The notes beneath the pieces were generated by a model. That model saw only the letters and a list, made by a program, of their open reading frames with translations. It made no database searches and was not told the origin of the DNA. A DNA stretch of 64,000 nucleotides from Ectocarpus siliculosus (taxonomy: Eukaryota > Sar > Phaeophyceae > Ectocarpales > Ectocarpaceae), in the NCBI GenBank assembly GCA_000310025.1, contig FN649752.1, positions 735,550-799,549 of the forward strand, written 5' to 3'. Positions 1 through 64,000 of the stretch are shown in pieces; positions within the stretch are counted from its first letter, which is position 1, and each line of letters opens with the position of its first letter. Position numbers and translations under genes: made by a program.

Positions 1-3000
1 TGGATGATTTGTCTCCGGTGGGGCCGGAGGAAGCAGAGGCGGCGGAGTTGGATGGTGGTGCTGTCGAGGCGCCGATCGAGGTGAGTGTATGAAGTGGTTG
101 CAGTAGCGTTTAGGCTGTTTAGGTGATCTTTGGAGGTACTGCGCCAATGTGGAAATGTGCTCGAGAGTTGCGATTTGCAGTAACGATTGAGCCGTTTTCG
201 TTGATAGAATGAAGCCGCTCGATATCAGCCTTCGACGAAACGTGTTTGGGTGGTGTCCTTCTCAACACTACTGTCGTTTCCACTCTCCGTTGTATCCTTG
301 TGGCTCGTGCTCACTAGTGCTAGGGTATCCTCAAGCGCTTGACATGGTTTCCCCCTCGCTGTCGCTCTGCCGATTCCTGCACGTGCGTGCTCATTGTCCA
401 GGTCGTCGGGGGCGCACCCTCCGACCAACCCACTCCGGTGGCAGCGGAAGACGCCCCGATCGATGATATCCCGGTGACTGCCGTGGCGGAGCCGTCTGTG
501 CCCGTGACGGCTGAGGAGACACCGAAGCAGGCTGACGCCGAGACCGCCGGGGACGTTCCGTCGAGCACGGCTGGAGATGTGGATGTCGCTGAGAAGGCGC
601 CGGTGTCGTCGGGGTTGGTGTCCGCGCTGGTATCGGCGCTCGAGGAGAGTTCAACGGCGCCACCGGAGGAAGAGGCGGCCGCCCCAGTCGTGGACGAGGT
701 ACTACCGTCATCCACCGGCGACTGTTCTCCCACAGCTCGTGTGGAGGCGACGTCCGTTGTAGACGATGCATCGGTGGTCGTTGAAGCGGCCGCTGTGGAC
801 CCTGTGGCTGCGGCGTCGAGCGTGCCAGAACCAACTCCGGCCGTCGTGGACGAGGTACCCGAACCAGCAGAGGTGGACGTGGTCTCGTCGAGATCCGGCG
901 AGGTCACGGAGGAGCGAGACGGCGTGGCAGCCGACGACGTGCCATCTCCGGCGTTGGCCACGGAGACCACTGCGGCCGCCGTCACCGAGCCGGTCCTGTC
1001 AGGCACTGGTGATGTTGTGCCGGAGGTTGTGGTCGACGTGGCAGGTCCGTTGTTGGAAGTCGAGGCGGTGTCAGAGGTGGGCGAGGTAGCGGCGAAGACG
1101 TCTGGTACTGGTGGTGACGACGCAGACCCTTCTATGTCATCGCTGGTGGATGATTTGTCTCCGGTGGGGCCGGAGGAAGCAGAGGCGGTGGAGTTGGATG
1201 GTGGTGCTGTCGAGGCGCCGATCGAGGTGAGTGTGTGGAGTATTATTGTTGTTTTTAGCCCCGGCAGTTGTTGGGTATTGTTGATCGAGGTGGAAACGAA
1301 TTCTGGTGTTGCGAGGCGTTGTCAGCGTCGGGCCGTTACTGTGGCAGCGATGAAGACGTTCGACATTGGCCAATGACGACGACGTAGCTTTGTGGGTCGA
1401 CCAGTCAACCCCCTCGTTTATCTTACCGGTTGGTGTCCGTGGCTCTCTATTGCTATGGTACGCCGCGGCGTGACGTCCTCTTTTTCCCGCTGTCGCTCTG
1501 TTGAACCCTGTACGTACAATTTCTGCAGGATCTCGAGGCGTCACCCTCCGATCAACCAAGTTCGGGTTCGGCGGGAGCCGCCCCCATCGATGATGTCCCG
1601 GTGACTGCCGTGGCGGAGCCGTCTGTGTCCGCGACGACTGAGGAGACACGGAAGCAGGCAGACGGCGAGACCGCCGGGAAAGTTCTGTCGAGCACGGCTG
1701 GAGATGTGGATGTCGCTGAGAAGGCGCCGGTGTCGGCGGGGTTGGTGTCCGCGCTGGTATCGGCGCTCGAGGAGAGTTCGGCGGTGCCACCGGAGGAAGA
1801 GGCGGCCGCCCCATCCGTGGACAAGGTACTACCGTCAACCACCGACGACTGTTGTCCCACAGCTCCTGTGGAGGCGACGTCCGTTGTAGACGGTGCATCG
1901 GTGGTCGTTGAAGCGGCCGCTGTGGACCCTGCGGCTGCGGCGTCGAGCGTGCCAGAACCAACTTCGGCCGTCGTGGACGAGGTAGCCGAACCGGCGGAGG
2001 TGGAGGTAGCCCCGATCGATGCCGTACCGGTGTCCGCGATGGCTGAGGAGACACCGAAGCAGGCAGACGAGACCGTCGAGGACGTTCCTTCGAGCACGGC
2101 TGGAGTTATGGACGTCGCTGAGAAGGTACCGATGGCGGCGGCGTCTCAGTCCGCGCTGGTATCGGCGCTCGAGGAGAGTTCAACGACGCCACCGGAGGAA
2201 GAGGCGGCCGCCCCAGTGGTGGATGAGCTGCTACCGTCATCCACCGACGACTGTTCTCCCACAGCTCCTGTTCCCACAGCTCCTGTAGAGGCGACGTCCG
2301 TTGTCGACGATGCATCCGTGGTCGTTGAAGCGGCCGCTGTGGACCCTGCGGCTGCGGCGTCGAGCGTGCCAGAACCAACTCCGGCCGTCGTGGACGAGGT
2401 AGCCGAACAGGCAGAGGTCGACGTGGTCCCGCCGAGTTCCGGAGAGGTCACGGAGGAGCGAGACGGCGTGGCAGCCGACGGCGTGCCATCTCCGGCTTTG
2501 GCCACGGAGGCCACTGCGGCCGCCGTCACCGAGCCCGTCCTGTCAGGCACGGGTGATGTTGTGCCGGAGGTTGCGGTCGATGTGGCGGCTCCGTTGTTGG
2601 AAGTCGAGCCGGTGTCAGAGGTGGGCGAGGTAGCGGCGAAGACGTCTGGTACTGGTGGTGACGACGGAGTCCCTTGTTTGCCATCGCTGGTGGACGATTT
2701 GTCTCCGGTCGGGCCGGAGGAAGCAGAGGCGGCGGAGTTGGATGGTGGTGCTGTCGAGGCGCCGATCGAGGTGAGTGTGTGAAGTGGTTGCAGTAGCGTT
2801 TAGGCTGTTTAGGTGATCTTTGGAGGTACTGCGCCAATGTGGAAATGTGCTCGAGAGTTGCGATCTGCAGTAACGATTGGGCCGTTTTCGTTGATAGAAT
2901 GAAGCCGCTCGATATCAGCCTTCGACGAAACGTATTTGGGTGGTGTCCTTCTCAACACTGCTGTCGTTTCCACTCTCCGTTGTATCCTTGTGGCTCGTGC

Positions 3001-6000
3001 TCACTAGTGCTAGGGTATCCATCAGCACTTGACATGGTTTCCCCCTCGCTGTCGCTCTGCCGATTCCTGCACGTGCGTGCTCATTGTCCAGGTCGTCGGG
3101 GGCGCACCCTCCGACCAACCCACTCCGGTGGCAGCGGAAGACGCCCCGATCGATGATATCCCGGTGACTTCCGTGGCGGAGCCGTCTGTGCCCATGACGG
3201 CTGAGGAGACACCGAAGCAGGCTGACGCCGAGACCGCCGGGGACGTTCCATCGAGCACGGCTGGAGATGTGGATGTCGCTGAGAAGGCGCCGGTGTCGTC
3301 GGGGTTGGTGTCCGCGCTGGTATCGGCGCTCGAGGAGAGTTCAACGGCGCCACCGGAGGAAGCCGCGGCCGCCCCAGTCGTGGACGAGGTACTACCGTCA
3401 TCCACCGACGACTGTTCTCCCACAGCTCGTGTGGAGGCGACGTCCGGTGTCGACAATGCATCGGTGGTCGTTGAAGCGGCCGCTGTGGACCCTGCGGCTG
3501 CGGCGTCGAGCGTGCCAGAACCAACTCCGGCCGTCGTGGACGAGGTACCCGAACCAGCGGAGGTGGACGTGGTCTCGTCGAGATCCGGCGAGGTCACGGA
3601 GGAGCGAGACGGCGTGGCAGCCGACGGCGTGCCATCTCCGGCTTTGGCCACGGAGGCCACTGCGGCCGCCGTCACCGAGCCCGTCCTGTCAGGCACTGGT
3701 GATGTTGTGCCGGAGGGTGTGGTCGATGTGGCGGCTCCGTTGTCGGAAGTCGAGCCGGTGTCAGAGGTGGGCGAGGTAGCGGCGAAGACGTCTGGTACTG
3801 GTGGTGACGACGCAGACCCTTCTATGCCAGCGCTGGTGGATGATTTGTCCCCGGTCGGGCCGGAGGGAGCAGAGGCGGTGGAGTTGGATGGTGGTGCTGT
3901 CGAGGCGCCGATCGAGGTGAGTGTGTGGAGTATTATTGTTGTTTTTAGCCCCGGCAGTTGTTGGGTATTGTTGATCGAGGTGGAAACGAATTCTGGTTTT
4001 ACGAGGCGAAGTCAGCGTCGGGCCGTTACTGTGGCAGCGATAATAAAGACGTTCGACATTGGCCAATGACGACGACGTAGTTTTTGTGGGTTGCCCTTTC
4101 AACCCTCTCGTTCACACTACCGGTTGGTGTCCGTGGCTCTCCTTATTGCTATGGTATGCCGCGGCGTGACGTCCTCTTTTTCCCGCTGTCGCTCTGTTGG
4201 ACCCTGTACGTACAATTTCTGCAGGATCTCGAGGCGTCACCCTCCGATCAACCAAGTTCGGGTTCGGCCGGAGACGCCCCCATCGATTATGTCCCGGTGA
4301 CTGCCGTGGCGGAGCCGTCTGCATCCGCGACGACTGAGGAGACACCGAAGCAGGCAGACGGCGAGACCGCCGGGGAAGTTCTGTCGAGCACGGCTGGAGA
4401 TGTGGATGTCGCTGAGAAGGCGCCGGTGTCGTCGGGGTTGGTGTCCGCGCTGGTATCGGCGCTCGAGGAGAGTTCGGCGGTGCCACCGGAGGAAGAGGCG
4501 GCCGCTCCAGTCGTGGATGAAGTACTACCGTCAACCACCGACGACTGTTCTCCCACAGCTCCTGTGGAGGCGACGTCGGTTGTAGACGATGCATCGGTGG
4601 TCATTGAAGCGGCCGCTGTGGACCCTGCGGCTGCGGCGTCGAGCGTGCCAGAACCAACTCCGGCCGTCGTGGACGAGGTACCCGAACCGGCGGAGGTGGA
4701 GGTGGCCCCGATCGATGCCGTACCGGTGTCCGCGACGGCTGAGGAGACACCGAAGCAAGCAGACGGTGAGACCGTCGGGGACGTTCCTTCGAGCACGGCT
4801 GAGGTTATGGATGTCGCTGAGAAGGTACCGATGGCGGTGGCGTCTCAGTCCGCGCTGGTATCAGCGCTCGAGGAGAGTTCAACGGCGCCACCGCAGGAAG
4901 AGGCGGCCGCCCCAGTCGTGGACGAGGTACTACTCTCATCCATCGACGACTGTTCTCCCACACCTCGTGTAGAGGCGACATCCGGTGTCGACGATGCATC
5001 GGTGGTCGTTGAAGCGGCCGCTGTGGACCCTGCGGCTGCGGCGTCGAGCGTGCCAGAACCAACTCCGGCCGTCTTGGACGAGGTACCCGAACCGGCGGAG
5101 GTCGACGTGGTCTCGTCGAGTTCCGGCGAGGTCACGGAGGAACGAGACGGCGTGGCAGCCGACGGCGTGCTTCGTTCGGGATTGGCCGCGGAGACCACTG
5201 CGGCTGCCGTAACCGAGCCCGTCCTGTCAGGCACTGGTGATGTTGTGCCGGAGGGTGTGGTCGATGTGACGGCTCCGGTGTCGAAAGTCGAGCCGGTGTC
5301 AGAGGTGGGCGAGGTAGCGGCGAAGACGTCTGGTACTGGTGGTGACGACGCGGACCCTTCTATGCCATCGCTGGTGGACGAGGTTTCCCCGGTCGGGCCG
5401 GAGGAAGCAGAGGCGGCGGAGTTGAATGGTGGTGCTGTCGAGGCGCCGATCGAGGTGAGTGTGTGAAGTGGTTGCAGTAGCGTTTAGACTGTTGAGGTGA
5501 TCTTTGGAGGTTCTGCGCCAATGTGGAAAAGTGGGCGAGTGTGCCGACTTACGGTCAAGTTTGGGCCGTTTTCGTTGATTTGATGAAGCCGGTCGATATC
5601 AGCCTTCGACGAAACGTGTTTGGGTGGTGTCCTTCTCAACACTGCTGTCGTTTCCACTCTCCGTTGTATCCTTGTGGCTCGTGCTCGCTAGTGCTATGGT
5701 TTCCATCAGCGCTTGACATGGTTTCCCTCTCGCTGTCGCTCTGCCGATTCCTGCACGTGCGTGCTCAATTGTCCAGGTCGTCGGGGGCACACTCTCCGAC
5801 CAACTCACTTCGGTGGCAGTGGAAGACGCCCCGATCGATGATGTCCCGGTGACTGCCGTGGCGGAGCCGGCTGTGCCCGTGACGGCTGAGGAGACACCGA
5901 AGCAGGCAGACGGCGAGATCGCCGGAGACGTTCCATCGAGCACGGCTGGAGATGTGGATGTCGCTGAGAAGGCGCCGGTGTCGTCGGGGTTGGTGTCCGC

Positions 6001-9000
6001 GCTGGTATCGGCGCTCGAGGAGAGTTCACCGGCGCCACCGGAGGGAGCCGCGGCCGCCCCAGTCGTGGACGAGGTGCTACCGTCATCCACGGACGACTGT
6101 TCTCCCACAGCTCCTGTGGAGGCGACGTCCGTTGTAGACGATGCATCGGTGGTCATTGAAGCGGCCGCTGTGGACCCTGCGGCTGTGACGTCGAGCGTGC
6201 CAGAACCAACTCCGGCCGCCGTGGACGAGGTACTTGAATCGGCGGAGGTGGAGGTGGTCCCGCCGACATCCGGCGAGGTCACGGAGGAGCGAGACGGCGT
6301 GGCAGCCGACGGCGTGCCATCTCCGGCGTTGGCCACGGAGACCACTGCGGCCGCCGTCGCCGAGCCGGTCCTGTCAGGCACTGGTGATGTTGTGCCGGAG
6401 GGTGTGGTCGATGTGGCGGCTCCGTTGTTGGAAGTCGAGGCGGTGTCAGAGGTGGGCGAGGTAGCGGCGACGACGCCTGTTATTGGTGGTGACGACGCAG
6501 ACCCTTCTATGTCATCGCTGGTGGACGATTTGTCTCCGGTCGGGCCGGAGGAAGCAGAGGCGGTGGAGTTGGATGGTAGTGCGGTCGAGGCGCCGATCGA
6601 GGTGAGTTTGGGAAGTATTATTGTTGTTTTTAGCCCCGGCAGTTGTTGGGTATTGCTGATCGAGGTGGAAACGAATTCAGGAGCTACGACGCGTAGTCAG
6701 CGTTGGGCCGTTACTGTGGCAGCGATAAAGACGTTCGACATTGGCCAATGACGACGACGTAGCTTTGTGGGTTGCCCTTGCTAGCCTTTCGTTCAGACTA
6801 CCGGTTGGTGTCCGTGGCTCTCTATTGCTATGGTATGTCGCGGTGTGACGTCCTCTTTTTCCCGCTGTCGCTCTGTTGGACCCTGTACGTGCAATTTCTG
6901 CAGGAGCTCGAGGCCTCACCCTCCCATCGACCAAGTTCGGGTTCGGCCGGAGACGCCCTGATCGATTATGTCCCGGTGACTGCCGTGGCGGAGCCGTCTG
7001 TGTCCGCGACGACTGAGGAGACACCGAAGCAGGCAGACGGCGAGACCGCCGGGGAAGTTCTGTCGAGCACGGCTGGAGATGTGGATGTCGCTGAGAAGGC
7101 GCCGGTGTCGGCGGGGTTGGTGTCCGCGCTGGTATCGGCGCTCAAGGAGAGTTCGGCGGTGCCACCGGAGGGAGCCGCGGCCGCCCGATCCGTGGACAAA
7201 GTACTACCGTCAACCACCGACGACTGTTCTCCCACAGCTCCTGTGGAGGCGACGTCCGTTGTAGACGGTGCATCCGTGGTCATTGAAGCGGCCGCTGTGG
7301 ACCCTGCGGCTGCGGCGTCGAGCGTGCCAGAACCAACTCCGGCCGTCGTGGACGAGGTAGCCGAACCGGCAGCGGTGGAGGTGGCCCCGATCGATGTCGT
7401 ACCGGTGTCCGCGATGGCTGCGGAGACACCCAAACAGGCTGACGGCGAGACCCGCGGGGACGTTCCGTCGAGCACGGCTGGAGATGTGGACGTCGCTGAG
7501 AAGGTACCGATGGCGGCGGCGTCTCAGTCCGCGCTGGTATCAGCGTTCGAGGAGAGGCTAACGGCGCCACCGGAGGAAGAGGCGGCCGCCCCAGTGGTGG
7601 ATGAGGTACTACCGTCATCCACCGACGACTGTTCTCCCACAGCTCCTGTGGAGGCGACGTCCGTTGTCGACGATGAATCGGTGGTCGTTGAAGCGGCCGC
7701 TGTGGACCCTGCGGCTGCGGCGTCGAGCGTGCCAGAACCAACTCCGGCCGTTGTGGACGAGGTACCCAAACCGGCAGAGGTGGAGGTGGTCTCGTCGAGT
7801 TCCGGCGAGGTCACGGAGGAGCGAGACGGCGTGGCAGCCGACGGCGTGCCATCTCCGGCGTTGGCCACGGAGACCACTGCGGCCCCCGTCACCGAGCCCG
7901 TCCTGTCAGGCACTGGTGATGTTGTGCCGGAGGTTGTGGTGGACGTGGCGGCTCCGTTGTTGGAAGTCGAGCCGGTGTCAGAGGTGGGCGAGGTAACAGC
8001 GAAGACGTCTGGTACTGGTGGTGACGACGCAGACTCTTGCATGTCATCGCTGGTGGACGATTTGTCTCCGGTCGGGCCGGAGGAAGCAGAGGCGGCGGAG
8101 TTGGATGGTGGTGCTGTCGAGGCGCCGATCGAGGTGAGTGTATGAAGTGGTTGCAGTAGCGTTTAGGCTGTTTAGGTGATCTTTGGAGGTACTGCGCCAA
8201 TGTGGAAATGTGCTCGAGAGTTGCGATTTGCAGTAACGATTGGGCCGTTTTCGGTGATAGAATGAAGCCGGTCGATATCAGCCTTCGACGAAACGTGTTT
8301 GGGTGGTGTCCTTCTCAACACTGCTGTCGTTTCCACTCTCCGTTGTATCCTTGTGGCTCGTGCTCACTAGTGCTAGGGTATCCATCAGCACTTGACGCCC
8401 TCTTTTTCCCGCTGTCGCTCTGCCGATTCCTGCACGTGCGTGCTCATTGTCCAGGTCGTCGGGGGCGCACCCTCCGACCAACCCACTCCGGTGGCAGCGG
8501 AAGACGCCCCGATCGATGATATCCCGGTGACTGCCGTGGCGGAGCCGTCTGTGCCCGTGACGGCTGAGGAGACACCGAAGCAGGCTGACGCCGAGACCGC
8601 CGGGGACGTTCCATCGAGCACGGCTGGAGATGTGGACGTCGCTGAGAAGGCGCCGGTGTCGTCGGGGTTGGTGTCCGCGCTGGTATCGGCGCTCGAGGAG
8701 AGTTCAACGGCGCCACCGGAGGAAGAGGCGGCCGGCCCAGTCGTGGACGAGGTACTACCGTCAACCACCGGCGACTGTTCTCCCGCAGCTCCTGTGGAGG
8801 CGACGTCCGTTGTAGACGATGCATCCGTGGTCGTTGAAGCGGCCGCTGTGGACCCTGCGGCTGCGGCGTCGAGCGTGCCAGAACCAACTCCGGCCGTTGT
8901 GGACGAGGTACCCGAACCGGCAGAGGTGGAGGTGGTCTCGTCGAGTTCCGGCGAGGTCACGGAGGAGCGAGACGGCGTGGCAGCCGACGACGTGCCATCT

Positions 9001-10347
9001 CCGGCGTTGGACACGGAGGCCACTGCGGCCCCCGTCACCGAGCCCGTCCTGTCAGGCACTGGTGATGTTGTGCCGGAGGGTGTGGTCGATGTGGCGGCTC
9101 CGTTGTCGGAAGTCGAGCCGGTGTCAGAGGTGGGCGAGGTAGCGGCGAAGACGTCTGGTACTGGTGGTGACGACGCAGACCCTTCTATGCCATCGCTGGT
9201 GGACGATTTGTCCCCGGTGGGGCCGGAGGAAGCAGAGGCGGCGGAGTTGGATGGTGGTGCTGTCGAGGCGCCGATCGAGGTGAGTGTGTGGAGTGGTTGC
9301 AGTAGCGTTTAGGCTGTTTAGGTGATCTTTGGAGGTACTGCGCCAATGTGGAAATGTGCTCGAGAGTTGCGATTTGCAGTAACGATTGGGCCGTTTTCGG
9401 TGATAGAATGAAGCCGGTCGATATCAGCCTTCGACGAAACGTGTTTGGGTGGTGTCCTTCTCAACACTGCTGTCGTTTCCACTCTCCGTTGTATCCTTGT
9501 GGCTCGTGCTTACTAGTCCTAGGGTATCCATAAGCGCTTGACATGGTTTCCCCCTCGCTGTCGCTCTGCCGATTCATGCACGTGCGTGCTCATTGTCCAG
9601 GTCGTTGGTGGCGCACCCTCCGACCAACCCACTTCGGTGGCAGCGGACGACGCCCCGATCGATGATATCCCGGTGACTTCTGTGGCGGAGCCGTCTGTGC
9701 CCGTGACGGCTGAGGAGACACCGAAGCAGGCAGACGGCGAGACCGCCGGGGACGTTCCGTCGTGCACGGCTGGAGATGTGGATGTCGTTGAGAAGGCGCC
9801 GGTGTCGTCGGGGTTGGTGTCCGCGCTGGTATCGGCGCTCGAGGAGAGTTCACCGGTGCCACCGGAGGAAGAGGCGGCCGCCCCAGTCGTGGACGAGGTA
9901 CTACCGTTATTCGTGGAGGACCCTGCGACTGTGGCGTCGAGCGTGCCAGAACCAACTCCGGCCGTCGTGGACGAGGTACCCGAACCGGCGGAGGTGGACG
10001 TGGTGCCATCGAGATCCGGCGAGGTCGCGGCGGAGCGAGTCGGCGCGGCAGCCGGCGACGTGCCATCTCCGGCGTTGGCTGCGGAGGCCACTACGGCCGC
10101 CGTCACCGAGCCCGTCCTGTCAGGCACTAGTGATGTTGTGCCGGAGGTTGTGGTCGACGTGGCAGCCCCGGTGTTGGAAGTCGAGCCGGTGTCAGTGGTG
10201 GGTGAGGTAGCGGGGAAGACGTCTGGTACTGGTGGTGACGACGCAGATCCTTCTATGCCAGCGCTGGTGGACGATTTGTCTCCGGTCGGGCCGGAGGAAG
10301 CAGAGGCGGCGGAGTTGGATGGTGGTGCTGTCGAGGCGCCGATCGAG
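1..10347 (+). repeat. recent tandem exon array: alternating X (825 bp) and Y (1230 bp) exons
   Basis: Exons alternate between type X (starts VVGGAPSDQ; 402-1226, 3092-3916, 5777-6601, 8455-9279, 9601-10347) and type Y (starts DLEASPSDQ or ELEASPSHR; 1529-2770, 4225-5454, 6904-8133, plus the partial 1-80). The X+Y dimer repeats at 2690, 2685 and 2678 bp. Introns are nearly as conserved as exons: after X they begin gtgtggagtattattg (GTTTGGGAAGTATTATTG after 5777-6601) and after Y gtgtgaagtggttgcag, which points to recent duplication. Y exons carry an internal duplication of about 405 bp of the X-like N-terminal half. The copy at 1529-2770 has 12 extra bases (a TAPV repeat). The last copy, 9601-10347, lacks about 26 codons including the conserved Cys segment. 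Confidence 0.88.
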
Positions 10348-13300
10348 GCGAGTGTGTGGATTGTTTTGTTACATTTCGACTCGGCGGTTGGCTATGATTG
10401 TTTTAAAGCAGAAGGTGGAAACGTAGGTGGAATTTGTTACGTGTAGACAGCATTGGAGCGGCATTGTTGAAAGGACAAGGATGCAGGCGGTTAACAGCAG
10501 CCAACGCCCTACTGGGGTTTCGGTTGTCATTCTCGACCCTGTGGTGTACACCTCCCGTTGTATCCTTGTGGCTTGTTCACGCAAGTGCGATGGCATGATC
10601 TGATGACGCTGTCGTTTCCTGCTGCCTCTCGGTGTCGTCCTTGACGTATGTTTTCTTCAGGATGTCGATGGCGCACCCTCCGAACAACCCAGTTCGGTGG
10701 CTGCAGGAGACGCCGCGATCGATGTTGACCCGGTGACTGCGACGGCTGAGGAAACACCGAAGCAGGGAGACAGCAAGACTGCCGAGGACCTTCCGTCGAG
10801 TACGGCTGGAGATGTGGATGCCCCGGAGAAGGCGCCGGTGGCAGCGGGGTTGGTGTCCGCGCTGGTATCGGCGCTCGAGCAAAGTTCAGCAGCGCCACCG
10901 GAGGAAGAGGCGGACGCTCCAGTGGTGGATGAGGTACTACCGTCGGCCATCAACGACTGTTCTCCTACGGCTCCTGTGGAGACGACGTCGGGTGTCGACG
11001 ATGCATCCGTGGGCGTTGAAGCGGTGCCTGTTGCTGAATCCGTCGAGGACACGTCGACTCCCGTCTCGAGCGTATCAGAACCTAGCCCGGTCGTCGTAAA
11101 CGAGGTACCCGAACCGGGGGTGGAGGACGTGGTCCCACCGAGTTCCGGCCAGGTCACGGAGGAGCCAGACGGCGCGGCAGCCGACGACGTGCCATCTTCG
11201 GCGTTGGCTGCGGAGGCCACTGCGGCCGCCGTAACCGAGCCGGTCCTGTCAGGCACTGGTGATGATGTGCCGGAGGCTGTGGCCAACGTGACGACTCCGG
11301 TGTTGGAAGTCGAGCCGGTGTCAGAGGCGGGCGAGGTAGCGGCGACGATGTCTGGTACTGGTGGTGACGACGCAAATCCGTCAAGGCCACCGCTGTTGGA
11401 TGATTTGTCTCCAACGGGACCGGAGGAAGCAGAGGCGGCGGACTTGGATGGTGGTGCGGGCAAGTCGCCGATCGAGGTGAGTGTGTTGAGTGTTTTGCGT
11501 CGAGATTTGACACCGCGGTTGTTGTTGAATGTTTTGGTCTTGGTGGAATCCTGGGCGAATGTTGCGACGTGTGATCAACATGGGGTCGATTCTGTGGATA
11601 CCGTTACACAGTTGCACATCGGCCAACGCCGAATGGATTTGTTTATTTCCTTTCTCAAGACCGTCGCATGCACTACCTTTTGTGTCTGGGGACTTCTTCA
11701 CGCTAGTGTTGTGTTTTCCACCAGGGCTTGATATCTTCGGTCTACCGCCTGCCGCTCTGTATGCCCCCTAACGTTTGTTCTGTTCAGGACGTTGGCGGCG
11801 TACCCTGCGAGCAGCCCGCTTCGTTGGCAGCAGACGACGCCCCGATCGATGTCGTTCCGGAGACTGCTGTGGCGGAGCCGTCTGTGTTCGCGACGGCTGA
11901 GGAGACACCGAAGCTGGCTGTCGACGAGACCCCTGGGGACGTTCCGTCGATCACGGCTGGATACGCGGATACCACTGAGAAGGCGCCGGTGTCCGCGGGG
12001 TTGGTGTCCGCGCTGGTATCGGCGCTCGAGAAGAGTTCCGCGGCGCCATCGGAAGAAGAGGCGGCCGCCCCAGTAGTGGACGAGGTACTACCGTCATCCA
12101 CCGACGACTGTTCTCCTACAGCTCCTGCAGAGACGACGTCCGTTGTAGACGATACAACCGTGGGCGTTGAAGCGGCACCTGTGGACCCTGCTGTGTCCGC
12201 GGAAGACGCAGCGGCTGCGGTGTCGAGCGTACCAGAACCAATTCCGGCCGTAGACGAGGCACCCGGACAGGCGGTGACGGCCGCGGTCCCATCGAGTATT
12301 GGTGGGGTCACGGAGAAGCCGGAGGACGTGGAAGCCGACGATGTGCCATCTTCGGCGTTCGTTGTAGAGGCAAATGCTACCGCCGTCGAGGAGCCGGTAC
12401 TGTCTGGCACGGGTGATGTTGTGCCGGAGGCTGTGGTGGACGTGGCGACGCCAGTGTTGGAAGTCGAGCCTGTATCAGAGTTGGGCGAGGTGGCGGCGAC
12501 GGCGTCTGGTACTGGTGCTGAGGAGGCGGACTCGTCTATGCCAGCGCTGGTGGACGATTTGTCCCCGGTTGAGCCGGAGGAAGCAGAGACGGTGGAATTG
12601 GATGGTGGTGCTGTCGAGGCGCCGATCGAGGCGAGTGTGTGAAGTGTTCTTCGTAGAGATTTTGACACGGCGGTTGTTGTCTTAGTTGTTTGTCTAGGAG
12701 GAAACCTAAGCGTGTGTGGCGATGTGTAGTGAAGGTTGGTCCGGTACTGTTGAAGGGATGCAGACGTTCGACACCAGCCAGCGCAGCAGTAGTTGGTTGG
12801 TTGCTCTTCTCAACTCCGTCGTTGACACTACGCGTTGCATCCCGTGGTATCCACTTGTACTTGATATCTTCGTTTTCCCGCTGTCGCTCTGTGGGGCCTT
12901 GCACGTACATACTCTTTCTGCAGGACGTCGGCGGCGTACCCTCCGAGCAACTAACTACGGTTGCAGCAGGAGACGCGCCGATTGATGCCGTTCCGGAGAC
13001 TGCTGTGGTGGAGCCGTCTGTGGTCGTGACGGCTGAGGAGAGACCGAAGCAGGCAGACGGAGAGACCGCCGCGGACGTCCCGTCGAGTACCGGTGGCAAT
13101 GTGGATGTCGCTGAGAAGGCGCCGGTGGCGGCAGGGTTGGTGTCCGCGCTGGTATCGGCTCTCGAGAAGAGCTCTGCGGCGCCATCGGAGGAAGAGGCGG
13201 CCGCCCCATCCGTGGGCAAGGTACTACCGTCATCCACCGACGACTGTTCTCCTACAGCTCCTGTGGAGACGTCCGTTGTAGACGATGCATCCGAAGGCGC

Positions 13301-16300
13301 TGCAGCGGCCGCTGTGGACCCTGCCGTATCCGTGGAGGTTACAGCGGCAGAGGTGTCCAGCGTGTCGGCACCAAGTCCGGCCGTTGTAGACGAGTCCCCG
13401 GAACCGGCGGTGGCGGACGTCGTCCCGTCGAGTACCGACGGGATCGCGGAGAAGCCAGAGGACACGGAAGCCGACGGCTTGCCAACTTCGGCGTTGGTTG
13501 CAGAGGAAAATGCTGTCACCGTGGCCGGGCCGGTGCTGTCTGGCCCGGGTGAGGTTGTGCCGGAGGCTGTGGTGGACGTAGCGACGCGGGTGTTGGAAGC
13601 AGAGGCTGTGGCAGAGTTTGGCGAGTTAGCGGCGAAGACGTCTGGTACGGATGGTGATGCTGTCGACCCGTCTATGCCACCGCTGGTGGACGATGTCTCT
13701 CCGGTGGAACCGGAGGAAGCAGAGGCGGCGGAGTTGGACGGTGGCACGGGCGAGACACCGATCGAGGTGAGCATCGTTAAGTCGTTTATGGTGAGGTTAG
13801 ACTAGGCGGATGTTGGATGTTGGGCGTCAGTGTGAAAATATGGCGTGGTGTGGCGATGCGCTGTCAACATTGGGTCAGTTTTGTTGATATGGTTACGTCG
13901 TGTGACATCAGCCAACGACGACGAAACAGTTGTTGGTTGTCCTTATCAATCCCGTCGTCGACACTACCTGTCGTTTCCTCAGACCTGGTCGCAAGTGTTA
14001 CGGTATCCACCAGTGCTTGACCTCTTCGTTCTCCCGCTGTCGCTCTGTTTGATCATGCACGTACGTGCGCGTTCTGCAGGACGTCGGCAGCGCACCCTCC
14101 GACCAACCCACTTCGGTAGCAGCAGACGACGCCCCCATCGATATGGTCCCGGTGACTGCCGTGGCGGAGCTGTCTGTGCCCGCGACGGCTGAGGACACAC
14201 CCCAGCAGGCAGACGGCGAGACCGCCGCGGACGTCCCGTCGAGTACCGGTGGCAATGTGGATGTCGCTGAGAAGGCGCCGGTGTCGACGGGGTTGGTGTC
14301 CGCGCTGGTATCGGCTCTCGAGAAGAGCTCTGCGGCGCCATCGGAGGAAGAGGCGGCCGCCCCATCCGTGGGCAAGGTACTACCGTCAACCACCGAAGAC
14401 CGTTCTCCTACAGCTCCTGTGGAGACGACGTCCGTTGTAGACGATACAACCGTGATCGTTGAAGCGGCTCCTGCTGACCCTGCTGTATTCGTGAAGGACC
14501 CTGCGGCTGCGGTGTCAAGCGTGCTAGAACCAAACCCGGTCGTGGTAGACGAGGTGCCCGAACGGGCGGTGACGGACGTGGTCCCATCGAGTACCGGTGG
14601 GGTCACGGAGAAGCCGGAGGACGTGGAAGCCGACAACGTGCCATCTTCGGCGTTCGTTGTAGAGGCAAATGCTACCGCAGTCGAGGAGCCGGTGCTGTCT
14701 GGCCCGGGCGATGTGGTGCCGGAGGCTGTGGTGGACGTGGCGACGCCGGTGTTGGAAGTCGAGGATGTGGCAGAGTTGGGCGAGGTAGCGGCGACGACGG
14801 CTGGTACTGATGGTGATGATGACGACCCGTCTATGCCAGCGCTGGTGGATGATTTGTCTCCGCTGGGACCGGAGGAAGAAGAGGCGGCGGAGTTGGATGG
14901 TGGTGCGGGCGAGTCGCCGATCGAGGTGAGTGTGTAAAGTAGTAATTTTGGTACATGTTGGGATTTGGAGGTTGTTGTGAGTCTAGGTGGAAACGTGAGA
15001 GAGAGTGGCGATGTGCAGTCAGCATTGGGCCCGTTCTGTTGGCGTGGTGCAGATGTTCGATATCAGACTATGACGCCGATTCGCTTGTGGATACAACCCT
15101 TGACCCAGAGCACGCCAATTTCACCGCGTCACCTTGTCGACATTTATCACCAACTGTCGCGTACCGGTTGCTGTTACTTGTATCCGCATGAACCCACGAA
15201 CCCGCACGTCTGAATAATCTGTATGTAGGTGTTCGCCTCGAATTTGCGTTAAAAAGAGCTTGCAATCGGAAATGGTCTTGGCTCCCTGCCTCGAAACCCG
15301 CGAGAAAACTTCGAAGAATAATACTCATTCATTTCGAGGATGGCAATTAGGTTGGCCAACCCACCGGCGCCCACGCCGACTTCGGTGCAATCCGCGGTGC
15401 CGGCGTGGGGTTACTCCTCTTCCCAAACTCCTAATCCAACCAATGAGGCGGCGCGCTTCACTCCCGCCAACTCTCCTCGGGCCCTATAAACTCATTTCAC
15501 CACCGCCGGAGCCTTGGGGGCTCGTGCTATGTCCACGACGATACCACTACGTCCCTGTGGCTGGTGAAGGGTGTGCCTCTTCCCCACGAAAAACATGATC
15601 CCCACTTCCTCTCTCTAGTAGCGCTGTTTCAATCGCCGGCTGGTTGTTCGTCTCCTGTTGACATCGGGCTTCACGTGTTCGCTCATTGCCCTGTCTCCAG
15701 AAGCTGGATCACACATCGTATTACGCTATTCAACTGTCTCTTCCACAGGTTGCCGCTGCTGCCGCTGGCGAGGGAGACACTCCGATCGTGGCGACTCATG
15801 TACCCGACGACCCTGCGGCAATGGGTGCAGAAACACTCGACGCACCATCGAAGGTCCTCGAGGAGAGCCCCCTTACCCCCGCGCCGGGTTCGGTGGCATC
15901 TCCCAAGGAGACCGGGGGAACAGAGGAAAAGAAGGCGGTACACCCACTCCCTAGGTTGTTCGGGTTGGGCAAGAAGAGTAGATCGGAGGACCTCAACACT
16001 GTTCCCACCGCGGATGCCGGAACCGACGTCGTGGAGCCCGACCCGACCGGTGCTTTGAGAACCGCAGGCGAGCAGTCGGAGACACCCTTGGCCACAAAAA
16101 CGAGAGAGGGAACCGAAGAGACTTTCGTCCTCGTGGCGATGGGATCAGACGAAACTCCGACCGGCGCTGCTGTTGTTGAAGGAGCTGTCGACATGAATGC
16201 ACCCGAACCTGGTGCTCTTGTCGGTGGCGGCCTTCCTAGTCTCGGGACAGATGCACCTGGGGCTTTGGTAGAAGAGGTGAGTTCCGTATGCTGGCTGACC

Positions 16301-16390
16301 TGAATTGAGATATGTACCCGGGGTTTTAAAACCTTACGGTGGCCACCAGGAACAAACATTGAAAACATTGGTATGAGAGAACGACCCTAG

Positions 16391-16424
<34 letters not shown>

Positions 16425-19030
16425 CTTCACAGTAAAAATCGTTCCGTTGTCTCTACCCAGTACCTTCTTCTGTCCGTACTAGCCTAACACTTGACGCGGT
16501 GGATCCCCGTGATCACAGGCTAACTTACCCAAAAAAGGTATACGAAAATAAAATGGACCCTAGTGGCACCCGTTTATAGTCGTCGTCTCTTCCTCCTCTC
16601 GAAAACCCTGTCTTCCTCGACCTTTGGGGCAGTCTGCCGCGCACAACACGTGTTCGGCCTTTAAAAAACCGCTGGAGATGTCATGGAGATCTCTTCAGAT
16701 CACTCGTCTATTGCGGGAGGAAGGAGGGGTTTGGTCCGTTGTTGGCGGAGTAAGTTGTCGCAATTTTCGTGCAACATCCGTCCAAGACCAGATTTTGGCC
16801 CAATCTTGGTATTTCCTCTGAGACTATTTTTCGTGTAAGGCTTGCGCGCTGGTGTTTGATTCTTACTCCCATGTATATCTGTTCAACGCAACATAGACAC
16901 GGTGGTGGGCAATCCCCTCAATCGCAGCAACTGTTAGCGAAGACCAAACAGGTGCTCGGGAGTCGTATAAGAGAGACTACCCGAAGATCGAACGAAACAA
17001 GCCGCAGATTTTGCGTTTTTTGCCAAACTCTTAACAACGGTCCAAGCTGTCCTGTACACGGGCGAACATAATGCGCCGATGCCACGCAAACAATACGTGT
17101 GCATGTCACTACGCCCAGAATAGAGCCCCCCCCCCACCAACCAACTTGCGGCTCCCCTTTTGGTCTGATCCCCGTCGTGAATCTGCAGCCCCTTCCATTT
17201 ATTACTTGGTCGGGTGTGATACACTTGGCGTCTTTAACCACACATCACCGTACGACGAAAACTTGCCCACAGGACACTCATGGACCGAAGGCGAGTGACG
17301 AGAGTGCCGTTGCACCGGCTGCTGGACTCGAAGGCACTATCGAACAGCCCATTGCAATGGCCGAGGGAGACGTGCCGATGCCCTCTGTCTCGCATGACCA
17401 AGTGGATAAATCTAAGGAGTCAGCGGATGTGGCTGGAACTGTGAGGCTTCTGGAGGAGACAGCAGTCGATGCACAGGCGACAGGAAGTGCGGTGGCGGGC
17501 GAGGTGGGAATGCCGTCGGCGGTGGCGGAAGGTCAGGGCGGGCCCAAATCAAGCAAGAAGAAGAAGGGAGGTTTCTCTCTGCAGAAGCTGTTCGGTTGGG
17601 ACAAGGGCAAGCCACGTTCCAGCGTCGAAAACGAATCTCCTGCAGCGAGCGGCGAACAGCCATCTGCCACCGCACCGCTGACCGTGGGCGACGTCGCCAC
17701 GACTGACAAGGCCACGATGAGCCCTGCCGTAGCGGTGGATGGGCCAACTGCGCGTAATCCGGAAGGGTCTGTCACGACTCCGGCGTTCGCTGCTTGCGAA
17801 CGAGCTTCAGATGCAGTCGACGCGGTGTCGGAGTCGATCAAAGCAGCAGCCGACCAGATCGCCCCGCATGTAGCGAAGAAGGAAGAGGCCGAAAAGCCCT
17901 ATTCTGCCGAGGTTAGTTGTTTGCATAGCTTCTCCATCTCGAGACTTGATATCTTATGTACGTGAGGGTATTGCGCCAAGAGATTCGCAAAATAGTACAG
18001 TCGCGCTTAAAAAAGGTCCGAAACTGCTTCATGGGCCGTATCCGCGGTTCATCCCACAACTATGTTTAAACACAAACCCGTTAACATCCCCCGCCTCCAT
18101 CTGCTATCGTTTCAGCAGGCTTGTGACAAGACATTCGCAGGTGGAGCGCAGCTTGAGCCGCCTGTTCCACCTGTCGTGGACAGATCGCCCACCCCAGCGA
18201 CCACAGACGTCTACAATCTCAAGGTACAGGTTGAGCCGGAGCACGGGTTCCCCGTGGTGGCCTTGGACAAGCCGGTAGCGGAGCTATCGCCGCTCGCCCG
18301 CCACTTCCCGGAGTTCGCCCCGAAAGCTGGCAAGCCCGTCGTTGACGGTGACGAGATAGATGCGGCTACCTTGGCGACGAGCGCCCCCCCCCTGGCTGGC
18401 CCTGGTGTTAACAAGAAGGAACAACTCAAGGGATTAGCTCCAGTATCACTCGCGGAAGAGGCTGCAAAGTCTGAGGAGATGTTTCTGGGCTCGGCTGCCG
18501 GAAAGCCGGCAACACCGGATGATGCTTTTATAATCACCGCGAGCCCGCCAACCTTGCCCGTGTCCTCCGTTGTTCACAAGCCACCGTCTTCGGGGGGCAA
18601 GGAGGTGTCCGGTGGCGACGTGTGCGGAATCACGAATGAAGGAATAGCTGACACTACGGCAGCGTTCGGCGTGGTTGACATGTCTGAAATGATGGCGAAA
18701 GAGGAGATGGTGAACCCTTCTTCTCCGAAAGCGGAGGGAGCGACAGCGCTGCACGGTAGCCCTGCTGCCGAAGCGGCACCGGCCGCGACCGGCCGTGCTG
18801 CACGGCCAAGCCAATCGCCTGGGTGGAAGGGATACGCCGTAGCGGGTGATGATGATGATGCTGCTGCTCCCCCTCCAGAGGGGGCACCCCACACGCCGGG
18901 GACTACTGGAGCGGCAAGCGCGGCAGAGGCAAGCGCGGCAGAGACCAGCCTTTACGCCTGTTCTCCCCCGGAGAGCAAAGCCACGATGAACGTGTGCTCT
19001 CCCAACAAACAGGATTGCGTGATCAGCTAG
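1..19030 (+). CDS. giant acidic repeat protein gene, 3' part (16 exons in window)
   Basis: I do not recognise a family. Exons were joined from acceptor CAG and donor GTGAGT-like sites, all in phase 0: 1-80 (partial), 402-1226, 1529-2770, 3092-3916, 4225-5454, 5777-6601, 6904-8133, 8455-9279, 9601-10347, 10661-11476, 11788-12630, 12924-13766, 14080-14925, 15749-16276, 17273-17911, 18116-19030, ending with TAG. The window holds about 4,400 codons; the 5' end lies outside. The product is rich in Ala, Val, Pro, Ser, Thr, Glu and Asp, strongly acidic and probably disordered. Each repeat contains an amphipathic stretch GLVSALVSALE, the marker DDCSPTAP with usually the only Cys, and the exon-end string EAPIE. 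No signal peptide or membrane segment is visible in the portion seen. A scaffold, wall or filament role is possible but unsupported. Exon boundaries are well supported by repetition; that all belong to one transcript is inferred from matching phase. Confidence 0.72.
10348..10660 (+). other. intron with GC-AG splice sites
   Basis: After the conserved exon end (gccgatcgag) the donor reads GCGAGTGTG instead of the GTGAGTGTG seen in sister copies. Reading through as an exon would add the residues ASVWIVLLHF and later stop before the next repeat. The acceptor TTTTCTTCAG at 10651-10660 is normal, and the next exon resumes in phase. GC-AG introns are a known minority class of U2 introns with otherwise strong donors, as here. 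Confidence 0.7.
10661..14925 (+). repeat. older tandem exon block, four diverged monomer copies
   Basis: Four exons, 10661-11476 (816 bp), 11788-12630 (843), 12924-13766 (843) and 14080-14925 (846), are X-like monomers that begin DVDGAPSEQ, DVGGVPCEQ, DVGGVPSEQ and DVGSAPSDQ. Each keeps the GLVSALVSALE helix, the DDCSPTAP or EDRSPTAP marker and the SPIE, APIE or TPIE end. They are clearly more diverged from each other and from the upstream dimers, and their introns have lost most similarity except near the acceptor. This suggests an older duplication layer from which the upstream X/Y array later expanded. In 14080-14925 the marker Cys is replaced (EDRSPTAP). Confidence 0.82.
12631..12923 (+). 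other. second intron with GC-AG splice sites
   Basis: The exon ends at 12630 in gccgatcgag, followed by GCGAGTGTGTGA. The matching site in other copies is GTGAGTGTGTGA, so only the second donor base differs. Not splicing here would terminate the protein at once (TGA). The acceptor at 12914-12923 is TTTCTG/CAG-like, and the following exon is in phase. Confidence 0.7.
15749..16276 (+). CDS. unique exon 14 of the plus-strand giant gene
   Basis: The exon spans 176 codons, with acceptor CTTCCACAG and donor GAG|GTGAGTTCC, both phase 0. It is no longer a copy of the X/Y repeat but keeps the acidic, Ala/Pro/Thr-rich composition. A basic patch reads HPLPRLFGLGKKSR, about residues 68-81 of the exon. 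The following exon holds a similar patch, so these two may be an old duplicated pair. The preceding 823-bp interval (14926-15748) is intron with no other coding signal. Confidence 0.7.
16391..16424 (+). repeat. (TTG)n microsatellite in an intron
   Basis: About eleven uninterrupted TTG units lie inside the 996-bp intron 16277-17272. No coding feature is seen in the rest of this intron. Confidence 0.95.
17273..17911 (+). CDS. unique exon 15 of the plus-strand giant gene
   Basis: The exon spans 213 codons, phase 0 at both ends, with acceptor TTGCCCACAG and donor CCGAG|GTTAGTTG. The basic segment KKKKGGFSLQKLFGWDKGK lies near the middle and matches the LFG-x-x-K patch of the exon before. The rest is Ala/Glu/Ser/Thr-rich, with a predicted helical tail (SDAVDAVSESIKAAADQIA). 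The frame stays open upstream of the acceptor to 17099, so the exon could be longer, but that segment looks like intron with a pyrimidine-rich end. Confidence 0.65.
18116..19030 (+). CDS. terminal exon 16 of the plus-strand giant gene
   Basis: The exon spans 304 codons plus the TAG stop. It starts after a tandem CAGCAG acceptor (18113-18118), so two acceptors three bases apart both keep the frame, with or without one Gln. The first 70 residues are the most protein-like part (VYNLKVQVEPEHGFPVVALD); the rest is Ala/Pro/Ser-rich with an acidic DDDD run and a Cys-containing tail (YACSPPES, NVCSPNKQDCVIS). I see no family match. The 205-bp intron 17912-18115 precedes it. Confidence 0.7.
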   Translation, partial: QACDKTFAGGAQLEPPVPPVVDRSPTPATTDVYNLKVQVEPEHGFPVVALDKPVAELSPLARHFPEFAPKAGKPVVDGDEIDAATLATSAPPLAGPGVNKKEQLKGLAPVSLAEEAAKSEEMFLGSAAGKPATPDDAFIITASPPTLPVSSVVHKPPSSGGKEVSGGDVCGITNEGIADTTAAFGVVDMSEMMAKEEMVNPSSPKAEGATALHGSPAAEAAPAATGRAARPSQSPGWKGYAVAGDDDDAAAPPPEGAPHTPGTTGAASAAEASAAETSLYACSPPESKATMNVCSPNKQDCVIS

Positions 19031-22000
19031 TTCTTTTCGACGCGTGCGTTATTGTTGGTTTTCCCTGCGTAGATGACTATTTACATACTTTGCTCAATGG
19101 AGTGGCTCGCGCGTAAAAAGTCGTCCACAGCTGTACGTGCATTCGTATTTCCTTGGGGTGCCTGCTCACCCTCTCGTCCTGCCATACTGGACGGGTCCCT
19201 GATGAGGTATTTCGTAGTTCGCTCTCGGGGTTGTTCCTTGCCTGACAGTACAGTATCCTTTGATTGGGGTATATAATCGAACGGGAAAGTCTCTGTGATG
19301 TATAACTCGAGCGGTGGGCGGTAATTATTTGAAGATGTGCCCGAACGGCAGAGGTAGCAGAGAAACCGAACTCGATATCTTTTGGTATTTGCTGTACGGC
19401 ATACATGATGACATGTATATATTCAGCAACGCGCAGACAACGCGCAAGGTCGGCGGTGAAGGTGTCAGGTACGTATCGCATGGGTTGTGGCCGGCAGTGA
19501 GTAATCTTGCTTGTTGAGAATGTTTTCTGTGGTTTGGCGCTCGCTGATGCCGGCTCGGTTGGTGGACGAAGTGAGTCAGAAAGAAGTGACCCCCTCTCTC
19601 ACCCCGCTCATCCCCACCACGACATGCATGCGAGGTTTTGAACGGGGGAAGGCGGAGGGAGTCAGTCACCTGGACGGAGATAAGTTGTGTTTGCGTAGAC
19701 TGTTTTTCGTCTTCACTTTTTCTCTGGTCTTTGATTTTCTTGGAAGGTGGCACGCACTAAAGATGGCCCGTTGTCCTTGCCAAAGTTTTCTGTATAGGGA
19801 ATTGCGTTTGTGGCATGCTTGCCACCTTTAATGAGAGGCTTAGGTAGTCTCCACAGTGCGGATTGTTTATTTTATTGCATGACGAGGCCATCCGCGGCGG
19901 CAGAAGGGCCTCGCTCAAGGATACTCTTCCCCATCAGGCAGGGATTATCGATATCTCTAGAATGGTGGCAGGAACCGCCCTGGAAGTAGGATGGGAGGGA
20001 TGGAGGAACTGCTAATGTAGGGAGGAATTGTATCAAGATTTCACTTGCTCTTCGTGTTCTCTAGAGACTTGCCCTTATTACGGGGGCGAAATGAAAGTAA
20101 TAACTTTTCATGCATTGAACGGGACAAACGTTCCACCGACGACGTGGTTCCAACTTTTGTACCAAACGCAAATCTTGATGTCGGGGAAAGATTGGACGTG
20201 CCAACATATTCTCAGTGCGGATCATTCATAGGTAAGGCCTCCTGCGGCGGCCGGTGGTCCCGCCCAAACTTCGCCTGGAAATCGTCTTCCGGACCATGAG
20301 CCAAAGGGTGCCGCAGTATAGTTGGGAACTCGCCCAAAAAATCGCGTCACAAGAACAAAGTGTCCAAGCCGCGCCCGCGCGAACAGCGCGTCGGCATGCC
20401 TGGCGCCCCTAAAGCACTTTGGATCGGATACCATAGAACCAATGGCAGCTCTGAGTAAGCCTTCCGCAACGCGCACAGGCGTTCGCCCACATCTGGACCA
20501 CATCGCCGTTCCCGCATGGGATTCGCTACGCCAGCTTTGTACTCTCAAGGGAGTGCAACACCTGATGGCGACAAAAGGTTCGGGCGCTCACGCACATGCC
20601 GCCGCCGGCGAATGTCAAAAGCTACGTGGTGGCGAAGCTCTGCCGTTGTACGCGCGACTGCCGAGAGGAACGGCTGCCAAATCCTAAAATCCTCGCATTA
20701 ACACTTGTACACAAAACGTACAGCGACGTAAGTCACGTCGTTCACCGGGGACAAGAGCCTGTACAGCCGGTGGTTCCAGATCGCTCTCTTCCTTCGCCAA
20801 CAACGTGTCAAGCTCCCCAGCAAGACTACACGTATGAAAAACACCACGTACTTTTGTCTTATGCACAGCTTCTTTCGAATGACCCGTCACTTCCTTAAGG
20901 GACAACAATAACATATGCATGTATTCACGCAAAGGCTGCCACCACAATCTGTCTCCCCATCACACCGACTACCGACTACCAAAAGAACCCTGCGACGCCG
21001 ATACCGACACGTGGTTCTCCCGGTCCAAGCACCCTCCTCTTGCTACAAGCTATCCCTACAAGACACCAATAAAATATTAGACTGTACACATTTTTCAGAG
21101 TCCCCCGCCACGAGCGTATACATACGTCCTGCCACAAAAAATGCGTCCAGCCTTGACAATTCGGGAGCAACTATTTAACCCTCCATGTCATTTGGTCAAG
21201 GGACTGTCTTCTCTGGGCAACACGGACAAATGGTCCAGGAATGAAGCTTGTAGCAAGTGCATTTCGCTCATAATTTCCCCACAAAAGCAAGGTGGATAAG
21301 CCGTGGGCGCACAAATTCGACTTCACGGTCGACGAGGGAAAAAGGGACGGCTCAACCTTTCTCGCGATGGAAATGAATGCAACCACAGGGTCGAAGGTGT
21401 AGAAAGTGGGGGGGGGGACAAGCGAGCCTGACTCTTCTCCTGAGAATCACCGCGGCTGGTGCGTCTAAACAATCAAGAAAGATGTAAAACTGACGTCTAG
21501 AGAAATGGGTTATCACACACACAGCTTCCATCACCCAAACACCCACCACCCACACACACGCGCAGCTATGTGGTGTAGCCGTCCTTTGTCCCGATCTGAT
21601 CTGCTGGTAAAAGCCAACTGACCTCCCGGTGAAAAGACTCCAAAGCCTTGACCCACCGATCATCACATCATGTCGCTAACACACGAGGAAAACATGCTCA
21701 CCAGAAGGCTCGACTGCCCCCCCCCTCGCCCTCCAGGAAGAAGAATTGGAGGCAAACACTTTCCGCCAACACAGCCGTCAAGTACAGGACACCAACAACT
21801 CGCACCCTCTCCTCTTCCCGACACACCGGAAACCCATCGCGACCGAAAAAAACTGACACGATTAAGCTCTGGCCTCCATCAACAGCTTGGATTTCAACTA
21901 CCACGTCACACAAAACACCCGCACGGTACCCATTTTTCTGCAGCAGCAGGCCAACAAACTCAGGCAAAAACAGCGACTATACAACACACGCGAGGGAAAA

Positions 22001-22381
22001 CACGCAGCAACTGCCTTCATAAACAAACTTACCAAACCTCGTAATCAACAGATAATCGTCAACAAACAACGGGGAGAGAGGGCTCTCTGCCAACCCCACA
22101 CAGCTGCGCACCGCGCTGCAGACCGCCACCACACCATTTCCAACGCTTTGTGTTCCGGCGAATCCCTACCACGTATACAAAACGACAACGGAGTATTGTA
22201 ACAATGATGCAAATGATGCACTCGGGCTTGTCAGCAGCCAATTGCTTCTATACGGCTGAACACAATACTCCGAGATTTGAATCTCGGGTCGACTAACTAT
22301 TAGATGAAAACGTAAAGGCGAGGACGGGGGGACGACAACATCGATGGACAAAAAACGCAGACAGCCCAATCGTTTCAGTTT
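19031..22381. other. intergenic region between convergent genes
   Basis: The plus-strand giant gene stops at 19030 and the minus-strand RabGAP gene stops at 22382, so this 3.35 kb should hold both 3' untranslated regions. Open frames here are short, lack exon-like composition or splice partners, and resemble no family I know. Poly-C, CA-rich and A-rich stretches are common between 21400 and 22000. A small inverted repeat, CGACGT-5 nt-ACGTCG, sits at 20724-20740. I see no RNA gene or transposon. Confidence 0.6.
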
Positions 22382-23915
22382 TTACCACCACGATGTGCTA
22401 GCCGCGCGCCTCAGCTGCCTCTGCCTCGAGGGTGTCGAAAACCTGGGCGACGTGGGGGGCAGGTTATCGCCCCCGCCCCCGCCGCGCCCCCCGTTCACAC
22501 TCCCGACGTCCACACTAGCAGGCACGCCGCCTCCGTCTTCGTTCGGCCCACCGGTGCTGCTCCTGAAAATGTTGGCCGCCCACTCGGGGAAGGGGGACCG
22601 CGGGGAGGTGAGCGGGGTCGGGGGTCGGCCCGGGGTCGAGGGGAACTGGATGCCGAAGGCCGTGGACGTTGCGGCCACCGGGGCCAAGCCGCTCGGGCTG
22701 CGGCGGTGCCGCGGCGGGCTGAGGACTTCTGGTCGAGAACAAACACGAGAGTTGGCGGGAGGGTGGGATCGGGTGTGGGTGTGGGTCGGTGCAAGGATGG
22801 CCACGATGATTTTTCTGGCTGGAGCAAGGGACGGTCTTGATGTCGAAGGCGACGAGTTCGTGCGGAAATGCAACAGCTGAGACAAGCCCATCGCGTTGCT
22901 CGTTAGTCTCCGAGCACAGAGGAGGGGAAGACACCACCATCGGAGTGAAACACGGCAAAGAAAGGCGGGCGGACGGAACGGGGGAAAGTAATAAATTGAG
23001 CAGCCGGTCGGCTCTGACCTGGCGGCGGCAGGTAGACCGGCTCGCCAGTCATTTCTTCGACCAAGCCGGCCGCCATCCTGTCTGGAAGGGCCCCCTCTCC
23101 GTCCAACAAGGCGATCTTCCGGTTGTTGCCCTGCTCCTCCCAAGCGGCCACCACCTGCCACAAACCGGAACAATCAAAGCACCAAGTTGTCCATCATTAC
23201 ATCTATCTCCCTCTCTCTACCTCTCGGCAAGCGCGTGGCAATGGTGTACCTTCTTCTTGACACATTGTAAGATGGCTAGCACACGCTAAAACACTCCCGT
23301 CTGCATAGAACAAGGCTAAAATAGATGCCAACTATCTCATCTGGGTGCGTCAGATCGACCACTGCCATTCTCGTTCAGAGCGGTCGCCCCCAAAATATCT
23401 GCCTAATGCACACAATCAAAACAAAGCGAGTACTGTAGCCCAAAAACACAAGGACGACCGACTGCTGTATACGAGGAAAGATCTCCCAGAGCCGAAGCAA
23501 AGAGTCCCGCTGCCCCATACACTTATGCATCCCACGGCAACAAATAATACATGAAGCGTTGCTGTAGCCCGTCCTCGCTGCCCCGGGATGTTCACCTCAT
23601 TCAGGCCAACAGGAGCCTGGCGAACCAACTCGTCGAAAGTCTTGCACCCCTCCGCGTACCGCCGCACCGCCTTCACAGTTGCGGGCAGGCCATGGCTCTC
23701 GAACATGCCCTTCCGGCATCCGTGCAGCACCGCGAGCGCAACCCAGACCAGAACCGCGGGCCCGCGGCGCCCGTACCACATAAAGAGGTCCCAGATGCGG
23801 GTAACCACGGACTGGTTGGACATCGACCCGGCGTAGATGCAGATGAACCACCTGTTGCAAGGAAAGAGACGTGGAGATGAACGCTGGCGGTGTAAAACAC
23901 GTGTGGGAATGATGA

Positions 23916-23950
<35 letters not shown>

Positions 23951-26900
23951 GCGCTTTTAAGGGGGGAGCAGAATGAGAGACGATTACCAGATTATCCGCG
24001 TGGGGTAAGGCCGGCAAGAACGTATTCTAACTGTCGGGACGACCCCCGAAGGCGAAAAACAAACGCACCGAACGCCGCAGACGGCATAGAAAAGGCCCGA
24101 GCAGAAGTAAAAACATGTTTTATTTTACGTTCTAACGCATGCGTGCCGCCGCAGACTCTGGACCAAACGACGGCCCTGCCTCCGAGCAAAAGCGCGGCGG
24201 GGACAGTGGCGGCAGCATCTGCCGCAGCAGCAGCAGCAGCAGCAACAACGATGACAAAAATAACCACCACAACCATGGCATATCTTCATCCGGTCGTCTC
24301 CTCAGCGCGAGATACTCCGCTCCAGAAACCCAAACGTCGTCTCGATTTATCTGGAGCTGATCTCCGCTCTTTGTCGCCGACTTTCCACCACAACAGCCAC
24401 TGCCGCCCCTGCGGAAACGAGTCCCCACCACTCAACCGCTCGTTGTGGTAGTTGCTGCGTTCAGAACGAACGCATGACAGGTGCTCGTGATGCTTGCTCT
24501 GCTCACACAGCAGTAGGACCACCATGACAACGACCGCGCGTCTTTTCGCAGCGACAAGAAGTACGCCGCCAACACATGCCGTTCCGGCGGAAACACAAAA
24601 CTCTGGTACCCTCGTCTAACAACTGACATCAACCTGCGCAGAACTCGACCATCGAACAGCAACCTCCTTCATGATTCTGAAACCGCCTTTCTCTCGCACT
24701 CGCCCCTTGCAAGCAAACCGTTTGCATCGGTCGGTCGTCCGGTCACCGACCGGTCCAGTAACGTGACACGAGATATAACACCCCTGGACCGATCTTCAGA
24801 GCTCGAATGCTCCACGACCAAAAATATTCAAAGGATACGTTTTCGGAAAGATCTCGAGGGGGCGGTTCAAAACGCCGCCATTCTCCGCACCGCGACTGTT
24901 TCTGCTGTGGAGTAATCGGGCTTTGAAATCAGCCCAGGGGGTTTGATACCTTGTGTCACCTGCCCCGGTATATTGAACAGACTCAAACACAAGCGGATCG
25001 GTCACCTGGGCGTAAGAACGATTAGCTCGAGGTTAACCTTCCTCAAGTGCTCCATGACGTCCGGGCACTGCCTCGAAAGCAGGTCTTCCACAAGCTCCGT
25101 GTTCTGGACAACAAAAAGAACGGAAACCGCCACAGGGCGCATCAGAGGCACCCAAGAAAGGGTTGTGGCGCACAAGTGATGATTGGTGATGCAACCACAG
25201 CAACATCAAAGAAGCACGATCCAATCACAAGCTTAAAGAAGGGGCGTACTATGGTGTATAGAGAGAACAATAAAATGGGATTAAAAACACACAGACTGAC
25301 GTTTTCGCATTTGGTCAGTCAGCGAGCGCAGTTGACGCTAATAGTGAAGGCACACACACGCGCGAGCGCAGCACGCTCGGAATGCCGACCGCCATTCACG
25401 GCGGTGCTCATCCTGGCCAAAAACGGACCAGAAAATAAAACACCAATGATCAACAAGCTGAAGCCCAACACTACCACAGCGTGCCACCATGTGCCCCCCT
25501 CCCCCTCAATCCTTCGCCGCCCACTCCTTTCAGAATTCTGCCATGTACAGGCGACCCCTGCTAACCCCCCCCCGCCCCCGCCCCTCCACTCACCGCATGC
25601 AAGCCCCACAGGTCTCTAGACAGCACGCCCCCCTGGAGCGCGATGACCCCCTGCAACATCTGGACGCACTCGTTCTCTATCTGGGCAACCTCGGCCACCG
25701 TTGGCTCTTTCACGGCCGCCGCCTCCTTCTCCGCCCCCCCGCCCATACCCTCCGTCTCCACTGCCGCACTCCCTTCGTTCGCGGGCCCGGGTTGCACGTC
25801 GGACGGCTCGGTGACGTCACCGGCTGCGGCGGAATCGGCCGGCGCATTGCTGCTGCAGGTGCTGCTGCCCCCGCTGGTGCCTCTGTTGCGGCTGGAGCGG
25901 GACTTGAGGTCCTCCCGCTCGGACAAAACGCAGTCGGCGAAGGTTATCAACATGAAACCCGCGAGGTAGTTCATGCCCTGTGTTTCGGGCGGGAAAAGAT
26001 GCGAAACGCACGCATTAAAAATGCATGCGTTAAACCAACGGGCTGAGATAGATTGGGGCAACAGCGTCCTCGTGTGGACAACCATGCCGTTGATCCCGTG
26101 TGCTACATGAGCCAGCCCTTGATTCCCCAATGCCAAGCAGCGTGGTAGACCACCGGTTAGGTATCAGGTGAATAGGACCAATGGCAAAATAACTCCCCTT
26201 CAAAAGGATAAGAGGGCAAGGGCGGACGACAACTGCGTTCACTCTTTAAACCATCAGCGGTTAACACGGTACTCATCGCAAAGACTGAATGCCAGCACCA
26301 GGCACACCTCTTCAAAAAAGAAAATTACGATTCACCAGACGCTGCGTTGCACACGTTATGAGCCTACGGGGCGTGAACGGTTGAAGCGACCCCTATTCAC
26401 ATGAGCAATGGACAGCACAATCTGTAACACGCCTATTTTTACTTCATGCATGCGATACACGAGGGAATCACCCAACCGCGAACCAACCACGGACCACCTT
26501 CCGCTACTCCATCTCCGCAAGAGACAGCGGTGAAACTACTGAGGCGAGTAAAACCCTCCTCCGCCCAGTCTTGGGTGTCCGACACGCACGCACTTGAATA
26601 TACCCGGCTTCCTTCACGGCGCCGAGCTCCGCGCAGCGGACTAGCACCCGCTTGAGCATGGCCAACCCCTGCCCTCCGCTCCCGAACAGCGGGTGAACTA
26701 TCTTGGTCCGAGCGACATCGTGCGCGATGGTGTTGACGATAGAGCCCTCCTTCGCGGGGTCGGACGACTGCTTTGGTTTCTTGTAGCTGCACATGGAGGG
26801 TAAAGTGGGGGGGCGGGGTACAGGGTGGTGGCAGACAAGAGATGGTCGACGTGCGGTTTCAGCCATGAAGTAAACGCGGTACGGCATCTGAGGCAGACAG

Positions 26901-29900
26901 TAACTGGTGCCGTCTGAAAATGTTCTCCAGGGCGGTGTGTTTTCGGCAACCACGAAACTCGTGACACCACGGTGGCACTGCCACAAGTTACCCTTTCTTT
27001 TATTTTTAAGTACAAGCTTATCTCGCTGTACCAGTCTACCGGCTTTGAGGTAAATGTAGACAGGTCCTATATATAGGCCAAGTCCCTTGCTGCATATCAT
27101 CTCGGTGGCTGCAAACCCAAAAAACGAAAGCCTCCCCACACGGACGGTGCAGCAGCAGCACCACAACCAAAACACCCTCACGTCTCAGGCGTGGCGACCG
27201 CCGCCCAAGCCGCCCAGATGTGCCGCCTCCCGAACCGCGGGAGGCCATGGCTCATCACGGCCTGCCGCACCGTCTGGTCCTCCGTCCTCTGCGCCAGCAC
27301 CCAGCGCCAGACCCTCCCGTTGCCGTCGACGCCGCCACGCCGACGAACGGTCTCGACGGGAATCTTGGCGTACACCACGGGCGCGTGCCTCGCCGCCAGC
27401 TGCTGCTGCTGTTGCAGCTGCTTCTTCGCCGACACGGCATCCCTGGCGGCCCGGGCCGCGCGCAAGGCCCCCGGCGGGGTCACCGATTCTCCAATCCGCG
27501 TCGCCGCCGCGGACGCTAGTGCTGCCGCTCCCTCGGCGGTTTCTGTGCCGCCTGCGTCCGCGTTGGGGTCCGGCGGAGCAATAACCGGAAAAAAGACCGA
27601 CATCTGGCGCATCGAAGCGTCGCTGCCGGCGCTCTCGTTACCGCGCGCACCGCCGCGGCGCACCGAAGCGTCGCTGCCTGCGCTCTCGCTACCACGAGCG
27701 CCGCCGTCGGCACCATCGCCTCCGGCGCCTGCGCCGGCGCCGGCGACGCTCGCCCCGTTAATCGAATCGGCGCCGCTGTCCCGGCGTCTGCCCTCCAAGA
27801 CGACGGCGGTCTTCTCCTTCTCTCGCGAAGCGGGGGACGGGCCCTCGATCTTGGCACTGTTTACCGGCGGGCTCAACAGGCCAACTTCGTCGCCGATATC
27901 TTCGGAAGACCCTCTGCTCCGCTCACCGCCGTTGCTGCTGTCTTTGCGCGGGGCCGGGAGCACGCTCCCGGGCCTCGACGTGCCGCTGAAACCGACGCCG
28001 ATGCTATCTCGGTGGTAGCGCCTTTCCGTCCTGCCGCCGCTGCTGCGCCTCTCCATGGTGCCGCTGCTGCTGCTGCTGCTTCGTCGACGCTGCTGCATCC
28101 AGGAGTTATCCGCGCGAAGGCGATTTGGCATCGGGCGGCTAGCCCCGTCGGCGTCCGAGGATTCCCCGCCTTCGGCTGCGGTCGCGTCCCACTGCCAGGC
28201 CGGGTGCTTCTCTTGGGCATGAGAAGAAGAAAAAGAAGCGACGGGCGACGATGTCTCTATTCTCTGCGAGGGGCGGCGCCTGCTGCCACCGGATTTCTGC
28301 TGCTTCGGGGTCGTGATTCCCGTCGTCGCCGCCGCCGCCGCCATGGACGCCATCTCTCGCTTGAGCCGAGCAACCTCCGCCCTCAGCTTTTCCAGCTCCT
28401 CGGACTCAGCAGCGTGCTCCTTCTCGGGAGAGGTTCCGCGGGGCTGTTCCGTTCCCGCCGCCACAGCAGTACCCCCGCTTCTGCTCCGGTCTGCAAATCC
28501 CCCCTCCTCCCGGGTGCTCTCGTCGCGGTCCGCGGCCATAGAGTTTGCCGTAGGTGTGGCGTGAACTTCTGCCTGTGCGTTTCCAGAAACCACCGGCGAC
28601 GTCGCCTTCGACGCCGCCTGCTGTGCCACTGCCCCCGCCCTGTCCGCCACCGCCTCAAAGGCGGAGGTCGGCCACCGCATCGGCGTGGTCGTCGGGGGAC
28701 GTTCCGTCGGCGACTCGGTTGCCGCGAAGCAAACGGGCACCTCGTTTGCTGGGGACTCCTGCTTGTCCTGCTGCTTGTCTTGCCGCTGCTGCTGCTGCTG
28801 CTTGTCTGGCTGCTGCTTCTGCTGCTGCTTCCCCTGCTGCTGGTTCTCCTCCTGCTGCTCAGTAGCCCGCGTTCTTTCTCCCGCACCGGGAGTCGCAACA
28901 CCATTCAAAGCCGCACCAGCCGCCGCCGCCGCCGCCGCCGCGCCAGCACCACTGGTAATCACCGGTGGCGGCCTCAACCTCGCGCGGGGGACGGAAATCA
29001 TCGAGCTCGCCCGCTTCAGGTGGGTCGCCTCCCCGCCGCCGGCCACGCCCACTCTCCGGTTCGACGGCAGCGGTCGCCGGTACCACGGAAGGCGGTAATA
29101 ATCTCCGGGGGGTGGCGCGACAACGCCTCTGCCCCCGCCGACGGCCCCGCCGCCGCTACCGGCGCTACCGACGGAGGAGAACCGCGGGCGCGACGGCCCC
29201 CCCCTCTGCCGGAGCCGCGATTGTCGGGGGCCCGCCGCGTCCCCCGTCAAGGACGAGGGCGAACACAACTCCGGCACCGCGTTTGCCGAGGCCTTGGTGA
29301 TGGAGCAGAGGAGGCTCATCGCCGGGGAGTCTTGCTCTTGGTCCTGCGCAAAGCGAAGGCGGGTGCGTTTGAGGTTTTGGGGTGGGCAACCGTACTCAAG
29401 CGACCCAGCGGGCGCCCGGCGTTTGTCGTTTGCCGGGTCTGCGGTGCCGAAGCAGGTCAAGTACGTGCGCATACGTATGCTGGTGTGCTACCAATGTGGC
29501 GAATGTACTGCGACGGCGGCCAATCGGGGGCAGCGGGCACAACCCCACGCAAGCTGAATAGAGCGCATGCTGAACAGAGCGCGTGCTGATAACAGAAGTG
29601 GTCTTTTCGGCTGTCTCTCCACCTTTGGGACCGCCGACCGAGCCCTGCCTGATGCGGCAGAAACACTTCTAGCTGCGTGCACTCATGTCTGGAAGGAAGC
29701 GGTGCTTTCGTTTGTACACCGCAGTGTTGCTCGTGCCTTGTGGGGTGTCGGACAACCAAAAAAACTAACCTGCACCGCAGCAGCCAGAACCTTCTCAGAT
29801 GCCGAGTCGGCCACCCCGCGAGCATCGCCGAACCACTCCCCGTCCTTCTCCAGATGCGACGACGACTGTTGTTGCTCTTTTCTCCCGCTGCCGCCGCGGG

Positions 29901-30234
29901 TGATGCCACTGTTGATGCCGCTGCCGCTACCGGCTGCCCCCTCGCTCCTCCTCCTGCTCATGCTTGCCCTCCAGTTGCGAGGCACGGCCAGGCGGCTTTG
30001 ATGCCCGGGCGGAAAGGACTCGGGGCTGCTGTCGCCACCCCTGCCGCCGAGGCCTGTGCTGTTCGCTGGTTGGGCATCCGACCTAACGTTGCGCATCTCC
30101 TGATACCACGGAATGGGGATGGATCTGAGAGGCAACAACATCACAAAAAAGGACGCACAAGAGGAGCACTAGACAGAGGTCGGACGTGTCTTGTACGCCC
30201 GCACAGTAGAATCAGCAATGCCATCTTGCGCCAT
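22382..30234 (-). CDS. TBC-domain Rab GTPase-activating protein
   Basis: Nine minus-strand exons join in consistent phase: 30234-30197, 30124-29770, 29343-27182, 26786-26594, 25977-25594, 25103-25006, 23851-23596, 23154-23019, 22728-22382 (TAA). They total 3969 bp, about 1322 residues. The TBC domain spans roughly residues 827-1125: GLPRFGRRHIW start, IAHDVAR arginine finger (IxxDxxR), GYIQGMN glutamine finger (YxQ), a long Ser/Gly/Ala insert, then LSRQCPDVMEHLRKVNLEL and WFICIYAGSMSNQSVVTRIW. TBC proteins speed GTP hydrolysis by Rab GTPases in membrane traffic; having both fingers suggests an active GAP. The large N-terminal exon is disordered, with polyQ (about 290-320) and a short coiled coil (EELEKLRAEVARLKREM, about 445-470). 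The start is uncertain: in-frame ATGs also occur at 30390 and, without the first intron, at 30144. The last-exon acceptor (22728) was chosen by phase. Confidence 0.8.
23917..23950 (+). repeat. (AAC)n microsatellite in a RabGAP intron
   Basis: About eleven AAC units lie in the intron 23852-25005 of the RabGAP gene. The same motif class, in reverse complement, occurs at 16391-16424. It has no coding role. Confidence 0.93.
24225..24248 (+). repeat. (CAG)n microsatellite in a RabGAP intron
   Basis: A short CAG run turns into CAACAACG within the 1154-bp intron 23852-25005. Open frames across it (poly-Ala or poly-Ser) are by-products of the triplet repeat, not exons. Confidence 0.85.
28780..28862 (-). 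repeat. interrupted CAG/CTG tract encoding a Gln-rich segment
   Basis: On the plus strand this reads as CTGCTGCTT repeats; on the minus strand it encodes a Gln/Lys-rich run (QQQGKQQQKQQPDKQQQQQ) inside the large RabGAP exon. It is an impure microsatellite and probably length-variable. It lies in the disordered N-terminal half, far from the TBC domain. Confidence 0.85.
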
Positions 30235-31631
30235 GAATTTGTCGAGAGAAAAGGCGTTCAACGACCAGGTGCCTAGGACTGATTTATCAGGTCCATTAAT
30301 GCTTGGAAAAGAGACACTGAAAAAACGCTCAAGGCCGGCCTTTGCCGGGTGGCTGAAGCGGATTCTTGCACAACTCCCCAGCCCCCTCAAGAACTGGAGG
30401 AGGCAAGTAATACCGGAGGGGAACGGTGGAGAAAAAATAGAATCCAGTGTTTACGTCCCTCTTCTGTGACTCCGCCTGGTGCTTCACACAATCACCGGAA
30501 GGTGTAAAACGGCACCCAGAATCGATTGGACGCAAATCAGCTGAAGAAAACACAGCCAAGCACACAAGTAGCAACGAGGGCTTTCACGTGCAGCGTGCAG
30601 ACCACAACAGGAGAGAAGGAAGGGAGCTGCCTAAAACTGTCCAGTTATGCTACAATACAACGCTATGAAACCGTAGGGATAAACCGCACAGGAAACTTAT
30701 TTGTGACCCCAGATTGGATCTCGCTTCAGTCGCAATACAGGTTACCATGGTTTTGTGGTACAGAGTACTTTGGTGCGGTTGAGAGGAAATGGCGGAACAC
30801 AAAAAAAAAAAACATTGGCTCTTGGCTCTTGACGCCGCCTCATTTTTGAAAATGTTTCTCCGAAAATGGTACTTCTGTAGATAGATAACTTCTAGTGGAT
30901 ACCATGCCCCGGGATCGTCTCTCTAGCCGCTGGAGTTCACGTGCAAGAAAAACACGAGCGTGAGGAAAGAAGCAAAAGCGCTTGTACGGGCTTGGCAAAT
31001 TGTCAAGTTGTGGATCTACAACAGCAGTATTCGACTTTGCACTTTTGGACCAAGGACATTTGCATTTTCCTGCTGCATGATCCCTTCTTCGTCTTGCAAA
31101 CTCAAACCCTCAATTTGCGACTTCAGGAGCGCACCGAGGAGGAAACGATCAACTGCAACAACGCCATTAGTCGGTAGTTTCTATCACTACCTGCCATGTT
31201 TTTGTGGTATATGGTCGAGACCGTTCATGCGTCGGTTGAGTACTTTTTCGGCTCAGTTTTTGGGAGTCCATGAAGTCGGCGCCGGCGACTGGAGGTAGGG
31301 TACATGTATCCAAGCCTAGCACTCTCGTCTCCACGCTTTCTCTTACCGAAGGGGTGAACTCTCGCCCTCGGGAGACAAAGGGCACTATCCTCGTGCTTCA
31401 GGCCCTCCTAGCACCTTATCCTTCACACGCGCGTGGCGCTCTGTCTGGTCCTTTGTGCAGCAAAATGTGAAATACAAACAACGGGGGGCTCCGCTTCAAC
31501 CTTGGCATCCCCCCTTGAAACCATCGAATACCATCCCTTGGACCTCCCTTCGCACGGGAGCAGCCGAGCAGCCAGCAGACACGATCAACACCACAGCACA
31601 GCCCCAGTGGAAGAAGGAGCGGTGCTTCACG
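30235..31631. promoter_or_regulatory. shared upstream region of divergent RabGAP and plastid TPR genes
   Basis: The RabGAP start (30234, minus) and the TPR-protein start (31632, plus) face away from each other across 1.4 kb, so both promoters should lie here. I see no convincing TATA box or named operator. The frame upstream of 31632 is open back to an ATG at 31455, but the downstream ATG puts a hydrophobic leader at the N-terminus and is preferred. Likewise an upstream in-frame ATG at 30390 could extend the RabGAP. No other gene is supported. Confidence 0.5.
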
Positions 31632-31755
31632 ATGGTCTTGGGTGGGAGGCTGTCCGTAGCAACCTTGTTGCTGTCGCTTCCGGCGACAGCATCAGGGTTC
31701 CTAATTCCGTCGTTCTGCCGCGGATGCACGGCGCGAGCTTGGTGTTCAGCAGCAG
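31632..31755 (+). other. bipartite plastid-targeting leader exon
   Basis: This first coding exon encodes 41 residues: MVLGGRLSVATLLLSLPATA, then SGFLIPSFCRGCTARAW and a short basic or hydroxylated stretch. In stramenopile plastid proteins a signal peptide is followed by a transit peptide beginning with a conserved Phe (ASAF-type motif); here Phe23 after ATASG fits that role. The leader sits in its own exon, separated by a 783-bp intron from the mature domain. Targeting is inferred. Confidence 0.65.
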
Positions 31756-34575
31756 GTAGACACCATTGCACTACGCTGTAGTTGTAGTCTACCGCCTTAC
31801 GTGACTGAGATACACCCATGAAGATACCACACCTCCTCCATAGCTAACGCACGCCGAGTGGTGGTAGTTTCTACGGCACAAAATGGGCCCGAAACTCAGA
31901 ACAATACCGGATGAAGTAGCATACAATGCTGGATGAAGTAGCCGCATCATGCGCACACAGCAGGTGGGTTACAGATGCCACCGTCTGCCGCCCATGGTGC
32001 CCGAGGTGAGCGGTAGTGTTGGTATGCAGCGAGCATGGTTGTGATTGGGCATCGTGGGCTGCATGCGAGGTGGGGTTGTGCTTGATGTTGAAATCTGCGT
32101 TGATATACGTGCCTGTGTTGGCGACAGCTGAAGGAACATTAGTCAAGATAGATATTTCCCCAAGCGCAAATAGGTGTGTGACTGTGTGACTAAATACAGC
32201 GTTGTGTAAACCGCTTCCCTGATCAGCGTGCAGCATTTCTGGTGTTCTAAAGATGCACCATGCAGTGGTGGCCGTAGCTCTGCAACAGATGAAAAAAAAA
32301 ATTCAAAACCATTCGAACCTGTTCACGCAGGCGAGGACGATCGAGCACTAAATACTCTTGAAATAACCTGACAAGTCTGTGCCACCCATGCGGGCTGTCA
32401 CCATTCGAGTAACACAGGTGGCGTCGCTCGTCCGCACACGTGTAACCACAAGCTGTACGTACAGACGCCCCCAGACGATAGATGACCTACATGCCTCCAT
32501 GAGCTGTCCTTATGTGCATTAAACCGATTGCTGTGCAGCAGCGGATCGACCTCCCTCTGCGGATGCGGCGCGACGAAGGAGTCGGCTGCCCTTGAAAAAG
32601 GAGGACCTCCCGGACGAGACGCTCCGGCAGATGGCGGACGCTGGGAGAGCGCTCAAGGAGCTCGAAGAAGAGTACTGGAAGTCCCTCGACCCCGACGAGA
32701 TCGCTATCGAGAAAAAGTGCGCAGCGGGTCTCGCGTGCCTGAAGGCTGGGATGCTCGAGAAGGGCTGCGAGTACTACACCTCCGCAGCCGATTTAAGGTT
32801 TGCGTGTCGACAACGGCTCCGTAAGGGCAGGGGGAATCATTGTGGTGTGAGAGGTGAAATCTTTCAGCTTCGTATGTTCTTGCCCGCTGGGTATGCAATC
32901 ATGTAGATCTCTATCAACAGTACGCACACACGAGTGTTCTGCTCCCACCGACTCTAACGTGGCTTCCCGTGTGTTCAGGCGCGTGGTTTGTTGAAGGTGG
33001 ACGCTTCGCATGGCTGTGACGCCAACAACGATGTTTTAGGAAAATTTCGGACGCGACGGGAGGCGCACTGTATGTGGCATCCGGTACTAAAAGTTGTCGC
33101 GAAGCCTTTTGACACCATTGAAATGTTGACAATATTGAAATTTGTATGTGTAGCGACTTTTCGCGTCATGAGCCTCGACTTCTCATCCCCCCTTCTGTTG
33201 CTCCCCTTCCCTACTTCACATTCATGCTCAAGGACGTACCACCGACGGAAATCCTGTCTGCTCCCTTGCCCCCCCCCCCCGCGTGTCCCCTTCACAGCCC
33301 ACCGTCCGCGCGCACTTGGCCATTGGGAGTGATCCTTTATTACCTCGGGCGATACGAAGAAGCGGCAGTAAGGCTGGACACAGACATCAGATCCTTCGAG
33401 AAGCAATTCGAGGAATGCGCAACGGACGAACGAATCTGGCAGGTGATTCGGACATCCACCTACGTACTTCACAATCGCAAATGCTTGTCCAGGCATTGAA
33501 CTTCCCTTTTAATTCCCTAGGGTCCCACTACTCCACTCTGAACATTTGCGTAAACTGAATACAGACAGCGCACTTCACATTGCGTAAGATTTTGAGAGTT
33601 CAAATTGTTGAAGCTGGTGGACTCGTTCTTTTTCCTTTGAAGGCGGCGGCATGGATCCGAGGAGCACGGGAGGCAGGGGCAGATGTGGAGCAGGTCGCGG
33701 CGGCCTTGCCCCCGCTCCCAATTTCGGAGCCGAACGCGCTCCGCAGGACCGTGTACAACGTGAGATTTTGTTTTTGGTGTAGTCGTTGCGTAACGTGTTT
33801 GGTTTTGTATGACTGTTTTCCTCGTCTTGTTGCCCATTTTCTTTTTAACTGCGGTACCAGTACGTAGGAACCGTCAGTATCGCTTGGACGCACACCATAT
33901 TTGATGTGCCTATTTTGCCGTCGCCCTTGAGACCACGCTGCTTCCTTCTTGTTGGAAGTCTGTTGCTTCACGTACGTTGTTGTAAAATATGCTGATGGAC
34001 ATGATGGTGCATCGAAATGTTTACATGGGGAGCCGGTTCAGCTGCGCTTCTCCGTTCTTGGTATCGATTGTTGATGCTGCATATGCATCTGCGCGCTTTT
34101 TTGCAGATGTTTCGCGGGGGACCAACCCCTGAAGACGTCCAACAGGTTGCCAAAGTGGGCGCTGGCGGAATCGACTACTTCGGGGTGGATTTTTTCTCCG
34201 AGGTGTTCTTGGGACTTTATCACGATGCGCACGGGAACGAGGTGAGATGACAGACGATACCCGTGGTGTTTTAATAGCTCTTTTGATCTGCATTTCATGT
34301 GCCGCCAATCAAACCGACCTCGTTGCCTGACAGGCGTAAAATAAAAAACCGTTGCCACGTCGACCTGGCGGACGCGAAACGCTCTAGAAGCCAACCCTCT
34401 TTCTCCTGCACCCGTTTGTTGCTCCCTCGCTCGTGTCACCAACGGCATCATCTAGCTCGAAGCGGAGACGTACATCCTGGCGGCGTGCGGAAACACGTAC
34501 CCTAACCCCGACGACCTGTGGTACCACACCCCCAGGATACATGCCAAGGCTCGAAATTGGACGATTCCAGGGTAG
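31632..34575 (+). CDS. plastid-targeted TPR-like protein
   Basis: Six exons in consistent phase: 31632-31755, 32539-32797, 33298-33442, 33643-33759, 34107-34241, 34456-34575 (TAG). They total 900 bp, 299 residues. Residues 1-22 form a hydrophobic signal-like leader ending ATASG|FLIPS. The body shows helical repeats: KCAAGLACLKAGMLEKGCEY, then VILYYLGRYEEAAVRLDTDI, DERIWQAAAWIRGAREAGAD, and VDFFSEVFLGLYHDAHGNE followed by AETYILAACGNTYPNPDDLW. From memory, this order (GLxYYLGRY..., E-x-IW, a LYLGLYYEAxGD-like box, then an A-A box and W-x-x-x-R-x-H) matches a small TPR family shared by algae and land-plant plastids. The biochemical function is not known to me. The acceptor of exon 2 is a tandem CAGCAG, and both choices are in frame. 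Introns are 783, 500, 200, 347 and 214 bp. Confidence 0.75.
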
Positions 34576-35674
34576 CAAGCACTATAGGCGTAGAACATAG
34601 CTTTTCGTACAGTGTTTAGTCTGCATTGGGGTGGCAGCTTTCCTGATCTAGAAAAGGTCGCCGAACTAGATGATTCACTTTGTTTGCGGTTGAATGTGCG
34701 CCAAGTTTGTTTGCCTGAGGCCCGGAGTGACTGACGCGGGCACGGAGAGATTTTGCCAGGCGAAGCGCATCGTAATGTTGATGATATCACCAACAGTATA
34801 TCGGAAGGCTGAACTCAAGCCAAGTTCAGCAGTACAGAACAGGCACAAATGCAAATATGCCGCAGCAACTGAACAGATCGAACAACAATGGTTACATGGC
34901 CGTTTGATGACAAATCGATCTGCGTCATTTGGTGTTGGTAACCAGCAAGGCAGCACGACATCGACAAGCTGGTCGTTGTCGATGACTGATTCCGGCCGAT
35001 GAAAATGCATGAGGCGAGCAGTTCGCTTGAACCAACCGTGCTTATCATTAAAAATTGAGTGAAACGAACCAGACGACCCCATGTGGGGAAAATTCTGAGG
35101 TTAGGTCGGGGTCTGTTTGCCTGTGGACCTTGGCCCCTACCGGCCAGACCGGAGCCAATACTGTTGTAACCGGTTGTACTTTTCGGGGCTGTTGGCAAGA
35201 ATGACCCCAGCGGTCTTAGCACGGATGGTCGTCCCCGGTTAAGATTTGGTTGACTTGCCCAACGACGATCCTCGATTGCTGTGCAAAAATCGCCGGCGGA
35301 GCGCCCGATCAATCTCGCACGAACCCCCCGTAGCAGTGCGAGCCACTCCGCACTCCTAAAGTCTGTGACGGTCGGTCGGACCGATTACGTTCGCACATCT
35401 CAAGTAACATACAACGCTTCCATGAGACATCATTCAAAGGACGCCTTGCTTACCCGAATAGGGTGCCCTAACACGAGGAAACATGTATTACTCCCGAACC
35501 TATCAATACCCGCACACCTTTCAGCACTCTCTCAACACCACCTTGACACTTGCACAGGTGGGGATAAACACTACCAACAGAGCTTTTACAAGTACAACAT
35601 CGTCCGCAATGCGGTCCAGGCTGCTCGGTGACTCGGAAGTGGCAACATCCTTGTAACCTTCCTCACCAGAGAAA
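34576..35674. other. intergenic region between convergent genes
   Basis: The TPR-protein gene ends at 34575 and the minus-strand giant gene ends at 35675. This 1.1 kb should contain both 3' untranslated regions. The open frames here lack splice partners and recognisable composition. I see no RNA gene or repeat. Confidence 0.6.
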
Positions 35675-38600
35675 TTACGCCCGGGCTACACGCCTCGACA
35701 CGAAAACCTCCTGCGCTCTCTGCCTTTCTTCTCGTGCCAAAAGTACAACTCTTGCCTCTTCAGCCTCTACCGCCCCGCCTCCTGTTGCCGGTTCTTCGTT
35801 GTCCTCGCCGCCGTTACCGTGGACAGCTTGGCGCAAGACCGCCGCAGCGCGGGCCCTCCTCTCCACCCGTGATCTCTTCCTTGAATCGCGCCCCCGATCG
35901 GGCCTCGTTTTCGTTGACGGTAGCTGCTTGTTTAATCCCGGCGTTGCCACCGCTCGCCTTGCCCTACCTTCTTCGTCCTCATCGTTGTCGCTGGTGGGCC
36001 TTTTACTACTACTGTTGGTCGTCTCAACATCGTCCACCCCCGCGGTGGTCGCTGTTCCGCCGCCGGTCGCCGCTGAGGCGTCCTCGATACGCATGAGGTT
36101 CGCCTGCAGGGTCGCGCGATGGCGTTCGAGGGCGGATACCTCGGAACGTAGAGAGCGTACGAGCTCGTGCGCGTCGGTGGCAGATTGGACGACGTCGTCG
36201 ATGGAAGCGATGGAATGTCCGTGGCCGCCCTGACCGGGCGACATCGTGTTTGTTGTCTGTTCGTGGCGTGAGAACGGCGGTTTCAGGGGGGAGGCGGCGC
36301 ATTTTTGTTTTTTTACGAGAATAAAGAACCACAGCGAACGCAGACGGCAGCGCACGTTATCATTACGCACCTTGTTGTTTCAACGCATTTACATGCAAAA
36401 GCAGACAAACCAATGTCGGTAACACGCCGAGCAACACAGAAACGTATTGTTGTTGGACCTGTCGTAGATACGACGAAGTCAGACACATAAAGGCTGTTTC
36501 GAGGTCGGCATGGAAAAGCAAGCCAGTCTACCCGTGACGTATGCGGCTGCATCGTGTGGTGGTCAAAAACCGGCCGACCCCACCAACATGTGCATTGGTG
36601 GTGTACCTCGACAAGGACTCCTTCCTCCCGCAAGGAGAACCCCCCCCGACTCGCCCCCTCTTCTCCGTGCCTGGCAGCCCCCGCCGAAACATTGGGCGCA
36701 ACGTCGAATTCCGTTCGGCCTGAGGAATGGGGAACACCACCACTTCTCAACGCGGTCTCCAGGCGCTGAACCTCGTGCGACAAGCGGTGAATGTGCGTTC
36801 TAAGGCACCGTGGTGCGTGCGGGGGGAACGGAGGGTTGGAGGTAAGAAGTAAGCGCATGGAGATGAAGCATCGAAATATCGGACAAATGGTGGACATGAG
36901 AGTACCAGCTCCAGAACAAACCAGTCTACAGTAGGCCTACTGGCGAAGTTCCTCTGTTTCTCGCCGGCCAATCATTTTCCTTGGTGGCAGAAATAATCCT
37001 ACCGCGTGCTCGGTTCGGCTCGTGAAGAGCTAAGAGAAATATTTGAACCGCGACCTCCGGCGACGGGAGCCCCAGCATACAGGAGGGTGTTGCCTTTGCC
37101 ACCCGCGCACCGTTCGGTCATATGGTCAGGGTGCGAGACCCATGTACCATAGTACGAGTGAAGCATAACGTCGCGTTCTCGAGAATCGTTCGTCTCCCCC
37201 TTGCCCCATTCGCCCCTTCGAGAGGTAGATCAAGTTTCATGTAAGGTGCACAATAGATCTTCTCTCAACCCGTCTTCGCTCGAGCAGGCTGCAGGAAAGC
37301 TGCTTAATAACCGCAACCGCGTAAAGTTCGGTGAGCTAGCTTGCCGCGACCAGTCATCTGGGGGGTAGCCACCCTCCAGTCACCAACCGCACCTCGCCTC
37401 CTCTCCGGCAGCTGCCATTTGCCTCAACAAAAACTCCCCAGCCTTTCTCCTGGATTCACGCCGCTTTCCACCATCCTTGTGGCGCAAGAGCTGTGGCGCA
37501 CCATCAGTGTGGCCCCCTGTGGACAGAGACGCTAGATCGCTGTATAAGCTCGACAGCCTTGTGCGGGGAGCCGGGTAGGAACAGAGGGAGGTTGTTGTTA
37601 GATCAGCTCGGCCTCAAGCTGCGAGAACGATTACATCGCTCGGTATCAGGTAGGGATTGGACAAGCGACGTTGACTGCCTGTTGTGGCAAAGGATGCGCT
37701 TGTCGAAGGACTTGCGCTGATTATAAATATGTCACGCGAATCGAAGCCGAGCAACAAAGTTCGTACTTCCACGATGCTCGTGTGTGTCATCTAGAAAGAC
37801 ATGTCCCGCACACTTCAACGTTCAGAAATAGTGTGATTGTGAAGTGAACCAACCTGCGATCTCTTTCGTCGAGCATGTTGAGCAGTATCGCCGCGAGCTT
37901 CTTTCCTTCGTTGGTAGAAGCTCTTGGTTCCGATCCCTCTTCTCCTTGGAGCACATTTGTTAGCCTGAAATAGAGGGATAAGCACATTGAAATGAATGCA
38001 CAAGAGATTACAGGTGGGGTAGAATCAGTAGTTCAACAAGCGTTCCATACGACGAGCACGCCACGCACCATTTAGTTGTCTGCGATGGCATGCTCACAGC
38101 GAAGGGAAATAAACTAGTTTGTCCCAAGGGTATGTAGTCACCGCAGACCGGAAGCAGCGCACACCTCACTTGTTGAGAGCAAGAGACGCCGAGCAACACA
38201 AGCAGAGAAGCAACCACACGACAAAACCCACCGGCGTTGCATCGCTTCACACCGGACACGCCACTGCTCAGACTCCACTCTTGCGCGTTTTAAGTCTCGT
38301 CCTTTGCTGGCCACGTAAGCTCTTAGACGACGGGCACCCTCGCCCTAGAGGTTGGGAGAGACCGAAGCCGGGGAACAACGTAGGGGTTCTGGTTTGGTGA
38401 GATTCGCGTGGACGACCAACTAAGAAGGAATCTGTATCTCGAATCATCACTATTTGCTGTAAGTGCAAGATCTCACGTTTCGACGAAAGACGACTCCCCC
38501 GGTTGTGCTTGCGTTTTGTGTATGGTGTCGGTCTCGTACGCAACACGGAAAGAACGTGCACCTAAAACTGAGACGCTCTACAAAACAATGCGTCAACACA

Positions 38601-39023
38601 AACAAGGCTGAAACCAAGATCGGACAACGTCTTCCCGTTGCAAGCCAACAATTATTTTGAATGCACCGTTCTGGAACACACCTGCAGCGCGACCATCCCG
38701 ATCCCGCCTGTCCCTTCTCCCAGAAACACCTCCGGTTCGTGCCCCGTTGTTTCCCGCTTTTCTTCCTCGTGCTCGCCCACATGCCCGCCTCCCGCATGAT
38801 TAGAATGTCTCACTGACGCCTTTCGAGCCCTCCGCTTGCTGCCCACGGCAAGGCCGGCTATGCTGTCGAGTTGTTCGCCGAGGTCTGCGTCAGCTTGAGC
38901 GAGCTGCAGGCGGACGGCGCGGGTTTCTTTCTCCCGCTTGAGGACGGCGTTTGCCCAGTCGTCTTGGAGAAGGATGGCGAGGGCGCGCGTCTTTTTGTCG
39001 AGTTCTCGTGCATGCCTCGCTGC
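35675..39023 (-). CDS. C-terminal coiled-coil exons of the FRxW repeat protein
   Basis: Four exons: 39023-38680 (AARHARELDKKTRALAILLQ, then LKREKETRAVRLQLAQADAD), 37964-37854 (GKKLAAILLNMLDERDRR), 36799-36607 (HIHRLSHEVQRLETALRSGG) and 36256-35675 (DDVVQSATDAHELVRSLRSE, then VSALERHRATLQANLMRIED, then a basic, disordered tail to the stop). Heptad-like spacing predicts coiled coils. Phases agree for the last three joints. The joint 39023 exon to 37964 exon works only if the donor is CAGGT|GTGTTC rather than CAG|GTGTGT, or if a small exon is missed in 37965-38679. A separate downstream gene is possible. Confidence 0.58.
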
Positions 39024-42000
39024 CTGCGCGTGAAATGTGCGAAAGAATGGGGGTGGAAGTATTCTGCTAGAGTCTGGTCGGAAGTTGATCGATCCTCCAC
39101 GAACAAAGTCAACACGTCAAGGCAAACAAGAGACAGAAGAAGCGATGGTGGCATCAGCCACACGTGCGGCTGTCGTGTGCTCGTACAAGAACCGTCGCGT
39201 TGGCCACAATTTTTTTTTATGTGCTCCAGCGACGGAGCCATGACCGTAGTACCGACTGAAACACCCAAACGTACGAACCCCGCGTCTGAATAGCACAAGT
39301 TGGTGGAATAGAAGTATTTCTGGTGGCCACGTATATTCGACCACGGTATGTGCCGCAAACGTTTATCGATCGCATTAAAGAAACACACCCATGACCGCCG
39401 GGACGCCTGAATACGGCGCAAACTGTGGTCTATTCCGGCGTGCACCAAAAATTGTATTTGAAACTTAATCGCAACTCAACAGTAGAGCAAATCGTGGCGT
39501 GGGTGGCACTAACGTAGCACTCCTGACCACGAACGTTGCAGGAACGAGCGCAAGGAAGCGGTTCGATAGTTCAACGACTTTGGCGCGCCAACTGTTCTTT
39601 ACTTTAATCCCTGTGATCAATGTCCAGAATGAGCAGTGCTTTTCAGGTGGCTCAACGGGGGTTGCCTCTCACCAACCCCTGCAGACGCCGTAGCTGACGC
39701 TCTCGCGCTACCTCCTCCGTATCCTTGACCTTGAGCTTCAGCTCAGATGCCAATTCCAGCCCACGAGCGGCCTCCCGCTGTGCTTTCTCTCGTGCCTCAG
39801 CAACCTCCACGCTGGCGGCGGCCGCCTTTTTCCAAGCCTCAGCCTTGTCGGCGGCCGCTTTCGCCTCCTTCTCCATCGCCTCAGCTCGGGCAGCCCTAGC
39901 CGCAGCGGTAGCGCCGGCGGCCGCCCCCTCGGCGGCAGACAGCGATGCGGCGTGCAGACAGAGACGGCTCCACCCTCGGAACACGAGGGCCCTGCCTCTC
40001 TCATGGCACACGCGAGCAACCTAAAGGGAAAAGTGTCTTTAAGGCTGGTGCCAATAGCATAGTCGTGGATACGCAAAGTTCTTCATGTTGCTTAAAATAC
40101 AACATTGGATCAACATCTGGCTTCCTAGGCTGAGATCGGTTGACCGACATATCTGTGCGTCTCACCAGCATCTTCAGACGGTGTAGTTGATGCTCCCGCG
40201 CCATCTTCCCTGCTTTCTCCCGTGCCTCAGCAACCTCCACGCTGGCGGCGGCCGCCTTTTTCCATGCCTCAGCCTTGTCGGCGGCTACTTTCGCCTCCTT
40301 CTCCATCGCCTCAGCTCGGGCAGCCCTAGCCGCAGCTGTAGCGGCGGCGGCACCCCCCTCGGCAGCAGACAGCGATGCGGCGTGCAGGCACAGCCGGCTC
40401 CAACCGCGGAACATGAGGGCCTTGTCACTCTCGCCACACACTCGAATTATCTTGGCAGGCAACGATGGGAGAAGGCGTAACGTGGGGTGGGACGGAAGGC
40501 AGTACTCGTTAGGTGCAGTGGGCTAAAGAAAAAACCTTTCCTCACTTGAGACACGGTACCGGTTCATGGCTTCCGGCAGTGTGTTTGTCTCAACCACCGG
40601 CAGTATGTTTGTCTCACCACCATATCGATATGGTGCTATACAAATCGGAGGGATTGGTCACAAGGCGATGTTCTCACCAGCATCTTTATTCGTCGTAGCT
40701 GGTGTTCTCGCACTACCTCCTCCGTGTCCTTGACCTTCAGCTGTAGCTCAGACGCCAATTCTGAACCACGAGAAGTTTCCCGTTGCGCCTGCTCCGTCGC
40801 CGCGGCCACCTCTGCGCTCGCCGCGGCCGCTCTCCTCGACGCCTCAGCCTTGTCGGCGGCCGCTTTCGCTTCCTTCTCCATCGCCTCAGCTCGGGCAGCT
40901 CTGGCCGCAGCGGTGGCGGCGGCGGCGGCCCCCTCGGTCGCAGACAGCGATGCGGCGTGCAGGCAGAGACGGCTCCACCCTCGAAACATGAGGGCCCTGT
41001 CTCTGTCGCCGCAGAAACGGATAACCTTGACGGTACGGATACAATGAATGGCGCCGGAGGGTGGGGTAGGGGAAGTCAGCCCGTGCACTACACAGCGAGA
41101 CCACGTACGCTGTAACTGTGAGCATCAGATATCGTTTCGATAGTAGGACGACTCCAACCGGCAAGGAGCCCTCTTTCCATGCACCCGCCCCACCAAAATG
41201 GAATGGATAGAGTACCCACAAGCGGTAGTTCCACTGGGGTTGCCTCTCACCAACATCTTCAGGCGATGTAGTTGACGATCTCGCACTGCTTCCTCCGTGT
41301 CTTTCACCTTGAGCTTCAGCTCAGCAGCCAATACCGACCCACGGGCGGCCTCCCGTTGGGCTCTCTCTCGTGCCTCGGCAACCTCCACGCTGGCGGCGGC
41401 CGCTCTCCTCCACGCCTCAGCCTTGTCGGCGGCCGCTTCCGCCTCCTTCTCCATCGCCTCAGCTCGGGCAGCCCTAGCCGCAGCGGTGGCGGCGGCGGAG
41501 GCTCCCTCGGCGGCAGACAGCGATGCGGCGTGCAGGCAGAGACGGCTCCACCCTCGGAACATGAGGGCCCTGTCCCTCTCGCCGCACACGCGAGAGGTCT
41601 TGATTGGCAGCAGCGACAAGGAGGGGAATGTGGCGATAGTGAGAGCGGTGAGAGGAAACACAGGCGAGGCTTGCATGCCTGGATAATGTCGAGAGTACGA
41701 CGTACGAGATTCATATACCTCTCGTCCCTACTCTCTATTTTCAACTGAAATATGCCCCGTATGCCGCAGAGTTGTCCAGTGGAGGCTGTCTCTCACCAGC
41801 ATCTTCAGACGGTGGAGCTGATGCTCTCGCACTTCCTCCTCCGTGTCTTTGACCTTGAGCTGTAGCTCAGACGCCAATTCCGACCCACGGGCGGCCTCCC
41901 GTTGTGCTTTCTCTCGTGCCTCGGCAACCTCCGCACTGGCGGCGGCCGCTCTCCTCCACGCCTCAGCCTTGTCGGCGGCTGCTTTCGCCTCCTTCTCCAT

Positions 42001-45000
42001 CGCCTCAGCTCGGGCAGCCCTAGCCGCAGCGGTGGCGGCGGCGGCGGCCCCCTCGGCGGCAGACAGCGATGCGGCGTGCAGGCAGAGACGGCTCCACCCT
42101 CGGAACATGAGGGCCCTGTCTCTCTCGCACACGCGAGCGATCTTGATAATCAGCAACGATTAGGAAGGAAGTGCGGCGATAGTGAGAGCGATGAGAGGAA
42201 GCACAGGCGAGGCGAGAACGTCTGGCTAACGGCAAGAGTAGTATACGATGCGCGAGACGTGAGAGGCCTCTCAATACTGTCTACTGGATTATTCTGCGTA
42301 CCACGCCGTAGAGTTGTCCAGCGGAGGCTGTCTCTCACCAGCATCTTCAGGCGATGTAGTTGATGCTCTCGCGCTACCTCCTCCGTATCCTTGACCTTGA
42401 GCTGCAGCTCAGATGCCAATTCCGACCCACGGGCGGCCTCCCGTTGTGCTTTCTCTCGTGCCTCGGCAACCTCCACGCTGGCGGCGGCCGCTCTCCTCCA
42501 AGCCTCAGCCTTGTCGGCGGCCGCTTTCGCCTCCTTCTCCATCGCCTCAGCTCGAGCAGCCCTAGCCGCAGCGGTGGCGGCGGCGGAGGCCCCCTCGGCG
42601 GCAGACAGCGATGCGGCGTGCAGACAGAGACGGCTCCACCCTCGGAACACGAGGGCTCTGTCACTCTCGCCGCACACGCGAGTGATCTTGATAATCAACA
42701 ACGATTAGGACGGGAGTGTGGCGACAGCAGTGAGAGCGGTGAGGGGAAGCACAGGCGAGGCTTGCACATCTAGATAAAGGTGAGAATAGATACGACGTAC
42801 GAGACTCAGAGACTCCTCGTTCACCTCTACTGTATACTCGAAATATGCCACGTACGCCGCAGAGTTGTCCAGTGGAGGCTGTCTCTCACCAGCATCTTCA
42901 GACGGTGGAGCTGATGCTCTCGCACTACCTCCTCCGTGTCTTTGACCTTGAGCTGTAGTTCAGATGCCAATTCCGACCCACGGGCGGCCTCCCGTTGTGC
43001 TTTCTCTCGTGCTTCGGCAACCTCCACGCTGGCGGCGGCCGCTCTCCTCCAAGCCTCAGCCTTGTCGGCGGCCGCTTTCGCTTCCTTCTCCATCGCCTCA
43101 GCTCGAGCAGCCCTAGCCGCAGCGGTGGCGGCGGCGGAGGCCCCCTCGGCGGCAGACAGCGATGCGGCGTGGAGACAGAGACGGCTCCACCCTCGGAACT
43201 TGAGGGCCCTGTCACTCTCGCCGCACACGCGAGAGATCTTGATATGTAGCATCGATTGGGAAGGAAGTGCGGCGATAACGAGCGCGGTGAGGGGAAGCAC
43301 AGGCGAGGATTGCACATCTGGCCAAATGGCGAGTGTAGTATACGATGTAGGGGACCCACAGGCCCCTCGCCCATCTCTACTATTGCCTACTCAAATATGC
43401 CAGGCATGCCCTGGGGTTTCCAGTGGAGGCTGTCTCTCACCAGCATCTTCAGACGGCGTAGCTGATGCTGTCGCAAGGCCTCCTCCGTGTCTTTGACCTT
43501 GAGCTGTAGCTTAGATGCCAATTCCGACCCACGGGCGGCCTCCCGCTGTGCTTTCTCTCGTGCCTCGGCAACCTCCGCGCTGGCGGCGGCCGCTTCCGCC
43601 TCCTTCTCCATCGCCTCAGCTCGGGCAGCCCTAGCCGCAGCGGTGGCGGCGGCGGAGACCCCCTCGGCGGCAGACAGCGATGCGGCGTGCAGGCAGAGAC
43701 GGCTCCACCCTCGGAACATGAGGGCCCTGTCACTCTCGCCGCACACGCGAGTGATCTTGATAATCAACAACGATTAGGACGGGAGTGTGGCGACAGCAGT
43801 GAGAGCGGTGAGAGGAAACACAGGCGAGGTTTGTGTATCTGGTTTGTGTATCTGGCCAACGGTGGGGACGTGCAGTATACGATTACGAGACTTGAAGGCC
43901 TCTCATTTACTGCCTACTGAATATGCCACGTACGCCGCAGAGTTGTCCAGTGGAGGCTGTCTCTCACCAGCATCTTCAGACGGTGGAGCTGATGCTCTCG
44001 CATTGCTTCCTCCGTGCCTTTGACCTTGAGCTGCAGCTCAGATGCCAATTCCGACCCACGGGCGGCCTCCCTTTGTGCTTTCTCTCGTGCCTCGGCAACC
44101 TCCGCGCTGGCGGCGGCCGCTCTCCTCCAAGCCTCAGCCTTGTCGGCGGCCGCTTTCGCTTCCTTCTCCATCGCCTCAGCTCGAGCAGCCCTAGCCGCAG
44201 CGGTGGCGGCGGCGGAGCCCCCCTCGGCGGCAGACAGCGATGCGGCGTGCAGGCAGAGACGGCTCCACCCTCGGAACACGAGGGCCCTGTCCCTCTCGCC
44301 GCACACGCGAGCGATCTTGATTTTCAGCAACGATTAGGACGGGAGTGTGGCGACAGCAGTGAGAGCGGTGAGGGGAAGCACTGACGAGAATTGTGTATCT
44401 GACCATCGGCGAGACGTATACGATACACGAGACTTGAAGACCTCTCAATACTGTATACTCGAAATATGCTGCGTATGCCGCAGAGTCGTCCAGTGGAGGC
44501 TGTCTCTCACCAGCATCTTCAGACGGCGTAGCTGATGCTCTCGCACTACCTCCTCCGTGTCTTTGACCTTGAGCTGTAGCTCAGACGCCAATTCCGACCT
44601 ACGAGCGGTCTCCCGTTGTGCTTTCTCTCGTGCTTCGGCAACCTCCACGCTGGCGGCGGCCGCTCTCCTCCAAGCCTCAGCCTTGTCGGCGGCCGCTTTC
44701 GCTTCCTTCTCCATCGCCTCAGCTCGGGCGCTCCTGGCCGTAGCTGTGGCGGCGGCGGCGGCCCCCTCGGCGGCAGACAGCGATGCGGCGTGCAGGCAAA
44801 GCCGGCTCCAACCGCGGAACATGAGGGCCCTGTCACTCTCGTCGCACACTCGGATTATCTTGGCATGCAGTAATGGGAAAATACGTAGCGTGTGGGGGGA
44901 GTGATGAGCACAAAGGTCGAGGGGGCTTGTGTATGCAGTTGGCAGTGAGAGTACAACGTGCAAAACAATAGACGAGACGAGAAACACCACTCTACACTGC

Positions 45001-48000
45001 TCCCATATACCGTATACCCTACTGTACTGAAACCTGCCATGTACGCGCGGAGGTATACAACAGCGGCTGCTTCTCACCAGCATTTTCGTTCGGCGTAGCT
45101 GGTGCTGTCGCAATGCCTCCTCCTTGTCTTGGATGTTGAGCTGTAGCTCAGACGCCAACGTTGACCCACGAGCGGCCTCCCGTTGTGCTTTCTCTCGTGC
45201 CTCGGCAACCTCCACGCTGGCGGCGGCCGCTCTCTTCCACGCCTCGGCCTTTTCGGCGGCCGCTTCCGCCTCTTTCTGCATCGCCTCAGCTCGGGCAGCC
45301 CTGGCCGTAGCGGTGGCGGCGGCGGAGGCCCCCTCGGCCGCAGATAGCGACGCGGCATGTAGACAGAGTCGACTCCAACCACGGAACAAGGATCTCTTGT
45401 CCGTGTCGCCATATGCTCGAGAAATCTGAGAAGGAAGTAACGAGGCGACGAAGAACCATACTTTGTATTCCGCAGCGAGACAACCGTTTGGAGCTTGTGG
45501 TGCGCGGAACTAGCATTCAAGAACCTGTCGCGCGAGCGCGTTGGTGTTCCTGTCCCTATGGTGGGTGTTCGTGTCCCTATTGGGCTTCAATTTAATTGCA
45601 CCTTCACCGACCGGGCTCTATCTTCACCTTCGCCACTGCCCTAAGTCGCTTCAGCTCCTTCTCCCGATTGCTTCGCTCAAACCCCTCCTCTTCGACGGCG
45701 TCAATCGACGAAATGGCCTTTGCGGACCCCTTACCCTCTACGTCGACCTCAACAGCCCTTGCAGCCGGTGTTGCCGCTGCAGATGATCCCTCAGCCGCGT
45801 TGAGCGAGACGAAGTGCGAACACAGGCGACCCCAGCTACGGAACATGAGGCGCCGGTTTCTATCGCCAAGCACTCTGGCCACCTGAACGTTCGGGGAGTA
45901 TCGAAGTGCGGGAAACCTTCGTTGGAGCCAATGTCGCGAGGCCCATTGTGATCGACATCCCGCTTTTCAAAGGGTGGTAGAACGAGGTAGACCATGTTGG
46001 CCCAATGCAGTCGCACTGCTGCAAATGCCAGCAGGTGCCGATCAAAGCGTAACCTTAATACACAATTGAATACATGCGTGGGAATGCATCTTGGTAGAAC
46101 ACACGGAGTGATACTCACGTACACCTCGTCTTGACATCGAGCAAACGTAGACCTCGTCTTGACATCGAGACCAGGTCTATTCGTCACCAAGAACAGTTCT
46201 GACTACCCAGCTCTCCTTGTATACTAATTCGACGGGCGATCTAATACTCGTCGTCGATGGCGAGCCGAAGCTCTTGTGGTACACGAATGATCAGCGAAAG
46301 TCTGGGAGAAAACAGCAACACAGGGACAACCGGCCTGTGGGGGGTCTCAAGGGCATATCGATTTCGAGGATGTCCGTCGGCCCATCAAACGCTTCAACAT
46401 GCGGTGCACGCTACAGCGGATAAAGCTACCAGCGTGGCTGTGTGGTGGTCTCGGTCTGTGAATGGCGTTCCCTACCGTCTCTGCTCTCCTGAAACGTTCG
46501 ACGAATCGTTCAGCCAACGACCTCTCGCAGTATTCTGTTTTCACAGACACAGCGACGTGCTAAAACAGAGGCAAAACGGCGTGACGCTTCGTGTACGATA
46601 TGCAGGACGGCGCCTCCCCTGAATTTCGCTGCTGACCTAGGGCAAATCTACGAACCGTCGTCGCCTCAAAGATGTTTCTGCTACGTTCGACGTCAGTGAA
46701 GCGTCAAGGTCAGGACTTGGTCTAGATGAGGGAGTTTTTAAGTCACGCAACGTGTACTCACCACTCGAGCGGCTAGCTGTCGTTTTTGGTTGTCGACGGC
46801 CTTTTCAGCTTCCTCTGCTCTCTTCACAAGGGTCGCCGGCATCACCGACTCTCCGTCGGCCTTTTCCGATGCCTTGGCTTGTTCTGCAGGTGCATGTTCT
46901 GACTTCTGCATGACATCCGACCTGGCTATCGCTTCCGCGGCCTTCGATGACCCCTCGGCGATGTGGAGAGGCGCCGAGTGTCGGCAGAGCTGACTCCAAC
47001 CGTGGAAGAGAAGTCGTCTGTTGTAGTCCCGACCTGCGCTGCAGATCTGCGGTCGGGCCGAGATTGAAACACACACTCAACGTGAGATTCATGGGTATGA
47101 TAGATGGAGTCCGACAACAAGACCGCTACCCTGTTGCCATTTCATCGATTGTCAGTGCGTCCGGGTGCGGGCGTAGAGATGTTTTGGCACCACCCTACTT
47201 TTCCCTGTCGATTGGTGGTGGAGAAAGCGAACTGGGTTGCCAGCCCAACCACACTTACCATATGCAATGCCCTCCTCTCCCTCTGGTCTCTCGCTTCCGA
47301 CTCCGCCGCTGCCACGCGTTGCCGAACCACGGCGGCGTCTGTCTCGATTCCGGCGGCCGTTGCAGCTGCAGCGGCCTGCGTCGCTTCCGCCTCCGCTCTG
47401 GCCGCCCTCGCGGCTGCGGTGGCCGTCGCCGATACGGCATCGGCGGCGTTGAGAGACGCGGCGTGCAAGCACAACCGGCTCCACCCTCGGAACAGCAAGC
47501 GCCTGTCTTTGTCCTTGCAGACTCGAGATATCTGGGGCGTAGAAGCGACGAGAGCAAGACGGCGTGGTCCGCATGACGTGTGGGTGCAGCGTGGGCCAGG
47601 TCCGCAATGTACTTCACAAAGGCTCGATGGTTGCACTCCTACAGGTCATCCGTGTGATATCGATTCACATCCCAGCAATATTCCGAATAGACGACGGCTC
47701 GCGTGGCTCTCGTAATGGAAGCCGACGCGGTCCACGCGGCACGTCCGAGGCTCCATGAACTCAGCTTGCTTCGTACGATCATGAATAGAGCGTCAACGAC
47801 ACCCTCTCATATGCGTAGGAGTTGCATTTTGTGTTAGAAACAAAAACGGAGGCAAATGGCTCCAGCGTGCGCTTGGAGGGAATGGGCTCTACAAACCGGT
47901 TGCAGTTCCAATCGAGGTTTGAGTCGTGTCGGTTTCAACTTCGACAGTCACATGCGCCAAGCGCATGGTGTCTCACGGTTGTCCTCGCCCGAACCCGGTT

Positions 48001-51000
48001 CGTCTCCTGCTCCTCCTCGCGGCTCCGCTCTGTCGACGTTTTCGCTTCGACCGCGTCGGTCGACGAAGCTGCTGCCGCTGCGGCCCCCGTTTCCTGAGCC
48101 TCCACCCTCACCGCCCTTTCAGTGGGTGCTGCCGCTGCAGGTGACCTCTCCACCGCGGCGAGCGAGGCTGGATGCGAACGGAGGCGCCCCCAGCTGCGGA
48201 ATAGGAGGCGGCGGTTCCTATCGCTGAGCACTCTAGCAACCTAGCGGTGCGGGAGGGGAGTGAAAGTACGACATGTGTCATGCTGAAGCCAGATCTTCAA
48301 TGGCTATCTTTCGTCGGTATCGCGAACTACAGAGGGTCGTGGCAACAGCTCGATTCAAAAGGTGCATTGCAGCCACCTCTGTGCAGCCGCAGCACGATAT
48401 CGCCATGAGCAGGCATCGCAATGGGTGCACGATGTTGGAGGTGAGATCGTCGTATTCTTGCTGTCATAATTCAGCATGCTGTTCACGAGAACATCAACAT
48501 GTTCACATGTTCTGGCCTTGTCCTGACATACCACCTCTCCCACTTGTCGTGGTCCTCCTCGCTGTGTTCACGTTTTCAACGCGGTTTTGGCCTTTCCGAT
48601 CTTCTCCGTAATCCCTCGACCGACGCATGATCTATCATCCATGGTCGGCGGGGAGACAAAAGCTCTTGTGGCACACGAACGACGTGCGAAAGTGCTGAAA
48701 GAACTTGCAACACAAGGACAGCCTGCCTGTGAGGGCCTCGAGATTGCATCGATATGCGAGGATGCCCGTCGGCCCACCTCAAAAACAACATGTGGCGCAA
48801 GCAACAGCGGATGAAGCTGTCAGATGATGGCTGTGTGGTGGTCTCGATCTTGTGCACGGCTTTCTCTACCAACGGGTCGCGGTTGAAACATGCGCTCAAC
48901 GTGAGATCGTGGATATGACGGGCGGGGTCGGCCAACAGGACCGCTACACTACTGGCACATCATCGATTGCTCTTGAGTCCGCGTACGAGCGCAGAGATGT
49001 TTGACATCACTCTACCATATCCCGTCGTAGGTGAAGATCACACAACGGCCGACTGATAGCACCGTGTGCTAGCGAAAATCCACTTCTCCTGCATGGTTTC
49101 GAAATCAGGGAAGAGACGATACACCGTGCTCCGATAGACCCAGCTTCAATAGTGGTCACATGCGAAATGTGGAGATAGTCAAACACCTCACCATCTGCAA
49201 TGCCCTCCGCTCCCTCTGGTCTCTCGCTTCCGACTCCGCCGCTGCCACGCGTTGCCGAACCACGGCGGCGTCTGTCTCGATTTCGGCGGCCGTTGCGGCT
49301 GCAGCGGCCTGCGTCGCCTCCGCCTCCGCTCTGGCGGCCCTCGCCGCTGAGGTTGCCGTCGCTGATACGGCATCGGCAGCGTTGAGAGACGCGGCGTGCA
49401 AGCAGAGCCGGCTCCACCCTCGGAACAGCAAGCGCCTGTCTTTGTCTATGAAAACTCGAGATATCTGGGCGTACGAGCGACGGAAAGCATGATGTACGGG
49501 TGCGGTGTGGTTCGAGTCCGTATGCTTGACTGAGGTTCGATAGTTACATTCCACGGGTACCCGTGTAATGTCGACTCACACCTCAGCAGCATGTCGGAAT
49601 AGACGACGGCTCGGGGTGATTTTCGTGATGGTAGCCGAGGCAGTCCACGTGGTACATCCAAGGCCCCATGAACTCAGGTTGCTCCGCATACAAGCGACCA
49701 TGGATGGAGGGTCAACGACAGGCGATTTGAAAGTATCCGTATCGTGGTGTTGCCCTTGTTGGTCTATGAGCACCATCGCGCTGACTCCGATTTTGTCATT
49801 GCGGCGTTGTTCGAACATCTCGGTGTGGCATGAGACGGTACCCCTCATTCAAACATGGCCCGATATGCCGCTAGATGGCTCTCAACGTCGTTTCACTCGG
49901 TGTGCTGCCCAGGATACCCAACGAGTTGACATTTCTATTGAAGCACATGGTGAAATGGCCCAACCGCACGACGGGCCGAGATATGTTCTACACACATGTT
50001 TCAAACCCAGTCAGCTGTTCGCCTTCAACTTCTGTATTCACACATCTCCGTATATACTAAGGCAGCCGGTGATCGATCACCCGTTGTCCGCAGGAACTAG
50101 GTCTCGTGTGGCAGACGAATGGTTTGCGAACGCACTGGGAGAAATTTCAACACAAGTACAGCCTGCCTGTGCGGGTACCGAGAGCTTATCGATATGTGAC
50201 GACGCCCGTCGGCCCTTCAAACATCTCGAAAACAACTTGTTGGTGCGAGTTACAGCGGATAAAGCCACAAGCCAGTGGCTGTGTGGTGGTCCTGGTCTTG
50301 TGCGTGGATTTCTCTACCACAGTCTCTACTCCTAAAACGCGCGACGAGCAACCAACGAGTTTATCTTCTCAGACACTGCCGCGTGCCCCTGGGCATAACC
50401 GTGTGATGACATGAAGGATACGGTTTCTCTGAACTTTTGCTGACCTAGCACTGCTTGAAAGGGCAAGTTCTACAGTCTTCCATCATCTCTCAGGCGTTTC
50501 TGTGACTGCCGACGTCATCAAAGCCTCCCGGCCAGGACTTCCTGACACCTGAGTCAAACGGTTGTTCCATTCCATGCAAGGGTGTACTCACCGTTCGAGC
50601 GGCTAGCTGCCTGCTTTGCTCGTCGACTGCCTTTTCAGCTTCCTCTGCTCTCTTCACAAGGGTTGCCGCCATCACCGAGTCCCCGTCGATCTGATCCGAA
50701 GCCTTGGCTCCTCCTGCCGGTGTATGTACCGTCTTCTCCAAGACATCTACCCTAGCGACTTGAGGTTCTGCAGGATAAGCATCCGCCGAAAGTCCTTCTG
50801 CGCCACCTATGAATGCAGCGTGTCGGCAAAGCCGACTCCAGCCGTGGAAGAGAAGGCGTCTGTTGTGGTCCCGCCCTGTGCTGCAGATCTGCAGTCGGGT
50901 CACGATTGAAACACACGCACCCAACGTGAGACTCATGGATATGGTCCACGGGGTCGGACAACATCGAGGCCGATGCTCCACTACCACGTCATCGGTTGCC

Positions 51001-54000
51001 AGTGGGACCGAGCATGTGTGTAAGAGTTTTTGGCACCACTCTACCATACCCCGTCGTACGCGTATATCACACAAAGGCCGACTGACGGCACCGTGCGTTA
51101 GCGAAAATCCACTTCTCCTGCATGGTTTCGACGTCGTAGGAGAGACATGCACCGCGCTCCGATAGACCCAGCTGCCATGGTGATGGAGAAAGCGAACTGG
51201 GTTGCCAGCCCAACCACACTTACCATATGCAGTGCCCTCCGCTCCCTCTGGTCTCTCGCTTCCGACTCCGCCGCTGCCACGCGTTGCCGAACCACGGCGG
51301 CGTCTGTCTCGATTCCGGCGGCCGTTGCAGCTGCAGCGGCCTGCGTCGCTTCCGCCTCCGCTCTGGCGGCCCTCGCCGCTGCGGTGGCCGTCGCCGATAC
51401 GGCATCGGCGGCGTTGAGAGACGCGGCGTGCAAGCACAACCGGCTCCACCCTCGGAACAGCAAGCGCCTGTCTTTGTCCTTGGAAACTCGGAGCATCTGG
51501 GCGTGGAAGCAACGAGAGCAAGGCGGCGTGGTCCGCATGACGTGCGGGTGCAGCGTGGTCCGAGTCCACAACGTTCTTCACTGAGGTTGTCAATGGTTGT
51601 TTTTATAAGGCAATGGTTGTTTTTCTATGGCATCCGTGTGATAACAACATATCCAATAGACACCGGCTCTCGTGATGGGAACCGACGCGTTCCACTCTTG
51701 TCCGAGGCATGTTGTCTCCGCATACCACCAGCGACCATGGATGGAGTGCCAAAGACAACCTCTCACAGGAGTTGAGCTATATACTCAAGCGTGCGCTTGG
51801 CGGGGGTGTGCTCTACAAACCGATTGCAGTGCCAATCGAGCTATGAGCTGAGCCATTCCACGTTCCAAGGCCCCAAGCTTGGATGGTGTCTCACCGTGGT
51901 CATCGCCCTATGCCGCTGCAGCTCCTGCCCCTGCTCACGGCTCCGCCCAGTCGACACTTCCGCTTCGATCGCGTCGGTCGACGAAGCTGCCGCTGCGGTC
52001 CTCTTTTCCTCGGGCTCCACCCTCGCCGTCCTTACAACTGATGCTGCCGTTGCAGGTGCCCTCTCCGCCGCGGCGAGTGAGGCGGCGTCCGAACGGAGGC
52101 GACCCCAGCTGCGGAATAGGAAGCAGCGGATTCTATCGCCGAGCACTCTAGTAACCTGGCAGTGTCGGAGGGGAGTGAACGTACGGGATGTGTCATGGTG
52201 TGAAAGGACACGTGTATCTACCACCGGCATCCTAGGGTTAGGTTGGTTCGGGAACTGTAGGCGCGTTTGTCCTGACAAGGTGTCGCAGTAGGTATACGAC
52301 GACGAATGGAGGCGACCATGTCCTTGCTGTGCAATCTACAGGAACTGCACGAGACTATACCCGGGTGATATCACGACATCAGGCCCTGCTCCAATTGTCT
52401 CGTGAAAACCATTCTGACCTTTTTTGCGGATATTCTTTTTTCCACGTATCAAACCAAGGTATGATATACCATCCATAATCGACGGCGAGCCCAAACGATT
52501 GTGCCAGACGAACGGTTTGCGAAAGTAAAGAGTAAGGGTCCCGATACTATATTGAGTTGCGACAACAACCGTCGGTCATTCAACCAAGAAGCACTCAGCG
52601 TTCTTTTTACACAGAACCTGCGATGTGCTGCTCCTTTAGAGGCAGAGCTGCGTGAAGCTAATATTCCACACGACGAACGGTGTCTCCGGGAGCTCTGTTG
52701 TCTGTTGACCTAGCAGTGCCTGAAAGGGGAAGTTCTGCAATCGTCCATCGCCTATCGGGTGTTTCTGTGAAGGCCGACAACATTGGAGCCTCGTGGCCAG
52801 GACTCTACCCATCTGCGTCTAGACGGTTGCTCAACCCATGCAAGCGTATGCTCACCATTCGAGCGGCTAGCTGTCGTCTTTGGTCATCGACCGCCTTTTC
52901 AGCTTCCTCTGCTCTCTTCACAAAGGTCGCCGCCATCACCGACTCCCCGTCGAGCTTTTCCACTCCCTTGGCTCCTTCCGCAGGTTTGGCAGATGCATGT
53001 ACCTGCTTCTCCATGGCATCCGCCCTAGCGGCTTGAGCTGCTGCAGGCTCGGCATCTGACGAAATTCCATCTGCGCCGCCTTTTCCTGCAGCGTGTCGGC
53101 AGAGCCTACTCCAACCATGGAAAAGAAGCCGTCTGTTGTAGCCCCGACCTGCGCTGCAGATCTGCAGTTGGGCCACGATAGGAACACGCGCTCAACGTGA
53201 GACTGATGGACACGATGGGTGAGGTAGGACAACAGCGCCGCTACACCACCGCCACCGCCACTTCATCGATGGGCGTGAGATATTTGACACCACTCTACCG
53301 TACCCCGTCGTAGGTGTAGAATACACAAAAGGCTGACTGATGGCATATTCCGCTAGCGAAAGCCCACTTCTCCTGCATGGTTTCGACGTGGGGGAATAAC
53401 GTGCACCGTCCTTCCATAGACCCAGCTGCCATGGTGATGGAGAAAGCGAACTGGGATGCCAGACCAACCACACTTACCATATGCAGTGCCCTCCGATCCC
53501 TCTGGTCTCTCGCTTCTGACTCCGCCGCTGCCACGCGTTGCCGAACCACGGCGGCGTCTGTCTCGATTCCGGCGGCCGTTGCAGCTGCAGCGGCTGCCGT
53601 GGCTTCCGCCTCCGCTCTGGCGGCCCTCGCCGCTGCGGTGGCCGTCGCCGATACGGCATCGGCGGCGTTGAGAGACGCGGCGTGCAAGCACAACCGGCTC
53701 CACCCTCGGAACAGCAAGCGCCTGTCTTTGTCCTTGGAGACTCGAGATATCTGAGCGTAGAAGCGGCGAGAGCAAGACGTCACGGCCCGCAAGGAGTACG
53801 GTTGCGGCGTGGGCCCAGGTCCGTAACGTTCTTTGCTGAGGCTCAATGGATGCATTCCTTGGGCATCCGTGTGATGTCGACTCATACCCCAGCAACATAT
53901 CGGAATAGACGACGGCTCGCGTGACCTCTCGTGATGGTAGCCGACGCGGTCCATGCCATAATATCCGAGGCCCTATGACCTCAGGTTGCTCCGAATACAA

Positions 54001-57000
54001 GCGAATATGGATGGAGTGTCAACCACCCTGCTGTCATAAATAGTGTTTTCCTCAAAGGGTTTCGCTAGATAATCTAATGGAACTATCACGCTGACTTCGT
54101 TTCTCCCAAACGCTTGCAATCGTTGTTTGAACGTTGCAGCTTGGCTTGAGACGATTCGTTTTGTTCGCACAGGGGCCGATACGACATGGATAGTCCTCAA
54201 CCACGATCGTGTCACCCGATGAACTAACTGCCCAGGGTACCCAACGAGTTACATTTTATTTTCTTGAAACTGAGGCAAATGGCTTAAGCACACGCTGGGC
54301 GGGCATGCGCCCTAAGAAACAAGCTGCTGTTCCTATCTAGCTATGAGCCGTGTGGGCTTCTACTTCTACTTCACATACCCCAAGTGGATGATGTCTCACC
54401 GTGGTCAATGCCCTATGCCGCTGAAGCCCCTGCTCCTCCTCACGTCTCCGCTCAGTCGACCCTTCCGCTTCGACAGCGTCGGTCGACGAAGCTGCTGCTG
54501 CGGTCTCCTTTTCTTGGACCTCCACCCTCGCCGCCCTTGCAGCTGGTGTTGCCGCTGTAGATGCTCCCTCCACCGCGTCGAGCGAGGCGGCATGCAAGCA
54601 CAAGCGACCCCAGCTGCGGAATAAGAGGCGCCGATTTCTATCTCCGAGCACTCTAGCAACCTAGAAGGCCGGGAGGCGTGTGAAAGTATCGAGTATGTTC
54701 AGCCAAAGGACGATCCGCATCTACCATCGTCGTCCCGCAGCGGATCGTAGACTACAGGTCTGAAACAGTAGGTACGTTCTCGCTCACGGGGTGCGCCACA
54801 ATGGTTTCACGATGACAACGGGAGGTAAAATCGGCTTGTTATACTACGTTCAGGGTGTTCTTCAAGATCCAAATCCGGACCTTGTCCTGATCTAGAGGCC
54901 AGCTATCTATCTCTGCTACCATTGTTGTGGTTGCCGTGTGCACGTTGGCAGCTGTTCTGGCATATTCCCTCTACCTTATCTCCTGTAGTTACGTATTCGG
55001 TGTATCACCTGTGAGAGTGCATATGGATTTGCGAGGACGTTTGAAACGCCTCGAAAAATACAACGCGGAGGATGCCCGAAACGCCTCAAAAAATACAACG
55101 TGGTGGATGCTTCAAGGTGGACAAAGCTTCCAGGAACTGCCTATGCACCAGTTTCGGCCTTGCGCATGGCGTTCTACTGACTCCGTCACATAATCCTGAC
55201 ACTTTTGGCATGTCGTTCAAGCTACGACACAACGCATCAGGAGCACCTTCGCAAACGCGTGCCGGATTCCGCCTTCACCGACACTGCCTCATGCTCTTGT
55301 AGAGGCAGAGCTGTTTGGTACTACACGGTAGAGGACGGCGCCTCCTCTGAATTTCGCTGCTGGTCTAGGGCGAAATCTACGGACCTCGTCGCCTTTCAGA
55401 TATTATTGTAACGGCCGACGTCACCGAAGCGTCACCGTCAGGGTTCAACGATATCCCCCCGAGTCCCACCTGGCCAGCAAACTCTTTAGATTAATTCATT
55501 CAAGGACATGCTCACCAATCGAGCGGCTAGCTGTCGTTTTTGGTTGTCGACAGCCTTTTCAGCTTCCTGTGCTCTTTTCACAAGGGTCGTCGCCATCACC
55601 GAGTCCCCGTCGACCTTTTCCGATGCCTTGGCATGTTCTGCAGGTGAGTGTGTCGGCTTCTCCATGACATCCGGCCTGGCTATCGCTTCCGCGGCCGTCG
55701 ATGACCCCTCGGCGATGTGGACAGACGTCGCTTGTCGGCAGAGCCGACTCCAACCGTGGAAGAGAAGGCGTCTGTTGTAGTCCCGACCCGCGCTGCAGAT
55801 CTGCGGCCGGGCCAACATTTGAAACAAACACTCAACGTGATATTCATGGGTACGATGGAATGGGATCCAGTCGATTGGTGGTGAACAGAGTGAAGGCGAT
55901 GCCAGCCCAACCACACTTACCATATGCAGTGCCCTCCGCTCCCTCTGGTCTCTCGCTTCCGACTCCGCCGCTGCCACGCGTTGTCGAACCACGGCGGCGT
56001 CTGTCTCGATTCCGGCGGCCGTTGCGGCTGCAGCGGCCTGCGTCGCTTCCGCCTCCGCTCTGGCGGCCCTCGCCGCTGCGGTGGCCGTCGCCGATACGGC
56101 ATCGGCGGCGTTGAGAGACGCGGCGTGCAAGCAGAGCCGGCTCCACCCTCGGAACAGCAAGCGTCTGTCTTTGTCCTTGGAAACTCGGAGCATCTGGGCG
56201 TGGAAGCAACGAGAGCAAGACAGCGTGGTCCGCATGACGTGCGGGTGCAGCATAGTCCGAGTCCACAACGTTCTTCACTGAGGTTGTCAATGGTTGTTTT
56301 TCTTGGTCATCCGTGTGATAGTAACATATCTCAACAACATATCGGAATAGACGACAGCTCGCGTCGACCCGGTCCATGGGGTATATTCGAAGCCTCTCAA
56401 ACTCTTGCACGCGTAAATCGGACGTCTTGGCTTGGATTGAGGGTGTTCGCTAGGTTCAAACACGCCGGATAACTCCCAACGTCATTACCTTCGATGTGCC
56501 GCCCAGGTTACCCAAACATTTGCATGCTGTTTGAGAAACCGACATAAACTTTTCGACCGTGTGCTGGGCGGGGGGGGTGTTCTACAAACCAGGTTGTACT
56601 TCCTATTGTATAGTCGGTGCGGATTGTTAGAAGCAAATATTGGAGATGGTGAGACATCCTGAGGCGACCGGTGGTCCCGCCTGCGTCTTGCGGTCGTTCT
56701 TTTGAACATCGACCTAAACCCACGTTGTGTTGAGACTCAACCACCGCTTACGCCATTCCAATAGCATGTGCTGGAGCATGCCGAACAAGCAGCCTCAAGC
56801 GCTGGAAATAACGGCAATTCGGAAACGCACGCCAGAATACCCGTCATCGCGCTTACGCGTAGCCCCCACTACCCTAGAGCCAGTGGTAACTCCAACGTAG
56901 CGCTCAGGCTTCGTGTAATCCAATCTCCTGTGCGCATGATCTCATCCACCGCCGTACCCACGAGAAACTGATTCCCCAAGCCCCCTACTCCAGTTGAGCA

Positions 57001-60000
57001 ACTTCTACGTTTACATGCCCCAAGCGGGTGGTGTCTCACCGTGGTTGTTGCCCTCAGCCGTTTCGGCTCTTGCTCCTCCTCACGGCTCCGCTCGGTCGAC
57101 GATTTTGCTTCGATCGCGTCGGTCGACGAAGCTGCCGCTGCGGTCCTCATTTCCTTGGCCTCCACCCTCGCCGCCCTCACAGCTGGCGTTGCGGCTGCAG
57201 ATGCCCCCTCCACCGCGTTGAGCGAGGCGGCGTGCGAACACAGGCGACCCCAGCTGCGGAAGAGGAGACGGCGGTTCCTATCCCGGAGCACTCTAGCAAC
57301 CTGGCCGTGTGGGAGAGGCGTGAAAGTACAAAAGAACATGCCATGTTGGAAGTCAGCACACAACGTGTATCAATCATCAATATCCACCTCTTTTTGCAAC
57401 TATTATTGTCGCTGCGTTGACGTTTTCAACCGTTCTGGCCTTTTGCCCAGTCCTTGCTGGTACACACCTCACTGGTGAGGATGAATAGCTGTTGTCGAAA
57501 GTGAGCCCAAACTCTTCAGGCAGACCAAACGTTTGTGAAAGTGTTGGGAATAATTGCAACACGAGTCCAGTCTGACTACGAGGGTCTCGCTAGAGCTCTT
57601 CGTGCATGTCATATCGTTTCTAGGGCGCAGGTCGAGCATACGAACGTCTTAAAAGAAAACGTGTGATTCGTCTGCCGTGAACATGGCTGTCAGCCAGTGT
57701 TTGAATGCTGGTCTAGGCCTTCTGCATGGGTGTCTCTGCCGTCTCTCTACGCATGCCTGAACGTTTGACAAATCCTTCAGGATAGCAACAAGTCCGACAG
57801 AAGCGCCTTCAAACCCTTGCGACATTCGTTCTACAGAAACAATGCGACGTCCTCCTGCAGAGACCGATCTGTGAAAGCTAGTACACGACTCGGTAGCGGC
57901 GCCTCGCTAGAACATGGCTGCTGACCTAATCCCGCATGTAAGAGAAAAATCTACAAATTTCCACCATCTCTCAAGTGTTGCTGTTCCAGCGAACGTCACT
58001 GAAGATTCGCTGTCAGGACTCTCAAGACACCTGAGCTTGGGGCGGTTGCTCATGCTACCGTGTACTCACCATTCGAACGGTCTGTTGTCGTCTTTGCTCG
58101 TCGACTGCCTTTTCAGCTTCCTCTGCTCTCTTTTCAAGATCCGCCGCTACCATCGAATCCTCGTGGCCCTTTTCCGATACCTTAGCTCGTTCTGCAGGTG
58201 TTGGTGCCTGCTTCTCAACTGCATCCGCCTTGGCCACGCGAGCCGCTTCCGCCGCAGCAGCTGAGACGTCGTCTATGGCACCCACGGAGGCAGCGTGTAG
58301 GCAGAGCCGGCTCCAAGAGCGGAATAGAGACCTCCTGTCTCTATCGCCGCATACGCGTGTTATCTGAAACACGTCCCCACATATTTTAGGTATGCGTACA
58401 ATGGGTGTTTCACGGAAAAGGAAATGGTTATTTTCAGGCAAAATAGTGGGAACCATCGACGGAGCGCCATCGAACCAATGTCTCTGAATCTGTGTGTCAC
58501 CGCGTACGCGGAAAACTGACGTGTATGGTGAGAGCAGGGGTGAACAGCGGTGATGTCCGCTGTGCGTGTAAACAATGTGACCCCACTTCACTTCAAGTCT
58601 TCGACAGACAATTTACCCCAGAGTACACGTAATACTCATGCTGCTCACGCAAAGTGATTTTTCTTTCCACCTCACTCGCCGCAGTGGACGGCAGTTCTTA
58701 CCAAGATCTTTATCCACCGAAGCTGATGCTCTCGTAATATCGCCTCCATGTCTGTGATCTTGTGCTGTAGCTTAGCCACCGAGTTTGACCCTCGAGCCGT
58801 CTCCCGTCGCGCCTGTTCCCTCGCTGCCGCCACATTCTCGATTTCATCTTCCGCTCTCCTCGATACCTCAGTCTTATCTGTGGCCTCTTCAGTCTCCATT
58901 TCCATCGCCGTCGATCGGGTGGCCCTGGCCGCAGAGGTGGTGGCGGCGGAGGCTCCCTCGGCGGCAGATGCAGCGTGCAGGCAAAGACGGCTCCAACCGC
59001 GAAACAAGAGAGCCCTGTCTCTCTCACCGCACACGCGAGTGATCTTGACGGTCGGATACATTGAATACAGGGCCGGGACGTAGGGAGGGGGTAGTCGGCC
59101 ACAGCAACTTGCGTACAAGTTGGCACTAACACTTTGTGTATCTTCGTTGCGAATACGACCACTAGACAGTTCCATTATTCGAGTATTTCTACGAGTTCAG
59201 CGGTGAATGGCCCTCTTGCTGATTTTCTGTCCCGCCAATATTGGATATCCAGAGGACTGTACAGATTTCGCAACAGGTGTTCTCACCAATCCTTTCACCC
59301 GGCGTAGCTGGTGCTCTTGCACTGTTTGCTCTATCTTTTTGACCTTCAGCTCCAGGTCGGCCATCAACTTTGACCCGAAAGCAGTTTCCCGTGGTGAAGC
59401 GGCGGCCGCTTCCGCCTCCTTCTGGGCTGCATCAGCTCGGGCGGCCCTGGCCACAGCAGTGGCAGCGGCGGATGCCCCCTCGGCAGCAGAGAGCGATGCG
59501 GCGTGAAGGCAGAGACGGCTCCACCCCCGAAACATGAGGGATCGATTCCTCTCTCGACACATGCGCGTGATCTAGGCAGTTGTGGGAAAAAATCGGGGGT
59601 TGTAGCGGGGGAAAGTGAGCTGGTATCTGAAGCGTGCCTGAGCACCAACATTCATCGTACGGCCTTTTCCCGCTGTTGCACAGCTACAGACTTTCCCAGA
59701 TCGGATGGATGTGCTCACCAATCGCTTCATCCGTTCGAGGCGATGTTCCCACTCCCTTGGCACCTTCCCTGGCGTTTCCACCAAAGCAGTACTACCGGCT
59801 GCCGCTCCTGTCTCTTCCTCCATCGCCCGGCCTCGGGCACTGTCGGCCATAACTGCGGCGGCGGCAGCCCCCTCAGCCGTGGACAGCGTTGCAGCGTGCA
59901 GGTACAGTCGGTTCCAACCGCAGAACATGGAGGCCCTGTCTCGTTCACGGCATACGCGGGTGATCTTGACACGCAAGAAGGACCAGGAGGGGGATGTGGG

Positions 60001-62755
60001 GTGGGATGAAGTGGTAGGCAGCAACATGGGCGAGGCTTGCACATGCGGCTAACAGTGAGGGTGCGACGAGCGAGGCTGACGGGCCAGACGAGGAACGCCC
60101 CTTCTCTTCTACGCACAGAGTCATCCTAAACTCGGCTGAAATGTGTCATATACGTGATAGAGTTTTCCAGTGGAGGCTGCGTCTCACCAGCATCTTCGTT
60201 CGGCGTAGCTGATGCTCTCGCGCCCCATCTTCAGTGTCTTTGATGGTGCGATGGTGCTCAGCCGCCAACACACTGGCGGCTTCCCGCTGCGCGTGCTCCC
60301 TTGCAATGGCAACCTCCGCACTGACGTTGGCCGCTCTGCTAGGATTCTCAACCGTTTCGGTAGCCTCCTCTGCCTCTTTCTCCATCACCTCAGGTCGTGC
60401 AGCCCTAACCGCAGCTGTGGCGACGGCGGAGGTCCCTTCGGCAGTAGACAGCGACGCGGCGAGGCAAAGGCGGCTCCAACCGCGGAAAATTAAGCGCTTT
60501 GCTCTGTCCCGGCAAACGCGGCCCATCTGAGAAAGACGGACAACATGCGAGTGGCAGCAGGGTCTATGGACGAAGTTGCTTCGTTTCGAAACGAACCACA
60601 TCGCGAATCCAACTAAGAACATGAACCAGACAAAACGTCAGCGGTGAGCTGCATCGCCCAGTTGCCGAATTGGTAGCGGTAGGTTTCACATGGCACTTGT
60701 GTGTACCACTCGGCCGTGTAGCATAAATACCGCCACAAGACTCGAACTTAGCATGCTGATTCGGACAAAACTGGCTGCACATATGCACACATGCCTACTA
60801 GACAACCGTAACTCGAAAACGTCTCACAATTTTCACCCCTTGCTCCTGTCGACCTATCTCATTGTCGTTTCTCTGCCGTTGGACTGTGTGTTCAAGAGCA
60901 GAATCTCGAGTGACTTTGCTCATCTCGCTCTCGGTATCCCCGGGGCCTGAAGCTGTGGACCGCGTGGTCGTCGCCGAACGAATACCCCCCCCCGTGGAAA
61001 CACGCCACAAACGGACCCATGCCCTTGTCAAAGCTTCCCTTGTGCGCTCCCTCGTGACGCGAACAACCTGGGTGGAGGTTTCGAGGTGGGCATGCTTCAA
61101 GTTTTATCCCCAGAAATAGCAAAAATATTGCCAAAGGAAAACGCTGATTCTCTCTCGGTGTCGCCTGTCGCCTGTTCTGCACTTGGTGGGTTTAATTCCA
61201 GAAAGCGATGGCGACCTGATCTACAGCTCTTCGACTCTACACAATCCCGGTACGCACGACCCAGCAGAATAGTTTCTCTCTCTCGTTTGTCTCACCAATC
61301 GTCGTAGGATGTTCTGCCTAAGCGACCCCCCTCTAGGAGTCCCGCTTGCATTTTTTGAATCATTGAGGGATGCAGAGTATCCAACGGCGGCGCCGTGCGA
61401 AGGGGCGGAAGCGAGGGCCTGGAGTTGAAGTTTTTCCCTCTCGGCGTGTATGTTGGACACCTCAAGGTATGACAGGTGCCCGGCCAAGACTTGGTTTAAC
61501 CGACGCATGTGATCGGAGGTCAGCCGCCGCTCGTGATCCAAGTCGTGTTGCTGCTGCCCTGTGAGAAAGTACTGCCAAGTGAAAGTGATCATGGGACAGG
61601 ACCAACGCAAACGAATGAGTCAGGCTGCTGGCAGTGGAGCGAAGGGTGAAACTGAGCAAGTTATATTTCTACGACGGTGGTTGGAAATGTGCGAGCAGGT
61701 AGAACACCTCCTACAGCAGTTTTTACATTTTTACAGTACACGCTAACGAGTCACTCAGGTACGTACAGACACCAAGAGGCAGACTTGTCCAATTGCAACC
61801 AGCTCACCTCTCTGATCACCCCTATCGCTGGGAGTGGGCCGGAAGGTATGAGAGGTGGTGCGGGTAGCCCACCGGAAGACACTTCGCTGACAATAGAGGC
61901 AGATTCGCCAAGACCACTGCTTCGTACCGTCTCGCTGCCACTCACGCTCAGATCGTCTCCGTTTGTATGTATCCCACCCCCACGGCTGCCGTAGTCGCTC
62001 CCATTCCCACGGCTTTCAGTTTCTCCGCCAAATCTTTCGCCGCCCCTTGAAAATCCGCTAAACGATGCCGCATCCCCGATCCCCGTCGACATCCGCCGGC
62101 TCGATCCCGATACCCTTGGAACACCACGGTACTCTCGTGGCGAGCGGGTTGTTGCTCCTCCTCGTTGCGATGAATAATGCGCAGGGCTTGGTTGAGAAGC
62201 TTCCCACTCAGTTTCCTCTCCACCAGCGCTTTGATCACGGAACAGCGGCCAGCTACTGTTGAGACGGTCCTGGTGCGATGGCCTCCGCTCTTGAGAAGGG
62301 TGCCCGTCTGTCGCGGCGTTCCTCGGGCGTTGGCGAATTGTGTCTCTGCCTCCTGTAACCTCCAACGGTGGAGCAACACCAACGACGACGTTGTCACCAT
62401 ACCGGATGAATTCCTTATCTGCCGTCTGGTCCTCACCTTCGCACGGCAGCAGGTCTGAGCTTCTCCGCGACTCGCTCAAAGGCGTGAGCCTTCCCGCATC
62501 GCGCATCGACGACGATGACCGTTGCTGCCGGCTACTCCGGTCGAGAAAGCCGCCACCTCCACTTGATGCGTCTGTCGCTGGTGGAGACAAATCGACGCTG
62601 TCTAGCGCCGCACTGCTAGAATACTGGCTACTGGCGTGTTCCGGTGGCCCCTGGGTCGAGAAGGACAGCATGCTGCCGAACGCTGACCCTTGCTCGCGTG
62701 CACTGCTGCCATGTTCGGGCGAGGACAGGGAATCAGCCGATACATCTGAATCCAT
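35675..62755 (-). CDS. giant FRxW-motif repeat / coiled-coil protein gene (about 37 exons)
   Basis: The gene has two N-terminal exons (62755-61808, 61553-61296), 31 repeat exons (61067 down to 39673) and four C-terminal exons (39023-38680, 37964-37854, 36799-36607, 36256-35675, stop). Every repeat exon is phase 0-0, giving about 3,900 residues. Each repeat begins (I/V)xRVCxxRxRxLxFRxWxR, with Trp at residue 17 in 30 of 31 exons (residue 16 in 42141-41797), followed by LCxHAASL and an Ala/Glu/Arg-rich helix. A Phe-x-x-Trp motif in a helix resembles centrin-binding Sfi1-type repeats, but the spacing (77-116 residues) is much longer, so a centrosomal or cytoskeletal scaffold role is only a guess. 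No signal peptide is visible. Joining the C-terminal exons requires a less usual donor at 38680 (see findings). It could be two genes rather than one. Confidence 0.68.
39673..45425 (-). repeat. homogeneous tandem exon block (class A, 11 copies)
   Basis: Eleven exons, mostly 348 bp (116 codons): 45425-45078, 44858-44511, 44315-43968, 43755-43441 (105 codons), 43237-42890, 42686-42339, 42141-41797 (115), 41598-41251, 41025-40678, 40450-40166 (95), 40020-39673. Unit spacing is about 545 bp. Each has the Trp motif (ALMFRGWSRLCLHAASLSAA), then AARAEAMEKEAKAAADKAEA and EVAEAREKAQREAARGSELA, and ends REHQLRRLKML before GTGAGA. Exons and the roughly 200-bp introns are highly similar, indicating recent expansion or gene conversion. 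The short copies have clean in-frame deletions in the helical part. Confidence 0.9.
48241..49191 (-). other. intron with scar of a lost class C exon
   Basis: This 951-bp interval separates D (49464-49192) from B (48240-47977), where the period-3 order predicts a C exon. Around 48,880 the DNA passes directly from sequence like that found left of other C exons (GGCTGTGTGGTGGTC) to sequence like that found right of them (TTGAAAC, CTCAACGTGAGA, GGCGGGGTCGG). The exon itself is absent. I see no other coding signal in the interval. Confidence 0.6.
49465..50591 (-). other. intron where a class B exon is missing
   Basis: This 1127-bp interval lies between C (50888-50592) and D (49464-49192), where a B exon is expected. 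Shared intron landmarks are present, such as CTGCCCAGGATACCCAACGA at 49907-49926 (compare about 54229-54248) and the GTATATACTAA stretch near 50,050, but no RSWGRL-coding segment lies between them. No other gene is seen. Confidence 0.5.
58702..61067 (-). repeat. diverged 5' repeat exons (class A-like)
   Basis: Five exons read 5' to 3' as 61067-60837 (77 codons), 60526-60188 (113), 59964-59719 (82), 59571-59287 (95) and 59043-58702 (114). They share the Trp-17 motif: EALTRAWVRLW, RLIFRGWSRLC, ASMFCGWNRLY, SLMFRGWSRLC, ALLFRGWSRLC. The first is the most diverged member of the whole set and retains little beyond the motif. Lengths vary through in-frame loss of parts of the Ala-rich helix. Low similarity suggests these are the oldest copies. 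Confidence 0.75.
61296..62755 (-). CDS. N-terminal exons of the FRxW repeat protein
   Basis: The first coding exon (62755-61808, 316 codons) starts MDSDVSADSLSSPEHGSS and is Ser/Gly/Arg-rich and disordered. An in-frame TAG lies just upstream, supporting this ATG. The donor is GAG|GTGAGC, phase 0. The second exon (61553-61296, 86 codons) is helical: HERRLTSDHMRRLNQVLAGH then LEVSNIHAEREKLQLQAL, ending RQNILRRL|GTGAGA. Its acceptor region has CAG-GG-CAG-CAG in tandem; starts at 61553 or 61550 keep phase 0 with exon 1, while the most upstream CAG does not. Confidence 0.68.
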
Positions 62756-64000
62756 CTCCTACGTTGCCGCACAGAGGGCTCTCTATCGTTCAACCTTCTT
62801 GGCGATCCTGTATGTGATCCTGAGTATCGATGTCCCTACTCTCAGACACGAGCATGCACCGCGTGCATCGTCACGCGCGACCGAGGCACTCGTTGTACTG
62901 CCTGTAGCCGATCTTTGAGGTCCGGGCGATGAGGGCGTCGATCGCTATTCCAGGGCCTGGTTTTGGCCTAACCTCAGCCGCGCTGTTTATTAGGTGCCAT
63001 TGCGTAGGCTGTAAACAGGAGTGTGTAGGGTGTAGATGTTCGGTTGGGAAAGTTGAGGGCCACCGGTGGCTGGCTGGTGGCAGTGGCTGGTAAGTAAGAC
63101 GCCCCAGGGGTAAAGATCGCTGGGGGTTGCGTAGAATCGACCAGTGGGTCGGTCAGGGGGGGCAAGGTACCAAAACAAATGTGGTTGTGTGCCCCCCGTA
63201 ACATGCACTTGCGAGGCTTTGTTTGTTTACCCACCGTAGCTGTCTACCCTGCGGCCCTGCGCTCTTTCTCTCTTTCTCTGACCATGTGGCGATCAACATG
63301 GCAACCGTGCGTTCGATTGATGGCAGCTCGAGGTTCGTTAAAACTACGTTGCAATGTTGTTGCAGTTCGAGAAGCGAGTGCCTCCGCGTCGGAGTTTAGT
63401 TCAATTCCAAGTTGACGTTGGTCACGCCGCACACGCCGCACACGCGCCGCAGGTCCCTCCAGCAGGCTTGGCTCCCCTACAAGACCAGCTAGGCTTCTGT
63501 CGGGACAGGCTGACTCTCTTACGGGAACACCCACTGCTTGCAAAGCGCCCAGGATTGGTGTACGGGTGAGAGCGCCCAGCGCCTGAAGTGATCCACAGCT
63601 GCTAGACGCATGCAATACCGCGGAGATTGTTGTCAGTACACCTTTGCAGTGGACGTAATGAGTGTCACACAGATCTTTGGTTCACGCTTCGCCATCGTGT
63701 GCTTAGCTTGCAAAAACTATGCATATGTGTAGCTGTTCTGATAGCGAAGTCTATGTGTCCCCTTTGTATACGCATATTTTGTCCCAGCAGTCAGTGTTGA
63801 TCGAACCTACAACACTCCGTGAGGTACGCATACATGTTTGCGGACCATCTCTACTACTGTACAGTACTTTACGGACCATTGCTATGCGCATATCTCTCTC
63901 CCTCAGGGTCGACATCTCTCGGCTGTACCAGACCAACACACCACCACACGTCCAACACACTTGGCCCATTGACTGATCAATACGCCCCACTCCAACGTAC
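62756..64000. other. upstream region of the FRxW repeat gene
   Basis: This 1.2 kb precedes the ATG at 62755 and should hold its promoter and 5' leader. I see no clear TATA box. An open frame on the minus strand (63615-63244) is noted separately. Beyond 63620 the sequence has no exon-like composition. Confidence 0.45.
63244..63615 (-). CDS. doubtful 123-codon open frame, possible upstream exon
   Basis: The translation contains a moderately protein-like, basic stretch (RRDQRQLGIELNSDAEALAS, then RTATTLQRSFNEPRAAINRT), unlike random frames nearby. It could be a coding exon of the giant minus-strand gene upstream of 62755, or part of another gene. However, the 62755 ATG has an in-frame stop just before it, and I cannot identify a donor that clearly joins the two. 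I do not recognise a family. Confidence 0.2.
   Translation of the reverse strand: MHASSSCGSLQALGALTRTPILGALQAVGVPVRESACPDRSLAGLVGEPSLLEGPAARVRRVRRDQRQLGIELNSDAEALASRTATTLQRSFNEPRAAINRTHGCHVDRHMVREREKERRAAG

Follow-up and report, generated by a model that had tools for sequence, protein, structure and literature searches.

A giant gene of Ectocarpus siliculosus with 31 phase-0 repeat exons, each carrying one Trp-anchored motif that resembles EF-hand ligands

Ectocarpus siliculosus possesses a giant, conserved gene in which one Trp-anchored helix is repeated 31 times, once per exon. The repeat exons lie on the minus strand of the window (the 64,000-nucleotide stretch of contig FN649752.1 analysed here) between positions 61067 and 39673, and each is free of stop codons, a multiple of three in length and in phase 0 at both ends (Table 1). 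Together they encode 3,105 amino acids, with 80-116 residues (240-348 bp) per exon. An artefact or a pseudogene is ruled out by the 3,105 stop-free codons and by dN/dS ratios well under 1. Judged from its sequence, the motif resembles EF-hand ligands and appears nearer to those of centrin than to those of calmodulin, either of which would be a putative partner; what is new is the lead that docking may be of the Kar1 type.

Table 1. Exons and candidate exons of the giant gene (positions are those of the window)
Feature	Position	Strand	Basis
Candidate first coding exon; runs from an ATG to donor GTGAGC and ends in phase 0; 316 aa, rich in Ser and Gly	61808..62755	-	Open frame and donor
Candidate second exon, without Trp motif	61296..61553	-	Donor GTGAGAC; acceptor is one of 5 listed
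Repeat exon 1, diverged; W17, L20, T14 replaces F	60828..61067	-	Register and phase; profile match E 0.035
Repeat exon 2	60188..60526	-	Motif, splice register, phase
Repeat exon 3	59719..59964	-	Motif, splice register, phase
Repeat exon 4	59287..59571	-	Motif, splice register, phase
Repeat exon 5	58702..59043	-	Motif, splice register, phase
Repeat exon 6, B-like, low acceptor score	58070..58363	-	Motif, register, tree
Repeat exon 7, type C	57040..57300	-	Motif, register, tree
Repeat exon 8, type A	55921..56193	-	Motif, register, tree
Repeat exon 9, type B	55516..55800	-	Motif, register, tree
Repeat exon 10, type C	54400..54660	-	Motif, register, tree
Repeat exon 11, type A	53478..53750	-	Motif, register, tree
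Repeat exon 12, type B	52856..53161	-	Motif, register, tree
Repeat exon 13, type C	51895..52155	-	Motif, register, tree
Repeat exon 14, type A, protein identical to exon 56193-55921	51224..51496	-	Motif, register, tree
Repeat exon 15, type B	50592..50888	-	Motif, register, tree
Repeat exon 16, type A	49192..49464	-	Motif, register, tree
Repeat exon 17, type C	47977..48240	-	Motif, register, tree
Repeat exon 18, type A	47259..47531	-	Motif, register, tree
Repeat exon 19, type B	46762..47046	-	Motif, register, tree
Repeat exon 20, type C, weak donor GTGAAG	45628..45882	-	Profile, register, splice score
Repeat exon 21, opens 3' block (11 proline-free exons)	45078..45425	-	Motif, register, proline count
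Repeat exon 22	44511..44858	-	Register; predicted structure is one helix, residues 2-115
Repeat exon 23	43968..44315	-	Motif, splice register, phase
Repeat exon 24	43441..43755	-	Motif, splice register, phase
Repeat exon 25	42890..43237	-	Motif, splice register, phase
Repeat exon 26	42339..42686	-	Motif, splice register, phase
Repeat exon 27, W16, one codon shorter before motif	41797..42141	-	Motif, register
Repeat exon 28	41251..41598	-	Motif, splice register, phase
Repeat exon 29	40678..41025	-	Motif, splice register, phase
Repeat exon 30	40166..40450	-	Motif, splice register, phase
Repeat exon 31	39673..40020	-	Motif, splice register, phase
Likely downstream exon, without Trp motif, phase 0 in	38682..39023	-	All 5 listed model paths
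Possible last exon (stop 35675) or separate gene (in-frame ATG 36244)	35675..36229	-	Top-scoring model path

The original prediction of minus-strand, phase-0 repeat exons was borne out, as all 31 are bounded by AG and GT, with two splice sites that score low. These are the GTGAAG donor of exon 45882-45628 (2.8 vs. 5.8-9.7 in the other 30) and the acceptor of exon 58363-58070 (-0.1 vs. 2.8-9.3 in the other exons), as scored with matrices built from the same repeat-exon sites. Thirty of the 31 exons (60526 to 39673) share F-x-[GS]-W, each with an in-phase GT donor, and the acceptor AG lies exactly 39 nt 5' of the Phe codon in 29 of them; in exon 42141-41797 the distance is 36 nt. A loose scan of the window for the motif gave 35 matches on the minus strand, 30 of which were repeat exons, and 7 on the plus strand.

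That prediction had also placed Trp at residue 17 in 30 exons, within a core of F-(R/H)-(G/S)-W-x-R-L and with motifs spaced 77-116 residues apart. Our tally agrees on the Trp (30/31, with residue 16 in the remaining exon) and on the fixed position of the motif, but the F-R-x-W part is not invariant; the core shared by all 31 exons is W-x-x-L. The upper spacing of 116 residues also stands, whereas the measured range from motif to motif, in spliced order, is 80-116. Relative to the Trp, Leu at +3 and Lys or Arg at -7 occur in 31/31 exons, Arg at +2 and Phe at -3 (Phe14) in 30/31, and Cys at +4, His at +6 and Ala at +7 in 27/31 each. The residue directly after the Trp is Ser, Gly, Val or Asn in every exon and never Lys or Arg, and position -6 is always Arg, Ala, Glu, Ser or Cys. 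The most diverged exon, 61067-60828, retains the Trp, Arg at +2 and Leu at +3, has Trp at +4 and has lost the Phe.

Both ends of the gene consist of candidate exons. Two candidate exons (62755-61808 and one ending at 61296) precede the repeats, and both end in phase 0. Downstream, exon 39023-38682 is common to 5/5 listed gene-model paths. The top-scoring path from 39673, one of several modelled, ends at the stop at 35675; the small exons modelled between 39023-38682 and 35675 are uncertain, and the last open frame (35675..36229) could be either the final exon or a separate gene with an in-frame ATG at 36244. In a Pfam scan of positions 35675-36370 every match fell below the cut-off, a scan of the candidate first exon (61807-62755) gave no match, and LRR, TPR, ROC-COR and NB-ARC models were absent from the matches of these two flanking pieces. 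Promoter, Rfam and tRNA scans of the window returned nothing informative. A literature search over titles and abstract openings, in which subscription papers are thinly covered, found no paper on this gene.

The history of the array can be read from its exon types. Types A, B and C come out as separate groups (support 0.97-1.00) in a tree built from all 31 exons, and in the middle block they follow one another in the repeated order C-A-B, plus one extra A and a final C. The 3' block comprises 11 similar units, recognized from the tree and from intron likeness, with an exon mostly of 348 bp and an intron of about 200 bp. Since introns of like exons resemble each other, exons and introns were probably duplicated together, and because all 31 exons are phase 0-0, any of them can be gained or skipped in frame.

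Copies of the repeat exon are under purifying selection. Within groups, dN/dS was 0.25 for the 3' block (55 pairs), 0.26 for type A (10 pairs), 0.47 for type B (6 pairs), 0.46 for type C (10 pairs) and 0.32 for four 5' exons (6 pairs). Between groups, residues 1-36 gave 0.07-0.23 (7/10 comparisons estimable) and the rest of the exon 0.39-0.42 (4/10), ratios that are rough because between-group dS is high (0.75-4.65 for residues 1-36) and near or past saturation. The motif part was also more constrained than the rest within types B and C and the 5' exons, but not within the 3' block (residues 1-36, 0.31 vs. 0.22 for the rest) or type A (0.38 vs. 0.17). Among six neighbouring units of the 3' block, K was 0.29 for introns, 0.117 for fourfold sites and 0.041 for second codon positions. 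Because the fourfold-site value lies below that of the introns (0.117 vs. 0.291), exchange between exon copies may occur, which would make the selection estimates less clean.

Predicted structure and composition both point to helix. With the 31-row alignment, AlphaFold modelled exon 44858-44511 as a single helix spanning residues 2-115 (114 residues) at a mean pLDDT of 89.4. The type C exon 57300-57040, the other of the 2/31 exons modelled and run with an alignment of 19/31 exons, was predicted as a moderately confident helix near the motif (blocks of 74, 79 and 67) and a weak one beyond (48-55). Over the 3,105 repeat residues Ala accounts for 25%, Arg for 13% and Glu for 10%, and the 28 prolines all lie at residue 24 or beyond in their exon and outside the last 11 exons. 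Along two 3' units the hydrophobic moment ranges from 0.17 to 1.26 and traces no steady amphipathic face. At the helix rise of 0.15 nm per residue, the 1,243 residues of the 3' block would extend about 0.19 micrometre if fully helical. The helical repeat scaffold that had been proposed is upheld, with selection on the protein and one aromatic motif per exon; support is good in the 3' block, and the other exons are likely to be of the same kind.

The earlier suggestion that the repeats may form an undescribed family also agrees with our searches. Scanned singly against Pfam, the 31 exons gave no convincing match, the best being DUF3450 in one exon (E 0.0062), and of the 11 families matched at E <= 10 none was an Sfi1 or IQ model; the scan covered exons one by one rather than the spliced protein, and HMMER filters drop most weak matches. 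A PDB search with a profile of the 35-residue motif (30/31 exons) returned 6 peroxidase chains only (E 0.27-1.1), light-chain matches that we took as chance and that show how a similar stretch can turn up in unrelated proteins, and PDB searches with the full-repeat profile and with two single motifs returned none. Two scans of IMG/VR viral contigs yielded 23 and 13 pattern stretches and GTDB prokaryotic genomes yielded 26, none of which was confirmed as a relative when compared with the first alignment sequence only. Exon 61067-60828 entered alignment A1 without its last codon and was omitted from A2 (30/31 exons); A3 comprised 19/31 exons.

We compared the repeats with a panel of 15 centrin-binding sequences (16 Trp anchors) taken from Table 2 of a review (PMC8622359). 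When aligned Trp on Trp to the 16 anchors, Kar1 stood out with a median score of 16, which was reached by 0/524 E. coli Trp windows and 14/20,000 column shuffles (160/20,000, about 0.008, when corrected for the panel); the null windows are bacterial, from open frames of at least 200 codons in three E. coli K-12 stretches, a few of them perhaps spurious, and, as copies of one another, the 31 repeats are not independent in such likeness statistics. The second Trp of the repeats (n = 10), serving as an internal control, gave a Kar1 median of -10. Kar1 was the best of 13 peptides for 29/31 exons, and 5/524 background windows (0.0095), likewise allowed the best of 13, reached the repeat median; this test took 13 of the panel sequences, without transducin and without yeast Sfi1 repeat 18, which has no Trp, and the 16-anchor comparison above took all 15. 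Exons 55800, 52155, 61067 and 45425 had best-of-panel scores of just 4-6. Once seven calmodulin-type helices were added to the panel, Kar1 also came first among 22 EF-hand ligands in a free ungapped alignment, its value being reached by 1/524 windows and by 3/1,500 shuffles of 11/31 rows (37/1,500, or 0.025, panel-corrected), and Trp landed on Trp in 29/31 exons.

Kar1 contacts centrin through W248, L251 and L252, that is, the Trp and positions +3 and +4, aided by the electrostatics of a basic peptide (PMC8622359). The yeast site and the repeats share the pattern R-x-L-[LI]-x-x-x-W-x-R-L-x-x-H, and all three contact positions are kept, although +4 is Cys, not Leu, in 27/31 exons. The likeness is one of motif only. 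For Kar1 a single peptide of 19 residues is given (PMC8622359, Table 2), against about 31 copies here. The more general pattern of centrin targets, Trp at position 1 and a hydrophobic residue at position 4, is present in either direction (Trp and Leu at +3 in 31/31, Phe at -3 in 30/31). Position 8 lacks the large hydrophobic residue and is Ala in 27/31 exons (strict matches, 1/31 forward and 0/31 in reverse); with Ala and Cys allowed, 28/31 match forward vs. 0.162 of the background. The review describes position 8 as less conserved, and the Kar1 sequence in its table has Asp at W+7, though a 1-4-8 triad is ascribed to Kar1 as well (PMC8622359). On sequence, resemblance to the Kar1 peptide is better supported than kinship with Sfi1.

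Taken with the phase-0 exons, the selection and the predicted helix, the Kar1 likeness leads us to a tentative reading: the gene may encode a giant scaffold, mostly helical and built by exon duplication, that carries about 31 docking helices for an EF-hand protein, most likely of the centrin type. Binding, fibre, calcium response and cell location are what we infer from it. The docking helix would comprise residues ~7-28 of each exon, with Trp17 as the main anchor, Leu20 and Cys21 beside it, and Arg10, Arg15 and Arg19 as basic partners for an acidic EF-hand protein; the Ala/Glu/Arg-rich remainder of each exon would act as spacer. In a published model of centrin fibres, many centrins sit on one extended binding protein and the fibre shortens on calcium (PMC6189993). 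By the same logic, an array loaded with centrin-like molecules, at sites 12-17 nm apart if helical, could build an extended fibre that responds to calcium by a change in stiffness or length; for its location we would guess at basal-body links or the roots of flagella, from the role of centrin elsewhere. A fuller version of the idea, which we consider doubtful, is an undescribed family of giant calcium-responsive scaffolds that grew by symmetric-exon duplication, with centrin docking helices of Kar1 type rather than Sfi1 type at intervals of ~100 residues. The proline-free 11-unit 3' block would then be a rigid rod of at most 0.19 micrometre, with the 5' units as looser tethers, and phase-0 exon skipping would set fibre length in frame.

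The family with which such a scaffold invites comparison is Sfi1, whose members in yeast, human, Toxoplasma and Tetrahymena, and PtCenBP1 of Paramecium, likewise carry many short Trp-anchored helices that bind EF-hand proteins (PMC9406199, PMC5112337, PMC6189993). The many helical sites of our repeats, and W17 and F14, whose residue numbers are those of triad positions 1 and 4 in Sfi1 (PMC9406199), would suit a true but very divergent member with stretched spacing. However, the third triad residue (residue 10, W-7, triad position 8), expected in Sfi1 to be a large hydrophobic one (PMC9406199), is hydrophobic in 0/31 exons and Arg or Lys in 31/31, next to Trp in 31/31 and Phe in 30/31. The Sfi1 consensus A-x7-L-L-x3-[FL]-x2-W-[KR] (PMC5112337) is likewise absent, as LL, [FL], W and [KR] occur together in 0/31; the repeats have no LL and no Lys or Arg after the Trp. 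Their spacing of about 100 residues (80-116) departs from the 33 of yeast Sfi1 (PMC5112337), and two human and two yeast Sfi1 peptides scored at chance, their observed values being reached by 2,646-14,595 of 20,000 shuffles. A long alpha-helix as in Sfi1 is predicted in one 3'-block exon, with a low-confidence spacer helix in one type C exon. Kinship with Sfi1, as raised originally, thus lacks support: membership was rejected on consensus, triad, spacing, profile and peptide likeness, a divergent member seems very unlikely, and an Sfi1-like working principle is only loosely supported. The same scaffold with calmodulin or another myosin-light-chain-like EF-hand protein as partner, instead of centrin, is an unlikely reading. 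The plasma-membrane Ca2+ pump peptide that binds calmodulin (its sequence agrees with PDB 2kne and 1cff) ranked second of 22 (median 25; 10/524 windows, 29/1,500 shuffles) and aligns on a shared L-x-F-R-G-x-x-R, extending to [IL], and a myosin V IQ helix ranked third (37/524 windows, 68/1,500 shuffles). Kar1, however, outscores the pump peptide on both nulls, and the pump Trp lies one residue before the Phe whereas that of the repeats lies three after it. Peptides of two MLCKs, CaMKK, CaMKII and eNOS scored at chance. The IQ motif has the consensus [IL]Q-x3-RG-x3-[RK]; its Gln would sit at W-6, where none of the 31 exons has Gln, and together with the lack of an IQ model among the Pfam matches of the 31 exons this rules out an IQ-motif protein.

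Three other readings were weighed. A structural rod, either coiled coil or single helix, that self-assembles through the Trp motif (a knob into a neighbouring helix) and binds no small partner would account for the composition, the scarcity of proline and the predicted helix, and also for the finding that, in type A and the 3' block, constraint on the spacer equals or exceeds that on the motif. We regard it as not very probable, as exon lengths of 80-116 residues hold no fixed value modulo 7, unlike a regular register, between groups constraint is tighter on the compact stretch of basic and aromatic residues than on the spacer, and the motif resembles EF-hand ligands. Binding of membranes or lipid droplets by amphipathic helices would also suit Ala-rich helices with Trp, Phe and Arg; the strict positions of the Trp and Leu at +3 and the absence of a steady amphipathic face in the two 3' units make this most improbable. 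Brown-algal ROCO and NB-TPR genes are likewise built of tandem symmetric exons with one repeat each (PMC11378527), and a rapidly shuffled gene of this recognition or immune type would fit the introns that are alike between copies. The ROCO exons, however, encode LRRs, are 72 bp long and in phase 2, and contain sites under positive selection (PMC11378527), as opposed to the 240-348 bp, phase 0 exons with a different motif described here, in which selection is purifying overall rather than diversifying. No LRR, TPR, ROC-COR or NB-ARC model was among the Pfam matches of the 31 exons, and such an origin seems extremely unlikely.

We return to the putative centrin-type scaffold and what it would mean. 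Centrin-based fibres are found in flagellar roots and in contractile myonemes, and the giant centrin/spasmin scaffolds of contractile protists also combine great size with many EF-hand sites (PMC12661445), a likeness of general description. Among the repeat scaffolds named in the literature consulted, most are of the Sfi1 type, with POC5 and spaconnectin as other types. The Ectocarpus gene is a clear example of how a giant protein grows when single exons are duplicated, each of which may be gained or skipped with the reading frame intact. If the scaffold reading is true, a docking helix of another kind, at three times the spacing, would point to more than one origin of such fibres.

In the 3' block of the minus-strand giant gene (the last 11 of its 31 repeat exons), a second Trp, within AEAWRRAAA or a similar sequence, lies at residue 62 or 63 in nine exons. 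None of the ten late Trp residues compared (these nine and one more) showed likeness to the Kar1 site, the yeast centrin-binding peptide that the Trp17 motif of the repeat exons resembles. Two introns of this gene have lengths that are multiples of three and are free of in-frame stops, and therefore the reading frame would survive their retention. Several short, helical-looking open stretches also occur on the minus strand at 36584-38682, downstream of the repeat block and upstream of the last open frame, and the manner in which they are joined is uncertain.

Elsewhere in the window, a Rab-GTPase TBC domain fragment scored 24.1 bits, narrowly under the Pfam cut-off of 25.2. A possible multi-exon gene at 31600-34250 (+) includes a weak TPR stretch (E 0.12) and a hydrophobic, leader-like stretch, LLSLPATASGF, which we take to be reminiscent of secondary-plastid targeting and which would point, weakly, to a stramenopile alga.

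Features located in the window
Feature	Position	Strand	Basis
Rab-GTPase TBC domain fragment	23419-23991	-	Pfam, E 3.2e-05
Intron, 31-exon gene	55801-55920	-	Open frames; 120 nt
Intron, 31-exon gene	44859-45077	-	Open frames; 219 nt

A second giant repeat-exon gene was observed at 390-14940 on the plus strand, opposite to the 31-exon gene. Its repeats are acidic and rich in Ala, Val, Glu, Ser and Pro, and the two pieces scanned had no Pfam match. Pattern searches located 11 exon heads, each following CAG, and three exon tails (ATCGAG/GTGAG, the slash marking the boundary); the exon ends found fall between codons, as in the 31-exon gene.
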